This document shows positions 1 to 64,000 of a stretch of DNA of 64,000 bases, piece by piece. The position numbers were made by a program, and so were the translations under genes. Position 1 is the first letter of the stretch, and the number at the start of each line of letters is the position of its first letter. Source of the DNA: Flavobacterium sp. WC2421 (lineage in GTDB: Bacteria; Bacteroidota; Bacteroidia; Flavobacteriales; Flavobacteriaceae); contig NZ_CP162004.1 of NCBI RefSeq assembly GCF_040822115.1, forward strand, positions 1,612,001 to 1,676,000, read 5' to 3'. Below the pieces are notes generated by a model. The model was not told where the DNA came from. It made no database searches and saw nothing but the letters and a program-made list of their open reading frames with translations.

Positions 1-1
1 A

Positions 2-700
2 CTTCAATTTTTATATAAACAGCAAAATGTTGAGGGTGCAAAAACACTTATGATAACATCTTCGGTCAGTGCTGAAGGGAAAACATTTTGTTCTATAAAT
101 ATTGCTACTGTATTTGCATTAAGTGAAAAAAAGACGGTAATTATAGGATTGGATTTAAGAAAACCTAAGTTATTTGATGAATTTAATTTAGCGAATGATG
201 TGGGAATTGTAAATTATTTAATTAAACAAAAAAGTGTTGATGAAATAATAAATCATACACAGATTCCCTATCTTGATGTTATTCTTTCAGGGCCTGTTCC
301 TCCTAATCCTTCAGAGCTACTTATGGGAGATGGTATGGGGAAATTAATGGAAGAATTAAAGGAGAAATACGATTATATTATTTTGGACACACCACCAGTT
401 GGACTTGTGTCTGACGCATTAGAGTTGTCTCAATATTCGGATGTTACTTTATATATAGTTAGGCAAAATTTCTCAAAGAAAGAAATGATTACTTTGTTAA
501 ACAATAGAATTAAACGAGGAGAACTGGATAATGCAAGTATCATTTTTAATGGCTTTGAGAATAAGGCAAAATATGGTGCGGGTTATGGATACGGTTATGG
601 CTATGGCTACGGATATGGACCTTATTCAAATGGATATCATGATGATGACAAGCCAAAATCGATTATTCAAAAAGTTATTAGTACATTCCGTAAAGTATAA
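2..700 (+). CDS. Wzc-like tyrosine kinase, C-terminal part (5' end outside window)
   Basis: This is the cytoplasmic BY-kinase domain of a polysaccharide co-polymerase. The reading frame is open from base 2 and the sequence before the first Met (LQFLYKQQNVEGAKTL) is typical kinase-domain sequence, so the gene starts upstream. A Walker A-like loop (SSVSAEGKTF) lies near bases 59-88, the Walker A' strand reads VIIGLDLRKPK and the Walker B strand reads YDYIILDTPP. The C-terminus carries the expected tyrosine cluster, alternating Gly-Tyr, followed by an Asp-rich stretch. In this family the tail tyrosines are autophosphorylated and control chain length and export. It is a paralogue of the complete Wzc at 20824-23202, which implies a further export operon just left of the window. 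The membrane part cannot be seen. Confidence 0.9.
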   Translation, partial: LQFLYKQQNVEGAKTLMITSSVSAEGKTFCSINIATVFALSEKKTVIIGLDLRKPKLFDEFNLANDVGIVNYLIKQKSVDEIINHTQIPYLDVILSGPVPPNPSELLMGDGMGKLMEELKEKYDYIILDTPPVGLVSDALELSQYSDVTLYIVRQNFSKKEMITLLNNRIKRGELDNASIIFNGFENKAKYGAGYGYGYGYGYGYGPYSNGYHDDDKPKSIIQKVISTFRKV

Positions 701-723
701 AACTTGATTTAAAGTATTTGGAG

Positions 724-1707
724 ATGAAACAAGAAACAAAAAGTACACTTTTAATTACTGGTGGAGCTGGATTTATAGGCTCTAATCTGTGCGAATATTT
801 TTTGGAAAAAGAATACAAAGTTATTTGTTTGGATAATTTTGCAACGGGGCATAGGTACAATTTGAAGGGTTTTATAAATCATCCTAATTTTAAATTAATA
901 GAAGGAGATATTCGTAATGTAATTGATTGTGCGAATGCGGTGAAAGGCGTTGACTATGTTTTGCATCAAGCAGCCCTTGGCTCTGTTCCACGATCTATTA
1001 ATGATCCAATTACGACAAATGATGTTAATGTTTCTGGTTTTTTGAATATGTTGGTTGCTTCAAGAGAGGCAAAAGTGAAGCGATTTATTTATGCTGCAAG
1101 TTCCTCTACTTATGGAGACTCAGTTGGTTTACCAAAGGTTGAAGAAGTGATAGGGAAGCCATTATCTCCTTATGCTATAACAAAATATGTTAACGAATTG
1201 TATGCGGAAACCTTTAGTAAAACCTATGGATTAGAAACAATTGGGTTGCGATATTTTAATGTGTTTGGTAGAAAACAAGATCCAAAAGGGGCGTATGCCG
1301 CCGTGATACCAAAATTTGTGATGCAGTTAATGCAGCATGAAAGTCCAAAAATTAACGGGGATGGGAATTTTTCACGTGATTTCACTTATATAGATAATGT
1401 AATCCAAATGAATGAATTGGCTATGACAACTCAGAATCCTTTAGCAATTAATACCGTTTATAATACTGCTTATGGAGATCGAAATACATTGAATAATTTA
1501 GTAAGTTATTTAAAAGAGTATTTATCAAAATACGATTCTAAAATTGCAAATATAGAAGTAGAGTATGGTCCCGACAGAGAAGGGGATATTCCTCATTCTT
1601 TGGCTAGTATTGATAAAGCAAAAGGATTGTTAGGTTATGATCCTAAATATTCTTTGCAAGAAGGGTTAAAAGAAGCAGTAGATTGGTATTGGAAAAATTT
1701 GAAGTAA
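724..1707 (+). CDS. wbpP: UDP-N-acetylglucosamine 4-epimerase, WbpP/TviC type
   Basis: A short-chain dehydrogenase/reductase-fold epimerase of about 327 residues. The N-terminal NAD loop is GGAGFIGSNL. The catalytic region has the serine motif SSSTYGDS and a YxxxK pair (YAITK, Tyr near residue 151). The segment RYFNVFGRKQDPKGAYAAVIP is characteristic of WbpP/TviC-type enzymes, which interconvert UDP-GlcNAc and UDP-GalNAc or their uronic acids. A TTG at 718 could extend it by two residues, but the ATG at 724 is preferred. It lies 23 bp after the kinase and 42 bp before ugd. With the TviB-like dehydrogenase at 4768 it could supply UDP-GalNAcA, as in the Vi antigen and Pseudomonas O6 pathways; that pairing is inferred. 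Confidence 0.88.
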   Translation: MKQETKSTLLITGGAGFIGSNLCEYFLEKEYKVICLDNFATGHRYNLKGFINHPNFKLIEGDIRNVIDCANAVKGVDYVLHQAALGSVPRSINDPITTNDVNVSGFLNMLVASREAKVKRFIYAASSSTYGDSVGLPKVEEVIGKPLSPYAITKYVNELYAETFSKTYGLETIGLRYFNVFGRKQDPKGAYAAVIPKFVMQLMQHESPKINGDGNFSRDFTYIDNVIQMNELAMTTQNPLAINTVYNTAYGDRNTLNNLVSYLKEYLSKYDSKIANIEVEYGPDREGDIPHSLASIDKAKGLLGYDPKYSLQEGLKEAVDWYWKNLK

Positions 1708-1749
1708 AAAATTAAAAATAAATAAGGTTACAAATTTAAAAGTTAAAAA

Positions 1750-3141
1750 ATGAGTATTACAAAAATTTGTTGCATAGGAGCTGGTTATGTTGGAGGTCCT
1801 ACAATGGCAGTTATTGCACAAAAATGTCCGCATATTCAGGTTACAGTTGTTGACTTAAATGAAGAAAGAATTGCGGCATGGAATGATGAGAATGTGGATA
1901 ATATTCCAATCTATGAACCAGGACTTTCTGATATTGTTGCTGAGGCTAGAGGAAGAAATTTGTTTTTCTCTACTAATGTAGAAAAAGCAATTGATGAGGC
2001 TCAGATTATTTTTATATCAGTAAATACGCCTACTAAAACCTATGGAAAAGGGAAAGGAATGGCTGCTGATTTAAAGTACATTGAGTTGTGTGCGAGACAA
2101 ATTGCTCGTATAGCAAAAGACAATAAAATAGTGGTGGAGAAATCAACCTTGCCAGTTAGAACCGCTGAAGCGATTAAAAGTATTTTAGACAATACAGGAA
2201 ATGGTGTTCAATTTCAGATTCTTTCTAATCCTGAGTTTTTGGCAGAAGGAACTGCAGTTACTGACTTATTGAATCCTGACCGAATATTAATAGGTGGAGA
2301 CACATCAGTAGAGGGGCAAAAAGCCATACAGTCACTAGTTGATGTTTATGCAAATTGGGTTCCTGCAGATAAGATATTAACTACAAACGTTTGGTCATCT
2401 GAATTGTCTAAACTGACAGCTAATGCTTTTCTAGCACAACGAATCTCATCAGTTAATGCCATGTCTGAACTTTGTGAAAAAACGGGTGCTGATGTGAACG
2501 AAGTAGCAAGAGCTATTGGAATGGATAGTAGAATTGGTCCTAAGTTTCTAAAAGCATCTGTTGGTTTTGGAGGTTCTTGTTTTCAAAAAGACATCTTAAA
2601 TTTAGTATACATTGCTAAATCCTATGGATTGAATGAAGTGGCTGATTATTGGGAGCAAGTTATTATAATGAATGACCACCAAAAAAGGCGTTTTTCTAAT
2701 AAAATGGTTCAAACGCTTTATAATACGGTTGCCGATAAAAAAATAGCATTTTTAGGTTGGGCCTTTAAAAAAGACACCAACGATACAAGAGAATCTGCGG
2801 CTATTTATATTGCGGATGATTTAATAAATGAACAAGCTCAAATTGCAGTATATGACCCTAAGGTATCTTCTAAAAAAGTACTAGCAGATTTGGATTATCT
2901 TGAAACGAGAACTTCTGAGAAAAATAGTGCCAATGTAACTTCGTTTTCGAGTCCTTATGAAGCTTGTGCGTCTGCACATGCTATAGCCGTTTTGACGGAA
3001 TGGGATGAGTTTATAGCATATGACTGGCAAAAAATTTATGATGGGATGCAAAAGCCTGCTTTTGTCTTTGATGGAAGAAATATATTAAATCGTGTAGCAT
3101 TAGAATCTATTGGGTTTATTTACCAAGGAATAGGATCGTAA
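1750..3141 (+). CDS. ugd: UDP-glucose 6-dehydrogenase
   Basis: This 463-residue cytoplasmic enzyme oxidises UDP-glucose to UDP-glucuronic acid with two NAD. It opens with the Rossmann loop [11 protein letters not shown]. It has the substrate-binding segment [13 protein letters not shown] and the catalytic motif [10 protein letters not shown], with the nucleophilic cysteine at about residue 277. The C-terminal domain contains [14 protein letters not shown] and ends with FDGRN. Its length and the GAGYVGGPT start resemble the long, eukaryote-like UGDH branch common in Bacteroidota, not the TviB branch represented by the gene at 4768. The 119 bp downstream separate it from the antiterminator gene and show no clear terminator. 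Confidence 0.95.
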
Positions 3142-3260
3142 AGGTGTTTAGGGACAAAAGTTACAAAGCTGAAAAGTAGTTATTTATTACTGCGTTATGT
3201 GTTTTAAACGTTATGTCAATTACTTAAACTAAAAACTAATTTTATTAGAATACTATATAA

Positions 3261-3728
3261 ATGATGAATTGGTATGTTGTTTATACAAAACCGAAATGGG
3301 AGAAAAAAGTAGCTGAACAGTTAACGAATGCTGGTGTAGAATGTTATTGTCCATTGATTATAAAAATACATCAATGGTCAGATAGAAAGAAAAAAGTAGA
3401 AGTACCACTTTTTAATTCATATGTTTTTGTTCATTTAGCTGATGAAGACCGGAATTTAGTATTCCAATCACCAGGTGCTGTAAGGTATTTATTTTGGTTG
3501 GGTAAACCTGCTATTGTAAGAGACGATGAAATTAGCACCATAAAATCTTGGCTTGACAAGCCTAATAAAGTTGATATTGCAATTACTACACTTCAGGTTG
3601 GAGATAAAATCACCTTGGAGTCTGGTCCTTTCACAGCTCAAGAGGCCGTGATTCAGGAAGTAAAAAACACGCATTACGTTCTTGTATTAGAATCATTAGG
3701 TTGTGTACTGAAAATGAGTATAAAGTAA
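3261..3728 (+). CDS. UpxY-like NusG-family transcription antiterminator
   Basis: A 155-residue NusG paralogue. The N-terminal NGN domain reads MMNWYVVYTKPKWEKKVAEQL, then CYCPL and PLFNSYVFVH, the usual order for loop-specific antiterminators of the UpxY/RfaH group. A short C-terminal segment from about residue 110 (VGDKITLESGPFTAQEA) fits a KOW-like domain. In Bacteroides, UpxY proteins bind RNA polymerase at the leader of their own capsule operon and prevent premature termination. Here the gene is followed by about 1 kb of non-coding DNA with an intrinsic terminator at 4503-4533 before the next biosynthesis gene, which fits such a role. The specificity is inferred. An ATG at 3264 is an equally possible start. 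Confidence 0.87.
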   Translation: MMNWYVVYTKPKWEKKVAEQLTNAGVECYCPLIIKIHQWSDRKKKVEVPLFNSYVFVHLADEDRNLVFQSPGAVRYLFWLGKPAIVRDDEISTIKSWLDKPNKVDIAITTLQVGDKITLESGPFTAQEAVIQEVKNTHYVLVLESLGCVLKMSIK

Positions 3729-3735
3729 GTAGTTG

Positions 3736-3912
3736 TGAGAAGTGCGTTTTTTTTGAAGGAATCTTTTCTTTTGCCTTGATGCAAAAGAAACAAAAAATAT
3801 TCATGGGTTGTTATTGTTTTTTTGGTATTCATGAATCTTCGATTTCAAGCCTGCAAATTAAAAGCTTAAAAACTACCTCAAAGTACCGTTCCGCAGCCCG
3901 AGCCGTTCGTCC
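3736..3912 (+). repeat. Interspersed direct repeat, copy 1, with hairpin
   Basis: About 177 bp that recur at 4048-4229 with scattered differences. The copy starts with a T-rich stretch, then a perfect 10-bp stem (3765-3774 with 3781-3790) around the loop CTTGAT. It continues through a conserved AT-rich core and ends in a GC-richer segment around CCGCAGCCCGAGCCGTTCGT. No long coding frame is believable across it. An apparent frame over 3701-4057 runs through repeat sequence and is not taken as a gene. Confidence 0.85.
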
Positions 3913-4047
3913 TTCGTCCTCCACTCGCGGACTGCTGCCACTTCACTTTTTCGTTGTTTTTCTATGCTTTTTATTTGAGGGCGGGGAGAGGAGTGGTGCG
4001 AAGGAGTATTCAGTGTTCAGGAAGCAGTGTTCAGTTATAGTGAGTTT

Positions 4048-4229
4048 TGAGAAGTAAGTTGTTTTTTTTGAAAGAGTTCTTTTCTTTTTTGCTTGATCAA
4101 AAAAGAAAAAAAAATATTCATGGGTTGTTATTGTTTTTTTGGTATTCATGAATCTTCGATTTCAAGCCTGCAAATCAAAGGCTTAAAAACTACCTCAAAG
4201 TATGGTTCCGCAGCCCGAGCCGTTCGTCC
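4048..4229 (+). repeat. Interspersed direct repeat, copy 2, with compensatory hairpin
   Basis: Second copy of the repeat at 3736-3912. The hairpin sits at the same place (4080-4091 with 4098-4109), keeps the loop CTTGAT and remains fully paired although stem bases changed on both sides: GC closing pairs in copy 1 became T-A pairs plus a G-C closing pair. This indicates that the folded form, not only the sequence, has been kept. Words like cagtgttcag (4008-4036) precede it and resemble the arrays at 19624 and 48121. Confidence 0.85.
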
Positions 4230-4360
4230 ATCAAAAAGCGGACAACGAATATCGATTCATGGTTAACCGTTTTCCGTCCATCAAAAAGTGAACATCGAAC
4301 AACGAATATCGATTCATCGGTCAACGGTAATCGAACAATGAACATCGGTCATCGAGTTGT
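4225..4360. repeat. Short tandem word repeats
   Basis: CGTCCATCAAAAAG occurs at 4225-4238 and 4275-4288, and CAACGAATATCGATTCAT at 4243-4260 and 4300-4317, so a unit of about 50-57 bp is duplicated with a small indel. Similar words (cgaacaa, aacatcgg, cgaatatcg) continue to about 4356, and a trace lies at 6089-6104. There is no coding potential. Confidence 0.75.
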
Positions 4361-4502
4361 AATTGAATGTTTATTTGAGGGTGGGGAGAAGATTAGTTCT
4401 GAGTTTGGTGTTGAAAATGAGTTTAAAGTAGGATTATAGCTGTAAAATAAGTATTCGAAAAATGTTTGAATACTCAAGAAACACACCTTTTTATCTATAT
4501 TA

Positions 4503-4533
4503 AGATATCACTAAATTTAGTGATATTTTTTTG
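4503..4533 (+). terminator. Intrinsic terminator upstream of the first biosynthesis cluster
   Basis: A perfect 22-nt palindrome at 4505-4526 (11-bp arms, centre AAATTT) is extended by an A-T and a G-T pair. It is followed at once by seven T residues on the plus strand. It stands between the UpxY-like gene and the tviB-like gene, facing transcription that enters from the left. It is the obvious candidate site for processive antitermination. Confidence 0.75.
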
Positions 4534-4659
4534 TTTAAAAAGGAGTGTATTCGTTTTATGTTGTTGATAATAAGATTGTTGTGTTTTTTCGTTTGGTTTT
4601 TGGGGTTTTTCGAATCCTTTTCAAATGAAAAAGATAGAAAAAGACCGATATAAAGTAGC

Positions 4660-4667
4660 TATATTTG
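4660..4667 (+). promoter_or_regulatory. Candidate -7 element (TAnnTTTG type)
   Basis: TATATTTG matches the Bacteroidota -7 consensus and lies about 100 bp before the ATG of the tviB-like gene, after the terminator. No TTG is seen at the expected -33 spacing, so only half the consensus is supported. A promoter here would let the cluster be transcribed independently of read-through from upxY. Confidence 0.45.
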
Positions 4668-4767
4668 CAAACTTAAAATTATTTCACTTTCCGTCTCCTT
4701 TTTTGGGAGTATGGATCGCGAAGCGTTGTATTAATAGTACTAAAAGCTAATATCTATTAGTTGAATT

Positions 4768-6051
4768 ATGGAATCAAATTTGAAAATAGCAGTTATCGGT
4801 TTGGGTTATGTTGGTTTGCCTCTAGCACGATTATTTGCTACTAAACATCCTGTAATTGGGTTTGATATAAATGAATCCAGAGTAAAAGAATTAAAAGCAG
4901 GTTATGATGCCACCCTTGAAATTGATGCTACAACATTAACTAAGGTACTTTTAAATGATACTACTAACGCCATTGGACTATACTGCACATCTATTTTAAA
5001 AGAGGTGACTAATTGTAATTATTATATTGTAACCGTTCCTACACCCGTTGATAAAAATAACAGGCCAGATTTGACTCCTTTATATAAATCCAGTGAAACA
5101 GTAGGTAAACTACTAAAAAGTGGAGATACTGTCATTTATGAATCTACGGTTTATCCTGGAGTAACAGAAGAAGAATGTGTACCTGTTTTAGAAAGAATTT
5201 CAGGTTTACAATTTAATGTTGATTTCTTTGTGGGGTATTCTCCTGAAAGAATTAATCCTGGAGATAAAGAGCATACTGTTGATAAAATACTAAAAGTAAC
5301 TTCGGGTTCTACTCCTGAAACCGCACAAAAAGTAAATCGTTTGTATCAGTCTGTGATTACAGCTGGAACCCATTTGGCTCCATCTATAAAAGTTGCAGAG
5401 GCAGCGAAAGTAATTGAAAATTCACAACGGGATATTAATATTGCTTTTGTAAATGAATTGGCTAAAATTTTTAATTTATTAAATATTGATACCCAGGCTG
5501 TTTTAGAAGCCGCAGGAACCAAATGGAATTTTCTTCCTTTTAAACCGGGTTTGGTTGGAGGACATTGCATCGGTGTTGATCCTTACTATTTGGCTCAAAA
5601 AGCACAAGAAATGGGGTACCATCCTGAAATTATTTTAGCGGGTAGGCGTTTGAATGACAGTATGGGAGAATATGTAGCCTCTCAAATAGTAAAATTAATG
5701 ATCAAGAAAGGGGTTTCAGTCAATGGAGCAACGCTCTTGATGCTTGGAATTACTTTCAAAGAGAATTGTCCAGATGTTCGCAATACAAAGATTGTAGATG
5801 TGATTGCTGCTTTAACGGATTATGGTATTACGGTTACGATATATGATCCATTAGCCGATCCGGAAGCGGTTAAAAAAGAATATAAATTAGCAACGGTAAA
5901 TACCGTACCCAATACAACCTTTGATGCCATTGTTTTGGGAGTAGCCCATACTGACTTTTTAAGTTTGGATTTTTCAAGATTGCAAAAGTCCAATAGTATT
6001 TTGTATGATGTAAAAGGAGTTTTGGGTGATCGTGTTGATGGAAGATTGTAA
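4768..6051 (+). CDS. tviB: UDP-N-acetyl-hexosamine 6-dehydrogenase, TviB/WbpO type
   Basis: A 427-residue nucleotide-sugar dehydrogenase making UDP-GlcNAcA or UDP-GalNAcA. The Rossmann loop is GLGYVGLPLARLF. The central region has YSPERINPGDKEHT, and the catalytic motif FKPGLVGGHCIGVDPYYLA has its cysteine at about residue 267. The C-terminal domain has GITFKENCPDVRNTK. The VGGHCIGVDPYYL form is typical of the TviB/WbpO group and differs from the UDP-glucose dehydrogenase at 1750. It is the first gene of the 4.8-19.6 kb cluster. Which epimer it uses cannot be read from sequence; the WbpP-like epimerase 3 kb upstream is its natural partner. Confidence 0.92.
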   Translation: MESNLKIAVIGLGYVGLPLARLFATKHPVIGFDINESRVKELKAGYDATLEIDATTLTKVLLNDTTNAIGLYCTSILKEVTNCNYYIVTVPTPVDKNNRPDLTPLYKSSETVGKLLKSGDTVIYESTVYPGVTEEECVPVLERISGLQFNVDFFVGYSPERINPGDKEHTVDKILKVTSGSTPETAQKVNRLYQSVITAGTHLAPSIKVAEAAKVIENSQRDINIAFVNELAKIFNLLNIDTQAVLEAAGTKWNFLPFKPGLVGGHCIGVDPYYLAQKAQEMGYHPEIILAGRRLNDSMGEYVASQIVKLMIKKGVSVNGATLLMLGITFKENCPDVRNTKIVDVIAALTDYGITVTIYDPLADPEAVKKEYKLATVNTVPNTTFDAIVLGVAHTDFLSLDFSRLQKSNSILYDVKGVLGDRVDGRL

Positions 6052-6121
6052 AAATCTTCCGCCGTCAAAAGAGCAACTGTCATGCCAAAACGAATATCGA
6101 ACAACAAATAAAGAATAAAAC

Positions 6122-7129
6122 ATGGAAAACAAAAAATCAATTACGCACGTAATTCTTACTGGAGGAGTAGGTAGCCGATTATGGCCTTTATCACGTAAAA
6201 GTCAGCCTAAGCAATACTTGGATATTTTTGACGGTAAGTCTTTATTTGAGATGACTGTGGACCGCAACCGAAATATTGCTGATAAGGTGATGGTGGTAGG
6301 TAATATTGATAATTGTCATTTGAGTAGGAATGTTTTAGAAAAATCGAATACTGCATATGTAGATATAATTGAATCTACTCCACGAAATACAGCAGCAGCT
6401 ATTGCTTTTGCAGCCTTTGCATCTGAACCAGATGATATATTGATTGTAACACCATCAGATCATATCATTGATGAGATGGAAATGTATGAAGATGCTATTA
6501 ATGAAGCTGTTGATAAGGCATTAAATGGGTATATTGTTACTTTTGGAATTGTACCAACAAAACCAGAAATTGGATATGGGTATATAGAGCGCAAAGGAGA
6601 TGATGTCATTTCTTTTAGAGAAAAACCAAACCAAGTTACCGCTGCCGCCTTTATTTCTAAAGGGAACTTTTTGTGGAATAGTGGAATGTTTTGTTTTAAA
6701 GCCAGTGTATTATTAGAAGAACTAAAATCTTTCCACCCTGAAGTATATGAAAAGTCGAAAATTGCTTGGGAAAATAATAAAGCAGGGAATTTAGATTTGG
6801 ATTTATCCATGGATATTCCTTCTATTAGTATTGATTATGCAGTAATGGAGAGAAGTAAAAAAATTAAAGTAGTTGGATCCCAATTTGCGTGGTCTGATTT
6901 GGGCTCATTTGAATCGGTTTACGATTATTTATTGACTATTGGGCATAAAGTAGATGAAAACGGAAATATGGTGATTGGTACTAACAACTATACTGCTTTC
7001 ATTGGAGTTAAAGATACCATATTTGTTTATACGCCAACAGCTAATTTAATTTTGAAAAAAGAATTTTCTCAAGATGTTAAGAGTGTTTATAGTGCACTCG
7101 AAAGAGCTAACTCTGATTTATTGAATTAA
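6122..7129 (+). CDS. manC: Mannose-1-phosphate guanylyltransferase (single domain)
   Basis: Makes GDP-mannose from mannose-1-phosphate and GTP. The nucleotidyltransferase signature GGVGSRLWPLSRKSQPKQYL is at residues 15-34. TPSDHII, FREKPN and WNSGMF follow, and the C-terminal part contains IDYAVMERS and WSDLGSF. At 335 residues it lacks the phosphomannose isomerase domain of the long ManC/AlgA form. It begins the GDP-fucose block (manC, fcl, gmd) and ends 6 bp before fcl. No phosphomannomutase or phosphomannose isomerase gene is present in the window, so mannose-1-phosphate must come from elsewhere. Confidence 0.93.
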   Translation: MENKKSITHVILTGGVGSRLWPLSRKSQPKQYLDIFDGKSLFEMTVDRNRNIADKVMVVGNIDNCHLSRNVLEKSNTAYVDIIESTPRNTAAAIAFAAFASEPDDILIVTPSDHIIDEMEMYEDAINEAVDKALNGYIVTFGIVPTKPEIGYGYIERKGDDVISFREKPNQVTAAAFISKGNFLWNSGMFCFKASVLLEELKSFHPEVYEKSKIAWENNKAGNLDLDLSMDIPSISIDYAVMERSKKIKVVGSQFAWSDLGSFESVYDYLLTIGHKVDENGNMVIGTNNYTAFIGVKDTIFVYTPTANLILKKEFSQDVKSVYSALERANSDLLN

Positions 7130-7135
7130 AAAATT

Positions 7136-8086
7136 ATGAATAAAGACACTAAAATATACATTGCCGGACATAACGGGATGGTAGGGAGCGCTATTTGGCG
7201 GACTCTTATTGAAAAAGGGTATACCCATCTTATTGGATCTTCCAGTAAGGAGTTGGATCTAAGAAACCAACAAGAAGTGGCTGCTTTTATGGCTAAAGAA
7301 AAACCTGAAGTGATTATTGATGCTGCTGCAAAAGTAGGAGGGATATTGGCCAACAATGATTTTCCGTATCAGTTCCTTATGGAAAACATGCAAATCCAGA
7401 ATAATCTAATCGACTCAGCAATGAAGTCTGATGTAGAGAAATTTATCTTTTTGGGAAGTTCTTGTATCTATCCTAAACTAGCTCCACAACCTTTAAAAGA
7501 AGAATATTTATTGACGGATACTTTAGAACCCACCAATGAATGGTACGCGATTGCAAAAATAACTGGGGTAAAAGCCTGTCAGGCCATCCGAAAACAATTC
7601 AATAAAGATTATGTAAGCCTAATGCCTACTAATTTGTATGGGACTTACGATAATTTTGATTTAACTTCTTCGCATGTTTTACCTGCGATGATGCGTAAAT
7701 TTCATGAAGCAAAAATGAATAATAATGCGCCAGTTACTCTTTGGGGTAGCGGAACACCTATGCGCGAATTCCTTTTTGTAGATGATATGGCACAGTCAGT
7801 TGTTTTTGCATTAGAAAACAAACTACCTGATTATTTATACAATGTAGGAACGGGGGAGGATTTAACGATCAAGCAATTGGCAGAAACCATTCAAAAAATA
7901 ATTGGACATCAAGGAGAAATTATTTGGGATCGTACTAAACCAGATGGTACACCAAGAAAATTAATGGATATTTCTAAAATGCATGCTTTGGGATGGAAAC
8001 ATCAAGTGCAATTAGAAGAAGGGATACAGAAGACGTATACTTGGTTTTTAGAGAATATCGATAAATTTAAGGAAGTGAAGATGTAG
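7136..8086 (+). CDS. fcl: GDP-L-fucose synthase
   Basis: This 316-residue epimerase/reductase converts GDP-4-keto-6-deoxymannose to GDP-L-fucose with NADPH. It has the loop GHNGMVGSAI, the serine motif GSSCIYP, and the YxxxK pair in NEWYAIAK (Tyr137, Lys141). It also has MPTNLYGTYDNFD and REFLFVDDMA, all typical of WcaG/Fcl. The usual neighbour gmd lies downstream, but a repeat-flanked four-helix-bundle gene has been placed between them (8087-8999). The likely fucose user is the GT11 enzyme at 29277. Confidence 0.96.
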   Translation: MNKDTKIYIAGHNGMVGSAIWRTLIEKGYTHLIGSSSKELDLRNQQEVAAFMAKEKPEVIIDAAAKVGGILANNDFPYQFLMENMQIQNNLIDSAMKSDVEKFIFLGSSCIYPKLAPQPLKEEYLLTDTLEPTNEWYAIAKITGVKACQAIRKQFNKDYVSLMPTNLYGTYDNFDLTSSHVLPAMMRKFHEAKMNNNAPVTLWGSGTPMREFLFVDDMAQSVVFALENKLPDYLYNVGTGEDLTIKQLAETIQKIIGHQGEIIWDRTKPDGTPRKLMDISKMHALGWKHQVQLEEGIQKTYTWFLENIDKFKEVKM

Positions 8087-8094
8087 GGAAGGAT

Positions 8095-8325
8095 TAACTG
8101 GTTAATCGTTTAATCGGTTAGGAAAAAGGTTAAGCGGTTAGTAAAGGTTTAATCGTTTAGGAAAAGTTTAATTGGTTAGGAAAAGTTTAAATATTTACAT
8201 TCGATTAACCAAATAACCAGTTCACCAAATAAACAAATAATCAGTTCACCAATTAAACTTTTGTTCGATTCAGCAATTAACCATTAGTTCGATTAAACAA
8301 ATAACCAATTAAACAAATAACCGAT
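8095..8325. repeat. Inverted word array upstream of four-helix-bundle gene 1
   Basis: The first half is built of words such as ggttaatcg and gtttaatcggttaggaaa. The second half is built of their complements (cgattaacc, aataaccag, caattaaac). Matched arms include GGTTAATCG at 8100-8108 and CGATTAACC at 8202-8210, around a centre near taaatattta (8188-8197). The strand could fold into a long imperfect hairpin. A 33-bp segment at 8202-8234 recurs exactly at 8802-8834 on the other side of the gene. Confidence 0.85.
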
Positions 8326-8718
8326 TTGAGCTACCACATCTATTCTTTCGAAAAATTAGAAGTATATCAAATGGCTAGAAAGTTCAAAATTGATATAAAG
8401 TTGATGAGTCAAGGGTTTCCAAAAGAAGAAAGATTTGATTTAATCAGTCAAATTAATAGGTCATCAGCGAGTATCTCTGCTAATTTAGCAGAGGGTTCTG
8501 GAAGATCTTCTAATTTTGACCAGGCCCATTTTACTAATATGTCCTATTCAACGGGGTTAGAAACAATAGATCATTTGAACACCGCCTTGGATATGAAGTA
8601 TATTAATGAAGAAAAATATACAGAACTTAGAATAAAACTGGATGCTATTTTAAATAAATTAAATTCACTTTATAAATATCAAATCAATAATAAAGAGACG
8701 TTGAAGAAGAAAGTTTAA
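8326..8718 (+). CDS. Four-helix-bundle protein, S23/Avd-like (copy 1)
   Basis: A 130-residue, mostly helical protein related to the 23S rRNA intervening-sequence protein family, which also includes the accessory protein Avd of diversity-generating retroelements. Family landmarks are FEKLEVYQMARKF at the start and then RFDLISQINRSSASISANLAEGSGR in two adjoining stretches. The TTG at 8326 is chosen as start because the conserved F-E-K-L-E-V helix begins right after it; the next Met is inside that helix. It is the most divergent of three copies in the window. No reverse transcriptase or rRNA gene is nearby. It splits fcl from gmd and is enclosed by inverted word arrays. Function unknown. Confidence 0.85.
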   Translation: MSYHIYSFEKLEVYQMARKFKIDIKLMSQGFPKEERFDLISQINRSSASISANLAEGSGRSSNFDQAHFTNMSYSTGLETIDHLNTALDMKYINEEKYTELRIKLDAILNKLNSLYKYQINNKETLKKKV

Positions 8719-8999
8719 AAAGTTTAATTGTTTAAAAAGGTTAATCGGTTAGGAAAAGTTTAATCGGTTAGGAAAGGTTTAAATATTTCCACACGATTAA
8801 ACGATTAACCAAATAACCAGTTCACCAAATAAACGATTAACCAATTAACCAATTAAACAATTAACCAATTAAACAATTAACCAAATAAACGATTCACCAT
8901 CGTATAACAAAATTTCAATCACAACACACGATTAAACAATTAACCAAATAAACGATTCACCATCGTATAAAAAATACACGAACAACAAGCAATAAAATC
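8719..8999. repeat. Inverted word array downstream of four-helix-bundle gene 1
   Basis: Same vocabulary as the upstream array: ggttaatcggttaggaaa words to about 8785, then cgattaacc and aattaaac words to about 8970. Arms GGTTAATCG (8739-8747) and CGATTAACC (8802-8810) pair. The segment 8802-8834 is an exact 33-bp copy of 8202-8234. Confidence 0.85.
8868..8970. repeat. Exact 40-bp direct repeat pair
   Basis: The 40 bases at 8868-8907 occur again without change at 8931-8970, 63 bp apart, inside the word array before gmd. The exact match suggests recent duplication or gene conversion compared with the degenerate words around it. Confidence 0.9.
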
Positions 9000-10088
9000 A
9001 TGGATAGTACACCACAAAAAGTAGCATTAGTTACAGGAATCACGGGTCAAGATGGATCTTATTTAGCAGAATTATTATTGGAAAAAGGATATATGGTTCA
9101 TGGTGTGAAACGCCGCGCGTCTTCTTTTAATACCCAGCGTATTGATCATATCTATCAAGATCAACATGAAGCCCATGTTAATTTTAAATTGCATTATGGA
9201 GATTTGACGGACTCAACTAATATTATACGAATCATACAGGAAGTACAACCCGATGAAATCTATAACTTAGGAGCGATGTCTCATGTAAAGGTATCTTTTG
9301 ATTCACCTGAATATGTTGCCAATGTAGATGGATTGGGAACCTTGAGGATTTTGGAGGCAGTTCGAATTTTAGGTTTAGGAAAAAAAACGAGAGTGTACCA
9401 AGCTTCTACTTCTGAATTGTATGGCGGATTGGCAGAGAATAAAAACGCAGCAGGATTTTATGACGAAAGCTCTCCTTTCTATCCGCGTTCGCCTTATGGA
9501 GCGGCTAAGATTTATGGTTTTTGGATTACTAAAAACTACCGTGAAGCCTATAATATGTTTGCTTGTAATGGGATTCTGTTCAATCATGAATCGCCAAGAC
9601 GTGGGGAAACTTTTGTAACCCGTAAAATCACCATGGCTGTCGCTGCGATTGCCAAAGGAAAGCAAGATTGTTTGTACTTAGGAAACTTGAATTCGCAAAG
9701 AGACTGGGGACATGCCAAAGATTATGTAGAAGCGATGTGGCGTATTTTACAACAAGACGTGCCTGAAGATTATGTAATTGCCACCGGTGTGACTACGTAT
9801 ATTAGGGATTTCGTGATTATGGCTTTTGCTGAGGTAGGTGTTACCCTAACTTTTGAAGGAGAACAAGAAAATGAAACGGCTACTGTCGCTTCTTGTGCTA
9901 ATCCTTTGTATCAAATAGCGATAGGTACCGTTGTGCTTAGAGTAGATCCAGAGTATTACCGCCCGACTGAAGTGGATTTATTAATAGGCGATCCTACGAA
10001 GTCAAAAACACAATTGGGATGGAAACCACAGTACGATTTAGCCGCTATGGTGAAAGAAATGGTAGCGAGTGATTTGAAATTGTATTAG
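9000..10088 (+). CDS. gmd: GDP-mannose 4,6-dehydratase
   Basis: A 362-residue enzyme forming GDP-4-keto-6-deoxymannose, the substrate of Fcl. The N-terminal motif [19 protein letters not shown] is diagnostic. [21 protein letters not shown], the YxxxK pair (YGAAK, Tyr166/Lys170) and [17 protein letters not shown] follow. Near residues 280-310 there is an extra segment ([16 protein letters not shown]) before the conserved [17 protein letters not shown]. It is at the usual position for extended Gmd proteins and looks intact. With ManC and Fcl it completes GDP-L-fucose synthesis from mannose-1-phosphate. Confidence 0.97.
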
Positions 10089-10178
10089 TGTGAAAGTAGT
10101 ATTTAAAGGACGGTGGTTATACTACTTTGAATTATTTTGAGTAGTATACATGAAGTTTTTTATAGAAATTAAATTACT

Positions 10179-10252
10179 AGAAGTCTCATGATGAGATGTG
10201 AAAAAGATTAAATCTACTTCTTTTTTTGATAGTGATTGAAGATGTAGATTTA
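10179..10252 (+). terminator. Possible terminator after gmd
   Basis: Two overlapping stems can form: AGAAGT (10179-10184) with ACTTCT (10216-10221) followed by seven T residues, or AAATCTAC (10210-10217) with GTAGATTT (10244-10251). The mutually exclusive arrangement resembles an attenuator, but this is weak evidence. It could partly isolate the sugar-nucleotide genes from the flippase gene. Confidence 0.4.
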
Positions 10253-10279
10253 TTTATAAGTTTTAAATATATATAATAA

Positions 10280-11644
10280 TTGAAGAATATAGTCCGAAAA
10301 ATTTACAATAAAGTTGGGATTAAAAGTGACCGTACTAAGAACATAACTAAGCATGTTCTGGTGTCCTTCATCTATAAAGGAGGAAGTATAATAACCTCTT
10401 TTTTAATGATTCCCTTAACTATTAATTACCTCGATACTGAAAATTATGGTATTTGGTTAACGTTAAGTTCATTTATTGCTTGGTTTTCTTTTTTTGATAT
10501 TGGTTTAGGAAATGGATTAAGAAATAAGTTTGCTGAGGCTAAGGCTAAAGGGGATTTAACACTCGCACAGGCCTACGTGAGTTCAGCATATTTTACAATT
10601 GGAAGTGTTAGTTTACTGATTATATTAATTTTCTTTGGACTTAATTTTTTTATAGACTGGACTCGTGTATTTAATACAAATGTTATAATACAAAAAGAAC
10701 TAGGATTGCTTATGCCTATTGTTTTTTCTTTTTTTTGTTTGCAATTAGTAGTAAAATTAATAACGACAATATATACGGCAGATCAACACCATTCGATGCA
10801 GGGAAAAATTAATTTTCTTACATCTGTGATATCTATATTGGCAATTTGGTTGATGACTAAAACAACAGAAAGTTCTTTGTTAATCTTTGGGGCTATCTTT
10901 TCGGCCTTACCAGTATTAATATTAGTTGTGTTGAATTTATTCGCTTTTTCAAATACATATAAAGAATATAGGCCTGTCTTTTCTTTATGGAAGAAAGAAT
11001 ATTTAAAAGATATTTTTGGTTTAGGAATAAGTTTTTTTTTTATTCAGATGGCCTGGGTAATAATAACCACTACTGATAACATGATTATTTCACAGTTATT
11101 TTCACCAAAAGAAGTAGTTCCCTATAATTTAGCATTTAAGCTATTCAGTATATCATCAATGATTTTTACGATTATTGTTGCTCCTTATTGGTCAACTTTT
11201 ACTGAAGCTTATTTCAAGCAGGATTACGATTGGATAAAAATGTCTATGAAAAATTTGAGGAGATTTGTAATTATTTTTTGTTTTTTCTCTTTTTTTCTTC
11301 TTGGGTTTTCTAATTTTATTTATCGAATTTGGTTGGGGGAAAAAGTTGAAATTTCATTTAATTTAAGCTTCTTTATGTGTGTGTATACATGCTTAATAAT
11401 ATATTTGACACCGTTAAATTATTTTATTAATGGTGTAGGTAAAATTAAAATACAATTGTATCAAACTATTCTAATGGGAGTTCTAAACATTCCAGTTTCA
11501 ATATTTTTTGCTACATATTTGGGTTTAGGTACTGTAGGAGTAATAATTGGAACTATTTTATGTGTAATTCCGGGTGTTTTTCTCTCTACAATACAATTTA
11601 ATAAAATTATAAATCAAAGAGCTTTTGGTCTTTGGAATAAATAA
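10280..11644 (+). CDS. Wzx-type polysaccharide flippase (cluster 1)
   Basis: An integral membrane protein of 454 residues with about 12 hydrophobic segments, of the MATE/MOP flippase superfamily. It would move undecaprenyl-linked repeat units across the inner membrane. Landmarks are YGIWLTLSSFIAWFSFFDIG near residue 55, DNMIISQLFSPKEV in the middle and NYFINGVGKIKIQLY in the last third. It starts with TTG at 10280. It is a clear paralogue of the flippase at 27143 (both share YGIWLTLSS, FFDIGL and INGVGK). The Wzy-like gene follows after a decayed acyltransferase. Confidence 0.9.
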   Translation: MKNIVRKIYNKVGIKSDRTKNITKHVLVSFIYKGGSIITSFLMIPLTINYLDTENYGIWLTLSSFIAWFSFFDIGLGNGLRNKFAEAKAKGDLTLAQAYVSSAYFTIGSVSLLIILIFFGLNFFIDWTRVFNTNVIIQKELGLLMPIVFSFFCLQLVVKLITTIYTADQHHSMQGKINFLTSVISILAIWLMTKTTESSLLIFGAIFSALPVLILVVLNLFAFSNTYKEYRPVFSLWKKEYLKDIFGLGISFFFIQMAWVIITTTDNMIISQLFSPKEVVPYNLAFKLFSISSMIFTIIVAPYWSTFTEAYFKQDYDWIKMSMKNLRRFVIIFCFFSFFLLGFSNFIYRIWLGEKVEISFNLSFFMCVYTCLIIYLTPLNYFINGVGKIKIQLYQTILMGVLNIPVSIFFATYLGLGTVGVIIGTILCVIPGVFLSTIQFNKIINQRAFGLWNK

Positions 11645-11649
11645 CTGAA

Positions 11650-11960
11650 ATGCAATTTTTGTTTGTCTTATTAACTAAAGTTTTACGACGATTCAAGTAT
11701 TATTTATTAAAACCTATCGATTGGTTTTTTTGTTATTATTTATTGTATTCTAATGGTGTTGTTTTTTGCAACTTTAAAAGCCATAGAGAATCTAATTTTT
11801 TTTTAGCTTAGGGGGGATGTTTCATTGAGCCAAATTTAAAATCAATAATCGAGAATCGTCTAATTCGATAGATTCAAAATCAATTTTAAAGTAAAGATTG
11901 GGAAATTTACTTCGATTCTGTCAAATCTAAATGCAGGTATTAATGAATTATAGATTATAT
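11650..11960 (+). pseudogene. Decayed hexapeptide acyltransferase remnant
   Basis: After the flippase stop, an ATG at 11650 opens 54 codons (MQFLFVLLTKVLRRFKYY..., later YSNGVVFCNFKSH) and stops at a TAG near 11812. In the same frame sequence continues as GGCFIEPNLKS, and KVKIGKF and NLNAGIN appear further on in another frame. This pattern resembles the N-terminal half of WbbJ-like left-handed beta-helix acyltransferases such as those at 13240 and 28659. The similarity is judged by eye and modest. The rest of the gap to 12079 shows nothing else recognisable. Confidence 0.38.
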
Positions 11961-12079
11961 TTTATGTTCAGGCTTTGATATGTTAATTAGTCTATTCTTT
12001 TTAATTATAAATCAATAAGTTATATCATATATGCATAATAATTCAAAACTTAAAATTTTTAAAATTATCACACAATTTA

Positions 12080-13243
12080 ATGGTTAAAATAATTCAAAAT
12101 ATTTTATTGATTCTAGTGTTTTTAACACCGCTATTTGGTGTAGTGGAAGGATTTGGTGCAATTGATTTTGCAGTTCCTTTTACTTTAGTTTTTATTAAGT
12201 CACTAAAATTATTTATTATATTTGTAGTTGTATTTTTGACGGTATGCAGGTTGCTTTTTACAGATTTTTTTCATCTGAAATCAGTTTTACTTTTATTTTT
12301 ATTGTTTATATTTACTTTAATGGTTTTTTTATTGTCTTCAAATATTTACATAGCTTTAGCTGGTTTAACTTGGAGTTTACCTTTTTTTTTGATTTTTCTT
12401 CTTGTTGGAGTTATTGATGTTAATTTTTTGTATAAGCTTACTAAAGTATTGGTTTTTGTTTTAATATCAAATACATTACTTCAACTAGCACAAATGTTTT
12501 ATATGCCAGCTTATCGTGGTTTTAATTTTTTTGGTTTATCAGGGAGGCTAGCCGGTTTTTTTTCAAGTGCTAGTTCAGCTGGTATTTTAAGTTCTTTTGT
12601 TTTTTTTTCAATAAAATATTTTTCGAATTTCAATTTGAGATGGAAAAACATATTTTTAGCAGTTTCAGTTTTAAGTGTATTCTTGTCGATGTCGTCAACA
12701 GGAGTTGGATTACTTGTTATTATTATTTTGTACCCTTTTTATTTAAAAAGTAAAAATAAAATTATTGGAATTTTATTTTTTGTTCCACTTATTTTTACAG
12801 CTATTTCGAATTTAGATGTTCTTACTGGTAGGGATTCTGGAAGTTCCGAAAGTTCTTTTACAACAAGATTATCTATTCTTTTTCAGCAAATTGAAAATTC
12901 AGAAATTATTTCTACTAATTTTGGTAAAGCTACAAATATGGGGGTAAGTATAGAACGTAACTTAAATATTTATGTTGATGGTGTTTTTATTACTGATATG
13001 ATGTATACTTCATTATTAGTTAATTATGGGTGGCTTATCACTTTGATTTTGTTAGGCTTATTATTGATTACATTAATTCATATTAAAAGATTAAATTCGA
13101 CTTCCCTTAACTTGTTTATAGTAATGTGCTTATTAGGTTCCTCTGCTTTAATTATTACAGAGATTTTCCCTATCAATATGCTTATAGCAATTTATTCAGC
13201 ATATTATATTTTTAATGTGCGTAGTAAATATTATCAACAATGA
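12080..13243 (+). CDS. Wzy-like O-antigen/capsule polymerase (cluster 1)
   Basis: A very hydrophobic 387-residue protein with about 10-12 membrane segments and a larger polar loop around residues 255-315 ([20 protein letters not shown]... to FGKATNMG). This is the architecture of Wzy polymerases and O-antigen ligases, with the large periplasmic loop in the second half. Sequence conservation in this class is low, so the call rests on topology and position after a flippase and before acyl- and glycosyltransferases. Its stop overlaps the next start (ATGA at 13240). Confidence 0.75.
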
Positions 13244-13842
13244 ATTTTAAAAAAATTATAAGAATTCCATTTTATATTTATCGTTTTTCTAGAGATATTA
13301 TATTTTGTACCATAAAGTTAGGTTGTTGGGAATCATCATGGAGGTTTCATGGTCTACCTATAATTCAAAAACATAGAAATTCTATTATAAAAATCGGATC
13401 TAATTTTGTAGGTTGTAGTAATCCTAAAAATAATACGATTGGAGTATTTCAAAAGGTAATAATTAAAACATGTGCACCATATGCCAGTATTAAAATAGGA
13501 AGTCATGTGGGTGTTTCAGGTGCAACTATTTCTAGTATTTCATCAATTACAATTGGTGATAATGTTTTAATAGGGAGTGGTGTATTAATAACGGATAATG
13601 ACGCACATTCAATAAGTCCTGAATTTAGAAATGATAAGAATAAGATATTATCAAAGCCTATTATTATTGAGAATGATGTTTTTATAGGAGCTAGATCTAT
13701 TATTTTAAAAGGAGTTACAATAGGAAGAGGAGCATTAATTGGTGCTGGTTCCGTGGTGTCTAAGAACGTTGATGCTTTTGCGATAGTTGGGGGTAATCCT
13801 GCAAAAAAAATAGGTGATGTTAGAGATGAAAAGTACCAATAA
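13240..13842 (+). CDS. Hexapeptide-repeat acyltransferase (WbbJ-like)
   Basis: A 200-residue left-handed beta-helix acyltransferase likely to O- or N-acetylate a sugar of the repeat unit. Hexapeptide turns run from about residue 75 ([35 protein letters not shown]). The catalytic His region is DNDAHSI, followed by [27 protein letters not shown] and the family ending [10 protein letters not shown]. Translation is probably coupled to wzy by the 4-bp overlap. The acceptor is unknown. Confidence 0.88.
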
Positions 13843-13857
13843 TAATTTATTTATTCT

Positions 13858-14688
13858 ATGAATCAAATTGCAGTTTTACTAACCTGTTTCAATAGAAAGG
13901 AAAAAACATTAAATTGTTTACACCATCTTTTTAAATTAAAAAATGATTTAGATATTTATTTGGTTGATGATGGTTCTACAGATGGGACTAGTGAGGCAAT
14001 TGCGAAAGACTTTCCACAAGTAAATTTGATTAAAGAATCAGGTGATTTATTCTGGAATAAAGGAATGAATTTAGCTTGGGAACATGCATCCCAAATTGAC
14101 TATGATTATTATTTGTGGTTAAATGATGATGTTGTTATTTATCAAAATTGTTTTGATGAACTTTATTCATGTATAGATTTGACTGAAAGTAAAGCCATCA
14201 TTTCAGGAATTATTGAATCGGCAGATAAAAATGAGACACTTTACGGAGGGTTTGATGCAAATAGGAAGTTAATAAAAGCAAATGGAAAATTAAATTCTAT
14301 CAGGAATTTAAATGGTAATGTAGTAGTCATACCTAAGAAAGTGTATAAAGTTCTAGGGAATCTGGATTTGCATTATCATCACGATTTGGGAGATGTTGAT
14401 TATGGATTGCGAGCACAAAGAAATAATATAAAGGTATATACTACTAGAATCGCTATTGCCAGTGGGGATAAAAATGATATCTGTCGCGTGAGAAAAAATA
14501 AGACAACTATTATAAATAGATTTAAAAAATTGTATTCTCCCTTAGGAGCGAATCCTAAGATTATATTCTATTTTAGAAATAAACATTTTGGATTTATAAA
14601 TGCTATAACTTATTTCTTTTTTTTACACTTCATAAACTTTATTCCTGATTGGTTAAATAATTTAGTTTTTGGTAATCGTTATGTTTAG
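13858..14688 (+). CDS. Glycosyltransferase family 2
   Basis: A 276-residue GT-A enzyme. The N-terminus reads QIAVLLTCFNRKEKTLNCL, with LVDDGSTDGTSEAI at about residue 40 and the metal-binding motif LWLNDDVV near residue 95. HHDLGDVDYGLRA follows at about residue 180. The LNDD motif and the DxDYGLRA ending place it among rhamnosyl/hexosyl GT2 enzymes, but donor and acceptor are not predictable. It is part of the cluster 1 run of transferases. Confidence 0.87.
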   Translation: MNQIAVLLTCFNRKEKTLNCLHHLFKLKNDLDIYLVDDGSTDGTSEAIAKDFPQVNLIKESGDLFWNKGMNLAWEHASQIDYDYYLWLNDDVVIYQNCFDELYSCIDLTESKAIISGIIESADKNETLYGGFDANRKLIKANGKLNSIRNLNGNVVVIPKKVYKVLGNLDLHYHHDLGDVDYGLRAQRNNIKVYTTRIAIASGDKNDICRVRKNKTTIINRFKKLYSPLGANPKIIFYFRNKHFGFINAITYFFFLHFINFIPDWLNNLVFGNRYV

Positions 14689-14711
14689 TTTTAATAAAAT
14701 CAATTAATAGA

Positions 14712-15884
14712 ATGAAAATATTACGTGTTATTTCGTCTATGCATCCTAGTAAGGGAGGCCCTTGTCAAGGGATTAGAAATATAATTCCTTATTTTCAAAA
14801 AGAAGGAGTTATAACTGAAGTGGTTTGTATGGATGATGCTACTAGTAATTATCCTATTGTTGATGATTTTACTATTTATAAGGTAGGGATAGGAAAGACT
14901 TCCTACCAATATCAATCTGAATTATCCAATTGGTTGAAAGAAAATATTTTGAATTATGATGCTGTGGTAGTTCATGGATTATGGCAATATCATAATTTAG
15001 CAGTTTACAATGTCATAAAAAAACTTAAGAAAAGAGGGCAAAAAGTCCCCAAAGTTGTAGTACTGCCACATGGTATGTTAGATCCTTATTTTCAGAAAGC
15101 TCCAGACAGAAAAATGAAAGCGATTCGAAATGAAATAATCTGGCATCTTACAGAAAAAAAATGTATAAATACTGCTGATGCTATTTTTTTTACTTGTCAG
15201 GAAGAAATGCGTTTGGCCGCAACTACCTTTAAAGGATATAATCCCAACAAAACAATAAATGTGGGTTACGGAATTCAAGCACCTCCTTTAAAGAATGTGG
15301 AATTTAAACACGCTTTTGAAGAAATATGTTCTGCTGTTGTAGGTAAAAAATATTGGCTATTTTTAAGTCGAATTCATGAAAAAAAAGGGGTTGATTTGTT
15401 AATACAAGCCTATGATAAACTGTCAAGGCTAAACCCTAGTTTACCGGAATTGGTTATCGCTGGTCCAACTACATCAGATTATGCGCAACAAATGATTAAA
15501 CTGGCATCTAACAATACGAAAATTCATTTTCCTGGAATGTTACAAGGAGCGGAGAAGTGGGGTGCTTTTTATGGTTGTCAAGCGTACTTTTTGCCAAGTT
15601 ATCAAGAAAATTTTGGTATTGCAATAGTAGAAGCAATGGCTTGTGAAAAACCTGTAATGGTTTCTAAGAATGTTAATATTTGGAAAGAAATTAAGGCAGG
15701 TAATGGTGGATGGATTCTAGATGATTTATCAGACAAAGGAATTTATAGTGCACTCTTAGAAATCAGTGAAATTTCTGAAGAGAATATTGCTATCAAAGGC
15801 AATCAATCGTATACAACTTTTCAAAATAATTTTAATGTTCAAGATCGTGCAGCTGTTTTTTTGAGCGCCTTAAATCAGTTATAA
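14712..15884 (+). CDS. Glycosyltransferase family 4 (GT-B)
   Basis: A 390-residue GT-B enzyme. The N-terminal domain opens with MKILRVISSMHPSKGGPCQGI and contains VVLPHGMLDPYFQ. The C-terminal nucleotide-sugar domain has FLSRIHEKKGVDLLIQAY (about residue 218) and LPSYQENFGIAIVEAMACEKPVM (about 298), the standard E-x7-E site of GT4. It ends directly before the WcaF-like gene with no spacer. The sugar is not determinable. Confidence 0.9.
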   Translation: MKILRVISSMHPSKGGPCQGIRNIIPYFQKEGVITEVVCMDDATSNYPIVDDFTIYKVGIGKTSYQYQSELSNWLKENILNYDAVVVHGLWQYHNLAVYNVIKKLKKRGQKVPKVVVLPHGMLDPYFQKAPDRKMKAIRNEIIWHLTEKKCINTADAIFFTCQEEMRLAATTFKGYNPNKTINVGYGIQAPPLKNVEFKHAFEEICSAVVGKKYWLFLSRIHEKKGVDLLIQAYDKLSRLNPSLPELVIAGPTTSDYAQQMIKLASNNTKIHFPGMLQGAEKWGAFYGCQAYFLPSYQENFGIAIVEAMACEKPVMVSKNVNIWKEIKAGNGGWILDDLSDKGIYSALLEISEISEENIAIKGNQSYTTFQNNFNVQDRAAVFLSALNQL

Positions 15885-16427
15885 ATGGATACTCCTATTC
15901 CAAAATACATAGATACCATTCCGAAATCTGATAAGTTGTATCGCTTCCTTTGGAGGATAGTATCACTTTTTTTATTTAGACCTTTTTCTTTGCCTTTTTT
16001 TAATGGATGGCGTATATTTTTATTGAAATGTTTTGGAGCTAGATTAGGAAATAATTGTACCATTTATGCCTCTGCTTACATACCATCTCCTAAGAATTTG
16101 ATTATGGGTACACATTCTACATTGGGGCCCGAAGTAAAATTGCATTTTGGCAAAACTATTATAGGAAACAAAGTTACAATTTCTCAGCGTACGTATTTGT
16201 GTAGCGCGACTCATGAAACAAATTCTATAAATGTTCCATTTGTAGCAGGAGAAATAATAATAAAGGACTTTGTTTGGATAGCGGCTGAAGCTTTTGTTAT
16301 GACTAATGTCGTAATTGGAGAGGGAGCTATTGTAGGTGCAAGAGCGGCTGTTTTTAAAGATGTTGCTGCATGGGCAGTTGTAGGAGGAAATCCTGCGAAA
16401 TTTATTAAAAAGAGAGATATTAAATAA
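15885..16427 (+). CDS. WcaF-like colanic-acid-type acetyltransferase
   Basis: A 180-residue hexapeptide acetyltransferase. The N-terminal helix RPFSLPFFNGWRIFLLKCFGA followed by RLGNNCTIYASAYI is characteristic of WcaF. It also has the catalytic His segment CSATHE and VWIAAEAFVMTNVVIGEGAIVGARA, and ends in VVGGNPAKFIK. It starts on the base after the GT4 stop and is followed one base later by a GT2, so the three are surely co-transcribed. It probably acetylates a residue added by its neighbours. Confidence 0.9.
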   Translation: MDTPIPKYIDTIPKSDKLYRFLWRIVSLFLFRPFSLPFFNGWRIFLLKCFGARLGNNCTIYASAYIPSPKNLIMGTHSTLGPEVKLHFGKTIIGNKVTISQRTYLCSATHETNSINVPFVAGEIIIKDFVWIAAEAFVMTNVVIGEGAIVGARAAVFKDVAAWAVVGGNPAKFIKKRDIK

Positions 16428-16428
16428 A

Positions 16429-17325
16429 ATGAAAAATTCTGTTACGGCTATAATACTTACTTATAATGAAGAACAACACATTGCCCGTTGTATTAACTCT
16501 CTTAAAGATAAAGTAGATGAAATTTGTATTGTTGATTCTTTTAGTACTGACACTACTTGTAAAATTGCTCGAGAATTAGGGGCAAAAGTGTATCAAAATC
16601 CTTGGATTAATTATGCAACCCAATTTAATTGGGCGTTAGAAAATTGTGAAGTAACATCGTATTGGGTATGGCGTATTGATGCGGATGAATACATAGAGGC
16701 TATTCCGTTTTCTTTGAAAGATAAGTTAGCAAGCTTATCTAATGATGTTTCTGGTATTTATGTCAAAAGGAAAATTATTTTTATGGGTAAACCCTTACTT
16801 CACGGAGGATGGTATCCAGTTTGGCATTTAAAAATATGGAAATTTGGTAAAGGGTTTTGTGAGAATCGCTGGATGGACGAACATATTAAATTAACAGAAG
16901 GGACAACCATAAAGATTGATTGCGTACAAGTTGATGAAAATTTAAACGATTTGAGTTGGTGGATCAATAAACACAATAGTTATGCTACTAGAGAAATGGT
17001 AGATTTATTAGATACAGAATATGAAATTTTTTCAAAAAGTGAAGTTAACCCTAAATTTTTTGGTTCAGGCGAACAACGAAAAAGATTTTTAAAGGTATTG
17101 TATTTAAAATTTCCTTTATTTGTAAGGCCATTTTTTTATTTCACCTATCGTTATGTATTTAAATTAGGTTTTTTAGACGGGAAATCTGGGTTTGTTTGGC
17201 ATGTACTTCAAGGTTTTTGGTATCGTTTTTTAGTTGATGCTAAAATTTATGAATTAAAAAGAGAGTTTAATAAAAATGAGGATGCAATTGTTAAACATAT
17301 CAAAGAAACGTATAAAACTTCATAA
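16429..17325 (+). CDS. Glycosyltransferase family 2 (WaaE/KdtX-like)
   Basis: A 298-residue GT2 with N-terminal VTAIILTYNEEQHIARCI, IVDSFSTDTTCKIARELGA and the DxD motif WRIDADEY at about residue 83. The pattern E-E-x-H-I plus D-S-F-S-T-D-x-T is typical of the beta-1,4-glucosyltransferase WaaE/KdtX subgroup. The C-terminal region (YRYVFKLGFLDGKSGFVWH) is the usual amphipathic ending of that group. Here it is taken as a repeat-unit transferase because of its place in cluster 1. Confidence 0.88.
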   Translation: MKNSVTAIILTYNEEQHIARCINSLKDKVDEICIVDSFSTDTTCKIARELGAKVYQNPWINYATQFNWALENCEVTSYWVWRIDADEYIEAIPFSLKDKLASLSNDVSGIYVKRKIIFMGKPLLHGGWYPVWHLKIWKFGKGFCENRWMDEHIKLTEGTTIKIDCVQVDENLNDLSWWINKHNSYATREMVDLLDTEYEIFSKSEVNPKFFGSGEQRKRFLKVLYLKFPLFVRPFFYFTYRYVFKLGFLDGKSGFVWHVLQGFWYRFLVDAKIYELKREFNKNEDAIVKHIKETYKTS

Positions 17326-17403
17326 AAAAATAAATCTTGTCTAGTCTCTATTTCTGAAGATAGGACTAGAATTTAACAGAGTAAAAAAAACACAACTCCA
17401 TTT

Positions 17404-18156
17404 ATGACAATGAAAGTCTCTATAATCACCATTTGTTACAATCGCAGCGCCACTATTGCCAAAGCTATAGAAAGTGTTTTGAATCAGGATTATCCCAATA
17501 TTGAATACATTGTCATTGACGGAAACTCTACTGATGGAACTCAAGCGGTTATTGCAAAGTATTCCAGTCGTATCGCTCAATATATTTCAGAACCGGATCA
17601 AGGGATGTACGATGCACTCAACAAAGGACTGCAACTGGCAACAGGTGATGTGGTGGGTTTGATGCATTCGGATGATGAATTTTATGACACTGGCGTAGTC
17701 TCAAAAATTGTTGCTGCTTTTATGAATACTCCAGATACTGATGGGGTTTATGGAGATGGGGTGTACATTAGTAATGATACCGCAGCAAAAGTGGTGCGCA
17801 ATAGAATAGGCGGAGCCTTTAGTTTGGACAAAATTAAAAAAGGTTGGCTGCCCTTGCATCCCACTGTGTATTTGAAAAAGTCTCTAATTGATAAATATGG
17901 GGCATATAATTTAGATTTTAAGATTGCTTCGGATACCGAATTTTTATTGCGTTATTTGTTCAAATATAAAATAAAGATGTTCTATCTCCAGCAATACATC
18001 GTTAAAATGAGAATGGGAGGCTTAAGTACTAGTTATGCTAGGGCTTTTGAAGTATTAAAAGAAGATTACGCCATTTATAAGTTCCATAATGTCAACCCTA
18101 TTCGTGCTGTTTTTCAAAAGAAACTACAAGCGCTAACTCAATATTTAAAAAAATGA
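17404..18156 (+). CDS. Glycosyltransferase family 2 (WcaE-like)
   Basis: A 250-residue GT2: KVSIITICYNRSATIAKAI, YIVIDGNSTDGTQ at about residue 36, SEPDQGMYDALNKGL and the DxD-like HSDDEFY. The segment SEPDQGMYDALNKG is the hallmark of the WcaE/colanic-acid subgroup. ATG at 17404 or 17410 are both possible. A hairpin with 7-bp arms (17340-17346 with 17364-17370) lies in the 78-bp gap before it. Together with the WcaF- and WcaJ-like neighbours it gives cluster 1 a colanic-acid-like flavour. Confidence 0.9.
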   Translation: MTMKVSIITICYNRSATIAKAIESVLNQDYPNIEYIVIDGNSTDGTQAVIAKYSSRIAQYISEPDQGMYDALNKGLQLATGDVVGLMHSDDEFYDTGVVSKIVAAFMNTPDTDGVYGDGVYISNDTAAKVVRNRIGGAFSLDKIKKGWLPLHPTVYLKKSLIDKYGAYNLDFKIASDTEFLLRYLFKYKIKMFYLQQYIVKMRMGGLSTSYARAFEVLKEDYAIYKFHNVNPIRAVFQKKLQALTQYLKK

Positions 18157-18204
18157 TATTTCATTATTATATGCTAGTACCAATTTATAATTTTTGAACC
18201 GTAT

Positions 18205-19623
18205 ATGTCCATCTTAAAAACCCTAGCCTCTTTACGTATTTCCCGTTACTTTAAAATTTGTTTTGTTTTATGGGATTTGTTATTATTGAATGTAGCTATT
18301 ACTTTTTCTTTTTGGTTGCGGTATGGTTCACTAGTTCGGATTGATCTAAAAGAGGTGCAAACCATTTCGCTTTTATCCAATTTGTTTTGGGTCTTTATAC
18401 TATTGAATAGAGACGCCTACAGAATTATACGTGTGGAACGAATTGAGACGATACTAATTAGAATGTTTAAACATCTCCTTATTCATACTGCTTTGATTGC
18501 TATTTTTGTAACCGTTTTAAAATTTCATGAAATTTCTCGGGTACGCTTGTTTTATTTTTATGTTGTTTTTTTTACTATGCTTTTTATTTCAAGAGTTTCC
18601 TTTATGAAAATATTGAAATACATTCGGTCGAAAGGGTATAATTTTAAGAATGTCATAATCATTGGTGCTAATGATGCAGGTGAAAATATAAACAGGATAT
18701 TATCTAAGGACTTAACGTTTGGCTATCGAATACTAGGTTTCTTCGATAAAATAGTAGATCCTTTTGCCTTTATATCGGGGCCCATTTTGGGCGATTTTGA
18801 TGCAATTGAAGAATATATTATTCGAGAAAATGTTGATGAGATGTATGTAGCGTTACATATCGACAATATTGATATCATCAATACATTAACAGCACTTTGT
18901 GAGCGCTACATGGTCCGAATTAAATTCATACCTGATTTTCAACAATACACTCGGTCGCGTAAGGTAGAAATTACTTTCTACGAGAACACACCAGTGCTAA
19001 TGTTGCGGAAAGAACCTTTGGAAGGTACCATTAATCTGTTGTTAAAAAAAGTTTTTGATTTAATTTTTTCTTTTTTGGTTATTGTATTAATCTTTCCATG
19101 GCTATTTCCGATCATCATTGTTTTGATGAAAATGGATTCCCCTGGTCCCATCTTTTTTAAGCAAGAGCGTTCCGGACGTGAAAATGAATCTTTTCTTTGT
19201 TGGAAATTTAGAACGATGAAGGTAAATGCTAGTTCAGATTACCAACAAGCGACCAAGAACGATGCAAGAATAACCAAAATAGGGGCATTCATGCGCAAAA
19301 CCAATATTGATGAACTGCCTCAGTTTTTCAATGTTTTTTTTGGTAATATGTCTGTGGTAGGCCCCCGTCCACACATGTTGCGACATACCGAAAAGTATTC
19401 TGAATTAATCAATAATTATTTGGTGCGTCATTATGCCAAACCCGGAATTACGGGTTGGGCTCAAGTTAATGGGTATAGAGGAGAAACGAAAGAGTTGATC
19501 GAAATGAAAGACCGAGTGGATTATGACATTTGGTATATAGAGAACTGGAGTTTGCTATTAGACCTGAAAATTATTTACCTGACTATTTATAATGTGTTTA
19601 AAGGAGAGGAGAAGGCTTATTAG
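18205..19623 (+). CDS. wcaJ: WcaJ-like undecaprenyl-phosphate glucose phosphotransferase
   Basis: A 472-residue initiating polyprenyl-phosphate hexose-1-phosphate transferase. It has four N-terminal membrane segments, then a Rossmann-like domain (IIGANDAGENI near residue 151). A reentrant hydrophobic helix (FDLIFSFLVIVLIFPW) leads into the catalytic domain with FFKQERSGRENESF, WKFRTMK, NIDELPQFFNV, MSVVGPRPHM and KPGITGWAQVNGYRGE. It would load the first sugar, probably glucose-1-phosphate, on undecaprenyl phosphate. It is the last gene of cluster 1. Two other initiating transferases exist in the window (42502 and 43469). Confidence 0.92.
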   Translation: MSILKTLASLRISRYFKICFVLWDLLLLNVAITFSFWLRYGSLVRIDLKEVQTISLLSNLFWVFILLNRDAYRIIRVERIETILIRMFKHLLIHTALIAIFVTVLKFHEISRVRLFYFYVVFFTMLFISRVSFMKILKYIRSKGYNFKNVIIIGANDAGENINRILSKDLTFGYRILGFFDKIVDPFAFISGPILGDFDAIEEYIIRENVDEMYVALHIDNIDIINTLTALCERYMVRIKFIPDFQQYTRSRKVEITFYENTPVLMLRKEPLEGTINLLLKKVFDLIFSFLVIVLIFPWLFPIIIVLMKMDSPGPIFFKQERSGRENESFLCWKFRTMKVNASSDYQQATKNDARITKIGAFMRKTNIDELPQFFNVFFGNMSVVGPRPHMLRHTEKYSELINNYLVRHYAKPGITGWAQVNGYRGETKELIEMKDRVDYDIWYIENWSLLLDLKIIYLTIYNVFKGEEKAY

Positions 19624-19830
19624 TATTTAGTGAGCAGTTTTTAGTGATTAGTGTTCAGTGTTCAGTTTTTTAGTGATCAGTAGTTAGTGATCAGTGGTCA
19701 GTGTTCAGTAATCAGTGTTCAGTATTCAGTGATCAGTATTCAGTGATCAGTATTCAGTGATCAGTAAGCTGTGATCAGGGATTATGGTGAAGAGTGAAGG
19801 GTGTTCAGTAGCTTGAGAGCGGAGCGTGGT
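19624..19830. repeat. Degenerate 14-bp word array without ORF (array 1)
   Basis: Words made of cagtgttcag, cagtgatcag and cagtattcag fill about 200 bp. Three tandem 14-bp units based on CAGTGATCAGTATT run at 19727-19768. The central TGATCA is palindromic. The same 14-bp vocabulary recurs at 48122-48290. Between 19830 and 19990 nothing else is recognisable. Confidence 0.88.
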
Positions 19831-19991
19831 GTTTCTGTAATTAACATCTAGAGTTTGTAGATTGTTAGTCTCTCTATTTGCAAATTTTGTAGGAACGGCT
19901 AGTTTACAATACTTTTTGAAGTCCATTTTGCCAAGTAGATAGAATGAGTACAGGCTTGGTTTTTTTTAATCTTTAATGAAAAAATAATACC

Positions 19992-19999
19992 TATATTTG
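19992..19999 (+). promoter_or_regulatory. Candidate -7 element before the export operon
   Basis: TATATTTG, a perfect TAnnTTTG match, lies 23 bp before the wza ATG. No well-spaced TTG is present upstream. A start site a few bases downstream would give a leader of about 15-20 nt. It fits with the export genes forming their own transcription unit. Confidence 0.5.
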
Positions 20000-20022
20000 T
20001 GGCTTTTAAAAATTAATTACTT

Positions 20023-20814
20023 ATGAAATATCTTTCTTTATTAAAGAAAATAACCCCATTTTTATTTTTAATAATAGTGTTCTCCTGTGCTTCTCGTAAG
20101 GACTTGGTGTATTATCAAGGAATTGATGGGGCAACTACTCAAGCAAATACTACTACGTATGAAATCAAAATCCAGCCGGATGATTTATTGATGATTATTG
20201 TTTCAGCTGAAGATCCGGAGATTGCTGCGCCTTTTAATTTGAAATCGATATCAGTTCAGAATCCTAGTAAATTAGAATCAGCAACTGGACAACAGACGAT
20301 GCAGTTGTATTTGGTGGATGCTAACGGGTATATTGAATTTCCTATTTTAGGTAAATTAAAAGTGGGAGGATTGAGTCGTACTGAAGTTTTACAAATGCTA
20401 CAGCAAAAAATAGCGGTATATATTAAAAACCCGATTATTAACTTCCGCATCATGAATTTCAAAGTTTCGGTACAAGGGGAGGTCAATTTACCAGGTACTT
20501 ATACTATTACATCAGAAAGAGTCACGCTAATTGAGGCATTGACTATGGCAAAAGATTTGACGATTTATGGCAAAAGAAATAACATATTAATTATAAGAGA
20601 AGTGGATGGGGTGAAATCGTATAATCGAGTAGATCTTACCAAAGCGGATTTTATGAACTCTCCTTTTTATTATTTGGCTCAAAATGATGTAGTGTACGTA
20701 GAGCCCAATAAAAGTAAAATTAATGGTTCAGCCGTAGGAGCTAACACCGGTGTTATTGTTTCTATTACTTCGATATTGATTACATTAATCACCCTAATTA
20801 CAAGAATAAAATAA
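20023..20814 (+). CDS. wza: Wza-like polysaccharide export lipoprotein
   Basis: A 263-residue outer-membrane export protein. It has a lipoprotein signal peptide (KITPFLFLIIVFSCASRK, lipobox Cys at residue 23), then the polysaccharide export domain (YEIKIQPDDLLMIIVSAEDPE) and an SLBB domain (VSVQGEVNLPGTYTITSERVTLIEAL, about residues 148-175). It ends with a hydrophobic C-terminal segment (TGVIVSITSILITLITLI), a layout seen in Bacteroidota Wza proteins. It lies 9 bp before wzc. A pore for polysaccharide across the outer membrane is the expected role. Confidence 0.92.
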   Translation: MKYLSLLKKITPFLFLIIVFSCASRKDLVYYQGIDGATTQANTTTYEIKIQPDDLLMIIVSAEDPEIAAPFNLKSISVQNPSKLESATGQQTMQLYLVDANGYIEFPILGKLKVGGLSRTEVLQMLQQKIAVYIKNPIINFRIMNFKVSVQGEVNLPGTYTITSERVTLIEALTMAKDLTIYGKRNNILIIREVDGVKSYNRVDLTKADFMNSPFYYLAQNDVVYVEPNKSKINGSAVGANTGVIVSITSILITLITLITRIK

Positions 20815-20823
20815 TTTTTTTAC

Positions 20824-23202
20824 ATGGATAATAACAATTTTGAGGATGATTTTGAAAATGATTTTGATTTAAAATTATTTCTTAATAAATATTTGGTTCA
20901 TTGGCAATGGTTTGCTTTGGCAATTTGTTTGGGTTTACTGGGCTCTTTTTTATATTTAAGATATACCGTGCCTCAATATCAGACCACTACAACAATTTTA
21001 GTAAAAGATGAGAAAAAAGGCGGAATGCTTTCGGAATTGTCTGCTTTTGCTGATTTGGGAGTGGGTGGAGGTATGAAAAGTAATCTGGACAATGAAATTG
21101 AAATTTTAAAATCAAGAACCTTAGTCGAAATCACGGTAAAAAAACTGGATTTACATACGAGTTTGATCGTCAATGGAAAAATATCGGATCGTGAAATTTA
21201 TCAGGATGTGCCCATCTCGATTCGTTTTTTAGATAAAAAAAATAAATTTTATGAAAGTAGTTTTGACTTAGATTTTAAGGAATTAAGTGCGTCAACTTTT
21301 GAATTGAGAGATCAAATGAAAAATGATTCTTCCTCAGTTGTACTGGGTAATGCAAGTCAATTTCAATATGATAAGCCTATTAAGACTCAATTTGGTGATT
21401 TGGTTATTAGTAAATTAATAAATGAGACACATCCTGCAAGTAAAATTGAGAAAACAATTAGAATACATGTTAGTCCTCTAGAAAATATAGTTCAAAGTTT
21501 TCAAAACCGACTTAAAGTAGAACCAGTTAGTAAAACGAGTAGTGTGGTGGCTATTTCTATAACCGATCCAGTAATCAAAAAAGCAGAAGCGTTTTTAAAT
21601 AATTTAACTCAGATTTATAATGAAAATGCTGCAGCAGATAAAAATTTTATATCGGAGAATACTTCTATTTTTATCGCTAATAGACTGAAATTAATTACCC
21701 AAGAATTAGACGGTGTGGAACAAGATGTGCAAACGTTTAAAAAGTCTAATAACCTAACGGATGTCGAATCGGAAGCCAAGTTGTTTATTGAAGGGTCTAA
21801 TGAATACAATAAAAAGGGGATAGAGACCGAAATTCAGCTGAATGTAGTATCTTCCCTATTGAGTTTTATTAAAAAAAGTACCAATTCTGATTTATTGCCA
21901 ACCAATATTATTGCAGGTGAAGGAGATGCTTCAGGCTTAATTAGTTCGTATAATCAATTGGTTTTGGATCGCAATCGCATTTTAAAATCGGCCACTCTTG
22001 AAAATCCATCGGTTGTTAAAATGGATCAGGAAATTGCCTCCTTAAAAAATAATGTGCAAACTAGTTTGATGCGTATGCAATCCAGTTTAAATATTCAAAA
22101 AAGAGATTTAAATAGAGAAGAAGGTTTGTTGAATTCTAAAATTGGTAAAATACCCGTACAAGAACGTCAGTTTAGGGTAATCGCAAGGCAACAAAAGGTA
22201 AAAGAAGAGTTGTATTTGTATTTATTACAAAAAAGGGAAGAAACAGCTATTTCATTGGCTGCGACAGAGCCTAATGCACGTGTAATTGATGTGGCTAAAG
22301 CCAATAAGGTTCCTGTTTCTCCAAAGAAAACTATTGTATATTTAGCGGGTCTATTATTAGGTTTTTTGATTCCTTTTGGGATTATTTATACAGATGATTT
22401 ATTAGATACCAAGATAAAAAGTCGTTTTGACCTTGAGGGAAAAACTATAATTCCGTTTATAGGTGATGTGCCTACATCTGATTCTCCAACTGAAATTATA
22501 GAATCTGGAAGTAGAACGAGTTCAGCTGAAGCATTGCGTATTATCCGGACCAATATGGAGTTTATGTTGACCAAAGTGCCGGAAGGTATTGCTAAAACAA
22601 TATTTCTAACTTCTACATTTCCAAAAGAAGGAAAAACATTTGTTTCAGTCAATTTAGCCGCTACTTTTGCTTTATCAGGAAAAAAAGTATTGTTAATAGG
22701 TATGGATATTAGGAATCCAAGGTTAGATGAATATTTAACATTGCCAGAAAGAGGGGTGACTAATTACTTATCTTCTAAAGATTTAAAACTGGAAGATTTG
22801 ATTGTTAAATATGCTGGATTTGAAAATTTTCATATACTACCTGCGGGTATTATACCTCCTAATCCTGCTGAATTGTTGATGGGTAAAAATGTAGATGTAT
22901 TTTTTAAAGAATTAAAAACGCAATACGACTATATTATAGTGGATACCGCACCAGTTAGTTTAGTTACAGACACTTTATTGATTGCTAAATATGCGGATTC
23001 CTTTATCTATGTTGTACGTGCTAACTTTTTGGAAAAAAGGATGTTAAATATATCGAATACTTTGTACAAAGAGAAAAAATTGCCTAATATGTGTATGCTA
23101 CTTAATGATACTGATTCTACTAAAGGCTATGGTTATGGCTATGGTTATGGAGTAAATGTAGTAAAAGACCCTTGGTATAAAAAAATATTTAAAAAAGGAT
23201 AA
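20824..23202 (+). CDS. wzc: Wzc-like polysaccharide co-polymerase and tyrosine kinase
   Basis: A 792-residue inner-membrane protein. It has membrane segment 1 near residues 32-52, a Wzz domain, a coiled-coil periplasmic region (about 280-470) and membrane segment 2 at about 503-523. The cytoplasmic BY-kinase follows, with TSTFPKEGKTF (about 595-606), the Walker A' strand VLLIGMDIRNP and the Walker B strand YDYIIVDTAP (about 701). It ends with a Tyr-Gly cluster (GYGYGYGYGV, about 768-776). The acidic N-terminus (DDFENDFD) is usual in Bacteroidota. It would control chain length and gate export with Wza; the PHP phosphatase at 47362 is a likely counterpart. An intrinsic terminator follows. Confidence 0.95.
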   Translation: MDNNNFEDDFENDFDLKLFLNKYLVHWQWFALAICLGLLGSFLYLRYTVPQYQTTTTILVKDEKKGGMLSELSAFADLGVGGGMKSNLDNEIEILKSRTLVEITVKKLDLHTSLIVNGKISDREIYQDVPISIRFLDKKNKFYESSFDLDFKELSASTFELRDQMKNDSSSVVLGNASQFQYDKPIKTQFGDLVISKLINETHPASKIEKTIRIHVSPLENIVQSFQNRLKVEPVSKTSSVVAISITDPVIKKAEAFLNNLTQIYNENAAADKNFISENTSIFIANRLKLITQELDGVEQDVQTFKKSNNLTDVESEAKLFIEGSNEYNKKGIETEIQLNVVSSLLSFIKKSTNSDLLPTNIIAGEGDASGLISSYNQLVLDRNRILKSATLENPSVVKMDQEIASLKNNVQTSLMRMQSSLNIQKRDLNREEGLLNSKIGKIPVQERQFRVIARQQKVKEELYLYLLQKREETAISLAATEPNARVIDVAKANKVPVSPKKTIVYLAGLLLGFLIPFGIIYTDDLLDTKIKSRFDLEGKTIIPFIGDVPTSDSPTEIIESGSRTSSAEALRIIRTNMEFMLTKVPEGIAKTIFLTSTFPKEGKTFVSVNLAATFALSGKKVLLIGMDIRNPRLDEYLTLPERGVTNYLSSKDLKLEDLIVKYAGFENFHILPAGIIPPNPAELLMGKNVDVFFKELKTQYDYIIVDTAPVSLVTDTLLIAKYADSFIYVVRANFLEKRMLNISNTLYKEKKLPNMCMLLNDTDSTKGYGYGYGYGVNVVKDPWYKKIFKKG

Positions 23203-23220
23203 TTTTTTAAAATAGCTTAT

Positions 23221-23262
23221 AAAAAAGTTCACGGGATAATTTATTTCGTGAACTTTTTTTGT
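23221..23262 (+). terminator. Intrinsic terminator after wzc
   Basis: A perfect 13-bp stem AAAAAAGTTCACG (23221-23233) / CGTGAACTTTTTT (from 23247) with a 13-nt AT-rich loop is followed by a T tract. The symmetric A and T runs allow it to work on both strands. It separates wza-wzc from the multi-SLBB gene. Confidence 0.88.
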
Positions 23263-23469
23263 TTTATCTAGTAATAAATAGTAAAGGTGGGGTACATGTT
23301 TTTGAAGATGAGGCTTTTAATTTTTTTTATAAATATTTGAATCTTAACTTTATAAAATGGTAATGATTTCTGCCCTTGAACAACTGTTTTTTTTGTTTCT
23401 TTATTTCCCTTCATAATCATAGTTATTCCTATTTTTTTACTATAAATTTGTTAAAATTTAAGAAATGTA

Positions 23470-23521
23470 TTTTACTAAATGTGATTTACAAGGGCGAAGC
23501 CTTGTACGGTTTTTAGTAATT
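23470..23521 (+). promoter_or_regulatory. Nested hairpin in the leader of the multi-SLBB gene
   Basis: An outer 8-bp stem TTACTAAA (23472-23479) / TTTAGTAA (23512-23519) encloses a small internal loop and an inner 6-bp stem ACAAGG (23488-23493) / CCTTGT (23500-23505) with loop GCGAAG. It stands about 85 bp before the ATG at 23603. A CATATTTG (23566-23573, one mismatch to TAnnTTTG) follows, so the hairpin may be outside the transcript if that is the promoter. The remaining part of the 23203-23602 gap shows nothing else. Confidence 0.4.
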
Positions 23522-23602
23522 TTAAATAAATTGTAATATAATAACAAAACGATAATCTAATCGATCATATTTGAAATTGACCAACACTAATTTTAATTAA
23601 AC

Positions 23603-26020
23603 ATGAAAAAAATATTTATTGCAATTGTATTGCTATTGGCTCTTTTTGAATCATCAACAGTAGTAGCACAAGATTTGTTGAAAAGCACTGATTTGAGCAC
23701 AATCAAAGTGGATTATTTATCAGATAGTGATATCAGTAAAATAAAAGTTCAATTGCAATCAAATAACGTCTCTATTCAGCAAGCAGAGCCAATGGCTTTA
23801 TCTAAGGGTATGCCTGCAAGTGAGTTTGCTAAATTAAAAACAAGAATTGAAGCATTAACCCCTTTAAATAAAGAGGAGGTTAAAACGGAGAAATTAAGTA
23901 AAGATGAAAATATCAGAAAGCAAGAAAAAATTGTAAATACTAAAGTTAAGGACAGCCTTAATTCACTTGTTTTTGGTTCAGAATTATTTGATAATCCTAC
24001 GCTTAATTTTGAACCTAATTTAAAATTAGCGACCCCCATGAATTATATTTTGGGGCCTGGTGATGAATTGCAAGTAAGCGTATATGGAGTACAGGAATAT
24101 AATGCTAGTATTCCCGTATCAGTAGAGGGGAAAGTTGCGATTCAATATGTAGGAGAACTATCAGTTTCAGGATTGACTATTGAAGCGGCTACCCAAAAAA
24201 TTAAAGGCGCTATGGCCAAGGTCTATACTACTATTGGCTCAGGACAGTCTCAGGTAGGAATAAGTTTGGGTCGTATTAGAACCATTCGAGTAACTATAAT
24301 TGGTAGTAAGCAGCCTGGGAATTATTCTATTTCCTCTTTAGCAACTGTTTATAATGCATTGTTTTTGGGAGGTGGACCTGGAAAGAACGGAAGCTATAGA
24401 AACATTGAATTATTGAGAGATAATAAAGTTTATAGAACAGTTGATATTTATCAGTTTTTAGTAGGTGGAGACCAATCGGATAATGTAGGTTTAAAAGATA
24501 ATGATGTCATTCGGATTCCAGCTTATAATCAGCGAGTAACGGTAGAAGGGCAGGTAAAACGTCCTGGTATTTTTGAGATGAAAAAAGGAGAACATTTCTC
24601 CGACTTATTGACTTTTGCTTCTGGATTTAATGAGTTTGCCTATACAGCATCTGTTAATGTACTTCAAAAAACGGGAAAAGAATTTAAAGTAAAAGATATT
24701 AATGCTTCTGAATTTACTACTTACAGCCCTTCCTCTGGCGATGTTTTTAGAGTAACAAAAATTTTAAACCGATTTGAAAACCGTATTAAAATTGAAGGCG
24801 CCGTCTTTAGACCAGACACCTATTCTTTTTATGAAGGCATGCGAATTTCTGACTTGGTTCTAAAAGCCGATGGGCTTAAAGATGACGCCTATAGTAAAAG
24901 AGCTAGGATTATTCGATTGCAATCCGATTTAACTACTGAGATTGTAAATGTAGATTTAGAACAAGCTTTAAAAGGAAATTTAGAAGCAGACATCACTTTA
25001 AAAAAGGAAGATGTGGTAACAGTTTATTCTATCTTGGATTTTGTAGATGAATATAAAATAACTATCGATGGTGAAATAAAAAAACCAGGAGTTTATGATT
25101 ATTATGAAGGATTGACCTTGAATGACTTATTGGTACAAGCTGGCGGATTGACCGGCTCCGCTTCAAAGCGAGTGGAAGTGGCAAGAATGATTGTCTCCGA
25201 GGAGATTGATAATTCGAATCCTAATAAAGCCGAATTGTTTAATATTGAAATTACACCTGAGAACAACGAGCAAGCCAAAAATTTTGCTTTGTCCCCTTTT
25301 GATGTAGTGAATATACGTAGAATGGCAGTGTATGATAAACCAGAAATGGTTACTATAAGTGGTGCTGTCAATTATGCTGGGAAATATGTATTGGCCAATA
25401 AAAAAACCAAAGTCTATGATATTGTTGAACGAGCAGGAGGTTTAACCACTATAGCTAATAGTGATGGTGTAAAAATAAAAAGACCCATAAAAGCGAAACA
25501 AATTGAAGAAGTGGAAAGTATCAATTTGAATTTGGGAAAGAAAGACAGTATTCAAAATAAATTAGAGAAAAAATTAAAAGAAGATTTGAAGTTTGCTATC
25601 ATCCCTGTAGATTGGAAATCGATCGTTAAAAATAAAAACAGCAATACTAATGTTACGCTGTTTCCAGGTGATGAAATTGAGGTTGCCACTTTTAACGAAG
25701 GCGTGAAAGTGACTGGGAATGTATTGTTGACTTCGGAGATTCCTTATGACAAAGGTAAGGGTTTTGGTTATTATTTAAATTCTGTAGGAGGGGTGGATGC
25801 TAAAGGTTGGAAGAAAAAAGCGTATATTATTTATCCTAATGGAAAAGCAGCTGTTACGAAGTCTTTCTTTTTTGTGAAATCCTATCCTAAAGTAACTCCA
25901 GGTTCTCAAATCATTGTTCCTGAACAACCAGATGTCAAAAAGATGAGTACTGGAGAATGGGTGAGTATCGGTAGTGTTATTACGAGTCTTGCTTTATTAA
26001 TTGTTACCGCTTTTAAATAA
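23603..26020 (+). CDS. Large multi-SLBB polysaccharide export protein
   Basis: An 805-residue secreted or outer-membrane protein. The signal peptide is MKKIFIAIVLLLALFESSTVVAQ. It has a polysaccharide export domain at about 145-225 (GPGDELQVSVYG). Six SLBB-like repeats begin near residues 229, 311, 393, 484, 581 and 702, marked by phrases such as VTVEGQVKRPG, IKIEGAVFRPD and ITIDGEIKKPG. A C-terminal hydrophobic helix (VSIGSVITSLALLIV) closes it. This long, non-lipoprotein relative of Wza is common in flavobacteria and probably spans or lines the periplasm during export. Its exact relation to the Wza at 20023 is unknown. Confidence 0.9.
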   Translation: MKKIFIAIVLLLALFESSTVVAQDLLKSTDLSTIKVDYLSDSDISKIKVQLQSNNVSIQQAEPMALSKGMPASEFAKLKTRIEALTPLNKEEVKTEKLSKDENIRKQEKIVNTKVKDSLNSLVFGSELFDNPTLNFEPNLKLATPMNYILGPGDELQVSVYGVQEYNASIPVSVEGKVAIQYVGELSVSGLTIEAATQKIKGAMAKVYTTIGSGQSQVGISLGRIRTIRVTIIGSKQPGNYSISSLATVYNALFLGGGPGKNGSYRNIELLRDNKVYRTVDIYQFLVGGDQSDNVGLKDNDVIRIPAYNQRVTVEGQVKRPGIFEMKKGEHFSDLLTFASGFNEFAYTASVNVLQKTGKEFKVKDINASEFTTYSPSSGDVFRVTKILNRFENRIKIEGAVFRPDTYSFYEGMRISDLVLKADGLKDDAYSKRARIIRLQSDLTTEIVNVDLEQALKGNLEADITLKKEDVVTVYSILDFVDEYKITIDGEIKKPGVYDYYEGLTLNDLLVQAGGLTGSASKRVEVARMIVSEEIDNSNPNKAELFNIEITPENNEQAKNFALSPFDVVNIRRMAVYDKPEMVTISGAVNYAGKYVLANKKTKVYDIVERAGGLTTIANSDGVKIKRPIKAKQIEEVESINLNLGKKDSIQNKLEKKLKEDLKFAIIPVDWKSIVKNKNSNTNVTLFPGDEIEVATFNEGVKVTGNVLLTSEIPYDKGKGFGYYLNSVGGVDAKGWKKKAYIIYPNGKAAVTKSFFFVKSYPKVTPGSQIIVPEQPDVKKMSTGEWVSIGSVITSLALLIVTAFK

Positions 26021-26029
26021 TAACTGGAT

Positions 26030-27109
26030 ATGCATATGGATAATAAGAAAACAGCCAGCGAGGAAATTTCTTTGAAAGAATTATTTGAAAAAGCCAAAGA
26101 ATGGTTTGATTATTTACTTTCACAATGGAGAATAATTGTAGTAGCTGGAATTATAGGAGCTACTTTGGGATTAACCTATTCTTTTATAAAAAAGCCGATT
26201 TATACTGCTACATTGTCTTTTGCATTGGAAGATGAAAATTCTGGGGGTGGGCTGGGTGGCGCCCTTGGTTTGGCAAGTTCTTTTGGACTTGATTTAGGTG
26301 GTAGCGGGGGAAGTATTTTTACTGGAACTAACTTGACTGAATTGTTTAAGTCAAGATCTATGGTGGAGCAGACATTATTAAGCCCAATTACTGTAAACGG
26401 GAAGATTATTTCTTTGGCTGAAATGTATATTCAGAATAACGAATGGAGAGATAAGTGGAATGATAATTCCAAATTTAAGGATATTCATTTTTTGCCGGAT
26501 GCAAAAAGGAACTATTTTACTCGAGTGCACGATAGTATTTTAGGGGTAATTTATACTGATTTGTCCAAGACTGCTTTATCTGTTGGTCAAAGAGATAAAA
26601 AAGTGGCTATAATTAATATAGATGTCGCTTCTACAAGCGAACTGTTTTCTAAATATTTTTGTGAAGCCTTGGCTAAAAATGTTTCTGATTTTTATATAGA
26701 AACAAAAAGTAAGAAATCCCGTGATAATATGCTTATTTTAGAACGACAAACGGATTCCATTCGTCGTGAATTGAATGGTGCTATTGCTGGAGTTGCAGTT
26801 GCTAATGATAATACTTTTGGATTGAATCCAGCTATGAATGTACGTCGTGTTCCTTCTGCCCGAAGACAGGTAGATGTTCAAGCCAATACAGCGATTTTGA
26901 CAGAGTTAGTAAAACAATCAGAATTAGCAAAAGTCACTTTGCGTAAAGAAACGCCTTTGATTCAGATTATAGATAAGCCTATTTTACCTTTGCCAAAAGA
27001 ACGTTTTGGTAAAGCTAAAGGTATAGTTTTCGGAGGATTTTTGGCGAGTATTTTAGTTGTTATTTTTTTGCTATTGAAGAGGGTTTTTAAAACACTATTA
27101 ATTAGTTAA
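26030..27109 (+). CDS. Wzz-type chain-length determinant (no kinase domain)
   Basis: A 359-residue inner-membrane protein with two membrane helices: about residues 35-55 (IIVVAGIIGATLGLTYSFI) and 330-350 (GIVFGGFLASILVVIFLLL). Between them is a periplasmic region with the Wzz motif YTATLSFALEDE, a Gly-rich stretch and a predicted coiled coil. The Pro-rich DKPILPLPKERFGK before helix 2 is the classic Wzz motif. It lacks a kinase domain. It is 9 bp after the SLBB gene and would set the polymer length for one of the Wzy systems. Confidence 0.9.
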   Translation: MHMDNKKTASEEISLKELFEKAKEWFDYLLSQWRIIVVAGIIGATLGLTYSFIKKPIYTATLSFALEDENSGGGLGGALGLASSFGLDLGGSGGSIFTGTNLTELFKSRSMVEQTLLSPITVNGKIISLAEMYIQNNEWRDKWNDNSKFKDIHFLPDAKRNYFTRVHDSILGVIYTDLSKTALSVGQRDKKVAIINIDVASTSELFSKYFCEALAKNVSDFYIETKSKKSRDNMLILERQTDSIRRELNGAIAGVAVANDNTFGLNPAMNVRRVPSARRQVDVQANTAILTELVKQSELAKVTLRKETPLIQIIDKPILPLPKERFGKAKGIVFGGFLASILVVIFLLLKRVFKTLLIS

Positions 27110-27142
27110 AAATATTTGGTTTTATTTATTTAATTTCTTGTA

Positions 27143-28525
27143 ATGAAGGGTTTTATGCAATTAAAAATTGGTGTTTTAGTTAATAAATTTACTAGTTATT
27201 TTACTCATGGGCATGAAAGAACTTTGCTTGCTAAAAAAAACATACTATTTTCTCTTTTTTTGAAAGGAATATCCATTGTGATCTCATTAATTCAAATACC
27301 ATTGACTATTTCATATATAAATCCTAAGGAATATGGTATATGGCTTACTTTAAGTTCAGTAGTTGGATTATTTAATTTCTTTGATATAGGTTTAAGTAAT
27401 GGTTTGAAAAATAAGTTGGCGGAGGCAAATGCCAATGGATATAATAAATTATCTAGCATTTATATAAGTACTACTTATGCAATAATTGGTCTTATATCTG
27501 TTGCATTATTGGTGGTTTTTTTTATATGCAATTTTTTTTTAAATTGGAATTTTATTTTGAATGTTGAAAAAGATATTGATATCAACTTAAATCTCGTAGC
27601 ACTTATTGTTTTTGGGTCATTTTGTATTCAATTAGTTTTGCAAATATTAAATAGTGTATTAACCGCTTTTCATGCTCTTGCAAAGGTAGCGTTGATTTCT
27701 TGTATAGGCCAAGTGTGCACCTTAGTAGCTATTTTAATTTTAAAAAATACAATAAGCTCTTCATTTCTTTATTTAGTAATAATTCTTACAGTTACTCCAA
27801 TACTGATTCAATTCTTAGCCTCAATTTATTATTATACTAGTTCTTATAAATCTTTTGTTCCAAAATTTAAAATGGTTGATTTTAGTTTTGCAAAAAATCT
27901 ACTAAAAATTGGAGGGTTATTCTTTTTTATTCAGTTAGGGTCCCTTTTATTATTTCAAACGGATAATATTGTAATAACTCAATTGTTTGGTCCTGAAGAA
28001 GTAACGGTATTTAACCTTTGTTACAAATTATTTTCAGTTATTGTAATGATTTTTACTATTGTTATGAATCCATTTTGGTCTGCTTTTACGGATGCGTATG
28101 TTAAAGGTGATATTATTTGGATTAAAAATATATTTAGAAAACTTTATAAATATTGGGTGTTATTAATTATTCTATGTCTACTTCTTTTTGTTTTATCCCC
28201 TTATATTTTTAAATTTTGGATTGGTGATAAGGTCCATATTTCATTATCGTTATCATTTGCAATGTTTGTTTATACTATTTCAATTTGTTGGATGATGATT
28301 CATAATATTTTTATCAATGGAGTAGGAAAATTGAAACTGCAATTTTATTTGTACATAATTGCGACAGTAATCAATATTCCTTTGTGTATTACTTTAGGAA
28401 GGTATTTTGGACTTATTGGAGTAACAGTATCTAATATTATTGTTGTACTATTTATGGGAAGTGTTTTGTGTTTTCAAGCAAAATTGATAGTCAATGGTGA
28501 AGCAAAAGGTATTTGGAATAAGTAA
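27143..28525 (+). CDS. Wzx-type polysaccharide flippase (cluster 2)
   Basis: A 460-residue membrane protein of the flippase superfamily with about 12 hydrophobic segments. Shared landmarks with the flippase at 10280 are YGIWLTLSSVVGLFNFFDIGL, DNIVITQLFGPEEV and FINGVGKLKLQFY, so the two are paralogues. It is the first gene of cluster 2, 33 bp after wzz. An ATG at 27155 is an alternative start. Two flippases with two different polymerases argue for two separate lipid-linked repeat units. Confidence 0.9.
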   Translation: MKGFMQLKIGVLVNKFTSYFTHGHERTLLAKKNILFSLFLKGISIVISLIQIPLTISYINPKEYGIWLTLSSVVGLFNFFDIGLSNGLKNKLAEANANGYNKLSSIYISTTYAIIGLISVALLVVFFICNFFLNWNFILNVEKDIDINLNLVALIVFGSFCIQLVLQILNSVLTAFHALAKVALISCIGQVCTLVAILILKNTISSSFLYLVIILTVTPILIQFLASIYYYTSSYKSFVPKFKMVDFSFAKNLLKIGGLFFFIQLGSLLLFQTDNIVITQLFGPEEVTVFNLCYKLFSVIVMIFTIVMNPFWSAFTDAYVKGDIIWIKNIFRKLYKYWVLLIILCLLLFVLSPYIFKFWIGDKVHISLSLSFAMFVYTISICWMMIHNIFINGVGKLKLQFYLYIIATVINIPLCITLGRYFGLIGVTVSNIIVVLFMGSVLCFQAKLIVNGEAKGIWNK

Positions 28526-28658
28526 TAAAAATTTTAAAAAAGAATTGACTTTTTACCTCAAATTACAGTAATACAGATTTATTGGGTTAATAAAAGATAA
28601 ATTAGAAACATAACCTCTATCGCTAGAGTTTGAAAATTAAAAGATTAAATAATTTGTA

Positions 28659-29273
28659 ATGATAAGATTTATTTATAGAATGTATGAAAGAATATATAAA
28701 AAAATATTTTTTCATCTTTCACATCATTTGACTGCTTTTTATTTTAGAAATAATGGAATAATCTGGAAAAATTTCACTTCTATCGGTGTTCCTTTATTGG
28801 ATATAAAAAAATCAAGTGTTGTTCAATTTGGTGTTGATTTAGTACTGGTAAATAAGGATAAATTTGCTACTCTAGGAAAAAACAATCGATGTAAGTTTGT
28901 AGTTGCTGAAAATGCACAATTGATAGTAGGTGATAAAGTGGCTATGAGCAATGCAACAATTGTTGCAACAAAAGCGATAACCCTAGGTAATAATATTATG
29001 ATTGGTGGGGGAGTAACAATTGTAGATTCGGATTTTCATTCTTTAAATCCTGAACATTGGCACAGTAGTAAAGATGAAGCGAATATGAAGAGTGAGACTG
29101 TTACGATCCACGATAATGTTTTTATTGGAATGGATTCTATAATTTTAAAAGGAGTAACGATTGGCTCAAATTCAGTAATCGCTGCTGGATCTGTCGTTTC
29201 TAGAGATATTCCTTTTAACCAAATTTGGGGTGGTAATCCTGCAAAGTTTATTAGACAAAATAATTTGATTTAG
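28659..29273 (+). CDS. Hexapeptide-repeat acyltransferase (WbbJ-like)
   Basis: A 204-residue left-handed beta-helix acyltransferase related to the one at 13240. It has FVVAENAQLIVGDKVAMSNA, then ITLGNNIMIGGGVTIVDSDFHSL with the catalytic His, [27 protein letters not shown] and the ending WGGNPAKFIR. A basic, aromatic N-terminus may bind the membrane. It is 3 bp before the fucosyltransferase gene. The acceptor sugar is not predictable. Confidence 0.88.
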   Translation: MIRFIYRMYERIYKKIFFHLSHHLTAFYFRNNGIIWKNFTSIGVPLLDIKKSSVVQFGVDLVLVNKDKFATLGKNNRCKFVVAENAQLIVGDKVAMSNATIVATKAITLGNNIMIGGGVTIVDSDFHSLNPEHWHSSKDEANMKSETVTIHDNVFIGMDSIILKGVTIGSNSVIAAGSVVSRDIPFNQIWGGNPAKFIRQNNLI

Positions 29274-29276
29274 AAT

Positions 29277-30155
29277 ATGGATGTAGTTGTTGTATTTAAT
29301 GGGATTGGCAATCAAATGTCACAATATGCATTCTATTTGCAGAAGAAGAAAATTAATTCCTCGACTTATTTAATTTCTTCTTGTCATGAACATAATGGAT
29401 TGGAAATTAATTCTGTTTTTAATATTTCTTGGAATGAACGTTTTATCAATAAGGGTTTAAAAATCTTGTTTAGGTTATTGATGACACGACGATTAAAAAT
29501 CATTACTAATCCGCTTAAATACTTGCTAAAATTAGGTGGGGTTAAAGTAATCGAGGAAAATTTTAATTATGATTTTAATCCCCAATATCTTAAACCTTCC
29601 AAAGGGATCACTTTTTATATCGGTGGATGGCATAATGAGAAATATTTTGTAAATATTAAAAACGATGTATTGAAGAGTTTTAGTTTTAGTAAAGAAATTG
29701 ATGCGCTAAGTTTAGCTTTGGCTAAAGAGATGTCAGAGAATGAGTCTGTAGCTATACATGTTCGTAGAGGAGACTATTTAAATGAGGAAAATATTAATAT
29801 ATTTGGTCGAGTATGTACTAAATCTTATTTTGAAAAAGCAATTAATATAATGAATGACCAAATTGATTTGCCTCATTATTATATTTTTTCTAATGATATA
29901 GCTTGGGTAAAGGAAAATTTAAATCTTGAACGAGTGACTTATATTACCCATAACAGTGGTAAAAATTCATGGAGAGATATTTTTTTAATGGCGAATTGTA
30001 AACATAATATTATAGCTAATAGTAGCTTTAGTTGGTGGGGAGCTTGGCTTAACAAAAATGAGATTAATAAAGTAGTTTCTCCAGCTAAATTTTTAAATAG
30101 CGATAAAACTAGTGATATTTATCCAAATCGGTGGATTAAAATTTATGATAATTAA
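29277..30155 (+). CDS. Alpha-1,2-fucosyltransferase-like protein (GT11)
   Basis: A 292-residue GT11 enzyme. It starts VVVVFNGIGNQMSQYAFYL, the family N-terminal motif. It has the GDP-fucose-binding motif HVRRGDYL at about residues 161-168, YYIFSNDIAWVKENL, and the C-terminal block ANSSFSWWGAWLN. Known members use GDP-L-fucose, often forming alpha-1,2 linkages. The GDP-fucose enzymes are 20 kb upstream in cluster 1, so the nucleotide sugar is shared between clusters. It ends one base before the next start. Confidence 0.93.
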   Translation: MDVVVVFNGIGNQMSQYAFYLQKKKINSSTYLISSCHEHNGLEINSVFNISWNERFINKGLKILFRLLMTRRLKIITNPLKYLLKLGGVKVIEENFNYDFNPQYLKPSKGITFYIGGWHNEKYFVNIKNDVLKSFSFSKEIDALSLALAKEMSENESVAIHVRRGDYLNEENINIFGRVCTKSYFEKAINIMNDQIDLPHYYIFSNDIAWVKENLNLERVTYITHNSGKNSWRDIFLMANCKHNIIANSSFSWWGAWLNKNEINKVVSPAKFLNSDKTSDIYPNRWIKIYDN

Positions 30156-30156
30156 A

Positions 30157-31392
30157 ATGAAAAATGCAGCATTTACTATTTGTGCAAAAAATTATCTGGC
30201 ACAGGCTTTTACTTTAAAAAAGTCATTTCAAAAATTAAATCCAAATTGTGATTTTTTTATTTTTTTATCAGATGATCCTGATGAATTAGGAGATGACCTA
30301 AAACATTTTACATTACTGAATGATAGTTGGTTGCCGGGTTGGAAAAAAATGGCATTTAAGTATAATGTGATTGAGTTTTCCACTTCGATAAAACCATTTT
30401 GTTTTGAAAAAATGTTTGATGAAGGTTTCGAAAAGGTTCTTTATTTAGATCCAGATATTTACGTTACAAATCCATTAGATGAAATTTATGAATATTTAGA
30501 TGAAAAATCTATAGTATTAACACCTCATTATTGTAATATTCAAACGGAGTATACAGGATCTATTACTGAAGAGGAAATATTATTTGTTGGGATTTATAAT
30601 TTAGGTTTTACAGCAATAAGAAATAATTCAACTGGTAGTAAAATTGTGAAGTGGTGGATGAATCGATTAGCAAATAAATGTTATGCAGATAAATTTGACG
30701 CTTTACATGTTGATCAGAAATGGATGGATTTTATACCTGCTTTTTTTCCCAATGATGTATTAATTACACATCATATGGGAATTAATCCAGCTATATGGAA
30801 CCTTCATGAAAGAGAATTAGTTATTGATAAAAATGGAGAGTATCAGATAAAAAATATAGAAACACAAGAATTGTTTGCATTATTGTTTTTTCATTTTTCC
30901 GGATTTGATCCATTTAAACCCAAATTGATTAATCGTAGACATCCTAAATATAATACTGATGTTTATCCTTCCTATATCCCTCTTTTTAAAAGTTATATTG
31001 ATGATGTTTATGAAAATGGATATGATACTTACTCAAAAATGTCGTATTCATTTAATTCATTTAAAAATGGAGAGAATATTATTCCTTTATATAGAAGACT
31101 TTTTAGAGCTTTAGAATCTGATTTTCCTGTAGAAAATCCATTTGAAGAAGGGAATAATTTTTTTAAAGCCCTAGATGAAAATAGACTTTTGACTGGTGTT
31201 AAATCTAATGCATTTTCTACATTTAAGGAGACTGAAAAATTACGAAGAGGAACGTTAGGCAATCTAGTTATTAAGGCATTTAAATTTGTTAAATTTTTGA
31301 TTGGTATCCGCTATTATTCTTCTTTATTAACATTTGTTAATGATATCACACGACTGGATAAACAAATTTTCCTAATGAAAAAAAATGATTAA
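30157..31392 (+). CDS. GT-A-fold glycosyltransferase (GT8-like)
   Basis: About 411 residues. The start is set at the ATG at 30157, one base after the fucosyltransferase stop; an ATG at 30145 and a GTG at 30112 would overlap that gene. The N-terminus AAFTICAKNYLAQAFTLKKSF and the motif VLYLDPDIYVTNPLDEI (DxD, near residue 95) resemble GT8-like transferases. HVDQKWMDFIP and HHMGINPAIWNLHER follow. The family assignment is tentative. Its end overlaps the next gene by 8 bp. Confidence 0.8.
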   Translation: MKNAAFTICAKNYLAQAFTLKKSFQKLNPNCDFFIFLSDDPDELGDDLKHFTLLNDSWLPGWKKMAFKYNVIEFSTSIKPFCFEKMFDEGFEKVLYLDPDIYVTNPLDEIYEYLDEKSIVLTPHYCNIQTEYTGSITEEEILFVGIYNLGFTAIRNNSTGSKIVKWWMNRLANKCYADKFDALHVDQKWMDFIPAFFPNDVLITHHMGINPAIWNLHERELVIDKNGEYQIKNIETQELFALLFFHFSGFDPFKPKLINRRHPKYNTDVYPSYIPLFKSYIDDVYENGYDTYSKMSYSFNSFKNGENIIPLYRRLFRALESDFPVENPFEEGNNFFKALDENRLLTGVKSNAFSTFKETEKLRRGTLGNLVIKAFKFVKFLIGIRYYSSLLTFVNDITRLDKQIFLMKKND

Positions 31393-32275
31393 ATTTAATA
31401 AAAATGTTGTTATAGCAGCTCTAGCTAGAGATTGTGAGGATTCATTAATCAATAATATTCCACTTATTGATCACTTAAGAAGTAAATTTTCATGGTCTCA
31501 GGTCGTGGTAGTAGAAAATGATAGTAAAGATAATACTAAAGAAATTTTATTTAATTGGGAAAAGAAAAGTGAGGGTGTCAAAATCATTTCCCAAGATTTT
31601 GGGATTAAGACTATTCCTGATCAAACTGTAGCAATGGCCTCACCAACTACAAGTTTTTATAGAATTGAAAAAATGTCATTTTATAGAAATATGTATTTAG
31701 ATTATATCGATACATTAGGTCATGATATTGATTATTTGATAGTTATAGATATTGATGTTAAAACATTTTCTGTTGATGCACTTGTCAATTCGATAGATCA
31801 GGCAAATAATAATTGGGGGGGGATATTTTCTAATGGAGTAACAATAAGTAGCTATTTAGGATTTAAATCTAAAATATATTACGATGTTTTTGCTGTTTAT
31901 GAATATCCGCAAAAAGATTTTTTTTCATATACCGATGAGTCATTGGAAAGAACATTTAGAACAATTAATAAAAACACTAAGAAATACAAATACCATACTG
32001 TTATTTCTGCATTTGGAGGAATTGGTATTTATAAATATTCTGCTATTCAATCACTCCGGTATAAAGCGATAAAAAATATGTTTAATGATAATGAAGGAAT
32101 TTGTGAACATATTCCATTTAATATGGGTATTATTGATGCAGGATATAAAAATTATATTTCCAGAGATTTCTTTCTTGAATATGGGACACACAAGTTTGGT
32201 CTAATTTTAAAACTTTTTCTTCACCCCAAATTTTTCAACTTTATTTATAGTTTGCGCGGTAAAAAAAATAGATAG
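31385..32275 (+). CDS. Putative glycosyltransferase (CAP59/GT2-like)
   Basis: A 296-residue protein. N-terminal VVIAALARDCEDSLINNIP and VVVENDSKDNTKEIL resemble a GT-A nucleotide-binding half, and VIDIDVKTF (about residue 122) could be the DxD motif. The layout recalls CAP59-type mannosyltransferases, but similarity by eye is limited. The 8-bp overlap with the upstream gene supports co-translation. Donor and acceptor unknown. Confidence 0.7.
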   Translation: MIKFNKNVVIAALARDCEDSLINNIPLIDHLRSKFSWSQVVVVENDSKDNTKEILFNWEKKSEGVKIISQDFGIKTIPDQTVAMASPTTSFYRIEKMSFYRNMYLDYIDTLGHDIDYLIVIDIDVKTFSVDALVNSIDQANNNWGGIFSNGVTISSYLGFKSKIYYDVFAVYEYPQKDFFSYTDESLERTFRTINKNTKKYKYHTVISAFGGIGIYKYSAIQSLRYKAIKNMFNDNEGICEHIPFNMGIIDAGYKNYISRDFFLEYGTHKFGLILKLFLHPKFFNFIYSLRGKKNR

Positions 32276-32338
32276 AATTATTTTTTAAAGTTCAGTTTAT
32301 GTTTTTTTATTTAAAATGGTGTTTTTTAGAATTTTATT

Positions 32339-33535
32339 ATGACAAATAAATTACAAGGTAAAAATGCCTTTTATATTGATACCTATGCTCAAGGATCATA
32401 CCATGAAATGTTCAATTCGTCATTAATTTTAATGTGTTCTTTGATTTTTGATAAAGTTGAGTGTAGGTTGAGTAAAAGTTCCTTTGAAGCATTTAAAAAT
32501 TTGATAGGCGAAGCTGTTCCGCATAATATAAATTACCAAGATGTTTTTGTAATTAAGGGGCAGGGACGTTATGATTTACTTTTTCGATATTTGTTTAGCA
32601 CTTTTCAAAATATGCGCTATTTAATAGCAGTACCTAAAGATTCTGTCTTAATTTTCCCCTATAATAATCTTTTTAGTCTTAGAGTTTTAAATTTTTTCAA
32701 TAAGATTTTCAAAAAAAAGATATTAATTTTTTGTCATGGAGAAATGGAAGGAATTGTTACTGACTTAAAGGTGGGAGGGTTTCTTCATCGAATGTTAATT
32801 AGGTTGAGTCAGGATTTCTTTCTTAATCCTAATGTTACCATTTCGGATGGAATTCATTTTTCAATTATGGGTGAGCGCATACATAAAAATTTAGCTGAAA
32901 TACTTTCGAGAGATAAAATTTCAAAATTTGTGAGTATTGATCATTCTTATATATTTAAAAGTACTGAAGAGGTAAACCTTAAAGAAAAAGATAAATTATT
33001 ACGTATTGGTACTGTAGGTCTTCTAAATGAAACTAAAGGTATGATGGGTTTTATTGAGTTTGTAAATAAAATAAATCCATTATATAAACAAAAACTTAAT
33101 ATTTCCGTAACGGGTAAGATTGAGAAGAATGCGCAATTGTTATCCTCACTAGGGATTGACATCGCGCCACAAGATCAAATTATTTCAAGGAATGAATATA
33201 ATAAGAGAATCGAAGATTTAGATATTTTACTTTTCTTTTATCCAAAAGATAGTTATAAAATTACAGCTAGTGGAGCAATCATGGATGCTATATTTCAAAG
33301 AAAAACAATATTAGCTTTACATAATGATTATTTTGAATATGTTTTTGATAAATTCGGAAAATTCGGGTATCTGGTAAATAGTATAGCTGAAATGGAAAAT
33401 CTTTTGTATCAATTAATAGATACAAAAGAAAATATTAATGTAGAATTTGATACTCTTCAGGAAAAGTTCTCTCCTCAGGTAATAAGTTTGCAATTATTAA
33501 GTGAATTGCGACGTATTGGCTACTTAAATTCCTGA
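32339..33535 (+). CDS. Glycosyltransferase, GT-B fold (GT4-like)
   Basis: A 398-residue protein. The N-terminal half is poorly conserved (AFYIDTYAQGSYHEMFN, later ILIFCHGEMEG). The C-terminal half has RIGTVGLLNETKGMMGFIEFV, then ISRNEYNKRIEDLDILLFFY and SGAIMDAIFQRKTILAL, an arrangement like GT4. The classic E-x7-E is weak, so the enzyme may be divergent. It lies 2 bp before the EpsG-like gene. Confidence 0.75.
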   Translation: MTNKLQGKNAFYIDTYAQGSYHEMFNSSLILMCSLIFDKVECRLSKSSFEAFKNLIGEAVPHNINYQDVFVIKGQGRYDLLFRYLFSTFQNMRYLIAVPKDSVLIFPYNNLFSLRVLNFFNKIFKKKILIFCHGEMEGIVTDLKVGGFLHRMLIRLSQDFFLNPNVTISDGIHFSIMGERIHKNLAEILSRDKISKFVSIDHSYIFKSTEEVNLKEKDKLLRIGTVGLLNETKGMMGFIEFVNKINPLYKQKLNISVTGKIEKNAQLLSSLGIDIAPQDQIISRNEYNKRIEDLDILLFFYPKDSYKITASGAIMDAIFQRKTILALHNDYFEYVFDKFGKFGYLVNSIAEMENLLYQLIDTKENINVEFDTLQEKFSPQVISLQLLSELRRIGYLNS

Positions 33536-33537
33536 TA

Positions 33538-34617
33538 ATGATATTTTACTTTTTAATATTTGGCGTATTGGCCTTGTTTTCGTTTCTGGAAATTTTTGGA
33601 TTAAAAAAGCTGGAGGGTATCGTTTTATTTAGTTTGATGTCTTTTTTTTTATTTTCTCTTTCGTTCCTTAGATGGGAGACAGGTACCGATTGGGATGCTT
33701 ATCTTGATTTTTTTAATGGCAGCTCTGAATGGTTTACTATTGGTGAATTTGAATGGGGATATTCCAGAATTAACGAGTTTGTAAAGATTTTTTTTAATAA
33801 TTATACCTTTTTATTATTTGTTTTAGCGGTTATTCTTTTTAGTTTTCAAAGTAAAGCTATTTTAAATTTTAGCCCTTATCCTATAACCTCTCTTCTAATT
33901 CTTTGGAGTACAACTTTTGCGAATGTGTTTTTTGTTCGACAAACAGTTGCGACAGCCATACTTTTTTTTTCAATAAAATATATTCAAGAAAAGAAATTCT
34001 GGATTTTTTTGTCAATGATTGGCTTAGCTATGTTGTTTCATAGGACATCTATTATTTTTATTTTTGCATGGTGGATTTATAAATTAAAATTAAGGCCATT
34101 AACCCTAATTCTTTATGTGGCGGCAAGTTTTTGTCTTTCGATAGTGTTGGGTAAACTATTTGAAAGTTTGGGGGAACTTGCAGGGGGTATAGTTCAGCAA
34201 AAAATTGATTATTATTTGAGTGATAGTGATAATACGTTTGGTGGAAAAACACCAGTTGCAGAAATAATTATGAAAGGATTTGCAAACAAGATTTTTATTT
34301 TTGCAATAGTCACAAGCATGTTAAAAAAAATAACGGAAAATGAACCCGAGTTTCAAGGTTATTTTAACTTGTATTGGGCGGGAGTTGTTTTATATTTTAG
34401 CACAGTTTCTTTATCAATAGCATTAGTCCGCTTATCTCTTGTGTACGACATGGTTTTAATCATACTAATCCCATTTGTCTTAAAATATACTAAGAATACT
34501 TACGGAAGATTTTTATTGTATAGCACTTTTGTTTTTTATTTGTTAGCTCGATTTTATACGGCGCTAACAGGAAATTATATTGAATTATTTGTGCCATTTA
34601 AAACAATATTTGGCTAG
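33538..34617 (+). CDS. EpsG-family polymerase (Wzy of cluster 2)
   Basis: A 359-residue membrane protein with about ten hydrophobic segments. The motif RWETGTDWDAYLDFF near residue 45 and the segment FVRQTVATAILFFS at about 125 are typical of EpsG-family polysaccharide polymerases, a Wzy group different from the one at 12080. It is flanked by transferases on both sides. It is the likely polymerase for repeat units moved by the flippase at 27143. Confidence 0.88.
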   Translation: MIFYFLIFGVLALFSFLEIFGLKKLEGIVLFSLMSFFLFSLSFLRWETGTDWDAYLDFFNGSSEWFTIGEFEWGYSRINEFVKIFFNNYTFLLFVLAVILFSFQSKAILNFSPYPITSLLILWSTTFANVFFVRQTVATAILFFSIKYIQEKKFWIFLSMIGLAMLFHRTSIIFIFAWWIYKLKLRPLTLILYVAASFCLSIVLGKLFESLGELAGGIVQQKIDYYLSDSDNTFGGKTPVAEIIMKGFANKIFIFAIVTSMLKKITENEPEFQGYFNLYWAGVVLYFSTVSLSIALVRLSLVYDMVLIILIPFVLKYTKNTYGRFLLYSTFVFYLLARFYTALTGNYIELFVPFKTIFG

Positions 34618-34682
34618 TCATACTAATTATCTTGTGTTTTTAAGTTTTTTAAATTAAAAGCCAATAACTTATTTTAAAATAA

Positions 34683-35792
34683 ATGAATCGAATTTTATTT
34701 ATCACAGCTTTTCCTCCAAATAAACTTACCGCAGGTCAAAATTACTCTAAAGAACTCCTTAGTTTATTGTCAGAAGATTATAATGTAGATTTAATTTTTT
34801 TTTCATATCCTAACCACGAAATTGAAGTTAATTCAAAAGTTAATGTTTTAAAAAAAGTTAATGTTTCAACAGTTTCAAAAATTTATAGTTGGATTCATTT
34901 TCCCTTCTTACATCCTTTCTTTTTATTACGATTTAGATTTAGATTGTTGTTTTTTTTAATCAAGAATGCCAAAAATTACAAGTTTTTATATTTTGATTTT
35001 TCTCAAGTATTTATTTATTCTCCTTTTTTGACGAAATCAGTTAAGATTTTAATGTGTCATGATGTGATTTATCAAAAATTTAAAAGAAACCGTTTTTTTT
35101 ATTTTAACCCATTCAACTCCTTGTTATTATTTACAGAGAGATATATTTTAAAGTCTGCTGATCTTCTCCTTACTTTCAGTAAAAAAGATCAACTCTTACT
35201 CAAGGATAATTATGGTTTAAATTCAAGTACAATTAATTTTTTTATCAGTGATAAAATTAAATTTATTGATTATAGTACAATTACGTTAAGTTTTAAGTTT
35301 TGCTTTTTTGGAGCTTGGAACAGACCTGAAAATGCTAAAGGATTAAATTGGTTTGTAGACCATGTATTGCCGCATCTTAAACATGAGCTTAAATTTGAAA
35401 TAATTGGGCCAGGTTTAGATGGAGCGCTTATTTCTAAAATTAAGGATAACAAAAACATTAAGTATTTAGGTTTTTTAGAAGATCCTTATGTAAAAATTGC
35501 TGAAAGTCAAGCGTTAATTGCGCCAATTTTTCAGGGAGCTGGCGTAAAAGTTAAAGTTATTGAATCGCTTGCTGTCGGGACACCAGTACTAGGAACAGAG
35601 GTAGCTTTTGAAGGAATAGATAATTTTTACGAGGGGTCATTTTTATTATGTAATGAAGCAAAAGATTTTATATCAGTACTAAATAAATTAGAACCAATTT
35701 CAATAGATACTAAAAGAGATATCCAAAAAACTTTTGAAAAATCTTATCAAGAAAATAAAATTAAAGATTTACTTGTTTCTTTGACTAAATAA
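34683..35792 (+). CDS. Glycosyltransferase family 4 (GT-B)
   Basis: A 369-residue GT-B enzyme. The N-terminal region reads ILFITAFPPNKLTAGQNYSKELL, and MCHDVIYQKFKRN sits at about residue 123. The C-terminal domain has FGAWNRPENAKGLNWFVDHVL, and IAPIFQGAGVKVKVIESLAVGTPVLGT at about residues 278-305 with the conserved glutamate. This pattern is like GT4 enzymes with a shorter first domain. Sugar specificity cannot be told. Confidence 0.88.
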   Translation: MNRILFITAFPPNKLTAGQNYSKELLSLLSEDYNVDLIFFSYPNHEIEVNSKVNVLKKVNVSTVSKIYSWIHFPFLHPFFLLRFRFRLLFFLIKNAKNYKFLYFDFSQVFIYSPFLTKSVKILMCHDVIYQKFKRNRFFYFNPFNSLLLFTERYILKSADLLLTFSKKDQLLLKDNYGLNSSTINFFISDKIKFIDYSTITLSFKFCFFGAWNRPENAKGLNWFVDHVLPHLKHELKFEIIGPGLDGALISKIKDNKNIKYLGFLEDPYVKIAESQALIAPIFQGAGVKVKVIESLAVGTPVLGTEVAFEGIDNFYEGSFLLCNEAKDFISVLNKLEPISIDTKRDIQKTFEKSYQENKIKDLLVSLTK

Positions 35793-35799
35793 TATATCA

Positions 35800-36873
35800 A
35801 TGAAAATTTCTGAATTCCTAAACAAAGATAATAATAATCTAGATTTGGCTCGCATCCTATTGGCTTGCTTAGTTATAGTTGGACATAGTGAAGCAATTAA
35901 CGGATCAGGTATTTATTGGATTGATCCTTTTCATCATTTTTTAAAATTTACTTATGCAGGAGCATTTGCAGTAAAAGTGTTTTTATTTATTAGTGGACTA
36001 GTCGTCACAAATAGTTATTTGTCTAAAAAGAGTGTCGTTTATTTTGTAATATCTAGATTATTTAGAATTTTACCGGGTTTGTTATTTGTACTTTTAGTTA
36101 CTGTTTTCATCTTTGGTCCGATAGTAACTAATTTAGAGTTTAAAGAATATTTATCGCAGTTAAATTATTTTGCCTACATAAGACATAATATTGTGTTTTA
36201 TTCGGATTATTTACTTCCGGGTGTTTTTGTAGAAAACCTTTATCCTAATATAGTAAATGGATCTTTATGGACTTTGAGATATGAGATTGGATGTTATATT
36301 ATATTACCTATTTTGTTTTTATTTTTGGGTAATAGAAATAAAAAATATTTTATATTTCCTATTTTATTAGTTTTTATTGATACTTTGTTGCCTAATAGGT
36401 TTTTTTTAGGTTTTATAGACAATAATCCTGAAAAATATTTATTACCCATGGCATTTGCCTATGGCGTTTTTTTTGCTATTTTTTCTACTAAGATTTTTAT
36501 TAATATTTACGTGGTATTAGTTTCATTTTTAGTCTTTTTTTTCTTGAAAAGCACGATTTATGCTGAGATCTTATTTACGTTAGCGTCTTGTAATCTTGTA
36601 CTATTTTTATCTTCTCTGAAATATATTTTAAAAATGAAGCCCAAATATGATATATCTTATGGCGTTTATTTATGGGGGTTCTTAATTCAACAGACTTTAT
36701 TTAGTTTATTTGGCCATATTAATATAATTATTCATTGTTTATTAGCGATCCTCTTTTCAGTGGTGCTAGCTGTAATCACATTTATATTTATAGAAAAACC
36801 TTTTATGAATTTTGGGAAAGCTTTCTTGAATTTTATTAATGAAAAATATCTTAACTCAGTTAAAGTGATCTGA
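35800..36873 (+). CDS. Acyltransferase 3 family membrane O-acyltransferase
   Basis: A 357-residue membrane protein with about ten hydrophobic segments. The family start NNNLDLARILLACLVIVGHSEA contains the invariant His, followed by FLFISGLVVTNSYL and RLFRILPGLL. SLWTLRYEIGCYIILPI is the second conserved block. Such OafA/NodX-type proteins acetylate or otherwise acylate surface sugars. It starts 7 bp after the GT4. Confidence 0.92.
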   Translation: MKISEFLNKDNNNLDLARILLACLVIVGHSEAINGSGIYWIDPFHHFLKFTYAGAFAVKVFLFISGLVVTNSYLSKKSVVYFVISRLFRILPGLLFVLLVTVFIFGPIVTNLEFKEYLSQLNYFAYIRHNIVFYSDYLLPGVFVENLYPNIVNGSLWTLRYEIGCYIILPILFLFLGNRNKKYFIFPILLVFIDTLLPNRFFLGFIDNNPEKYLLPMAFAYGVFFAIFSTKIFINIYVVLVSFLVFFFLKSTIYAEILFTLASCNLVLFLSSLKYILKMKPKYDISYGVYLWGFLIQQTLFSLFGHINIIIHCLLAILFSVVLAVITFIFIEKPFMNFGKAFLNFINEKYLNSVKVI

Positions 36874-36917
36874 TTTTTATGAAAAGAAAAAATATCTTTT
36901 AAATAAATTAAAATAAA

Positions 36918-37736
36918 ATGAAAAATAAAGTAACGTCATGTATTGTTTTATATCGTAATGATTTCCAAATGTTAGAAAGAGCAATCCAATCGTTATTGAA
37001 CTCAAATGCTATAGACAAACTGTTTTTAGTTGATAATTCACCAACAGATGATTTGAAAGTTCTAGCAGTTGATAGTAGAATTGATTATTTCTACAATCCT
37101 TCCAACCCAGGTTTTGGTGCAGCACATAATATTGCGATTATTAAATCAATAGAAGCAGGTTCAAAATATCATTTCGTAATAAATCCCGATGCTTATTTTG
37201 AAGAAGACATTATTATTACTATGGTTGACTTTATGAATCAAAATAAAGATATTGGTATGATGATGCCTAAAGTTTTAAATGAAGACGGATCTATTCAACA
37301 TTTACCAAAATTACTTCCTTCTCCTTACAGCATTTTAATGCGAAAATTAAAAAAACCCTCTGGTATATATAATAAGTTTATTAATCAATATGAATTGAGG
37401 TCGATTGATCAAGACGTTATTTATAATGTTCCTGTGCTTTCAGGATGCTTTACTTTATTGAATTTAGAAGCAATCAAAGAAGTGGGTATGTATGACGATA
37501 ACTATTTTATGTATTTTGAAGATTGGGATTTGTCAAGAAGGATGAATACAAGATATAAAACCATTTATTTTCCGAAAGTTTCTATTTATCATGGATATGA
37601 TTCTGGAGCGAATAAAAGCAGTAAATTGTTTAAGATATTTATCAATTCAGCTATTACTTATTTTAATAAATGGGGATGGTTTTTTGATAGCGAACGAAAA
37701 AGACTAAATAAAAAGGCATTGTCCCAATTTAATTAA
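36918..37736 (+). CDS. Glycosyltransferase family 2, WbbL/rhamnosyltransferase-like
   Basis: A 272-residue GT2. The start is VTSCIVLYRNDFQMLERAI, then LVDNSPTDDLK, NPGFGAAHNIAI and the motif FVINPDAYFEEDI. The later block CFTLLNLEAIKEVGMYDDNYFMYFEDWDLSRRM is typical of WbbL/RfbF rhamnosyltransferases. The dTDP-rhamnose genes lie just downstream, which supports a rhamnosyl role. It abuts the next start with no spacer. Confidence 0.87.
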   Translation: MKNKVTSCIVLYRNDFQMLERAIQSLLNSNAIDKLFLVDNSPTDDLKVLAVDSRIDYFYNPSNPGFGAAHNIAIIKSIEAGSKYHFVINPDAYFEEDIIITMVDFMNQNKDIGMMMPKVLNEDGSIQHLPKLLPSPYSILMRKLKKPSGIYNKFINQYELRSIDQDVIYNVPVLSGCFTLLNLEAIKEVGMYDDNYFMYFEDWDLSRRMNTRYKTIYFPKVSIYHGYDSGANKSSKLFKIFINSAITYFNKWGWFFDSERKRLNKKALSQFN

Positions 37737-38630
37737 ATGAAAATCACCATCACTGGGACCTCAGGTTTTGTAGGAACCAATCTTAAAGACTATTTGAAAA
37801 TATCACACCATGTGTGTCCTATCAGCGTTCGTTATGTCCCTAATCAGCACTTTGATTTAAGAGGGGATGCCATCATTCATTTAGCAGGGAAAGCCCACAA
37901 TTTAAAAAAAGTTTCCAATCCTTCGGATTATTATGAAGCCAATTTTGAATTAACCAAGCAACTGTTTGATGCTTTCTTAGTTTCTGAAGCTTCTGTTTTT
38001 ATTTTTATGAGTACCGTAAAAGCGGCAGCCGATGAGGTAAACGGAATATTGACTGAAGAAACTTTTCCGAATCCCAAAACGCATTATGGAATTGCGAAAT
38101 TTCAAGCAGAGCAGTATATTTTATCTCATAAATTACCTCAAGGAAAAAAAGTTTATATTTTAAGGCCTTGCATGATTCATGGCCCAGGAAATAAAGGGAA
38201 TTTGAATTTGTTATATCAATTGGTAGCTAAGGGATTGCCTTGGCCACTAGGAGATTTTAAAAATGAACGTTCTTTTTTGAGTGTCGAAAATCTTTGTTTT
38301 GTAATCAAAGAAATTTTAGAAAATAAAAATATTGCATCGGGTGTTTATCAAATTGCGGATAATGAGTCTTTATCAACCAATGAGTTGATTGAGTTGTTAG
38401 GGATAAGTTTAGGAAAAAAAAACAGGGTTTTAAATATACCATCCTCTTGGATTAAAAAAATTGCTCAAATTGGTGATTATTTGCATTTACCACTCAATTC
38501 AGAAAGGCTGCAAAAATTAACGGAGAATTATGTTGTTAGTAATTCTAAAATAGTAATAGCTATGAATAAAACTTTGCCAATTGAATCAAAAGAGGGTATG
38601 TTAAAAACATTTCAATCATTTAAAAAATAA
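37737..38630 (+). CDS. WbpV-like NAD-dependent nucleotide-sugar reductase
   Basis: A 297-residue SDR protein. It opens ITITGTSGFVGTNL, then AIIHLAGKAHNL, MSTVKAAAD and the YxxxK pair YGIAK. The block RPCMIHGPGNKGNLNLLYQLVAKGLPWPLG and RSFLSVENLCF is typical of the WbpV/WbpK/WcfM type. These reduce the 4-keto group of the WbpM product to give UDP-QuiNAc or UDP-FucNAc. The WbpM-like dehydratase (45374) and WbpL-like transferase (42502) of the same cluster fit that pathway. Which epimer is made is uncertain. Confidence 0.82.
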   Translation: MKITITGTSGFVGTNLKDYLKISHHVCPISVRYVPNQHFDLRGDAIIHLAGKAHNLKKVSNPSDYYEANFELTKQLFDAFLVSEASVFIFMSTVKAAADEVNGILTEETFPNPKTHYGIAKFQAEQYILSHKLPQGKKVYILRPCMIHGPGNKGNLNLLYQLVAKGLPWPLGDFKNERSFLSVENLCFVIKEILENKNIASGVYQIADNESLSTNELIELLGISLGKKNRVLNIPSSWIKKIAQIGDYLHLPLNSERLQKLTENYVVSNSKIVIAMNKTLPIESKEGMLKTFQSFKK

Positions 38631-38637
38631 TTACAAT

Positions 38638-39189
38638 ATGACCATCGAAAAAACATTTATACAAGATTTAGTAATCGTAAATCCAACCGTTTTTGAAGAT
38701 TCCCGTGGGTATTTCTTTGAAGCCTATAATCAAGCTAAATTTCACGAAAATGGAATTATGTATGATTTTATTCAAGATAATCAATCTTTTTCTAAAAGAG
38801 GTGTAATACGTGGCTTGCATTTACAAATTAACCCATTTGCACAAGCAAAACTGGTACGTGTGTTAGAAGGGGAAATTTTAGATGTAGCGGTAGACTTACG
38901 TAAAAACTCACTTACATATGGAAAACATTTCAGTGTTGTTTTAAGTGCCGAAAATAAAAAGCAATTGATGGTACCTCATGGATTTGCACATGGTTTTTCG
39001 GTTTTAAGCGAAACGGCTTCTGTCATGTATAAAGTAGATCGGTTGTACCATAAAGAAAGTGAAAGAGGGATTCGTTATGATGATCCCACTTTGGCTATTG
39101 ATTGGCAGGTAAGTACTGATGAAGTAATCGTTTCAGAAAAGGATGTAATTTTACCCTCTTTTGATCAAATCGATTGGACATTTGAATAA
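38638..39189 (+). CDS. rmlC: dTDP-4-dehydrorhamnose 3,5-epimerase
   Basis: A 183-residue cupin enzyme, third step of dTDP-L-rhamnose synthesis. The motifs FEDSRGYFFEAYN, QDNQSFSKRGVIRGLHLQ (catalytic His) and LDVAVDLRKNS are complete, as is VPHGFAHGFSVLSE. Its usual length is kept. It is 7 bp after the WbpV-like gene and 1 bp before rmlD. Confidence 0.96.
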   Translation: MTIEKTFIQDLVIVNPTVFEDSRGYFFEAYNQAKFHENGIMYDFIQDNQSFSKRGVIRGLHLQINPFAQAKLVRVLEGEILDVAVDLRKNSLTYGKHFSVVLSAENKKQLMVPHGFAHGFSVLSETASVMYKVDRLYHKESERGIRYDDPTLAIDWQVSTDEVIVSEKDVILPSFDQIDWTFE

Positions 39190-39190
39190 T

Positions 39191-40045
39191 ATGCAAAAAA
39201 TTTTAGTAACAGGAGCCACTGGACAGTTGGGCTCAGAGTTGAAAGTGTTGTCAGAAAACTATTGGCAATATGAATGGGTTTTCGCGGATAGAACTCAAAT
39301 TTCATTGGATCATTTGTCTAAGTTGAAAATTCAATTGGAGTTAATTCGTCCAAATTTCATATTAAATTGCGGCGCTTATACTGCAGTGGATAAAGCAGAA
39401 ACGGAACAAAATCTAGCAGATATTGTTAATCATCAATCAGTTAAAGTACTTGCGCAATATGCGAATGAGAATAAAGTAAAACTAATTCATATTTCGACGG
39501 ATTATGTTTTTGATGGGTCTTCTGCTATTGCATTAACAGAAGAAGCTTTAACGCAGCCTATTAATGTATATGGTGCCACCAAAAGAGCTGGGGAATTAGC
39601 GGCGATCGCAGTTAATCCGGATGTTATTATTATTAGAACTTCTTGGGTTTACAGTAGGTTTGGGAATAATTTTGTAAAAACCATGCAACGTTTGTTGCAA
39701 GAACGAGATAGTATTAGTGTGGTAAATGATCAAGTAGGTTCACCAACTTATGCGGCCGATTTAGCGCAGGCTATGATGACAATTGTTGAAGCTCCTGAAT
39801 GGATTCCAGGTATTTATAATTACTCAAATGAAGGCGAAATCAGTTGGTACGAATTTGTATTAGCTATTCAAGAAATTGGGGGTTATGAATGTGATGTGAA
39901 GGGAATACCATCATCATCTTATCCTACCCCTGCAAAACGTCCTGCCTTTTCTTTATTAGATAAAACAAAAATTAAAAGGGTTTATAATGTTGTAGTTCCT
40001 GATTATAAGGATAGTTTGAAGAAATGTTTAGAAATTAAAGTTTAA
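39191..40045 (+). CDS. rmlD: dTDP-4-dehydrorhamnose reductase
   Basis: Last enzyme of dTDP-L-rhamnose synthesis, 284 residues. The ATG at 39191 is chosen because ILVTGATGQLGSEL follows at once and earlier in-frame starts lie inside rmlC. Motifs NCGAYTAVDKAE, HISTDYVFDG, the YxxxK pair YGATK and RTSWVYSRFGNNFVKTM are all present. Confidence 0.96.
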   Translation: MQKILVTGATGQLGSELKVLSENYWQYEWVFADRTQISLDHLSKLKIQLELIRPNFILNCGAYTAVDKAETEQNLADIVNHQSVKVLAQYANENKVKLIHISTDYVFDGSSAIALTEEALTQPINVYGATKRAGELAAIAVNPDVIIIRTSWVYSRFGNNFVKTMQRLLQERDSISVVNDQVGSPTYAADLAQAMMTIVEAPEWIPGIYNYSNEGEISWYEFVLAIQEIGGYECDVKGIPSSSYPTPAKRPAFSLLDKTKIKRVYNVVVPDYKDSLKKCLEIKV

Positions 40046-40091
40046 AGTTGTTCAATTAGTAAATTGGACAAATATCAAAATATAAAATAGT

Positions 40092-41138
40092 ATGAAAAAT
40101 ATATTAATTACAGGTGGAGCGGGATTTATTGGATCCCACGTAGTACGTCTTTTTGTGAAAAAATACCCGCAATACCAAATATTCAATTTGGATGCCTTGA
40201 CTTATGCCGGAAATTTGGAGAATATAGTTGATATTGAAAAGGAGCCCAATTATACGTTTATAAAAGGAGATATTGTAGACGCACCATTTATTGATGCTTT
40301 ATTTGCGGAACATCAATTTGATGGAGTTTTGCATTTGGCTGCCGAATCACATGTAGATCGTTCTATTACCGATCCGTTATCCTTTGTGAAAACAAATGTT
40401 ATAGGAACAATGAATTTGTTAAATGCTGCCAAAACGATTTGGAATGGTAACTATGTAGGAAAACGTTTTTACCACATTAGTACTGATGAGGTTTATGGTA
40501 GTTTAGGTTCCGAAGGGTTGTTTACGGAAACTACTGCTTATGATCCTAACTCTCCTTATTCAGCTTCTAAAGCCAGTTCGGATCATTTTGTTCGTGCTTA
40601 TGGAGAAACCTATGGTTTGCCCTATGTGTTGACCAATTGTTCGAATAATTATGGGCCTTTTCATTTTCCAGAAAAATTGATTCCTTTGTTTATCAATAAT
40701 ATTATTCAAAACAAGCCTTTGCCGGTCTATGGCGATGGGAAATACACTCGTGATTGGTTGTTTGTAGAAGATCATGCGGTTGCAATTGATTTGGTTTTTC
40801 ATGAAGGTGTAAATCATGATACGTATAATATAGGTGGATTTAATGAATGGCAAAATATCGATTTGGTGAAATTGCTCTGCAAAATTATGGACGAGAAATT
40901 AGGAAGAATTGCTGGAACATCAGAGCAATCGATTTCCTATGTAAAAGACCGTCCGGGTCATGATTTGCGTTACGCGATTGATGCCAGTAAAATCAATAAA
41001 GAGTTAGGATGGAAACCTTCAGTAACTTTTGAGCAAGGGTTGGAAAGAACTGTAAATTGGTATTTAGAAAACCAGACTTGGTTGAATAATATTACTTCGG
41101 GAGAATATGCAACTTATTATGAAAACCAGTACAAGTAA
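40092..41138 (+). CDS. rmlB: dTDP-glucose 4,6-dehydratase
   Basis: A 348-residue SDR enzyme that makes dTDP-4-keto-6-deoxyglucose. GGAGFIGSHVVRLF, AAESHVDRSI, STDEVYG with the catalytic Asp-Glu, and the YxxxK pair YSASK are present. CSNNYGPFHFPEKLIPL and GDGKYTRDWLFVEDH follow. The order rmlC-D-B-A is kept, but a four-helix-bundle gene separates rmlB from rmlA. Confidence 0.97.
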   Translation: MKNILITGGAGFIGSHVVRLFVKKYPQYQIFNLDALTYAGNLENIVDIEKEPNYTFIKGDIVDAPFIDALFAEHQFDGVLHLAAESHVDRSITDPLSFVKTNVIGTMNLLNAAKTIWNGNYVGKRFYHISTDEVYGSLGSEGLFTETTAYDPNSPYSASKASSDHFVRAYGETYGLPYVLTNCSNNYGPFHFPEKLIPLFINNIIQNKPLPVYGDGKYTRDWLFVEDHAVAIDLVFHEGVNHDTYNIGGFNEWQNIDLVKLLCKIMDEKLGRIAGTSEQSISYVKDRPGHDLRYAIDASKINKELGWKPSVTFEQGLERTVNWYLENQTWLNNITSGEYATYYENQYK

Positions 41139-41191
41139 TTCGTTAATCGTGATCCGTAATTCGAAGCTCCAAATAGACAGTATTAGTGCAA
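41139..41191. repeat. Word-repeat flank upstream of four-helix-bundle gene 2
   Basis: A 50-bp spacer built of gtaattcg, ttaatcgtgatc and cgtaattcgaagc words. CGTAATTCG (41155-41163) is the reverse complement of CGAATTACG at 41554-41562 on the other side of the gene. Short but same logic as the larger flanks at 8095 and 50491. Confidence 0.65.
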
Positions 41192-41542
41192 ATGAAAGAT
41201 CATAAAGACTTAGATGTATGGAAACAGTCGATGGTGCTTGCAGAAGATATTTATGCGTTAACAAAAAATTTCCCAGCAGATGAAAAATACGGATTGTCAA
41301 GCCAAATTAAGAGAGCAGTAGTTTCTATTCCCAGTACTATTGCTGAAGGTGCTGGTAGAAAAGGAGACAAAGAATTTATACAGTTCTTATATATCGCTAT
41401 GGGTTCATTATCTGAACTAGAAACGCAATTAATTTTAGCCAATCGATTACAGTTTATAAATTCGATTGAAATTTATCTAAGTCAAATTGAAAAGATTAAA
41501 AAAATGCTTTTTGGTCTTATCAGATATGTAAATAATAAATAA
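41192..41542 (+). CDS. Four-helix-bundle protein, S23/Avd-like (copy 2)
   Basis: A 116-residue helical protein of the 23S rRNA intervening-sequence/Avd-like family. Landmarks are [39 protein letters not shown] and [21 protein letters not shown]. The ATG at 41192 matches copy 3 exactly in its start ([10 protein letters not shown] versus DHKDLDVWK); a GTG at 41186 is possible. It is much closer to copy 3 (50673) than to copy 1. It sits between rmlB and rmlA with short inverted word flanks. No rRNA or reverse transcriptase nearby; function unknown. Confidence 0.9.
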
Positions 41543-41591
41543 GAATGTAATTCGAATTACGCTTTTCGAATCACTAATAACAAAAAAAAAT
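41543..41591. repeat. Word-repeat flank downstream of four-helix-bundle gene 2
   Basis: Contains the perfect 14-nt palindrome GTAATTCGAATTAC (41547-41560) and then gcttttcgaatcac. The latter mirrors gtgatccgtaattcgaagc upstream of the gene. The two flanks would pair across the ORF or fold separately. Confidence 0.65.
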
Positions 41592-42461
41592 ATGAAAGGA
41601 ATTATATTAGCAGGGGGTTCTGGAACGCGTTTGCATCCACTTACATTAGCAATGAGTAAACAAATGATGCCAGTGTATGATAAACCGATGATTTATTATC
41701 CATTATCTACTTTGATGACTGCTGGAATAAATGAGATTTTAATTATTTCAACACCGTATGACTTACCTAATTTCAAAAAACTTTTGGGTGATGGTTCGGC
41801 TATTGGTTGTCAATTTAGTTATGCTGAACAAGCAATTCCCAATGGATTGGCACAAGCTTTTGTAATAGGGGAAGAATTCATTGGGAACGATAGTGTCGCA
41901 CTAGTATTAGGAGATAATATTTTCTTTGGTTCTAATATGGATGAGTTATTGCAATCCAATACGAATCCTGAAGGAGGCGTTGTTTTTGCCTATCATGTTT
42001 CGGATCCAGAGCGATATGGAGTAGTGGAATTTGATAAAAATTTAAATGCACTTTCTATTGAAGAAAAACCATTAGTTCCAAAATCAAATTATGCAGTTCC
42101 AGGGTTGTATTTTTATGATAATTCAGTAGTTGAAATTGCCAAAAACATTAAACCAAGTGCTCGTGGGGAATACGAAATTACGGATGTAAATAAAGTATAT
42201 CTTGAAAAAGGAGCGTTGAAAGTGGGTATCCTAAGTAGAGGTACGGCTTGGCTAGATACGGGAACATTTAATAGTTTGATGCAAGCAGGACAATTTGTTC
42301 AAGTAATTGAAGAACGTCAGGGGTTGAAAGTGGGTTGTATTGAGGAAATTGCTTGGAGACAAGGTTTTATTTCAGAAGAACAATTAAAAGAACTTGCTGA
42401 ACCTTTGAAGAAATCTGGTTATGGCGCGTATCTGTTAGAATTATTAAAACATAAATTGTAA
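41592..42461 (+). CDS. rmlA: Glucose-1-phosphate thymidylyltransferase
   Basis: A 289-residue nucleotidyltransferase, first step of dTDP-L-rhamnose synthesis. Signature [31 protein letters not shown] is complete over two adjoining stretches. [24 protein letters not shown] and [10 protein letters not shown] follow. It is the last rml gene, 40 bp before the WbpL-like gene. Confidence 0.97.
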
Positions 42462-42501
42462 GGAATCCCTGTTTAGGTTTTGATTACCTATATTTTAAAA
42501 T

Positions 42502-43455
42502 ATGATATATATTGCATTACTAGTTGTATTGGTTGGGATTGAGCTTCTTTATTTCAAAATTGCCGATAAATATAATATTATTGATAAACCCAATTCCAGA
42601 TCTTCCCATACTACTATAACTTTACGAGGAGGTGGGATTATTTTTCCAATTGCTATTTGTATTGCATTTATTCTAGGCTATGTGTCTTGGGAAATAGCAT
42701 TGGCAGTTGTAATTGTTGCAGTCGTTAGTTTTATAGATGATATTAAACCGTTATCTCAATTACCTCGTTTTGCGTCACATGTTATTGCTGTGGCATTGGT
42801 GTTTTATGATTTAAATTTATTTACGGAATCTTTATGGATACTCCCCATTGTATTTGTATTGCTAATAGGTTGGGTTAATGCCTTTAATTTTATGGATGGA
42901 ATTAATGGAATTACTGTTTTGTATGCGCTTACTGCCATTATTAGTTTTTCGGTTTTACCTACACAAGTTTCCAGTTTGCCTTTGTTGATCACCATGGGAT
43001 TGTCTTGTTTTGTTTTTGGAATATTTAATGTTAGAAAAAAAGCCAAAACCTTTGCAGGAGATGTAGGAAGCATAAGTATGGCTTTGTTCTTAGGGTATTT
43101 CATGATTAAAACCATTATAGTTACCAACCAATTCGGATATATACTTTTTTTCTCGGTATATGGTATCGATGCTGTTGTAACGATTTTGAACCGAATTAAA
43201 AAAAGAGAAAATATTTTTGAACCCCATCGTTCTCATTTGTATCAATATTTAGCAAATGAGATGGGTTTTTCCCATGTTTTAGTTGCTGTTATTTATGCTG
43301 GATTACAATTGGGTATTAATGGTTTGATTATTTATATGGATAATCAAGGCAATTTATCAGGGCTTTTCATTCTAGAGTTACTACTTACGTTGACTCTTGC
43401 TTATTTATTATTGAGAGCTTTAATTGTTAGAAAAATGAATAAAATAGACCTGTAA
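42502..43455 (+). CDS. WbpL/WecA-like polyprenyl-phosphate HexNAc-1-P transferase
   Basis: A 317-residue membrane enzyme with about ten helices, of the polytopic family of WecA, WbpL and MraY. Motifs are DKPNSRSSHTTITLRGGGIIFP, FIDDIKPLS, NAFNFMDGINGI, FAGDVGSIS (metal ligand Asp) and FEPHRSHLYQYL. It would start a glycan by transferring a HexNAc-1-phosphate, in WbpL's case QuiNAc or FucNAc. It is 13 bp before a second, unrelated initiating transferase. Confidence 0.9.
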   Translation: MIYIALLVVLVGIELLYFKIADKYNIIDKPNSRSSHTTITLRGGGIIFPIAICIAFILGYVSWEIALAVVIVAVVSFIDDIKPLSQLPRFASHVIAVALVFYDLNLFTESLWILPIVFVLLIGWVNAFNFMDGINGITVLYALTAIISFSVLPTQVSSLPLLITMGLSCFVFGIFNVRKKAKTFAGDVGSISMALFLGYFMIKTIIVTNQFGYILFFSVYGIDAVVTILNRIKKRENIFEPHRSHLYQYLANEMGFSHVLVAVIYAGLQLGINGLIIYMDNQGNLSGLFILELLLTLTLAYLLLRALIVRKMNKIDL

Positions 43456-43468
43456 AAACTTTATTCGA

Positions 43469-44035
43469 ATGGCAAAGCGTGTTTTTGATATTGTTTTCGC
43501 TCTGTTTTTATTGGCTTTCTTATTTTGGTTAATTATCATTTCTGTTATAATTGCCACTATAGATACTCATACAAATGGAATATTTATTCAAGAACGAATA
43601 GGTCAATTTGGAAATAAATTTAACATTTATAAAATCCGAACTATTAGAGAATCATCGGCTATTGGTGCTATTTCTATTTCAAAAACAGGACAATTCTTTC
43701 GAAAGTATAAAATTGATGAGTTGCCTCAATTATTAAATGTTTTAAAAGGGGATATGAGTATTGTTGGCCCTAGACCAGATGTTTCAGGATATTATGATGT
43801 ATTAGAAGGAGAGCGTCGGAAACTATTGGAATTGAAACCAGGATTAACCAGTATTGCAGCTATAAAATATTCGAATGAAGATGCTATTTTAAATAAACAA
43901 GAGAACTCTTTGCTTTTTAATGACACTTTTATTTTTCCTGATAAAGTAAAGTTGAATCTTGACTATTATTATAACCACAGTATTTGGGGAGATATTAGAA
44001 TAATTTTTGAAACTATTAGGGTTACTTTATTTTAA
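43469..44035 (+). CDS. PglC-like monotopic sugar-1-phosphate transferase
   Basis: A 188-residue small phosphoglycosyltransferase. It has one N-terminal reentrant helix (IVFALFLLAFLFWLIIISVII), then FIQERIGQFGNKFNIYKIRT, KYKIDELPQLLNVLKGDMSIVGPRPD and LKPGLTSIAAIKY. This is the catalytic core that forms the C-terminal part of the WcaJ-like protein at 18205, without its extra N-terminal domains. In Campylobacter-type systems PglC transfers diacetylbacillosamine-1-phosphate. The PglE- and PglF-like neighbours fit, but no PglD-like acetyltransferase is adjacent. Confidence 0.9.
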   Translation: MAKRVFDIVFALFLLAFLFWLIIISVIIATIDTHTNGIFIQERIGQFGNKFNIYKIRTIRESSAIGAISISKTGQFFRKYKIDELPQLLNVLKGDMSIVGPRPDVSGYYDVLEGERRKLLELKPGLTSIAAIKYSNEDAILNKQENSLLFNDTFIFPDKVKLNLDYYYNHSIWGDIRIIFETIRVTLF

Positions 44036-44078
44036 GAGGAATTACTATAGTTTTTGTGTGAATCTTATTAATCATAAA

Positions 44079-45218
44079 ATGATTAAAAACAAAATTTGGC
44101 TTTCTCCACCACATATGGGAGGAAGCGAACAAAAATACATTCAGGAAGCTTTCGCTACGAATTGGATCGCTCCTATGGGTGCTAATATTGATGTTTTCGA
44201 AGCTAATTTGGAAAATTATTTAGGCTCAGGATATGTGACCACATTAACTTCAGGAACTGCGGCTATTCATTTGGGATTAATTTTATTAGGAGTTAAAGCG
44301 GGAGATGAAGTCCTTTGTCAAAGTTTTACATTTACAGCTTCAGCAAATCCTATTTTATACCAAGGAGCAATACCTGTTTTTATCGATAGTGAGGAGGATA
44401 CTTGGAATTTATGCCCGATTGCTCTGGAAGAAGCTATTATTGACCGAATCGCTAAAGGGAAAACTCCTAAAGCAATTATAGCCGTTACACTTTATGGTGT
44501 ACCTTATAAAACAGATGAAATTAGAGCAGTAGCAACTAAGTACGGAATACCTATTCTTGAAGATAGTGCGGAAGCTTTAGGAAGCAGTTATAAAGGAAAA
44601 CGTTGTGGCACTTTTGGAGATGTAAGTGTATTGTCATTTAACGGGAGTAAAATTATTACCACTTCTGGAGGTGGTGCAGTGGTTACAAAAACAAAAGAAC
44701 TTAAAGATAGAGCCCTTTTTTTGGCTACTCAAGCCAAAGAGAATACGCCATATTATCAACATTGCGAAGTAGGATATAATTATAGAATGAGTAATGTTCT
44801 GGCAGGAATTGGCAGGGGACAAATGGAAGTACTGGAAAGCCATTTAGAGTCGCGAAGAAAAATGCATGAATTTTATGTAGCTCTATTCAAGAATATAAAA
44901 GGTGTTACCGTTTATACAGTTCCAAATACGGATTATTATTCTAATTATTGGTTGAGTACAATACTAGTTGATTCCGAAAAAACCAATGGAATCACCAATG
45001 AAAATATTAGAGTAAGTCTTGAAGAAGAAAATATAGAATCCCGACTTTTGTGGAAACCGATGCATTTACAACCTGTTTTTTCTAACTTTTCATATTATGG
45101 AAAAAACGTTTCCGAAACACTTTTTTATAATGGACTTTGCCTGCCTTCTGGCAGCGCACTTTCTGAAGAGGATCGTTCTAGGATTAAATCAGTACTAATT
45201 AATTTATTTAATCGGTAA
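44079..45218 (+). CDS. PglE-like PLP-dependent sugar aminotransferase (DegT family)
   Basis: About 379 residues; the ATG at 44079 is chosen because the family start IWLSPPHMGGSEQKYIQEAF follows. It has TSGTAAIHLGLILLG, LEDSAEALGSSYKGKRCGTFGD and the PLP lysine in SFNGSKIITTSGGG (about Lys191). The C-terminal block ESRLLWKPMHLQPVF is diagnostic of the PglE/PseC-like 4-aminotransferases acting on UDP-4-keto-6-deoxy-HexNAc. The dehydratase providing that substrate is the next gene. Confidence 0.92.
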   Translation: MIKNKIWLSPPHMGGSEQKYIQEAFATNWIAPMGANIDVFEANLENYLGSGYVTTLTSGTAAIHLGLILLGVKAGDEVLCQSFTFTASANPILYQGAIPVFIDSEEDTWNLCPIALEEAIIDRIAKGKTPKAIIAVTLYGVPYKTDEIRAVATKYGIPILEDSAEALGSSYKGKRCGTFGDVSVLSFNGSKIITTSGGGAVVTKTKELKDRALFLATQAKENTPYYQHCEVGYNYRMSNVLAGIGRGQMEVLESHLESRRKMHEFYVALFKNIKGVTVYTVPNTDYYSNYWLSTILVDSEKTNGITNENIRVSLEEENIESRLLWKPMHLQPVFSNFSYYGKNVSETLFYNGLCLPSGSALSEEDRSRIKSVLINLFNR

Positions 45219-45324
45219 GTTAGTAAAATGAAAGGTTGAATTATTTATTATAATTCACTTTTGGTCATTTATATATACGTAATTATAATGAATTGTATCA
45301 TTTTTTTTTCGATTCATTATGTCT

Positions 45325-45332
45325 TATTTTTG
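45325..45332 (+). promoter_or_regulatory. Candidate -7 element before the WbpM-like gene
   Basis: TATTTTTG matches TAnnTTTG and lies 42 bp before the proposed TTG start at 45374. It lies inside an in-frame 5' extension from a TTG at 45293, so it argues for the later start. No properly spaced TTG at -33 is seen. Confidence 0.35.
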
Positions 45333-45373
45333 ATATATTATATAGCATTAGTCTAAAAAAAAATATTTTTATT

Positions 45374-47344
45374 TTGAGTAATAATACAAAATCAGGTTCA
45401 ACATCATTTATATCTCATTTTTTCTCTCGAGAAAATCTGCGATTTAATATTCATAATTTAAGTTATTTGCCAAGGTGGATCATTGTAATGATGGATTTTG
45501 TAGTTCTTATGATCTCTTTTTTCTTTACCTATTTGATTTTTAGAGGAACAGGATTAGATTACATCATAACGCCTCATAGTGTTGTTTTTATATCATCTTT
45601 ATTTGGGGTTAATATTTTCTTTTTTTGGTTGTTTAGAACCTATTCGGGAATAATTAGGCATTCTTCTTATATTGATGCTGTAAAATTGCTGTTTTCACAA
45701 ATGGCCGTGCTGATCGTGTTTCTTGTTTTGAATTTTGCTTTTGAGGTACTATTTGGACAAAAAGCTTTTTTAAATACGGCGCTCTTTATCAATATGGTAC
45801 TTTCTTTTTGTGGACTATTTTTATATCGTGTTATTGTAAAACAAACTTTTGAGCGTTATTTTTCGGAGACTAGTGATGTTAACTTATCAAGAACTATTAT
45901 TTACGGTACAGATGCTAATGCGATATCAGTAGCCAAAGCATTAAAATTAGAAACGCCAGCCCGTTTTAAAATAGTCGGATTTGTAGATAAGAATAATCAG
46001 AATTCATCCAAAAGAATGCTGGATTTGCCTATTTTCATTCAAAAGAAAAAGTTGCCTATTTTAATGCGTTCCATTGGCGCCGAAGGAGTAGTAATAGCAG
46101 ATAAAAGCTTGTCAAAAGAAGAGCGATTGGTAATTGTAGATCAGTGCCTGGAATTTAATTATAGGGTATATATGGTACCATTAATTACCGATTGGGAGAA
46201 TCAAAAAGAAATTTCTCAAAAAGTAAAGAATTTACAAATTGAAGATTTATTGGAAAGAAAACCTATTGTCTTAGATAGTAAATCCATATCCAAGCAACTC
46301 AAAGATAAGACCATATTAATTACTGGAGCAGCAGGATCCATTGGTAGTGAAATTGTTAGGCAAGTATTACTCTTTAATCCAAGAACAGTACTCGTTTTAG
46401 ATCAAGCAGAAACACCTTTACATCATTTGTTTCTAGAGATGAATGAAAATGTATTTAAGTCTAAAATAATTACCATAGTAGCTGACGTTAGAAATAAAGA
46501 ATCTATGAACAATGTTTTTAAGCAGTATGGACCTCAAGTCGTCTTTCATGCTGCAGCTTATAAACATGTTCCATTGATGGAAGAAAATCCATCTCAAGCT
46601 ATTCTCACTAATATAGTTGGTACAAAAATCTTGGCCGATTTATCTTGTGAATATCAAGTCAAAAAATTCGTTATGGTGTCTACTGATAAAGCAGTAAACC
46701 CAAGTAATGTAATGGGAGCTAGTAAAAGAATTGCTGAAAAATACGTGCAATCCCTTCAGTTAAAAAGTCAAAAAGAAAAGACAGTAAAGGCTACTAAATT
46801 TATCACTACTCGTTTTGGAAATGTTTTAGGTTCGAATGGGTCAGTAGTTCCTTTGTTTACTAAGCAAATTGCGAGTGGTGGTCCTGTAACGATAACGCAT
46901 CCTGATATTATTCGATATTTTATGACTATTCCTGAGGCATGTCAACTTGTACTTGAAGCGGGGGCTATGGGGAATGGAGGGGAAATTTATATTTTTGATA
47001 TGGGGAAACCCGTCAAGATTATTGATTTGGCAAAAAAAATGATCAAGTTGGCAGGTTTTATTCCTGACAAAGACATCATGATAAAAGTAGTAGGGCTACG
47101 ACCTGGAGAAAAATTATATGAGGAATTATTAAACGATACTTCAAAAACGATTCCTACTTACCATAATAAAATTATGATTGCAGAAGAGATTCAAGATGAA
47201 TATGAAACGTTGCATACTGATATTGAAGAACTAATTCAAATTGCCAATTTTTTTGACAATGAGGCGATGGTTTCAAAAATGAAAGAAATTGTACCCGAGT
47301 TTAAGAGCATGAATTCTAGTTATGAAGTCTTAGATGTGCATTAG
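45374..47344 (+). CDS. WbpM/PglF-like UDP-HexNAc 4,6-dehydratase
   Basis: A membrane-bound dehydratase of about 656 residues. Four N-terminal helices (from RWIIVMMDFVVLMISFFFTYL) are followed by a first Rossmann domain (IIYGTDANAISVAKAL). The catalytic SDR domain begins at about residue 316 with LITGAAGSIGSEIVRQ and has STDKAVNPSNVMGASKR, in which Met replaces the usual catalytic Tyr, as in WbpM. The TTG at 45374 is preferred because RENLRFNIHNLSYLPRW is the usual beginning; a TTG at 45293 is possible. The product feeds both the WbpV-like reductase and the PglE-like aminotransferase. Confidence 0.92.
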   Translation: MSNNTKSGSTSFISHFFSRENLRFNIHNLSYLPRWIIVMMDFVVLMISFFFTYLIFRGTGLDYIITPHSVVFISSLFGVNIFFFWLFRTYSGIIRHSSYIDAVKLLFSQMAVLIVFLVLNFAFEVLFGQKAFLNTALFINMVLSFCGLFLYRVIVKQTFERYFSETSDVNLSRTIIYGTDANAISVAKALKLETPARFKIVGFVDKNNQNSSKRMLDLPIFIQKKKLPILMRSIGAEGVVIADKSLSKEERLVIVDQCLEFNYRVYMVPLITDWENQKEISQKVKNLQIEDLLERKPIVLDSKSISKQLKDKTILITGAAGSIGSEIVRQVLLFNPRTVLVLDQAETPLHHLFLEMNENVFKSKIITIVADVRNKESMNNVFKQYGPQVVFHAAAYKHVPLMEENPSQAILTNIVGTKILADLSCEYQVKKFVMVSTDKAVNPSNVMGASKRIAEKYVQSLQLKSQKEKTVKATKFITTRFGNVLGSNGSVVPLFTKQIASGGPVTITHPDIIRYFMTIPEACQLVLEAGAMGNGGEIYIFDMGKPVKIIDLAKKMIKLAGFIPDKDIMIKVVGLRPGEKLYEELLNDTSKTIPTYHNKIMIAEEIQDEYETLHTDIEELIQIANFFDNEAMVSKMKEIVPEFKSMNSSYEVLDVH

Positions 47345-47361
47345 AACGTGGACAATACTGT

Positions 47362-48102
47362 TTATTGTATTTTAAAAAACTGATTGTTGGCTATTATTTC
47401 TTTTAGCGGAGTGGTATCTTTTATTTTTACTTTAAAGTCAAAAGAAGCAATGTGATTGTTATGATGTACATCAGAACCCACATAGGAATACATTCCTTTT
47501 TGGAGTAATTGATCACTGATTTTAGCGATTTCGTTACCATAATATCCTACTGTCGATAATAAATTGAGCTGAAACAAACAGCCTGCTCTTTTTAGTTTTA
47601 GGTATTCGTTGAAATTATTATGATAAAATAAATAGCGTTCAGGATGTGCTAGTACAGGAATGTATCCCGCCACCTGTAAATCAAAAAGGATCGCGTACAA
47701 TTGGATGGGTGCATTAATGTAGGACATCTCTACTAATACATAATTATCTTTCAATGTCAATAGTTCATGGGATTGAAAAAGACGCACAAACTGGTCGTCC
47801 ATTAAATATTCTGCTGCCGCTTTAAAAGGCAAATGAATATTATTTTTTTTCAGTTCGGCCACCGTCTCCTTTTTATTTGCAATAATCTGGTCATGGGTAT
47901 TGTCCCAAACATGTTGGATGATATGTGGTGTAGTTATGAACTCTGTAACGCCAAATCCTTGAAGTGCTTTCGTTAATCGTAAGCTGTCCTCAAATGTTCG
48001 AGCCCCGTCATCAATACCAGGTAAAAGATGGGAGTGGATATCGACATGATTGTCCGGAATTAAGTCCTTAAGTGCGGGTTTTGATTTGAAAATTGTAAGC
48101 AT
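47362..48102 (-). CDS. PHP-domain tyrosine-protein phosphatase (CpsB/YwqE type)
   Basis: A 246-residue metal-dependent phosphatase and the only intact minus-strand gene. Metal-binding motifs are HVDIHSHLLPGIDDGA, TPHI, AEYLMDD, AHPERY and GSDVHH. In Gram-positive and some Bacteroidota systems this family dephosphorylates the tyrosine tail of the capsule kinase, so both Wzc proteins here are candidate substrates. It converges on the WbpM-like gene with a 17-bp gap. A near-perfect promoter abuts its start codon, suggesting a leaderless mRNA and expression independent of the biosynthesis operons. Confidence 0.93.
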   Translation of the reverse strand: MLTIFKSKPALKDLIPDNHVDIHSHLLPGIDDGARTFEDSLRLTKALQGFGVTEFITTPHIIQHVWDNTHDQIIANKKETVAELKKNNIHLPFKAAAEYLMDDQFVRLFQSHELLTLKDNYVLVEMSYINAPIQLYAILFDLQVAGYIPVLAHPERYLFYHNNFNEYLKLKRAGCLFQLNLLSTVGYYGNEIAKISDQLLQKGMYSYVGSDVHHNNHIASFDFKVKIKDTTPLKEIIANNQFFKIQ

Positions 48103-48106
48103 TCTG

Positions 48107-48136
48107 CAAATGTAGAAAAAATTAATCAGTGTTCAA
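48107..48136 (-). promoter_or_regulatory. Strong Bacteroidota-type promoter of the phosphatase gene
   Basis: On the minus strand TTG (48136-48134), a 19-nt spacer, then TACATTTG (48114-48107) match TTG-N19-TAnnTTTG. Only four bases (CAGA) separate it from the ATG at 48102. With the usual start a few bases after the -7 element, the transcript would begin at or very near the start codon. The -33 TTG lies at the edge of the word array that begins at 48122. Confidence 0.7.
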
Positions 48137-48290
48137 GGGGGCAGTGATCAGTATTCAGTTTTCAGTTTTCAGTGTTCAGTAAATAGTGATCAGTATTCAG
48201 TGTTCAGTGATCAGTAAACAGTGATTAGTAAACAGTGATCAGTAAACAGTGATCAGTAATTAGTATTCAGTTAGCAGTACACTCTGTTCC
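48122..48290. repeat. Degenerate 14-bp word array without ORF (array 2)
   Basis: Words cagtgttcag, cagtgatcag and cagtattcag as in the array at 19624. Four tandem 14-bp units based on CAGTGATCAGTAAA run at 48205-48260. The array has the same strand polarity as the one at 19624. It lies between the phosphatase promoter and a pseudogene. Confidence 0.88.
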
Positions 48291-48319
48291 TTGCGTAATG
48301 AGTTGTAGCCCAATTGTCA

Positions 48320-49047
48320 TCAGGCTGTGGGATTATAGTGTGCTATTATTGTGGAGGTGTTGTTTTTTCGGTGCAGCATTTTGTGTTTTTTTCGTTCTAT
48401 TTTCGAAAATCCGATGAATAGAAACGTTAGGTGTACATCATTTCCTTTTGGTTTATTAGTTGATATTATTATGTTTTGTTTTACGGATTCTTTATCCAGA
48501 ATCCATTCTTCGCTGTAACAGGTGTCGTGTGTGTCGTTCTCAAAATTCCAATTGGCTGTAGCCATAGTCAAATGTGCATGTGTAGCCTCTTCAGGCCAGT
48601 CTAAATGTTTCTTCGCCTTAAATTTAGACAGCGTAATTGTTTGATTGCTTAGATCCCATTGTTCTTTTGTTTTTAGGACTTTCTGCAGTGGTCTCAGACT
48701 GTTGCTTTCAAAAAGTAATAAAAAATCCTTTCCATTTGTTGTTTTTAATCCTTCCGCCAGCGTTCTTTTTCCCTGTGGTTGGGTCGTGTCTTCTTGTAGA
48801 ATTTCGAACAGTAGTTTGTTTGCCCTACCAGCAAAGCTTCCCTATTTTGCCCGTTCATAGAAACAGGATGCCCGTTGACAAAATACAACTGATTTTTTTG
48901 CACAGCCTCCAAACTCTTGCCCCTGATTTCGTATCCTGTCGAAAATGGGGTTGTTTTTAAATTCTTTGGCTGTTATGCCTGTTTTTCCCTTCGCCCTTGC
49001 ATAGTTATTTCCGTTTACTGTGCTGACAAAATTAATGTGTAGTTTTT
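48320..49047 (-). pseudogene. Frameshifted flavobacterial hypothetical protein gene
   Basis: Reading the minus strand across frames gives a continuous protein. First come STVNGNNYARAKGKTGITAK, then EFKNNPIFDRIRNQGQEFGG. After a frame change in a run of seven identical bases (48893-48899) come NQLYFVNGHPVSMNGQNREA and LLVGQTN. After a second change near 48811-48822 come LLFEILQEDTTQPQGKRTL, DFLLLFESN and HLDWPEEATHAHLTMATANW, ending HYNPTA at a TGA. The first part resembles a flavobacterial family with ARxKGG...RTREN..EFG motifs; that recollection is tentative. The true N-terminus is missing. Only the last part is an open frame by itself. Confidence 0.7.
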
Positions 49048-49552
49048 ATTTACAGATAAAGAAATATAACAGTAGTAAATCTTTTAGATTTTTAAATTTT
49101 CGTTTTGCCCAAGCCCTAAAAGTGAGTCGAAAATTTGGATTTTTCCTTTCGTATAAAACCATTAAAAATAGTCGTTCTCTGAATTGTTAAGGTGTCCGTA
49201 AAATATAATGTAATTGTTGTTTTATGTAATCATTATAACGGGTTTTTAGAGACCAGCTACAGAGATGAAAGATCAGGTTGAAAAAAGGGAAAAATCATTT
49301 CTGATTTATGAAAGTTTTCTTTAATTTGTTAATTATTGCTATTATTTATAAAGGAATAGTATATTCGTAAAAAAACCACTCTTACTGCTAAATGAGCCTT
49401 GACTCATACTGTCAGTTAGAGCCGCGGAGCGCGTCTGGAAGTTTCGTTTTTTGCATTTATTATAATTTTTCACAGTCATTTTGATGCAAATGTTATTCGG
49501 AAATAAATAAGATAAGATGCTGTTTTTAAGGATATACCAATTAGATATTATT
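49048..49552. other. Non-coding stretch before the ABC-transporter cluster
   Basis: No believable gene. A GC-richer patch at about 49398-49445 (ctgtcagttagagccgcggagcg) stands out from the AT-rich surroundings and resembles a degenerate interspersed intergenic motif, like the one near 19811-19830 (gagagcggagcg). Otherwise nothing is recognised. Confidence 0.5.
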
Positions 49553-49560
49553 TATATTTG
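49553..49560 (+). promoter_or_regulatory. Candidate -7 element before wzm
   Basis: TATATTTG, a perfect TAnnTTTG match, lies 60 bp before the wzm ATG after a long non-coding stretch. No TTG at the right spacing. It is a plausible promoter for the whole ABC-transporter cluster. Confidence 0.45.
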
Positions 49561-49620
49561 TTCCATCTCTCGACCGCGTTTGATAAGACAAAACCCAAAA
49601 CTACGATTTAGTATACACTA

Positions 49621-50490
49621 ATGAATCATCCAGAAAATACAAATACCACTTGGCTGTTTGAAATAACACCAAAAAACAAGTTCTTCACGCTCAATCTTAA
49701 GGAAGTATGGCAGTACCGCGATTTGCTGCTGCTTTTTGTAAAAAGAGATGTGGTTACGGTGTACAAGCAAACCGTTTTAGGGCCACTTTGGTATTTAATA
49801 CAACCGTTGTTTACTTCGATTACGTTTACCATTATTTTTAACAATTTGGCGGGGATTGATACGGGTACCGTACCTCCTTTTCTGTTCAATTTAGCAGGTA
49901 TTACGGTTTGGAATTATTTTACCGCTTGTCTTACAGGGACTTCGAACACTTTTGGTGCTAATGCAGGAATTTTTGGGAAAGTGTATTTCCCTCGAATCAT
50001 TGTTCCCATGTCCATTGTAATCTCTAATTTGTTGAAATTTGGAATTCAATTTTTAATATTTATCGCTTTTTATATATACTATTATTTCCAAGGAGCGGCT
50101 ATAAGCTTAAATGGGTTAAGTCTTTTGTTTCCAATATTAATTATAGTAATGGGTATTTTGGGTTTAGGATTAGGTATGTTTATTTCCTCTTTAGTAACTA
50201 AATACAGAGATTTTAGCTACTTAATTGGTTTTGGGGTACAATTACTGATGTATGTATCAGCGGTAGTTTATCCTATGGAATTGGTTGTAGCAAAAATGCC
50301 AGCGTATGCTTGGCTCGTTCAATATAATCCACTGGCTTATATAATTGAAACTACCCGTTATATGTTATTGAATGTAGGACATATTTCCATTTGGGGATTG
50401 GGTTATACGTTTGTGGTAACTGTAGTTGTTTTTTTAGTAGGAGTTTTGATATTTAATAAGACGGAGAAGAGTTTTATTGATACGGTTTAG
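49621..50490 (+). CDS. wzm: ABC-2 type polysaccharide export permease
   Basis: A 289-residue inner-membrane permease with six hydrophobic segments. The N-terminus WQYRDLLLLFVKRDVVTVYKQTVLGPLWYLIQP is the typical Wzm amphipathic start, given here over two adjoining stretches. GLGLGMFISSLVTKYRDF and YPMELV follow. It exports finished lipid-linked glycan together with Wzt. Normally wzt follows directly; here a four-helix-bundle cassette of about 670 bp lies between. Confidence 0.95.
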   Translation: MNHPENTNTTWLFEITPKNKFFTLNLKEVWQYRDLLLLFVKRDVVTVYKQTVLGPLWYLIQPLFTSITFTIIFNNLAGIDTGTVPPFLFNLAGITVWNYFTACLTGTSNTFGANAGIFGKVYFPRIIVPMSIVISNLLKFGIQFLIFIAFYIYYYFQGAAISLNGLSLLFPILIIVMGILGLGLGMFISSLVTKYRDFSYLIGFGVQLLMYVSAVVYPMELVVAKMPAYAWLVQYNPLAYIIETTRYMLLNVGHISIWGLGYTFVVTVVVFLVGVLIFNKTEKSFIDTV

Positions 50491-50672
50491 ATAGTGAGGA
50501 GTGAGGAGTGAGGAGTGAGGAGTGAGAAGTGAGGAGTGAGAAGTGAGGAGTGAGAAGTGAATAGTGAGAAGTGAATAGTGAGGAGTGAATAGTGGAGGAG
50601 TGAAAAGATTTGTTTCTTTTGTCAACCAATCTACTCACAATTCACGATCACCACTCAAAAAAAAATAAAGAT
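50491..50672. repeat. Inverted word array upstream of four-helix-bundle gene 3
   Basis: Tandem words gtgaggagtgag, gtgagaagtgag and gtgaatagtgag run from 50491 to 50606. They are followed by complementary words at 50631-50656 (ctactcacaattcacgatc and so on). The first part begins directly after the wzm stop. The arms pair imperfectly. An apparent minus-strand frame here (50434-50625) only translates the repeat. Confidence 0.88.
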
Positions 50673-51023
50673 ATGGATCATAAAGATTTGGATGTTTGGA
50701 AGAGGAGTATGGATTTGGTAGTTAAAGTCTATCAAATTACAAAGCTGTTTCCTGACACTGAAAAGTATGGTTTAACGAGTCAAATGAGAAGGGCTTCGGT
50801 ATCGATTCCATCAAATATTGCCGAAGGAGCAGCGCGAAAAGGCGATAAGGAGTTCATACAGTTTCTGTATATTTCCATTGGGTCACTTTCAGAGTTAGAA
50901 ACTCAATATTTAATTGCGATTCGATTAGAATTTATTACAAAAGAGGATACTTTTGAATTGCAACTTATGGAGGTTAAGAAACTTTTGATTGGATTTAAGA
51001 ATTATTTAAATAAAAAATTATGA
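50673..51023 (+). CDS. Four-helix-bundle protein, S23/Avd-like (copy 3)
   Basis: A 116-residue helical protein closely similar to copy 2. It has [39 protein letters not shown] and [20 protein letters not shown]. The ATG at 50673 is chosen by comparison with copy 2; a frame from 50610 would translate the repeat flank. It separates wzm and wzt and is bracketed by gtgaggagtgag-type arrays. Function unknown; members of the family are found in 23S rRNA intervening sequences and, as Avd, in diversity-generating retroelements. Confidence 0.9.
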   Translation: MDHKDLDVWKRSMDLVVKVYQITKLFPDTEKYGLTSQMRRASVSIPSNIAEGAARKGDKEFIQFLYISIGSLSELETQYLIAIRLEFITKEDTFELQLMEVKKLLIGFKNYLNKKL

Positions 51024-51159
51024 GAAGTAAGGAGTGAGAAGTGAATAGATTTAAGTGAAAGGTGAATAGTAGGAGTTAGCTATACTAACAACCCATTTTT
51101 ACGATTCACCATTCACTACTTACGATTCACTATTCACGATTCACTTCTCACTAAAAAAA
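51024..51159. repeat. Inverted word array downstream of four-helix-bundle gene 3
   Basis: AGTGAGAAGTGAAT (51033-51046) is the exact reverse complement of ATTCACTTCTCACT (51139-51152). Further matching words lie between, and a small stem GTTAG/CTAAC sits at the centre (51075-51089). The right arm ends 7 bp before the wzt ATG, so a folded transcript would place the wzt start at the foot of the hairpin. Confidence 0.9.
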
Positions 51160-52422
51160 ATGAAAGATATTATATTAAAAGCCGAGAATATATCTAAGCA
51201 ATATCGCTTAGGTCAAGTGGGTACTGGTACTATGGCTCACGATTTAAATAGATGGTGGCATCAGGTACGCGGTAAAGAAAACCCTTATTTAAAAATTGGT
51301 GATACTAATGATCGTTCTACTAAAGGGGAGAGCGATTATGTTTGGGCTTTGCAGAATATTAATTTTGAAGTAGAGCGTGGTGAAATTTTAGGTATTATTG
51401 GGAAAAATGGGGCAGGGAAATCAACCTTATTAAAGATATTGTCCAGGGTTACTGCTCCTACCACGGGAAGTATTAAGTTTGGGGGTCGTGTGGCTTCTTT
51501 ACTAGAAGTGGGAACCGGATTTAACGGTGAAATGACGGGTCGTGAAAATATATTTCTGAACGGTGCCATTCTAGGAATGACAAAAAAAGAAATTACTGCT
51601 AAGATTGATGAAATAATCGATTTCTCAGGATGTGAGCGGTATATTGACACCCCCGTTAAGCGTTACAGTAGCGGTATGTATGTACGTTTGGCTTTTGCTG
51701 TGGCTGCATTTCTTGAGCCTGATATTTTGATTATTGATGAGGTTTTGGCCGTAGGAGATGCGGAGTTCCAAAAAAAAGCGATTGGTAAAATGCAGGATAT
51801 TTCCAGAGAAGGAGGAAGGACTGTTTTGTTTGTGAGTCATAATATGGCGGCGGTCAAAAGTTTGTGCACAAGGGGAATTGTGTTGGAGAATGGCAACGTA
51901 AAATTTGATGGTAAAATAGAAAATGCTGTAAGTTTCTATCTAAGCGGTGATTCAGAATCTCAAAACAAAAAGACATTTTCATCAGAATACGATAAAAAAG
52001 AGTTTAGGCTGCATGAAATTAGTTTGAATCCGATTGGCAAATCTTCGGATGATGTATTAGATGAATACCAAAAAATTGAAATTAATACGGTATTCACTTT
52101 GAAAGATATTGATAGCAAATTACATGTGACATTTGTTTTGAATAACGAAATGGGGGATTCATTATTTACTTTTTCGCATGTCAACAACAAACTAAAATTA
52201 AATCAGGGTTTAAATAAAATTAAATGTACATTGCCTGAAGGTTTCTTAAATATAGGTTCTTATTATTTATCACTTTATATAATTGAAAATTCCCAAACAA
52301 CCCTATTTGTCGAAAAAGATATTATGTCGTTTAATGTTCAAGAAGGAGAAAGGGAAATAGGATCGTGGATGGGAAAAGAACCAGGTTTTATTAAACCAAA
52401 ATTTGATTGGTTGATAGATTAA
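51160..52422 (+). CDS. wzt: ABC transporter ATP-binding protein with C-terminal glycan-binding domain
   Basis: A 420-residue ATPase. Walker A IIGKNGAGKSTLLKIL is at about residues 80-95, the signature YSSGMYVRLAFAVAAF at about 169, Walker B DILIIDEVLAVGD at about 188 and the switch His in LFVSHNMAAV. Residues 260-420 form an additional beta-rich domain, the position of the Wzt carbohydrate-recognition domain. That domain usually reads the terminal modification of the glycan, such as a methyl group, which suits the FkbM methyltransferase next door. Confidence 0.95.
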   Translation: MKDIILKAENISKQYRLGQVGTGTMAHDLNRWWHQVRGKENPYLKIGDTNDRSTKGESDYVWALQNINFEVERGEILGIIGKNGAGKSTLLKILSRVTAPTTGSIKFGGRVASLLEVGTGFNGEMTGRENIFLNGAILGMTKKEITAKIDEIIDFSGCERYIDTPVKRYSSGMYVRLAFAVAAFLEPDILIIDEVLAVGDAEFQKKAIGKMQDISREGGRTVLFVSHNMAAVKSLCTRGIVLENGNVKFDGKIENAVSFYLSGDSESQNKKTFSSEYDKKEFRLHEISLNPIGKSSDDVLDEYQKIEINTVFTLKDIDSKLHVTFVLNNEMGDSLFTFSHVNNKLKLNQGLNKIKCTLPEGFLNIGSYYLSLYIIENSQTTLFVEKDIMSFNVQEGEREIGSWMGKEPGFIKPKFDWLID

Positions 52423-52431
52423 TAAATAAAT

Positions 52432-53187
52432 ATGAAAAAGGCGTTAAAAAGAATATTTAATAAACTGGGATACACTGTAAGTAAAGTGAAAACTCATAAT
52501 CCTGTTTTGAACACTAATAGCAAGGATTATTTATTGTTTAATTTTTATGATACATTAAAAAAATTCAATTTTTACCCAAAACATATTGTTGATATTGGCG
52601 CGAATCATGGAACCTGGACCAGGGAAACCTTGCAGCATTTTCCGGATGCCTATTATACTTTATTGGAACCCCAACATTGGCTTAAAAAGTCTTTTCAGGA
52701 TATTTTGGAAACCAATCCTAAAGTACAGTTTCATCCTGTGGGTGCCGGAGAACAAGAAGGATCTTTTCAATTTACGATTGTTGATAGAGATGACAGTTGT
52801 TCTTTTAGATACACTTCAGAAGAAGCCAAAGCGGCAGGATTTGAACAAATAGAAATCCCAGTAGTTACGCTGAATGGATTATTATCAAGTAGCGAATTGC
52901 CGATACCAGATATAATCAAGATTGATGCCGAAGGATTGGATATCGAAGTTTTGAAAGGAGCCAGTAATTTTTTTGGGAAAACCGAGATATTTATGGTTGA
53001 AGCAGGAGTGGTAAATAAATTATTTGATAATAGTTTTCTTAAACTAATTAATTTTATGGATGAAAAGAATTACCGGTTATTTGATATCACGGATATAAAC
53101 AGACCCTTGCAACCACAGGTTTTGTGGCTAGTTGAATTAGTGTTTGTAAAAAAGGAAGGATTTATTGATTCCCAAGCAATAATATAA
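52432..53187 (+). CDS. FkbM-family methyltransferase
   Basis: A 251-residue SAM-dependent methyltransferase. Motif I is HIVDIGANHGTWTRETLQHF at about residues 47-66, then TLLEPQHWLKKSF and, later, DIIKIDAEGLDIEVLKGA, the FkbM hallmark. It probably O-methylates a sugar of the ABC-exported glycan. It overlaps the following aminotransferase start by one base (TAATG), indicating translational coupling. Confidence 0.93.
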   Translation: MKKALKRIFNKLGYTVSKVKTHNPVLNTNSKDYLLFNFYDTLKKFNFYPKHIVDIGANHGTWTRETLQHFPDAYYTLLEPQHWLKKSFQDILETNPKVQFHPVGAGEQEGSFQFTIVDRDDSCSFRYTSEEAKAAGFEQIEIPVVTLNGLLSSSELPIPDIIKIDAEGLDIEVLKGASNFFGKTEIFMVEAGVVNKLFDNSFLKLINFMDEKNYRLFDITDINRPLQPQVLWLVELVFVKKEGFIDSQAII

Positions 53188-54263
53188 TGATAAACGTAAC
53201 CAAAACTTTTTTGCCACCCATAGCAGAATACAACAAGCAGGTACAACGCGCTTGGGACAATCAATGGTTGACCAATCGGGGCGGATTGGTTTTGGAACTG
53301 GAAGAGAAACTCAAAAAGCATTTAGCGGTATCTAATATAATAGTAACTAATAATGGAACAGTACCTTTACAAATTGCCTTGAAATTATTGGGGAAACAAG
53401 GCGAAATCATCACCACACCTTTTTCTTATGTAGCCACGACTGCAGCGATAGTTTGGCAAAATTGCACTCCTGTTTTTGTGGATATTCATCCAGAGTATTT
53501 AACAATCGACGAAACCAAAATAGAGGCGGCGATAACTGATAAAACAACAGCAATTTTAGCTACGCATGTTTTTGGAAATCCTTGTCATGTGGAAGTGATT
53601 GAAGCGATTGCAAGAAAGCATAGCCTTAAGGTAATTTACGATGCCGCACATTGTTTTGGAGTAACTTACAAAGAGAAGTCATTGTTCGATTATGGTGATG
53701 TAAGTACTTGTAGCTTTCATGCTACTAAATTATTTCATACTGGTGAAGGTGGTGCTATGTTTACTAATGATGAGGTGTTAAAGGACAAATTGTTTTATAG
53801 TCATACTTTTGGACATTTAGGTCCTTTAGATTATTATGGCGTGGGAATAAATGGTAAAATTTCAGAATTACAAGCCGCAATGGGATTGGCAGTTTTACCT
53901 TATATGGAAACCATACTGGCAGAAAGAAAAATAGTCGTCGATTATTACAAGCAACATATTGATTTTTCAAAACTACAAGGCTTAAAAATAAGAGAAAATA
54001 CCCATTGGAATTATAGCTATTATCCAGTAATTTTTGAAAGTGAAGAAAAATTATTAAAAACTCAAAAAGAGTTAAATGATAACCAAATTTTTCCCAGGCG
54101 TTATTTTTATCCATCATTGAATACAATTGAATATACTAAAGGGCAATCGATGCCAATTTCAGAAAGTATTGCCAGTAGAATTTTATGTTTACCCTTGTAT
54201 GTGGGACTATCAAATGTTGAATTGAAAACTATAGTTGGTATTTTAAATAGTGTCATTCAATGA
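53187..54263 (+). CDS. DegT/DnrJ/EryC1-family sugar aminotransferase
   Basis: A 358-residue PLP enzyme. TNNGTVPLQIALKLLG, TTPFSYVATTAAIVW, IYDAAHCFGVTYKEKSLFDYGD and the PLP lysine in SFHATKLFHTGEGG (Lys181) are present. It resembles dTDP-4-amino-sugar transaminases such as FdtB, VioA or WecE, a different branch from the PglE-like enzyme at 44079. The substrate might be the RmlB product, which is available in the same cell; this is inference. It overlaps WbqC by 4 bp (ATGA). Confidence 0.9.
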   Translation: MINVTKTFLPPIAEYNKQVQRAWDNQWLTNRGGLVLELEEKLKKHLAVSNIIVTNNGTVPLQIALKLLGKQGEIITTPFSYVATTAAIVWQNCTPVFVDIHPEYLTIDETKIEAAITDKTTAILATHVFGNPCHVEVIEAIARKHSLKVIYDAAHCFGVTYKEKSLFDYGDVSTCSFHATKLFHTGEGGAMFTNDEVLKDKLFYSHTFGHLGPLDYYGVGINGKISELQAAMGLAVLPYMETILAERKIVVDYYKQHIDFSKLQGLKIRENTHWNYSYYPVIFESEEKLLKTQKELNDNQIFPRRYFYPSLNTIEYTKGQSMPISESIASRILCLPLYVGLSNVELKTIVGILNSVIQ

Positions 54264-54961
54264 AAGTAGCCATAATGCAACCTTATTTTTTGCCTTATAT
54301 TGGGTATTTTCAGTTAATCAATGCCGTAGATGTATTTGTCATTTATGATAATATTGAATTTACAAAAAAGGGCTGGATCAATAGAAATAGAATTTTAGTG
54401 AACGGGAAAGATAACTATTTTACGTTACCATTAAAAAAAAACTCCGATTTTTTACATGTCAATCAAAGAAAAATAGCAGATTCATACTCAAAAGATAAAA
54501 CTAAAATAATCTCAAAAATTACTGAATTATATAAAAAAGCACCACAATATGACGAGGTGTTTCCTTTAATTAAAACTATTTTCAACACTAATGAAGAGAA
54601 TCTTTTTGATTTTGTTTTTCATTCTTTAAAAATAATTACTGAATATTTAGAGATAAAAACCGAATTTATTGTCTCATCTTCAATTAAAATTGATCATTCC
54701 TTAAAATCACAAGACAAAGTTATTGCTATTTGTAAAGAACTGTCTGCAACTGATTATATAAATCCAATTGGTGGAACTGAACTTTATTCAAAAGATACTT
54801 TTAATAAAAATGATGTACAACTGAATTTCATTAAATCTAACAATATAGATTATCAACAGTTTGACAATGATTTCATACCTTGGCTTTCTATAATTGATGT
54901 TTTGTTTTTTAATTCAAGGGAAAAAGTACAGGGATATTTAAATCAATACACACTTTTATAA
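54260..54961 (+). CDS. WbqC-family protein
   Basis: A 233-residue protein of the WbqC family: VAIMQPYFLPYIGYFQLINAVD at the start, YDNIEFTKKGWINRNRIL, then ATDYINPIGGTELYS and a C-terminal WLSIIDVLFFNS. Such proteins are frequent in O-antigen clusters next to DegT-type aminotransferases and may modify the amino sugar. The biochemical function is not established. Overlap of 4 bp with the aminotransferase indicates a tight operon. Confidence 0.92.
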   Translation: MKVAIMQPYFLPYIGYFQLINAVDVFVIYDNIEFTKKGWINRNRILVNGKDNYFTLPLKKNSDFLHVNQRKIADSYSKDKTKIISKITELYKKAPQYDEVFPLIKTIFNTNEENLFDFVFHSLKIITEYLEIKTEFIVSSSIKIDHSLKSQDKVIAICKELSATDYINPIGGTELYSKDTFNKNDVQLNFIKSNNIDYQQFDNDFIPWLSIIDVLFFNSREKVQGYLNQYTLL

Positions 54962-54986
54962 TTTCACAGAAACAAATATAAATAGA

Positions 54987-55943
54987 ATGTTTAAATGGAA
55001 TAAGTTGGGAAAAGTTTTTGACCCAAGCCAAATTATTACACCAGAGTGGATGAGTCAGTTTGCTCAAGCTCCGTCTGTAATTTTATTTGAGAACTATGTA
55101 AGGGTCTACTTTTCATGTCGACCAAAACCAGATAAAAATGGACAATATGTTAGTTATTCTGCCTATGTAGATTTAAATCGAAACAATCTTTTTGAAATTA
55201 TAGGCATGAGCGAAGAGCCTATTCTAAAATTAGGGGAACTTGGTTCTTTTGATGAATTTGGAACCTATCCCGCATCTGTTATTGAAGATGAAGGAATGTA
55301 CAAAGTTTATTATGGAGGATGGACACGGTGTGAATCAGTCCCTTTCAATGTTGCTATTGGATTGGGAATTAGTGATGATAATGGGAAAACATTTAAAAAA
55401 CTAGGAGAAGGTCCTATTCTGTCCTATTCACCTGAAGAACCATTTATTTTAAGTGGACCAAAAATCAGAAAGTTTAATAATTGTTGGTATCTGTTTTATA
55501 TTGCCGGTAGAAAGTGGATTCTTGATAATGGAAAACCCGAACCTGTATATAAAATCAGAATGGCAACTTCAATAGATGGAATTTATTGGGATAAATTAAA
55601 TAAGGATTTGATTCCTGATAAAATTGAAGAAAATGAAGCTCAAGCTAGCCCGGATGTTATTTTCTTAAATGGAAAATATCATATGTTTTTTTGTTATCGA
55701 TATGGAACTAATTATAGAGGGAAAGAAAATGGTTATCGAATAGGATATGCTTTTTCAGATGATTTAGTTAATTGGGAAAGAGATGATTCAAAAGTAGGAA
55801 TTGATGTTTCCAAAGAAGGCTGGGATTCTGAAATGATAAGTTATCCACATGTTTTTGAATTAGGTGGCGAAATTTATATGTTTTATTTAGGAAACGGAGT
55901 TGGTAAATATGGTTTTGGGGTTGCGAAATTAGAAGTAGAGTAG
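54987..55943 (+). CDS. Five-bladed beta-propeller glycosidase-like protein (paralogue 1)
   Basis: A 318-residue cytoplasmic-looking protein without a signal peptide. Repeats fit a GH43/GH32/GH130-like propeller: FAQAPSVILFENYVRVYFSCR, LGELGSFDEFGTYPASVI, YKVYYGGWTR, IGLGISDDNGKTFKK and YLFYIAGRKW. YHMFFCYRYG and IGYAFSDDLVNWERDD come later. It is a tandem paralogue of the next gene. Being intracellular in a biosynthetic operon, it may be a phosphorylase-like or synthetic enzyme and not a degradative one; this is inference. Confidence 0.82.
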   Translation: MFKWNKLGKVFDPSQIITPEWMSQFAQAPSVILFENYVRVYFSCRPKPDKNGQYVSYSAYVDLNRNNLFEIIGMSEEPILKLGELGSFDEFGTYPASVIEDEGMYKVYYGGWTRCESVPFNVAIGLGISDDNGKTFKKLGEGPILSYSPEEPFILSGPKIRKFNNCWYLFYIAGRKWILDNGKPEPVYKIRMATSIDGIYWDKLNKDLIPDKIEENEAQASPDVIFLNGKYHMFFCYRYGTNYRGKENGYRIGYAFSDDLVNWERDDSKVGIDVSKEGWDSEMISYPHVFELGGEIYMFYLGNGVGKYGFGVAKLEVE

Positions 55944-55946
55944 TTT

Positions 55947-56909
55947 ATGAAAATGAAGTGGATTAAAAATGGAAAACTGTTTGACCCTACGCTATATAAT
56001 TTAGCCAATGGTTGTAAAGAATTTGCGCAATCACCACAAACAGTCGTGTTTGAAAACTTTGTTCGAATTTATTTTTCAACTCGAAGAGAAGATGAAGCAA
56101 CTGGAAAATATTTAAGCTTTATTTCATTTATTGACATCGATAAAAGCTTTAAAAGTATCCTTAGCTCCTCGTCACAAGAAATAATTGCCTTAGGTGAACT
56201 AGGAACTTTCGATGAACACGGAATTTTTCCTATAAATCTGCTAAAAGAAGAAAATAGAATTCTTGCTTACACTTGTGGTTGGAATCGTAGAGTGAGTGTT
56301 TCAGTAGAAACTTCCATTGGATTGGCAATTAGCGAAGACGATGGGGTCACTTTCAAGAAATACGGTAATGGACCTTTAGTGAGTTCTTCTTTAAAAGAAC
56401 CCATTTTAGTAGGTGATGCGTTTGTTCAAAAATACGATGAGGTCTACCATATGTGGTATATTTTTGGGGTAAAATGGATGGTAGCCACAGAAATGGAACC
56501 AGAGGCTAGAGTATACAAAATTGCTCATGCTACTTCCAAAGATGGAATGCAATGGAGTAAAGAAGAAGGGATTCAAATAGTTTCAGATAAATTAAACGCG
56601 AATGAATGTCAAGCGTTGCCTACCGTTATAAAAATAGGTACTCGTTATCATATGTATTTTTGTTATCGGGAAGCAACAGATTTTAGAAAAAATCCAAAAA
56701 GAAGTTATAAACTTGGCTATGCTTATTCTGATGATTTGAAACATTGGATCCGTGATGATGATAATTCTGGGATAACTACAACAGCCGATGATTGGGATTC
56801 GGATATGATGTGCTATCCGCATCTCTTTGAGTGCAATTCTAAAGTTTATTTATTATACAATGGAAATGAATTTGGAAAATATGGGTTTGGAATTGCAGAA
56901 TTAGAGTAA
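55947..56909 (+). CDS. Five-bladed beta-propeller glycosidase-like protein (paralogue 2)
   Basis: A 320-residue paralogue of the previous gene, 3 bp downstream. It keeps the same blocks: FAQSPQTVVFENFVRIYFSTR, LGELGTFDEHGIFPINLL, IGLAISEDDGVTFKKYG, YHMWYIFGVKWM, YHMYFCYREA and LGYAYSDDLKHWIRDD. The conserved acidic and aromatic residues are kept in both copies, so both are probably active. They may act on related but different sugars or as a heteromer. No signal peptide. Confidence 0.82.
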   Translation: MKMKWIKNGKLFDPTLYNLANGCKEFAQSPQTVVFENFVRIYFSTRREDEATGKYLSFISFIDIDKSFKSILSSSSQEIIALGELGTFDEHGIFPINLLKEENRILAYTCGWNRRVSVSVETSIGLAISEDDGVTFKKYGNGPLVSSSLKEPILVGDAFVQKYDEVYHMWYIFGVKWMVATEMEPEARVYKIAHATSKDGMQWSKEEGIQIVSDKLNANECQALPTVIKIGTRYHMYFCYREATDFRKNPKRSYKLGYAYSDDLKHWIRDDDNSGITTTADDWDSDMMCYPHLFECNSKVYLLYNGNEFGKYGFGIAELE

Positions 56910-56925
56910 CAACTTTATAGAAGAA

Positions 56926-58122
56926 ATGATTGTGATCGATTACAAAATTAAAAACGCATCTCAAAAAGATTTACATTTACATTTAGAAAAGTGTAATTAT
57001 TTGTTTTTACCGCCATTAAGTGATAAAGTTAATCTTCAAGAATATTCTCAAAAAATTCATGAAAAATCGCAAACATTTGAAGCTTGGCATGAAAAAAAAT
57101 TAGTTGGTTTTATTGCAGTTTATTTTAATGATAGTCAAGCTAAAAAAGGGTATATAACTAATGTGAGTGTACTAGAAAACTATAATAATAAAGGTATTGC
57201 AAGTCAATTGATTAAAATGACAAAAGAATATGCTCAAAATAATGATTTCACAAAGATTATATTAGAAGTGCATTCTAAAAATAATAATGTTATCGCATTA
57301 TATAAAAAACACGATTTCGAAATAGAGCATGAAGAGAAAGAAGCTCTTTTTATGGAATTTAGAATTAAAAACAATAGTATGAATATTCAAAGAGATTATA
57401 ACCAAGAACTAAAAGATACTGCAAACCATAAATATGCCTATAATTTTGATTTTGATGTCATGCATCCTTTTATGCTAAAATCCTTTATTCCTTTTTTTAA
57501 AGAAGGAAATCTTTTAGAATTGGGGAGTTTTAAAGGAGATTTTACCAGGAAATTTTTGCCTTATTTTGACGATATCACCTGTGTAGAAGCCTCTGATGAT
57601 GCTGTAGCAATCGCTAAGGCTGAATTTGGAGATAAAGTTAAGGTAGTAAATTCGCTTTTTGAAACGGTAATGCTTCCAACAAAATATGATAATATAGTGC
57701 TAACCCATGTTTTAGAACATATTAATGATCCAATTGCCGTTTTAAAACGGATTAATGACGAATGGTTATCAGATAATGGACGTTTTTTTCTAGTTTGCCC
57801 AAATGCAAACGCTCCATCTCGTCAAATTGCTGTAAAAATGGGGTTAATCACTCACAATGCAGCTATAACGTCAGCGGAAGCAGAACATGGACATCATATT
57901 ACTTATACTTTAGACACCTTGGAACGTGATGCTAAAGCTGCTGGTCTCAAAGTAGTATATCGATCAGGAATTTTCTTTAAAGCACTGGCTAATTTTCAAT
58001 GGGACAGATTATTGCAAACAGATATTATTTCTAATGAATATCTTGAAGGTTGTTACCAATTGGGACAACACTATCCTGATTTATGCTCCAGTATTTTCTT
58101 AATGTGCGAAAAAGGGGAGTAA
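56926..58122 (+). CDS. Fused GNAT acetyltransferase and SAM methyltransferase
   Basis: A 398-residue two-domain protein. Residues 1-145 are a GNAT N-acetyltransferase: LVGFIAVYFND, ITNVSVLENYNNKGIASQLI (acetyl-CoA loop) and VHSKNNNVIALYKKHDFE. Residues 150-398 are a class I methyltransferase: GNLLELGSFKGDFTRKFLPYF (motif I), VEASDDAVAIA, VLTHVLEHINDPIAVLKRI and FFLVCPNANAPSRQ. No stop or frameshift interrupts the linker, where a Met (NNSMNIQRDYN) marks a likely former start. It is a candidate bifunctional sugar-modifying enzyme, for example acetylating an amino sugar made by the upstream aminotransferase. Confidence 0.9.
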   Translation: MIVIDYKIKNASQKDLHLHLEKCNYLFLPPLSDKVNLQEYSQKIHEKSQTFEAWHEKKLVGFIAVYFNDSQAKKGYITNVSVLENYNNKGIASQLIKMTKEYAQNNDFTKIILEVHSKNNNVIALYKKHDFEIEHEEKEALFMEFRIKNNSMNIQRDYNQELKDTANHKYAYNFDFDVMHPFMLKSFIPFFKEGNLLELGSFKGDFTRKFLPYFDDITCVEASDDAVAIAKAEFGDKVKVVNSLFETVMLPTKYDNIVLTHVLEHINDPIAVLKRINDEWLSDNGRFFLVCPNANAPSRQIAVKMGLITHNAAITSAEAEHGHHITYTLDTLERDAKAAGLKVVYRSGIFFKALANFQWDRLLQTDIISNEYLEGCYQLGQHYPDLCSSIFLMCEKGE

Positions 58123-58125
58123 TTT

Positions 58126-59103
58126 ATGAAAACGCCACTACTTTCGGTATGTTTAATTACCTATAATCATGAAAATTACATTCGTCAGGCTATTGAAGGT
58201 GTCTTGATGCAGAAGGTAGACTTTGAATGGGAATTGATTATTGCTGAAGATTGTTCAACAGATACAACAAGAGCAATCGTATTAGAATATAAGGAAAAAC
58301 ATCCCCGTTTTATCAAGTTAATTTTGCAGGAAAAAAATGTTGGTCCCGCTAAAAATTTTTTAGATTTAATAGCGACTCCAAAATCAAAATACATTGCTTA
58401 TTTTGAAGGAGATGATTATTGGATAGATCCCTTGAAACTTCAAAAACAAGTTGATATTCTCGAAGCAAATAAAAATATTGGTTTGGTTTATACTAACGTA
58501 CAACATTTCGATCAAACTACTGGAGATTTTATTGAAATTGCTCCTAGATTTGCAAAAGAACCATTGGAAGTTATTCCTTTAATGTTAAAAAGTAAATTTA
58601 TTGATCTCTCAGCCTCAGTATTTAGAACTGAGGTTTTATTTAATGTTATTGATGTTATTAGAGTTGAACTTGAAACCAAAGTAATTGGAGACACCAGAAT
58701 TTTACTAGAATCGGTCTATCGATCTGAGATCTATTTTTTGAATGAAGTGACTACAGTGTATCGAATTGTAGAAGGTAGTGCAAGCCATCCAAAAGGAGTA
58801 GATAAATATATTTTGGCAATAAACGATTCTTATTTGTGTAGAAAAGAGTTTGTTAATAGAAATAATTTAAATACAAAGTGGCTGTCCCATACAATTTGTA
58901 ATACGAATAGAGGTTTGATTAATCAAGCTTTTGTTGCTAAAAAATATTCAGATACCATTAAATTACTAAAAAATATTTTAATATTAGATACTTTTAAATA
59001 TTGCAGTTTCACTGTTTTTGTTGAAAAAATAAAATTAAATATTTGGATAAAACTTATATTATCAATACTTGGTATTGGTTTTTTAAGACAAAAATTTAAA
59101 TAA
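58126..59103 (+). CDS. Glycosyltransferase family 2 (tandem paralogue 1)
   Basis: A 325-residue GT2. LLSVCLITYNHENYIRQAIEG, WELIIAEDCSTDTTR, NVGPAKNFLDLI and AYFEGDDYWIDPLKLQKQVD (DxD in EGDDYW at about residue 91) are present. The first 115 residues are almost the same as in the gene at 59259, while the acceptor half differs. It starts 3 bp after the fusion gene. Sugar specificity unknown. Confidence 0.92.
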   Translation: MKTPLLSVCLITYNHENYIRQAIEGVLMQKVDFEWELIIAEDCSTDTTRAIVLEYKEKHPRFIKLILQEKNVGPAKNFLDLIATPKSKYIAYFEGDDYWIDPLKLQKQVDILEANKNIGLVYTNVQHFDQTTGDFIEIAPRFAKEPLEVIPLMLKSKFIDLSASVFRTEVLFNVIDVIRVELETKVIGDTRILLESVYRSEIYFLNEVTTVYRIVEGSASHPKGVDKYILAINDSYLCRKEFVNRNNLNTKWLSHTICNTNRGLINQAFVAKKYSDTIKLLKNILILDTFKYCSFTVFVEKIKLNIWIKLILSILGIGFLRQKFK

Positions 59104-59258
59104 CATCAAAATTAAAATAAGTCTTTGTGCGAATTTTTTTTGAGAAATAAATCCTTAATCGATATTTTAAAGTACCAAAGATTATTTTCTAAACACAGAT
59201 AAAAGTGATTTTCAAAATTATGTAAATTGTGTTTTCGTATTAAATGACAAAGTAAATT

Positions 59259-60212
59259 ATGAATACACCATTGCTTTCAGTATGTTTAATTACATATAAT
59301 CATGAAAATTATATTCTTCAAGCTATAGAGGGAGTGTTGATGCAAGAAGTAGATTTTGAATGGGAATTAATTATTGCTGATGATTGTTCAACAGATAGAA
59401 CAAGAGAGATTGTTTTAGAGTATAAGAGTAAATATCCCGATTTTATAAAATTAATTTTGCAAGAAAAAAATGTGGGACCTGCAAAAAATTGGATGGACTT
59501 GCTGGCAACACCACAATCAAAATATATTGCCTATTTTGAAGGAGATGACTATTGGACAGACCCACTAAAACTTCAAAAACAAGTTGATTTTTTGGATAAT
59601 AATAATGAATATGTACTGTGCTTTCATCCAGTTGATATTTTAAAGACAAGTGGTATTGTAACAGAAGATTTTATAACGGAAGTTCCAAAAAATCATGAGG
59701 CGATTGAGGATCTTGCGCTTTTGGGTAATTATATTCATACTCCCTCAGTAGTTTTTAGAAATATAATTAAGCAGTTTCCCGTTGAGTTTATGTTGTCTCC
59801 TATTGGTGACTTTTTTTTATATATGTTACTTGCAGAAAGTGGTAGGTTTAAATATTTAGAAGAAAAAATGAGCGTCTATAGGGAAGGAGTTGGGATTTGG
59901 AGTAGTCGATCAGCTTATCTTAAAGATTTTAATACTGCCTATACCCATGCTTTGTTAGTTAGTACGTCTAAATTTTCTGATATGATTACAAATATATTAC
60001 TAAGTAGAATTGCTTTATTTTTAGAAGCTTATGGTAATCAAATTGATTTTGAAAAATTATGTTTGCTAAATACTTGTCCTAAAGTAAATACTCTTATTTA
60101 TACTTCTTTGTTGAAAGAAAGAGAAAATATTCGTTTAGAAACAATTAATATGAAAACTTCTAAACAACTCTTAACTGAATTATTAAAAAGAGGAAAAAAA
60201 AGGTTATGGTAG
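59259..60212 (+). CDS. Glycosyltransferase family 2 (tandem paralogue 2)
   Basis: A 317-residue GT2 with the same N-terminal half as the gene at 58126 (LLSVCLITYNHENYILQAIEG, WELIIADDCSTDRTR, NVGPAKNWMDLL, EGDDYWTDPLKLQKQVD) and a different C-terminal half after about residue 117. The 155-bp gap before it holds nothing recognisable. It overlaps the next gene by 7 bp. The same donor with a new acceptor is a natural reading of this pattern. Confidence 0.92.
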   Translation: MNTPLLSVCLITYNHENYILQAIEGVLMQEVDFEWELIIADDCSTDRTREIVLEYKSKYPDFIKLILQEKNVGPAKNWMDLLATPQSKYIAYFEGDDYWTDPLKLQKQVDFLDNNNEYVLCFHPVDILKTSGIVTEDFITEVPKNHEAIEDLALLGNYIHTPSVVFRNIIKQFPVEFMLSPIGDFFLYMLLAESGRFKYLEEKMSVYREGVGIWSSRSAYLKDFNTAYTHALLVSTSKFSDMITNILLSRIALFLEAYGNQIDFEKLCLLNTCPKVNTLIYTSLLKERENIRLETINMKTSKQLLTELLKRGKKRLW

Positions 60213-61201
60213 AAAAATTACCACTAGTTTCTATAATTGTTCCTAACTATAACCATGATAAATATTTGCAACAACGTTTAGATAGTGTTTTCAACCAAAC
60301 CTATCTTAATTTTGAAGTTGTTTTATTAGATGATTGTAGTACCGATTCAAGTCAACAAATACTGTTAGAATATGCTAAAGATAATAAAGTTAGCCACTGT
60401 ATTTTTAATGAAACCAATTCAGGAAATACATTTATACAATGGAATAAAGGAATTTCTTTAGCAAAAGGAGATTTTATTTGGATTGCTGAATCAGATGATT
60501 TATGTGAATTAAATTTTTTGGAAGAATTAATTCGACCATTAATTCAAGATGCTGAAATAGTATTGTCTTACTGTCAATCAAAGAGAATTGATGAGTTTAA
60601 TGCTATTACTGGAGATTGGTTAAATCACACAGATAGTCTGGATAAAAATTTGTTTTTGAGTGATTTTACAATGGATGGCAACGATTTTGTAGAGCGGTTC
60701 TTGATATATAGAAATGTAATTCCTAATGCTAGTGGCGTTTTATTTAGAAAATCTGCAGCTTTTTCCATGGAGGTTTTGGAAACAGAAAACTTCTTAAAAT
60801 ATTGTGGTGATTGGTTATTTTATATGAAATTAATCACTAATAAAAAGGTCGCATTTTATAGTACTGCATTTAATTACTACCGGTACCATTCTCAAAGCGT
60901 TATCGCAATTGCACATAAGACGGGGAAGTTTTTAGCATATAATGGAGTCGATATCAATGTAAGAAAGAAAATGAAAGAATTTTTAGTATCTGAAAAACCT
61001 AGTAATTTAAAAGGTATTTTAAATATAAATAAGCAGATTTCTAATGACTTAAAATATGAAAGAGCATTTTATTTAATCAGAAATCAAGAAAAAATTAAAG
61101 GATTCCTTCTCTTAATTTCAATTTTGAAGGTATTTATTAGGGAATACAAATTCAGGAAAAATCTAGAATTGAGGTTGAATAAAATATTATCTAAAAATTA
61201 A
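60206..61201 (+). CDS. Glycosyltransferase family 2
   Basis: A 331-residue GT2: LVSIIVPNYNHDKYLQQRLDS, LLDDCSTDSSQQIL, SGNTFIQWNKGISLAKGDFI and WIAESDDLCELNFL with the DxD-like ESDD. A block ASGVLFRKSAAF and CGDWLFYMKL follows. The start overlaps the upstream gene by 7 bp. It is distinct from the two tandem paralogues before it. Confidence 0.9.
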   Translation: MVEKLPLVSIIVPNYNHDKYLQQRLDSVFNQTYLNFEVVLLDDCSTDSSQQILLEYAKDNKVSHCIFNETNSGNTFIQWNKGISLAKGDFIWIAESDDLCELNFLEELIRPLIQDAEIVLSYCQSKRIDEFNAITGDWLNHTDSLDKNLFLSDFTMDGNDFVERFLIYRNVIPNASGVLFRKSAAFSMEVLETENFLKYCGDWLFYMKLITNKKVAFYSTAFNYYRYHSQSVIAIAHKTGKFLAYNGVDINVRKKMKEFLVSEKPSNLKGILNINKQISNDLKYERAFYLIRNQEKIKGFLLLISILKVFIREYKFRKNLELRLNKILSKN

Positions 61202-61217
61202 ATATAAGTTTGATAAA

Positions 61218-62345
61218 TTGAAAAAAATACTATTTATATCAAATAATGCCACCAGAACAGGGGCACCTTATGTATTATTATTGTTCTTAAAATGGTTGAA
61301 AAAAGAAAACAAAAATATTGAGATTCACATTGTTTTCTTGGAAGGGGGGGATTTAAAGGATGATTTTAAGGAAGTAGCTACCGTTTGTTATAACTATAGT
61401 GATATATTGATTAAGAAGTCATTCTTCAATAGAGTATTTTCTTATTTGTTACAGAAAACAAATAAAAGGAAAACTAGGAAAAATAGGTATTTAAAAAACA
61501 TTGCCAATCAGCAATATGATATCATTTATGCCAATACCATTGCCTCTGTTTCATTTGCTACATTTTTAAAAAAGCAGTGCACCAATAACCCAAAATTGAT
61601 TGTGCACATTCATGAATTAAATACGGCAATTAAGGCATATTTACCTAATTTTAAAGAACACATTCCTCATATAGATTCCTTTATATCGGTATCTAAATTG
61701 GTTATGGAACATTTAAACACTGATTGGAAGGTAAATCCATTAAAAAATCATCTTGTTTATGCTTTTTCTGATAAGGAGGTTTTTAAGAAAGAAGACAATA
61801 GTAAGGTTTTCGAAGTAGGTGCATCGGGATTGGTTAATCCTAGAAAAGGAGACGATTTGTTTGTGCAAGTTGCTAATTATATAAAAACACGATACCCAAA
61901 AATAAAAATCAAATTTACCTGGGTAGGGCAAGTTTATAATGGACAAAGAATCAGTATAGAAGCCGATTTAGAAAAAGCAAATTTGACAGACACTGTTTTT
62001 TTTGTTGGAGAACAAAGTGCACCCGAAAATTATTATAAAAACTTTGATGTTTTTTTGATGACATCAAGAGAAGATCCTTTTCCGTTAGTTTGTATCGAAG
62101 TTGGGAAAATGGGAGTTCCTATTATTTGTTTTGAAAAAGCGACAGGAACAGCAGAAATTTTATTCGAGGGCGGTGGTTTTATCGTGCCTTACCTTGATGT
62201 TGTAACAATGGCTGAGAAACTGATTTTATATTATAATGACAGTATCTTGAGAAATAAGGATGGTGGTCTAAATAAGATTAATTTTTCAGAATTTACTTCT
62301 GATAATATGGCAAAAAAAATATTTAATTGTATAGAAAATGTTTAA
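61218..62345 (+). CDS. Glycosyltransferase family 4 (GT-B)
   Basis: A 375-residue GT-B enzyme starting with TTG at 61218: KILFISNNATRTGAPYVLLLF, IIYANTIASVSFATFL and LIVHIHELNTAIKAYLPNF. The C-terminal domain has GASGLVNPRKGDDLFVQVANYI, and FDVFLMTSREDPFPLVCIEVGKMGVPIICF with the two catalytic-site glutamates. The 101 bp after it show no gene. Confidence 0.9.
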   Translation: MKKILFISNNATRTGAPYVLLLFLKWLKKENKNIEIHIVFLEGGDLKDDFKEVATVCYNYSDILIKKSFFNRVFSYLLQKTNKRKTRKNRYLKNIANQQYDIIYANTIASVSFATFLKKQCTNNPKLIVHIHELNTAIKAYLPNFKEHIPHIDSFISVSKLVMEHLNTDWKVNPLKNHLVYAFSDKEVFKKEDNSKVFEVGASGLVNPRKGDDLFVQVANYIKTRYPKIKIKFTWVGQVYNGQRISIEADLEKANLTDTVFFVGEQSAPENYYKNFDVFLMTSREDPFPLVCIEVGKMGVPIICFEKATGTAEILFEGGGFIVPYLDVVTMAEKLILYYNDSILRNKDGGLNKINFSEFTSDNMAKKIFNCIENV

Positions 62346-62446
62346 TGCTCTGTTGTGCAGAAAATAATGATTATAGATTATTTCATTGCTGTAAAATAGG
62401 ATCAATAAAATTTTTAAAACCAATTAGTATCTAAATTTAATAAAAA

Positions 62447-63364
62447 ATGTTGGCCATTGTAATTCCGTACTATAAACTTACTTTTTTTGAAGCTACTCTC
62501 GCCTCACTTGCTGATCAAACAGATAAACGGTTTCAAGTTTATATTGGCAATGATTCGAGTCCTGAAGATCCATTGCCTTTACTCTACCAATACAAAGAAA
62601 AAATAGATTTTAGGTATCTTAAATTTGAAAACAATTTGGGTGGCAAATCTCTTGTCAAGCAATGGGATCGTTGCTTAGCTATGACGGAAAAAGAGGAATG
62701 GATTATGCTACTCTGCGATGATGATACGCTGAGTGCTAATTGCATTGCTGATTTTTACAAATACTTACCTAAAATTGATGGTGCTGATTGTAATGTAATT
62801 CGTTTTGCAACAATAGTAAAACAAATGGAGCTGCAAAAAAAATCTGGTTTGTATGCCCATCCTGTACTTGAAAAATCAACGGATTTTATGTATAGACGAA
62901 TGACTAATGCTACACGTAGCTCTTTGTCTGAATATGTTTTTAGAAAAAGTATGTATCTTCGCTATGGTTTTTTTGATTATAATTTGGCGTGGCATTCTGA
63001 TGATAGAGCTTGGCTTGAGTTTTCGGAATTTAAATATATCTATTCCATAAATTCGGCTCACGTATGTTTTAGACTAAGTGATGAAAATATTTCAAGAAGT
63101 AACTTTAGGATTAAAGAAAAAAATCAATCTACTTTAGCCTTTTATAACTTTATTATATTTAAACATATTCTAAAATTTAAGCGGTTTCAACGAAAAGAAC
63201 TCTTGCTGGTTTATGAACAATTTATTTATAAAATCAATAAAGTGAATTTTTATTTTTTTATTCGAGTTTTTACACTGTTGTTTATTAATTTATATTTTAT
63301 TCAATCCATTAAATTTGTAAGACGACTTTTAATCCATTTAAATAAAAATGCTCACAGTACCTAA
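62447..63364 (+). CDS. Glycosyltransferase family 2
   Basis: A 305-residue GT2: LAIVIPYYKLTFFEATLASLA, IGNDSSPEDPLPLL, NLGGKSLVKQWDRCL and WIMLLCDDDTLSANCI with the CDDD motif near residue 89. It has Arg/Ser-rich SDDRAWLEF in the second half and a basic, hydrophobic C-terminal tail. It overlaps the next gene by 17 bp. Confidence 0.88.
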   Translation: MLAIVIPYYKLTFFEATLASLADQTDKRFQVYIGNDSSPEDPLPLLYQYKEKIDFRYLKFENNLGGKSLVKQWDRCLAMTEKEEWIMLLCDDDTLSANCIADFYKYLPKIDGADCNVIRFATIVKQMELQKKSGLYAHPVLEKSTDFMYRRMTNATRSSLSEYVFRKSMYLRYGFFDYNLAWHSDDRAWLEFSEFKYIYSINSAHVCFRLSDENISRSNFRIKEKNQSTLAFYNFIIFKHILKFKRFQRKELLLVYEQFIYKINKVNFYFFIRVFTLLFINLYFIQSIKFVRRLLIHLNKNAHST

Positions 63365-64000
63365 AATTGCTATTATTATCCCAGTATATAATAGGGAACA
63401 TTTGCTATCCTATACTTTAGATAGTATCATTGAGCAATCTTTTACGGATTGGGAATGTATTCTTGTAGATGATCATAGCTCCGACGACTCTTTTGAAGTC
63501 ATGGAATTATATAAAAAAAAAGACTCTCGTTTTAAAATCTACAAAAGGCCAAATGAATTAAGAAAAGGAGCTAATACGTGCCGTAATTTTGGATTTACAA
63601 AATCCATAGCCCCAATTGTAAAATGGTTTGATAGTGATGACATCATGCTCCCAGATCATTTAAACATTGCATATCAAACATTAATTGAAAATGATTTGGA
63701 TTTTGTAGTTACAGATACTATAAATTTTGATCATCATTCTCATGAGCTTTTGGGGAAACCCTATACTTTTGATCGATCTAAAGAGAGTATCACTGCTGAA
63801 AACCTTGCGCATATAAGAATTGGCTGGATAACGGATGATTTTTTGGGTAGACGAAAAATTGTTGATTCTGTGAAGTTCAATGAAAATATTACTGATGGAG
63901 ATGAGTATAATTTTTTTATAAAAGTATTGCAGAATGAGGTCAAAGGAGTATTTGTAAATCAAATTTTAACGCATAGAAGAATGCATATTGATTCCATTTC
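63348..64000 (+). CDS. Glycosyltransferase family 2 (3' end outside window)
   Basis: An ATG at 63348 opens a frame that stays open to the last base, at least 217 codons. It reads KIAIIIPVYNREHLLSYTLDS, ILVDDHSSDDSFEVM, RKGANTCRNFGFTKS and VKWFDSDDIMLPDHL, the standard GT2 order with the DSDD metal site at about residue 92. TDGDEYNFFIKVL is near the right edge. The gene overlaps the previous one by 17 bp, so the cluster continues beyond the window. Confidence 0.88.
   Translation, partial: MLTVPKIAIIIPVYNREHLLSYTLDSIIEQSFTDWECILVDDHSSDDSFEVMELYKKKDSRFKIYKRPNELRKGANTCRNFGFTKSIAPIVKWFDSDDIMLPDHLNIAYQTLIENDLDFVVTDTINFDHHSHELLGKPYTFDRSKESITAENLAHIRIGWITDDFLGRRKIVDSVKFNENITDGDEYNFFIKVLQNEVKGVFVNQILTHRRMHIDSI

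Follow-up and report, generated by a model that had tools for sequence, protein, structure and literature searches.

Why should a small S23 gene stand three times, within one window of 64,000 nucleotides of the Flavobacterium sp. WC2421 genome (the whole stretch of DNA analyzed), between two genes that normally adjoin? A sequence-only reading of the window had placed S23/Avd-like genes at 8326, 41192, and 50673, each splitting a functional pair and each flanked by short words and their reverse complements, and had suggested that a process, perhaps guided by the protein, generates these flanks. PF05635 exceeds its cutoff in all three genes, whose Pfam content is 23S_rRNA_IVP only, apart from a weak bAvd match. 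The neighboring genes carry Pfam domains consistent with fcl, gmd, rmlB, rmlA, wzm, and wzt, and the junctions interrupted are fcl-gmd (copy 1), rmlB-rmlA (copy 2), and wzm-wzt (copy 3); in relatives, these pairs are found adjacent. As also proposed, the proteins of copies 2 and 3 are close (62% identity, compared with 28 to 30% between copy 1 and either), whereas their flanks match with a score of 7.5, which is the background level.

Inverted word arrays were expected on both sides of each gene. This stands for copies 1 and 3 (Table 1) but is weak for copy 2, whose flanks hold only a few words, give no TRF row, and reach an inverted-flank score of 11, under the threshold of 13. TRF reported period 19 at 8108-8190 and period 8 at 8796-8899 for copy 1, and period 7 (15.7 copies) at 50493-50603 and period 14 at 51106-51151 for copy 3. 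Around both of these copies, words run forward and then in reverse on each side of the gene, and in copy 1 the right array repeats the left one in the same orientation (score 84.5 for the direct comparison, 21.5 for the inverted). Most other loci inspected by eye have forward words 5' of the gene and reverse words 3' of it.

Table 1. Positions of the S23 genes and word arrays in the window
Feature	Positions	Strand	Description and basis
Copy 1 left array	8087..8325	+	Forward ggttaatcg-type words 8087-8190, then reverse cgattaacc-type 8200-8325; starts right after fcl stop codon; TRF and letters
Copy 1, S23/four-helix-bundle gene	8326..8718	+	PF05635 match 8326-8715, 98.7 bits, E 2.7e-28; TTG start assumed
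Copy 1 right array	8719..8965	+	Forward words 8719-8782, then reverse 8790-8965; upstream of gmd; TRF and letters
Gene-less array	19622..19782		Period 7 and 14, CAGT + 3 variable bases; no inverted partner nearby; TRF, per-phase entropy
Copy 2 left words (gtaattcg)	41135..41163	+	First word overlaps rmlB stop codon; letters; weak
Copy 2, S23 gene	41192..41542	+	PF05635 match 41192-41539, 132.5 bits, E 8.4e-39
Copy 2 right words (gtaattcg / cgaattac)	41543..41574	+	Upstream of rmlA; letters; weak
Gene-less array	48142..48279		Period 7, AGT invariant in 19/19 units; no inverted partner nearby; TRF, per-phase entropy
Copy 3 left forward array	50490..50604	+	Period 7, units GTGA + 3 variable bases; TRF, per-phase entropy
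Copy 3 short reverse words, 5' of gene	50630..50656	+	Letters
Copy 3, S23 gene	50673..51023	+	PF05635 match 50673-51020, 131.5 bits, E 1.7e-38
Copy 3 right forward words	51024..51085	+	Letters
Copy 3 right reverse words	51101..51151	+	Period 7 and 14; end just 5' of wzt start codon; TRF, per-phase entropy

The two gene-less arrays of the window use the same words (direct score 62.5). Nor are the word sets private to their genes, as had been supposed: copy-1-like words recur without a gene at positions 1023224-1023326 of the same genome and, in another species, in a 319-nt gene-less array at fcl-gmd (L176). Gene-less arrays are common, and the existence of an array does not require a gene in cis.

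The same genome contains 7 S23 genes and, with a matching build, 3 GxxExxY (PF13366) genes, and S23 genes occur in 60 of 61 genomes of the genus, with up to 16 per genome among the matches listed. The interrupted pairs are not always separated in relatives: across the genus, these junctions and others are also found empty (0 to 35 nt), occupied by the other family's gene, or holding a gene-less array, and rmlB-rmlA is used by both families (in this survey, the start was not recognized for gmd in 5 of 30 loci, including our own locus and L158, both S23, for wzt in 11 of 30, and for sufC in 1 of 30; 20 of 30 rmlA and 16 of 25 gmd loci, with another gene or none upstream, were uninformative on the pair). 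The flanks are also more repetitive than those found elsewhere in the genome, with an inverted-flank score of at least 13 in 9 of the 10 S23 and GxxExxY genes, against a median of 9.5 and a 99th percentile of 22 for 433 ORFs in 464 kb. Eight of the genes are among these ORFs, six of them at ranks 1, 4, 6, 7, 8, and 9; copy 2 is not among the best 40, and copy 1 scores 12.5 in this ranking and 14 in the ten-gene scan, the gene start used being different.

Within the genus, inverted arms score 15.5 as own pairs and 8.5 as mismatched pairs for S23 (52 loci) and 20.5 and 9.0, respectively, for GxxExxY (49 loci), with 2 of 54 S23 and 2 of 51 GxxExxY loci left out for a missing flank. A score of at least 13 is reached by 37 of 52 S23 loci compared with 5% of mismatched pairs; the signal is weaker phylum-wide (11 of 28 S23 loci, in a set that includes a few same-genus genomes). 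The loci are a nonrandom sample, mostly the best scoring per genome plus 37 from single-contig genomes, among the matches listed. The proposal of one architecture with different letters thus holds for S23 and GxxExxY loci of genus and phylum. Both neighbors are codirectional with the gene in 45 of 52 and 40 of 48 loci, against 249 of 432 (p=1.5e-7); among cyanobacterial plasmid loci, for which 18 of the 43 records with an S23 match were taken in, 3 of 16 run against both neighbors (L309, L315, and L319). The arms are polar, G-rich before the gene and C-rich after it, in 41 of 54, 27 of 28, and 16 of 16 S23 loci and in 37 of 50 and 20 of 29 GxxExxY loci, compared with 168 of 323 for other genes.

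Several known systems share parts of this build. In REP/REPIN systems with a RAYT transposase, a small gene is flanked by inverted repeats that also occur alone in the genome, and the STRR of cyanobacteria are intergenic heptamer arrays. S23 elements resemble the former in being a small gene between inverted repeats that also occur solo, but S23 and GxxExxY elements are without an HUH-type transposase (by the Pfam content of the three window genes), and their words form free-letter arrays rather than one palindrome family. A RAYT-like ORF with REP-type repeats, named by reading, lies at genome position 980835. Avd of diversity-generating retroelements is described as a structural homologue of S23 (PMC10053308), but copy 2, the only copy matched by the bAvd model, reaches 26 bits against a cutoff of 40. 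Crystals of S23 relatives hold five chains, reported as a ring. Intergenic heptamer arrays with period 7 and both conserved and variable positions are on record, such as TAACTGA of Beggiatoaceae and others and GGGANTN of Xanthomonas (PMC4679880, PMC4692102), and the main text of these two papers does not mention S23. Their 7-nt intergenic tandem units are shared by copy 3 and by the window arrays that begin at 19622 and 48142. In the cassettes, by contrast, inverted arrays lie on either side of a gene and have a period that tracks the gene family, and the periods of copy 1 are 8 and 19.

The closest likeness is to the 23S rRNA intervening sequence (IVS) of Coxiella and Leptospira, in which an expendable S23 gene lies between inverted ends with heptamers; in Coxiella, the heptamer GACAGAT precedes the gene in 2 to 3 copies, the number differing among strains (PMC4990558). 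The S23/23S_rRNA_IVP protein is present in all three window copies and inverted complementary ends in copies 1 and 3 (weak in copy 2), but the window cassettes lie outside rRNA, at operon junctions, and have unrelated words. The window copies and the 54 same-genus S23 loci scanned gave no rRNA match. The sole rRNA case is an S23 locus of Azospirillum (L321), a true 23S rRNA intervening sequence, both arms of which are heptamer arrays of the same kind. With S23 genes in inverted repeats (PMC4990558) and intergenic heptamer arrays (PMC4679880, PMC4692102) already described, the cassette cannot be called a wholly undescribed element; in the literature, mostly outside subscription journals, we found no paper that ties periodic arrays of words to either S23 or GxxExxY.

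If the arms paired in operon mRNA like the stem of an IVS, with RNase III trimming the insert or the stem shielding it, selection for pairing could account for their inversion. In the published IVS, RNase III cuts a stem of this kind (PMC4990558), and forward words before the gene with reverse words after it, mostly codirectional loci, and the rRNA insert of L321 all agree with this reading. However, G-U pairs are not in excess over A-C mismatches (23 versus 50, p=0.002 in the opposite direction, and 37 versus 40), so the arms are not accounted for by selection for RNA pairing. Just 10 loci out of 34 and 13 out of 35 have a sense duplex of lower energy than the antisense one, and at the ndpA site pairing would join the cores and leave the intervening 3-base spacers unpaired. 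We consider an RNA hairpin element unlikely.

A median dN/dS of 0.13 over 30 S23 pairs indicates that the gene is under purifying selection. At the ndpA site (where G043 and G047 are without a left boundary), the arms diverge by 0.22 and 0.14, compared with 0.14 for the adjoining spacer and below synonymous sites; overall constraint on the arms is rejected, as they are no slower than that spacer. The cores lie 8 nt apart in seven species of each of two groups, and the split between conserved cores and variable triplets persists, although the core columns were chosen by pattern and the comparison is therefore partly circular. Coordinated change of cores between the arms may in part reflect inheritance of two element lineages.

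The array period, in these sequences, tracks the gene family, whereas the letters vary freely. Counting each site once, 29 S23 sites fall at 7 to 8 nt, 1 at 9 to 11 nt, and 7 at lag 14 (41 sites), compared with 30 GxxExxY sites at 9 to 11 nt and 7 at 7 to 8 nt (51 sites; p=4.9e-11). By locus, the ratio of best lags 7 to 8 over 9 to 11 is 39:6 for S23 (50 loci) and 10:30 for GxxExxY (51 loci, with 11 in neither range) in the genus, and 18:0 (24 loci) and 5:18 (26 loci) in the phylum; 13 S23 loci on cyanobacterial plasmids show lag 7 in 8, lag 8 in 3, and lag 14 in 2. Standalone DUF559 genes (PF04480), a possible third family, show, on visual inspection, words that are inverted or repeated at five of 7 loci (L135, L136, L141, L142, and L143) and codirectional neighbors on both sides in 4, with no common period among the 7. 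Because period follows gene family, the link between protein and array is stronger than the sequence-only reading could see. Its idea that the protein might generate the flanks is still a hypothesis, and the gene-less arrays show that no gene is needed in cis. Across different sites, word likeness is uncorrelated with S23 protein identity (rho 0.04), and letter-specific recognition by S23 is therefore not seen; the value for GxxExxY (rho 0.30) offers some indication of letter recognition by that family.

These data bear on two simpler accounts. Plain replication slippage, proposed before as an origin of heptamer repeats (cited in PMC4692102), might yield intergenic arrays in which the genes landed as passengers, as the common gene-less arrays would suggest. 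It seems improbable to us given two gene families with different periods inside the same genomes, copies inverted across the gene with a polarity fixed relative to it, and the 8-nt core spacing maintained in both groups of seven species. Alternatively, two old lineages, S23 and GxxExxY, could each have inherited an array period by descent, the protein being irrelevant to the array; word likeness is limited to close relatives, and period-7 S23 arms occur in both Bacteroidota and Cyanobacteriota. Yet the letters turned over completely and the period did not, so that a constraint on spacing is needed, and the two families share the rmlB-rmlA junction. We rate descent alone as doubtful, though less so than slippage.

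At the level of sequence comparison, we take as established the build of the cassette, the empty, occupied, and gene-less junction states, the polar arms, purifying selection on the gene, the cores, the family-linked period, and the 23S rRNA case. To account for them, we propose, giving it about an even chance, that the cassettes are IVS-type elements at operon junctions, in which the protein engages evenly spaced cores and the arms are kept alike at the DNA level. Each element would consist of a small gene, S23 or in sister elements GxxExxY, enclosed by an inverted pair of short-word arrays; it would lie between codirectional genes and be transcribed as part of the operon mRNA. The spacing of the ladder, more than its letters, would be what the protein engages, with a step of 7 to 8 nt for S23 and 9 to 11 nt for GxxExxY; DNA-level copying or conversion, rather than selection for RNA pairing, would keep the arms alike; and some gene-less arrays may be remnants after gene loss.

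A bolder version, which we hold only tentatively and think unlikely, would make S23 and GxxExxY footprint-stepped array makers that copy or propagate nearby short words on both strands, with heptamer arrays in cyanobacteria and elsewhere among bacteria as products or relics and the rRNA IVS as a special case. The footprints would then be 7 to 8 nt for the S23 ring and 9 to 11 nt for the nuclease-fold GxxExxY, and the letters would be free to drift under a preserved spacing and inverted symmetry.

For annotation, suf, his, cas, and polysaccharide-export operons can be split by such inserts. IVS-type elements need not be ribosomal, as their prevalence in the genus outside rRNA illustrates, and array period offers a simple measurable handle for linking DNA arrays with protein families. 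The proposed elements would help to explain the role of S23/IVP and GxxExxY proteins and the origin of intergenic heptamer arrays and would link the puzzle of the ribosomal-RNA insert to the unexplained seven-letter repeats of bacteria.

In the genome of strain WC2421, S23 (PF05635) genes number seven, three of them in the window, where their positions, neighbors, and word arrays are as described in the sequence-only reading, which had claimed three S23 cassettes with inverted word arrays, each splitting a gene pair. Outside the window, S23 genes split sufB|sufC, hisA|hisF, and an acyl-CoA dehydrogenase|thiolase pair, and the seventh has a small ORF on one side and, on the other, a nucleoid-protein-like gene here called ndpA (pairs and ndpA named by reading translations). 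The three GxxExxY (PF13366) genes of this genome are built like S23 cassettes; one, for example, has CGCAAGGTTCGCAAAGG upstream and the reverse of CGCAAGGTTCGCAAAGG downstream. When inverted flanks were ranked over 433 ORFs (464 kb of this genome; gene boundaries here and below set by simple ORF rules), S23 and GxxExxY genes made up 6 of the top 9. Of the others, one is a RAYT-like ORF that has REP-like repeats, one is sufC (which adjoins an S23 gene), and one is flanked by two terminator-like copies. The RAYT-like transposase, named by reading and flanked by CCTGCAAGG-type inverted repeats, represents a known type of build beside the new S23/GxxExxY one. Copies 1 and 2 had inverted-flank scores of 12.5 and lower, and copy 2 is a weak example of the cassette build.

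Coordinates of S23 genes, arrays, and a RAYT-like ORF
Feature	Sequence	Position	Description
S23 copy 1	window	8326-8718	fcl|gmd
Copy 1 with flanks	window	8087-8965	the two flanks form a direct repeat, score 84.5
S23 copy 2	window	41192-41542	rmlB|rmlA
S23 copy 3	window	50673-51023	wzm|wzt
Gene-less array	window	19622-19782	heptamer words, CAGT + 3 variable bases; no inverted partner nearby
Gene-less array	window	48142-48279	same heptamer words; no inverted partner nearby; AGT invariant in 19/19 units
RAYT-like ORF	own genome	980835-981386	inverted repeats

S23 genes occur in 60 of 61 same-genus genomes and GxxExxY genes in 50 of 61 (own included), and across the phylum in 116 and 75 of 148 genomes, respectively. 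At the compared loci, which were picked by score and are non-random, the left arm was scored against right arms in reverse complement, and the match was better within a locus than with the right arms of other loci: genus medians were 15.5 versus 8.5 for S23 (52 of 54 loci) and 20.5 versus 9.0 for GxxExxY (49 of 51). Across the phylum the signal is weaker than in the genus but clear (S23, 12 versus 8, 28 loci, p=2e-11; GxxExxY, 13.5 versus 8.5, 29 loci, p=1e-12). The arms are polar: left G-rich and right C-rich at 41/54 genus, 27/28 phylum, and 16/16 cyanobacterial plasmid S23 loci and at 37/50 genus and 20/29 phylum GxxExxY loci, versus 168/323 for other genes. Both neighbors were co-directional with the gene at 45/52 S23 and 40/48 GxxExxY loci, compared with 249/432 gene triplets (p=1.5e-7). 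On named cyanobacterial plasmids (among L307-L324), S23 splits cas6|cas4 in two cases and cas10|cmr3 in one, lies between nrdB and nrdA opposite to their direction in another, and runs against both neighbors at three of 16 loci.

The period of the arrays, taken as the lag of best autocorrelation in the arms, differs between the families, with peaks at lags 7-8 for S23 and 9-11 for GxxExxY. The ratio of best lags 7-8 to 9-11 was 39:6 (50 loci) and 10:30 (51 loci), respectively, in the genus and 18:0 (24 loci) and 5:18 (26 loci) in the phylum. Many sites are common by descent, which is removed only in part by counting each genomic site once; this gave 29:1 for S23 (41 sites, a further 7 of which peaked at lag 14 and 4 elsewhere) and 7:30 for the noisier GxxExxY arms (51 sites, 14 elsewhere; p=4.9e-11 between families). 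S23 on cyanobacterial plasmids peaked at lags 7, 8, and 14 (16 loci fetched, 13 with enough flank), and autocorrelation in intergenic DNA of the own genome was flat. Around standalone DUF559 genes at five same-genus loci (L135, L136, L141, L142, L143), repeated or inverted words of CCCTAAAGGG and CCCCTTTGAAGGGG types were seen by eye; the arrays beside these genes had no common period.

Each array unit comprises a conserved core and about three variable bases. At the ndpA site, the core-to-core distance is exactly 8 nt in both arms of seven CTAAG-core and seven CAAAG-core orthologues; mismatch is 0.10 for the cores and 0.53 for the intervening triplets (core columns were chosen by pattern, which is partly circular). 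The two arms of one element share their core (mean cosine, 0.83, versus 0.38 on re-pairing arms among 18 genomes; matched by 0/10,000 permutations), and shared descent may account for part of this agreement. Word similarity between different sites stays at background up to ~70% S23 identity, so the array letters are free.

That these genes split junctions was borne out by empty spacers in relatives. The wzm|wzt genes lie 0-7 nt apart in 7 of 19 readable loci (own included), and 3 of the 19, own included, hold S23 with GTGA words. Among 30 rmlB|rmlA loci, 20 of them without this gene pair, spacers of only 6 and 20 nt occur in two, a GxxExxY gene or its remnants in six (three at E 1e-8 to 3e-16), a CAGTGTT array without a gene in one, and S23 in the own genome. 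In nine of 25 readable fcl|gmd loci fcl is upstream; the spacer is 5 nt in one and 64-136 nt in others, and there are gene-less arrays of 183, 251, and 319 nt. Words of copy 1 recur in the 319-nt array (L176). Each copy 1 flank is a forward-plus-reverse array, and recombination between the two would leave a single gene-less array resembling that of L176 at this junction. The 251-nt array, from another species (L157), carries AGAAGGAAGTT as its forward words and CCTAGAACCCAAAA as its downstream words; the two sets are not complementary and represent two adjacent array types. The sufB|sufC spacer is 29-35 nt in seven of 29 loci; both arms remain around the apparent end of an S23 gene (by eye) in three (L200, L201, L205), and the right arm remains in L198. 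In L185, L199, and L210, a pair of small ORFs that by reading resembles a toxin-antitoxin module occupies this junction, which carries S23 in the own genome. The ndpA site holds, by eye, several S23 types, decayed S23, or gene-less hairpins with quite different words. Empty, S23, GxxExxY, and gene-less states together indicate that the same junctions have been filled repeatedly by different elements, with the gene optional.

The cassettes resemble intervening sequences (IVSs) of 23S rRNA. In Azospirillum lipoferum (L321), an S23 gene within the LSU rRNA is preceded by GACGGAT GACAGAG GACGGAG GACAGAA and followed by the same kind of words, reversed; for the Coxiella IVS, PMC4990558 describes two or three GACAGAT heptamers, by strain, upstream of its S23 gene. 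By contrast, no rRNA match was found at the 54 S23 loci of the genus, where the sole Rfam match was Flavo-1 RNA in L218. Gene, inverted ends, and heptamer grammar are common to rRNA inserts and operon inserts, and the window cassettes are termed IVS-type elements here rather than 23S rRNA IVSs.

Median dN/dS is 0.13 for S23 (30/45 pairs, those with dS under 2) and about 0.02-0.07 for GxxExxY (4 pairs). At the level of sequence, then, S23 and GxxExxY cassettes combine a conserved protein with ladders that are inverted and polar and whose spacing goes with the gene family. Selection for RNA pairing could keep the arms complementary and would be expected to tolerate G-U pairs; however, G-U mismatches numbered 23 versus 50 A-C for S23 and 37 versus 40 for GxxExxY, and the sense duplex of the arms was no stronger than the antisense duplex. 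Instead, a DNA-level process may keep the two arms alike, and the protein may read array spacing; S23 relatives crystallize with five chains (2gsc, 2rld) and are described in PMC4990558 as a toroidal homopentamer. On sequence alone, the protein may set the period, or the period may have come down with two ancient element lineages. A paper on heptamers (PMC4679880), whose main text gave 0 hits for S23, considered the possibility that the mobile element could be a protein that binds the repeats; S23 is a candidate for such a protein.
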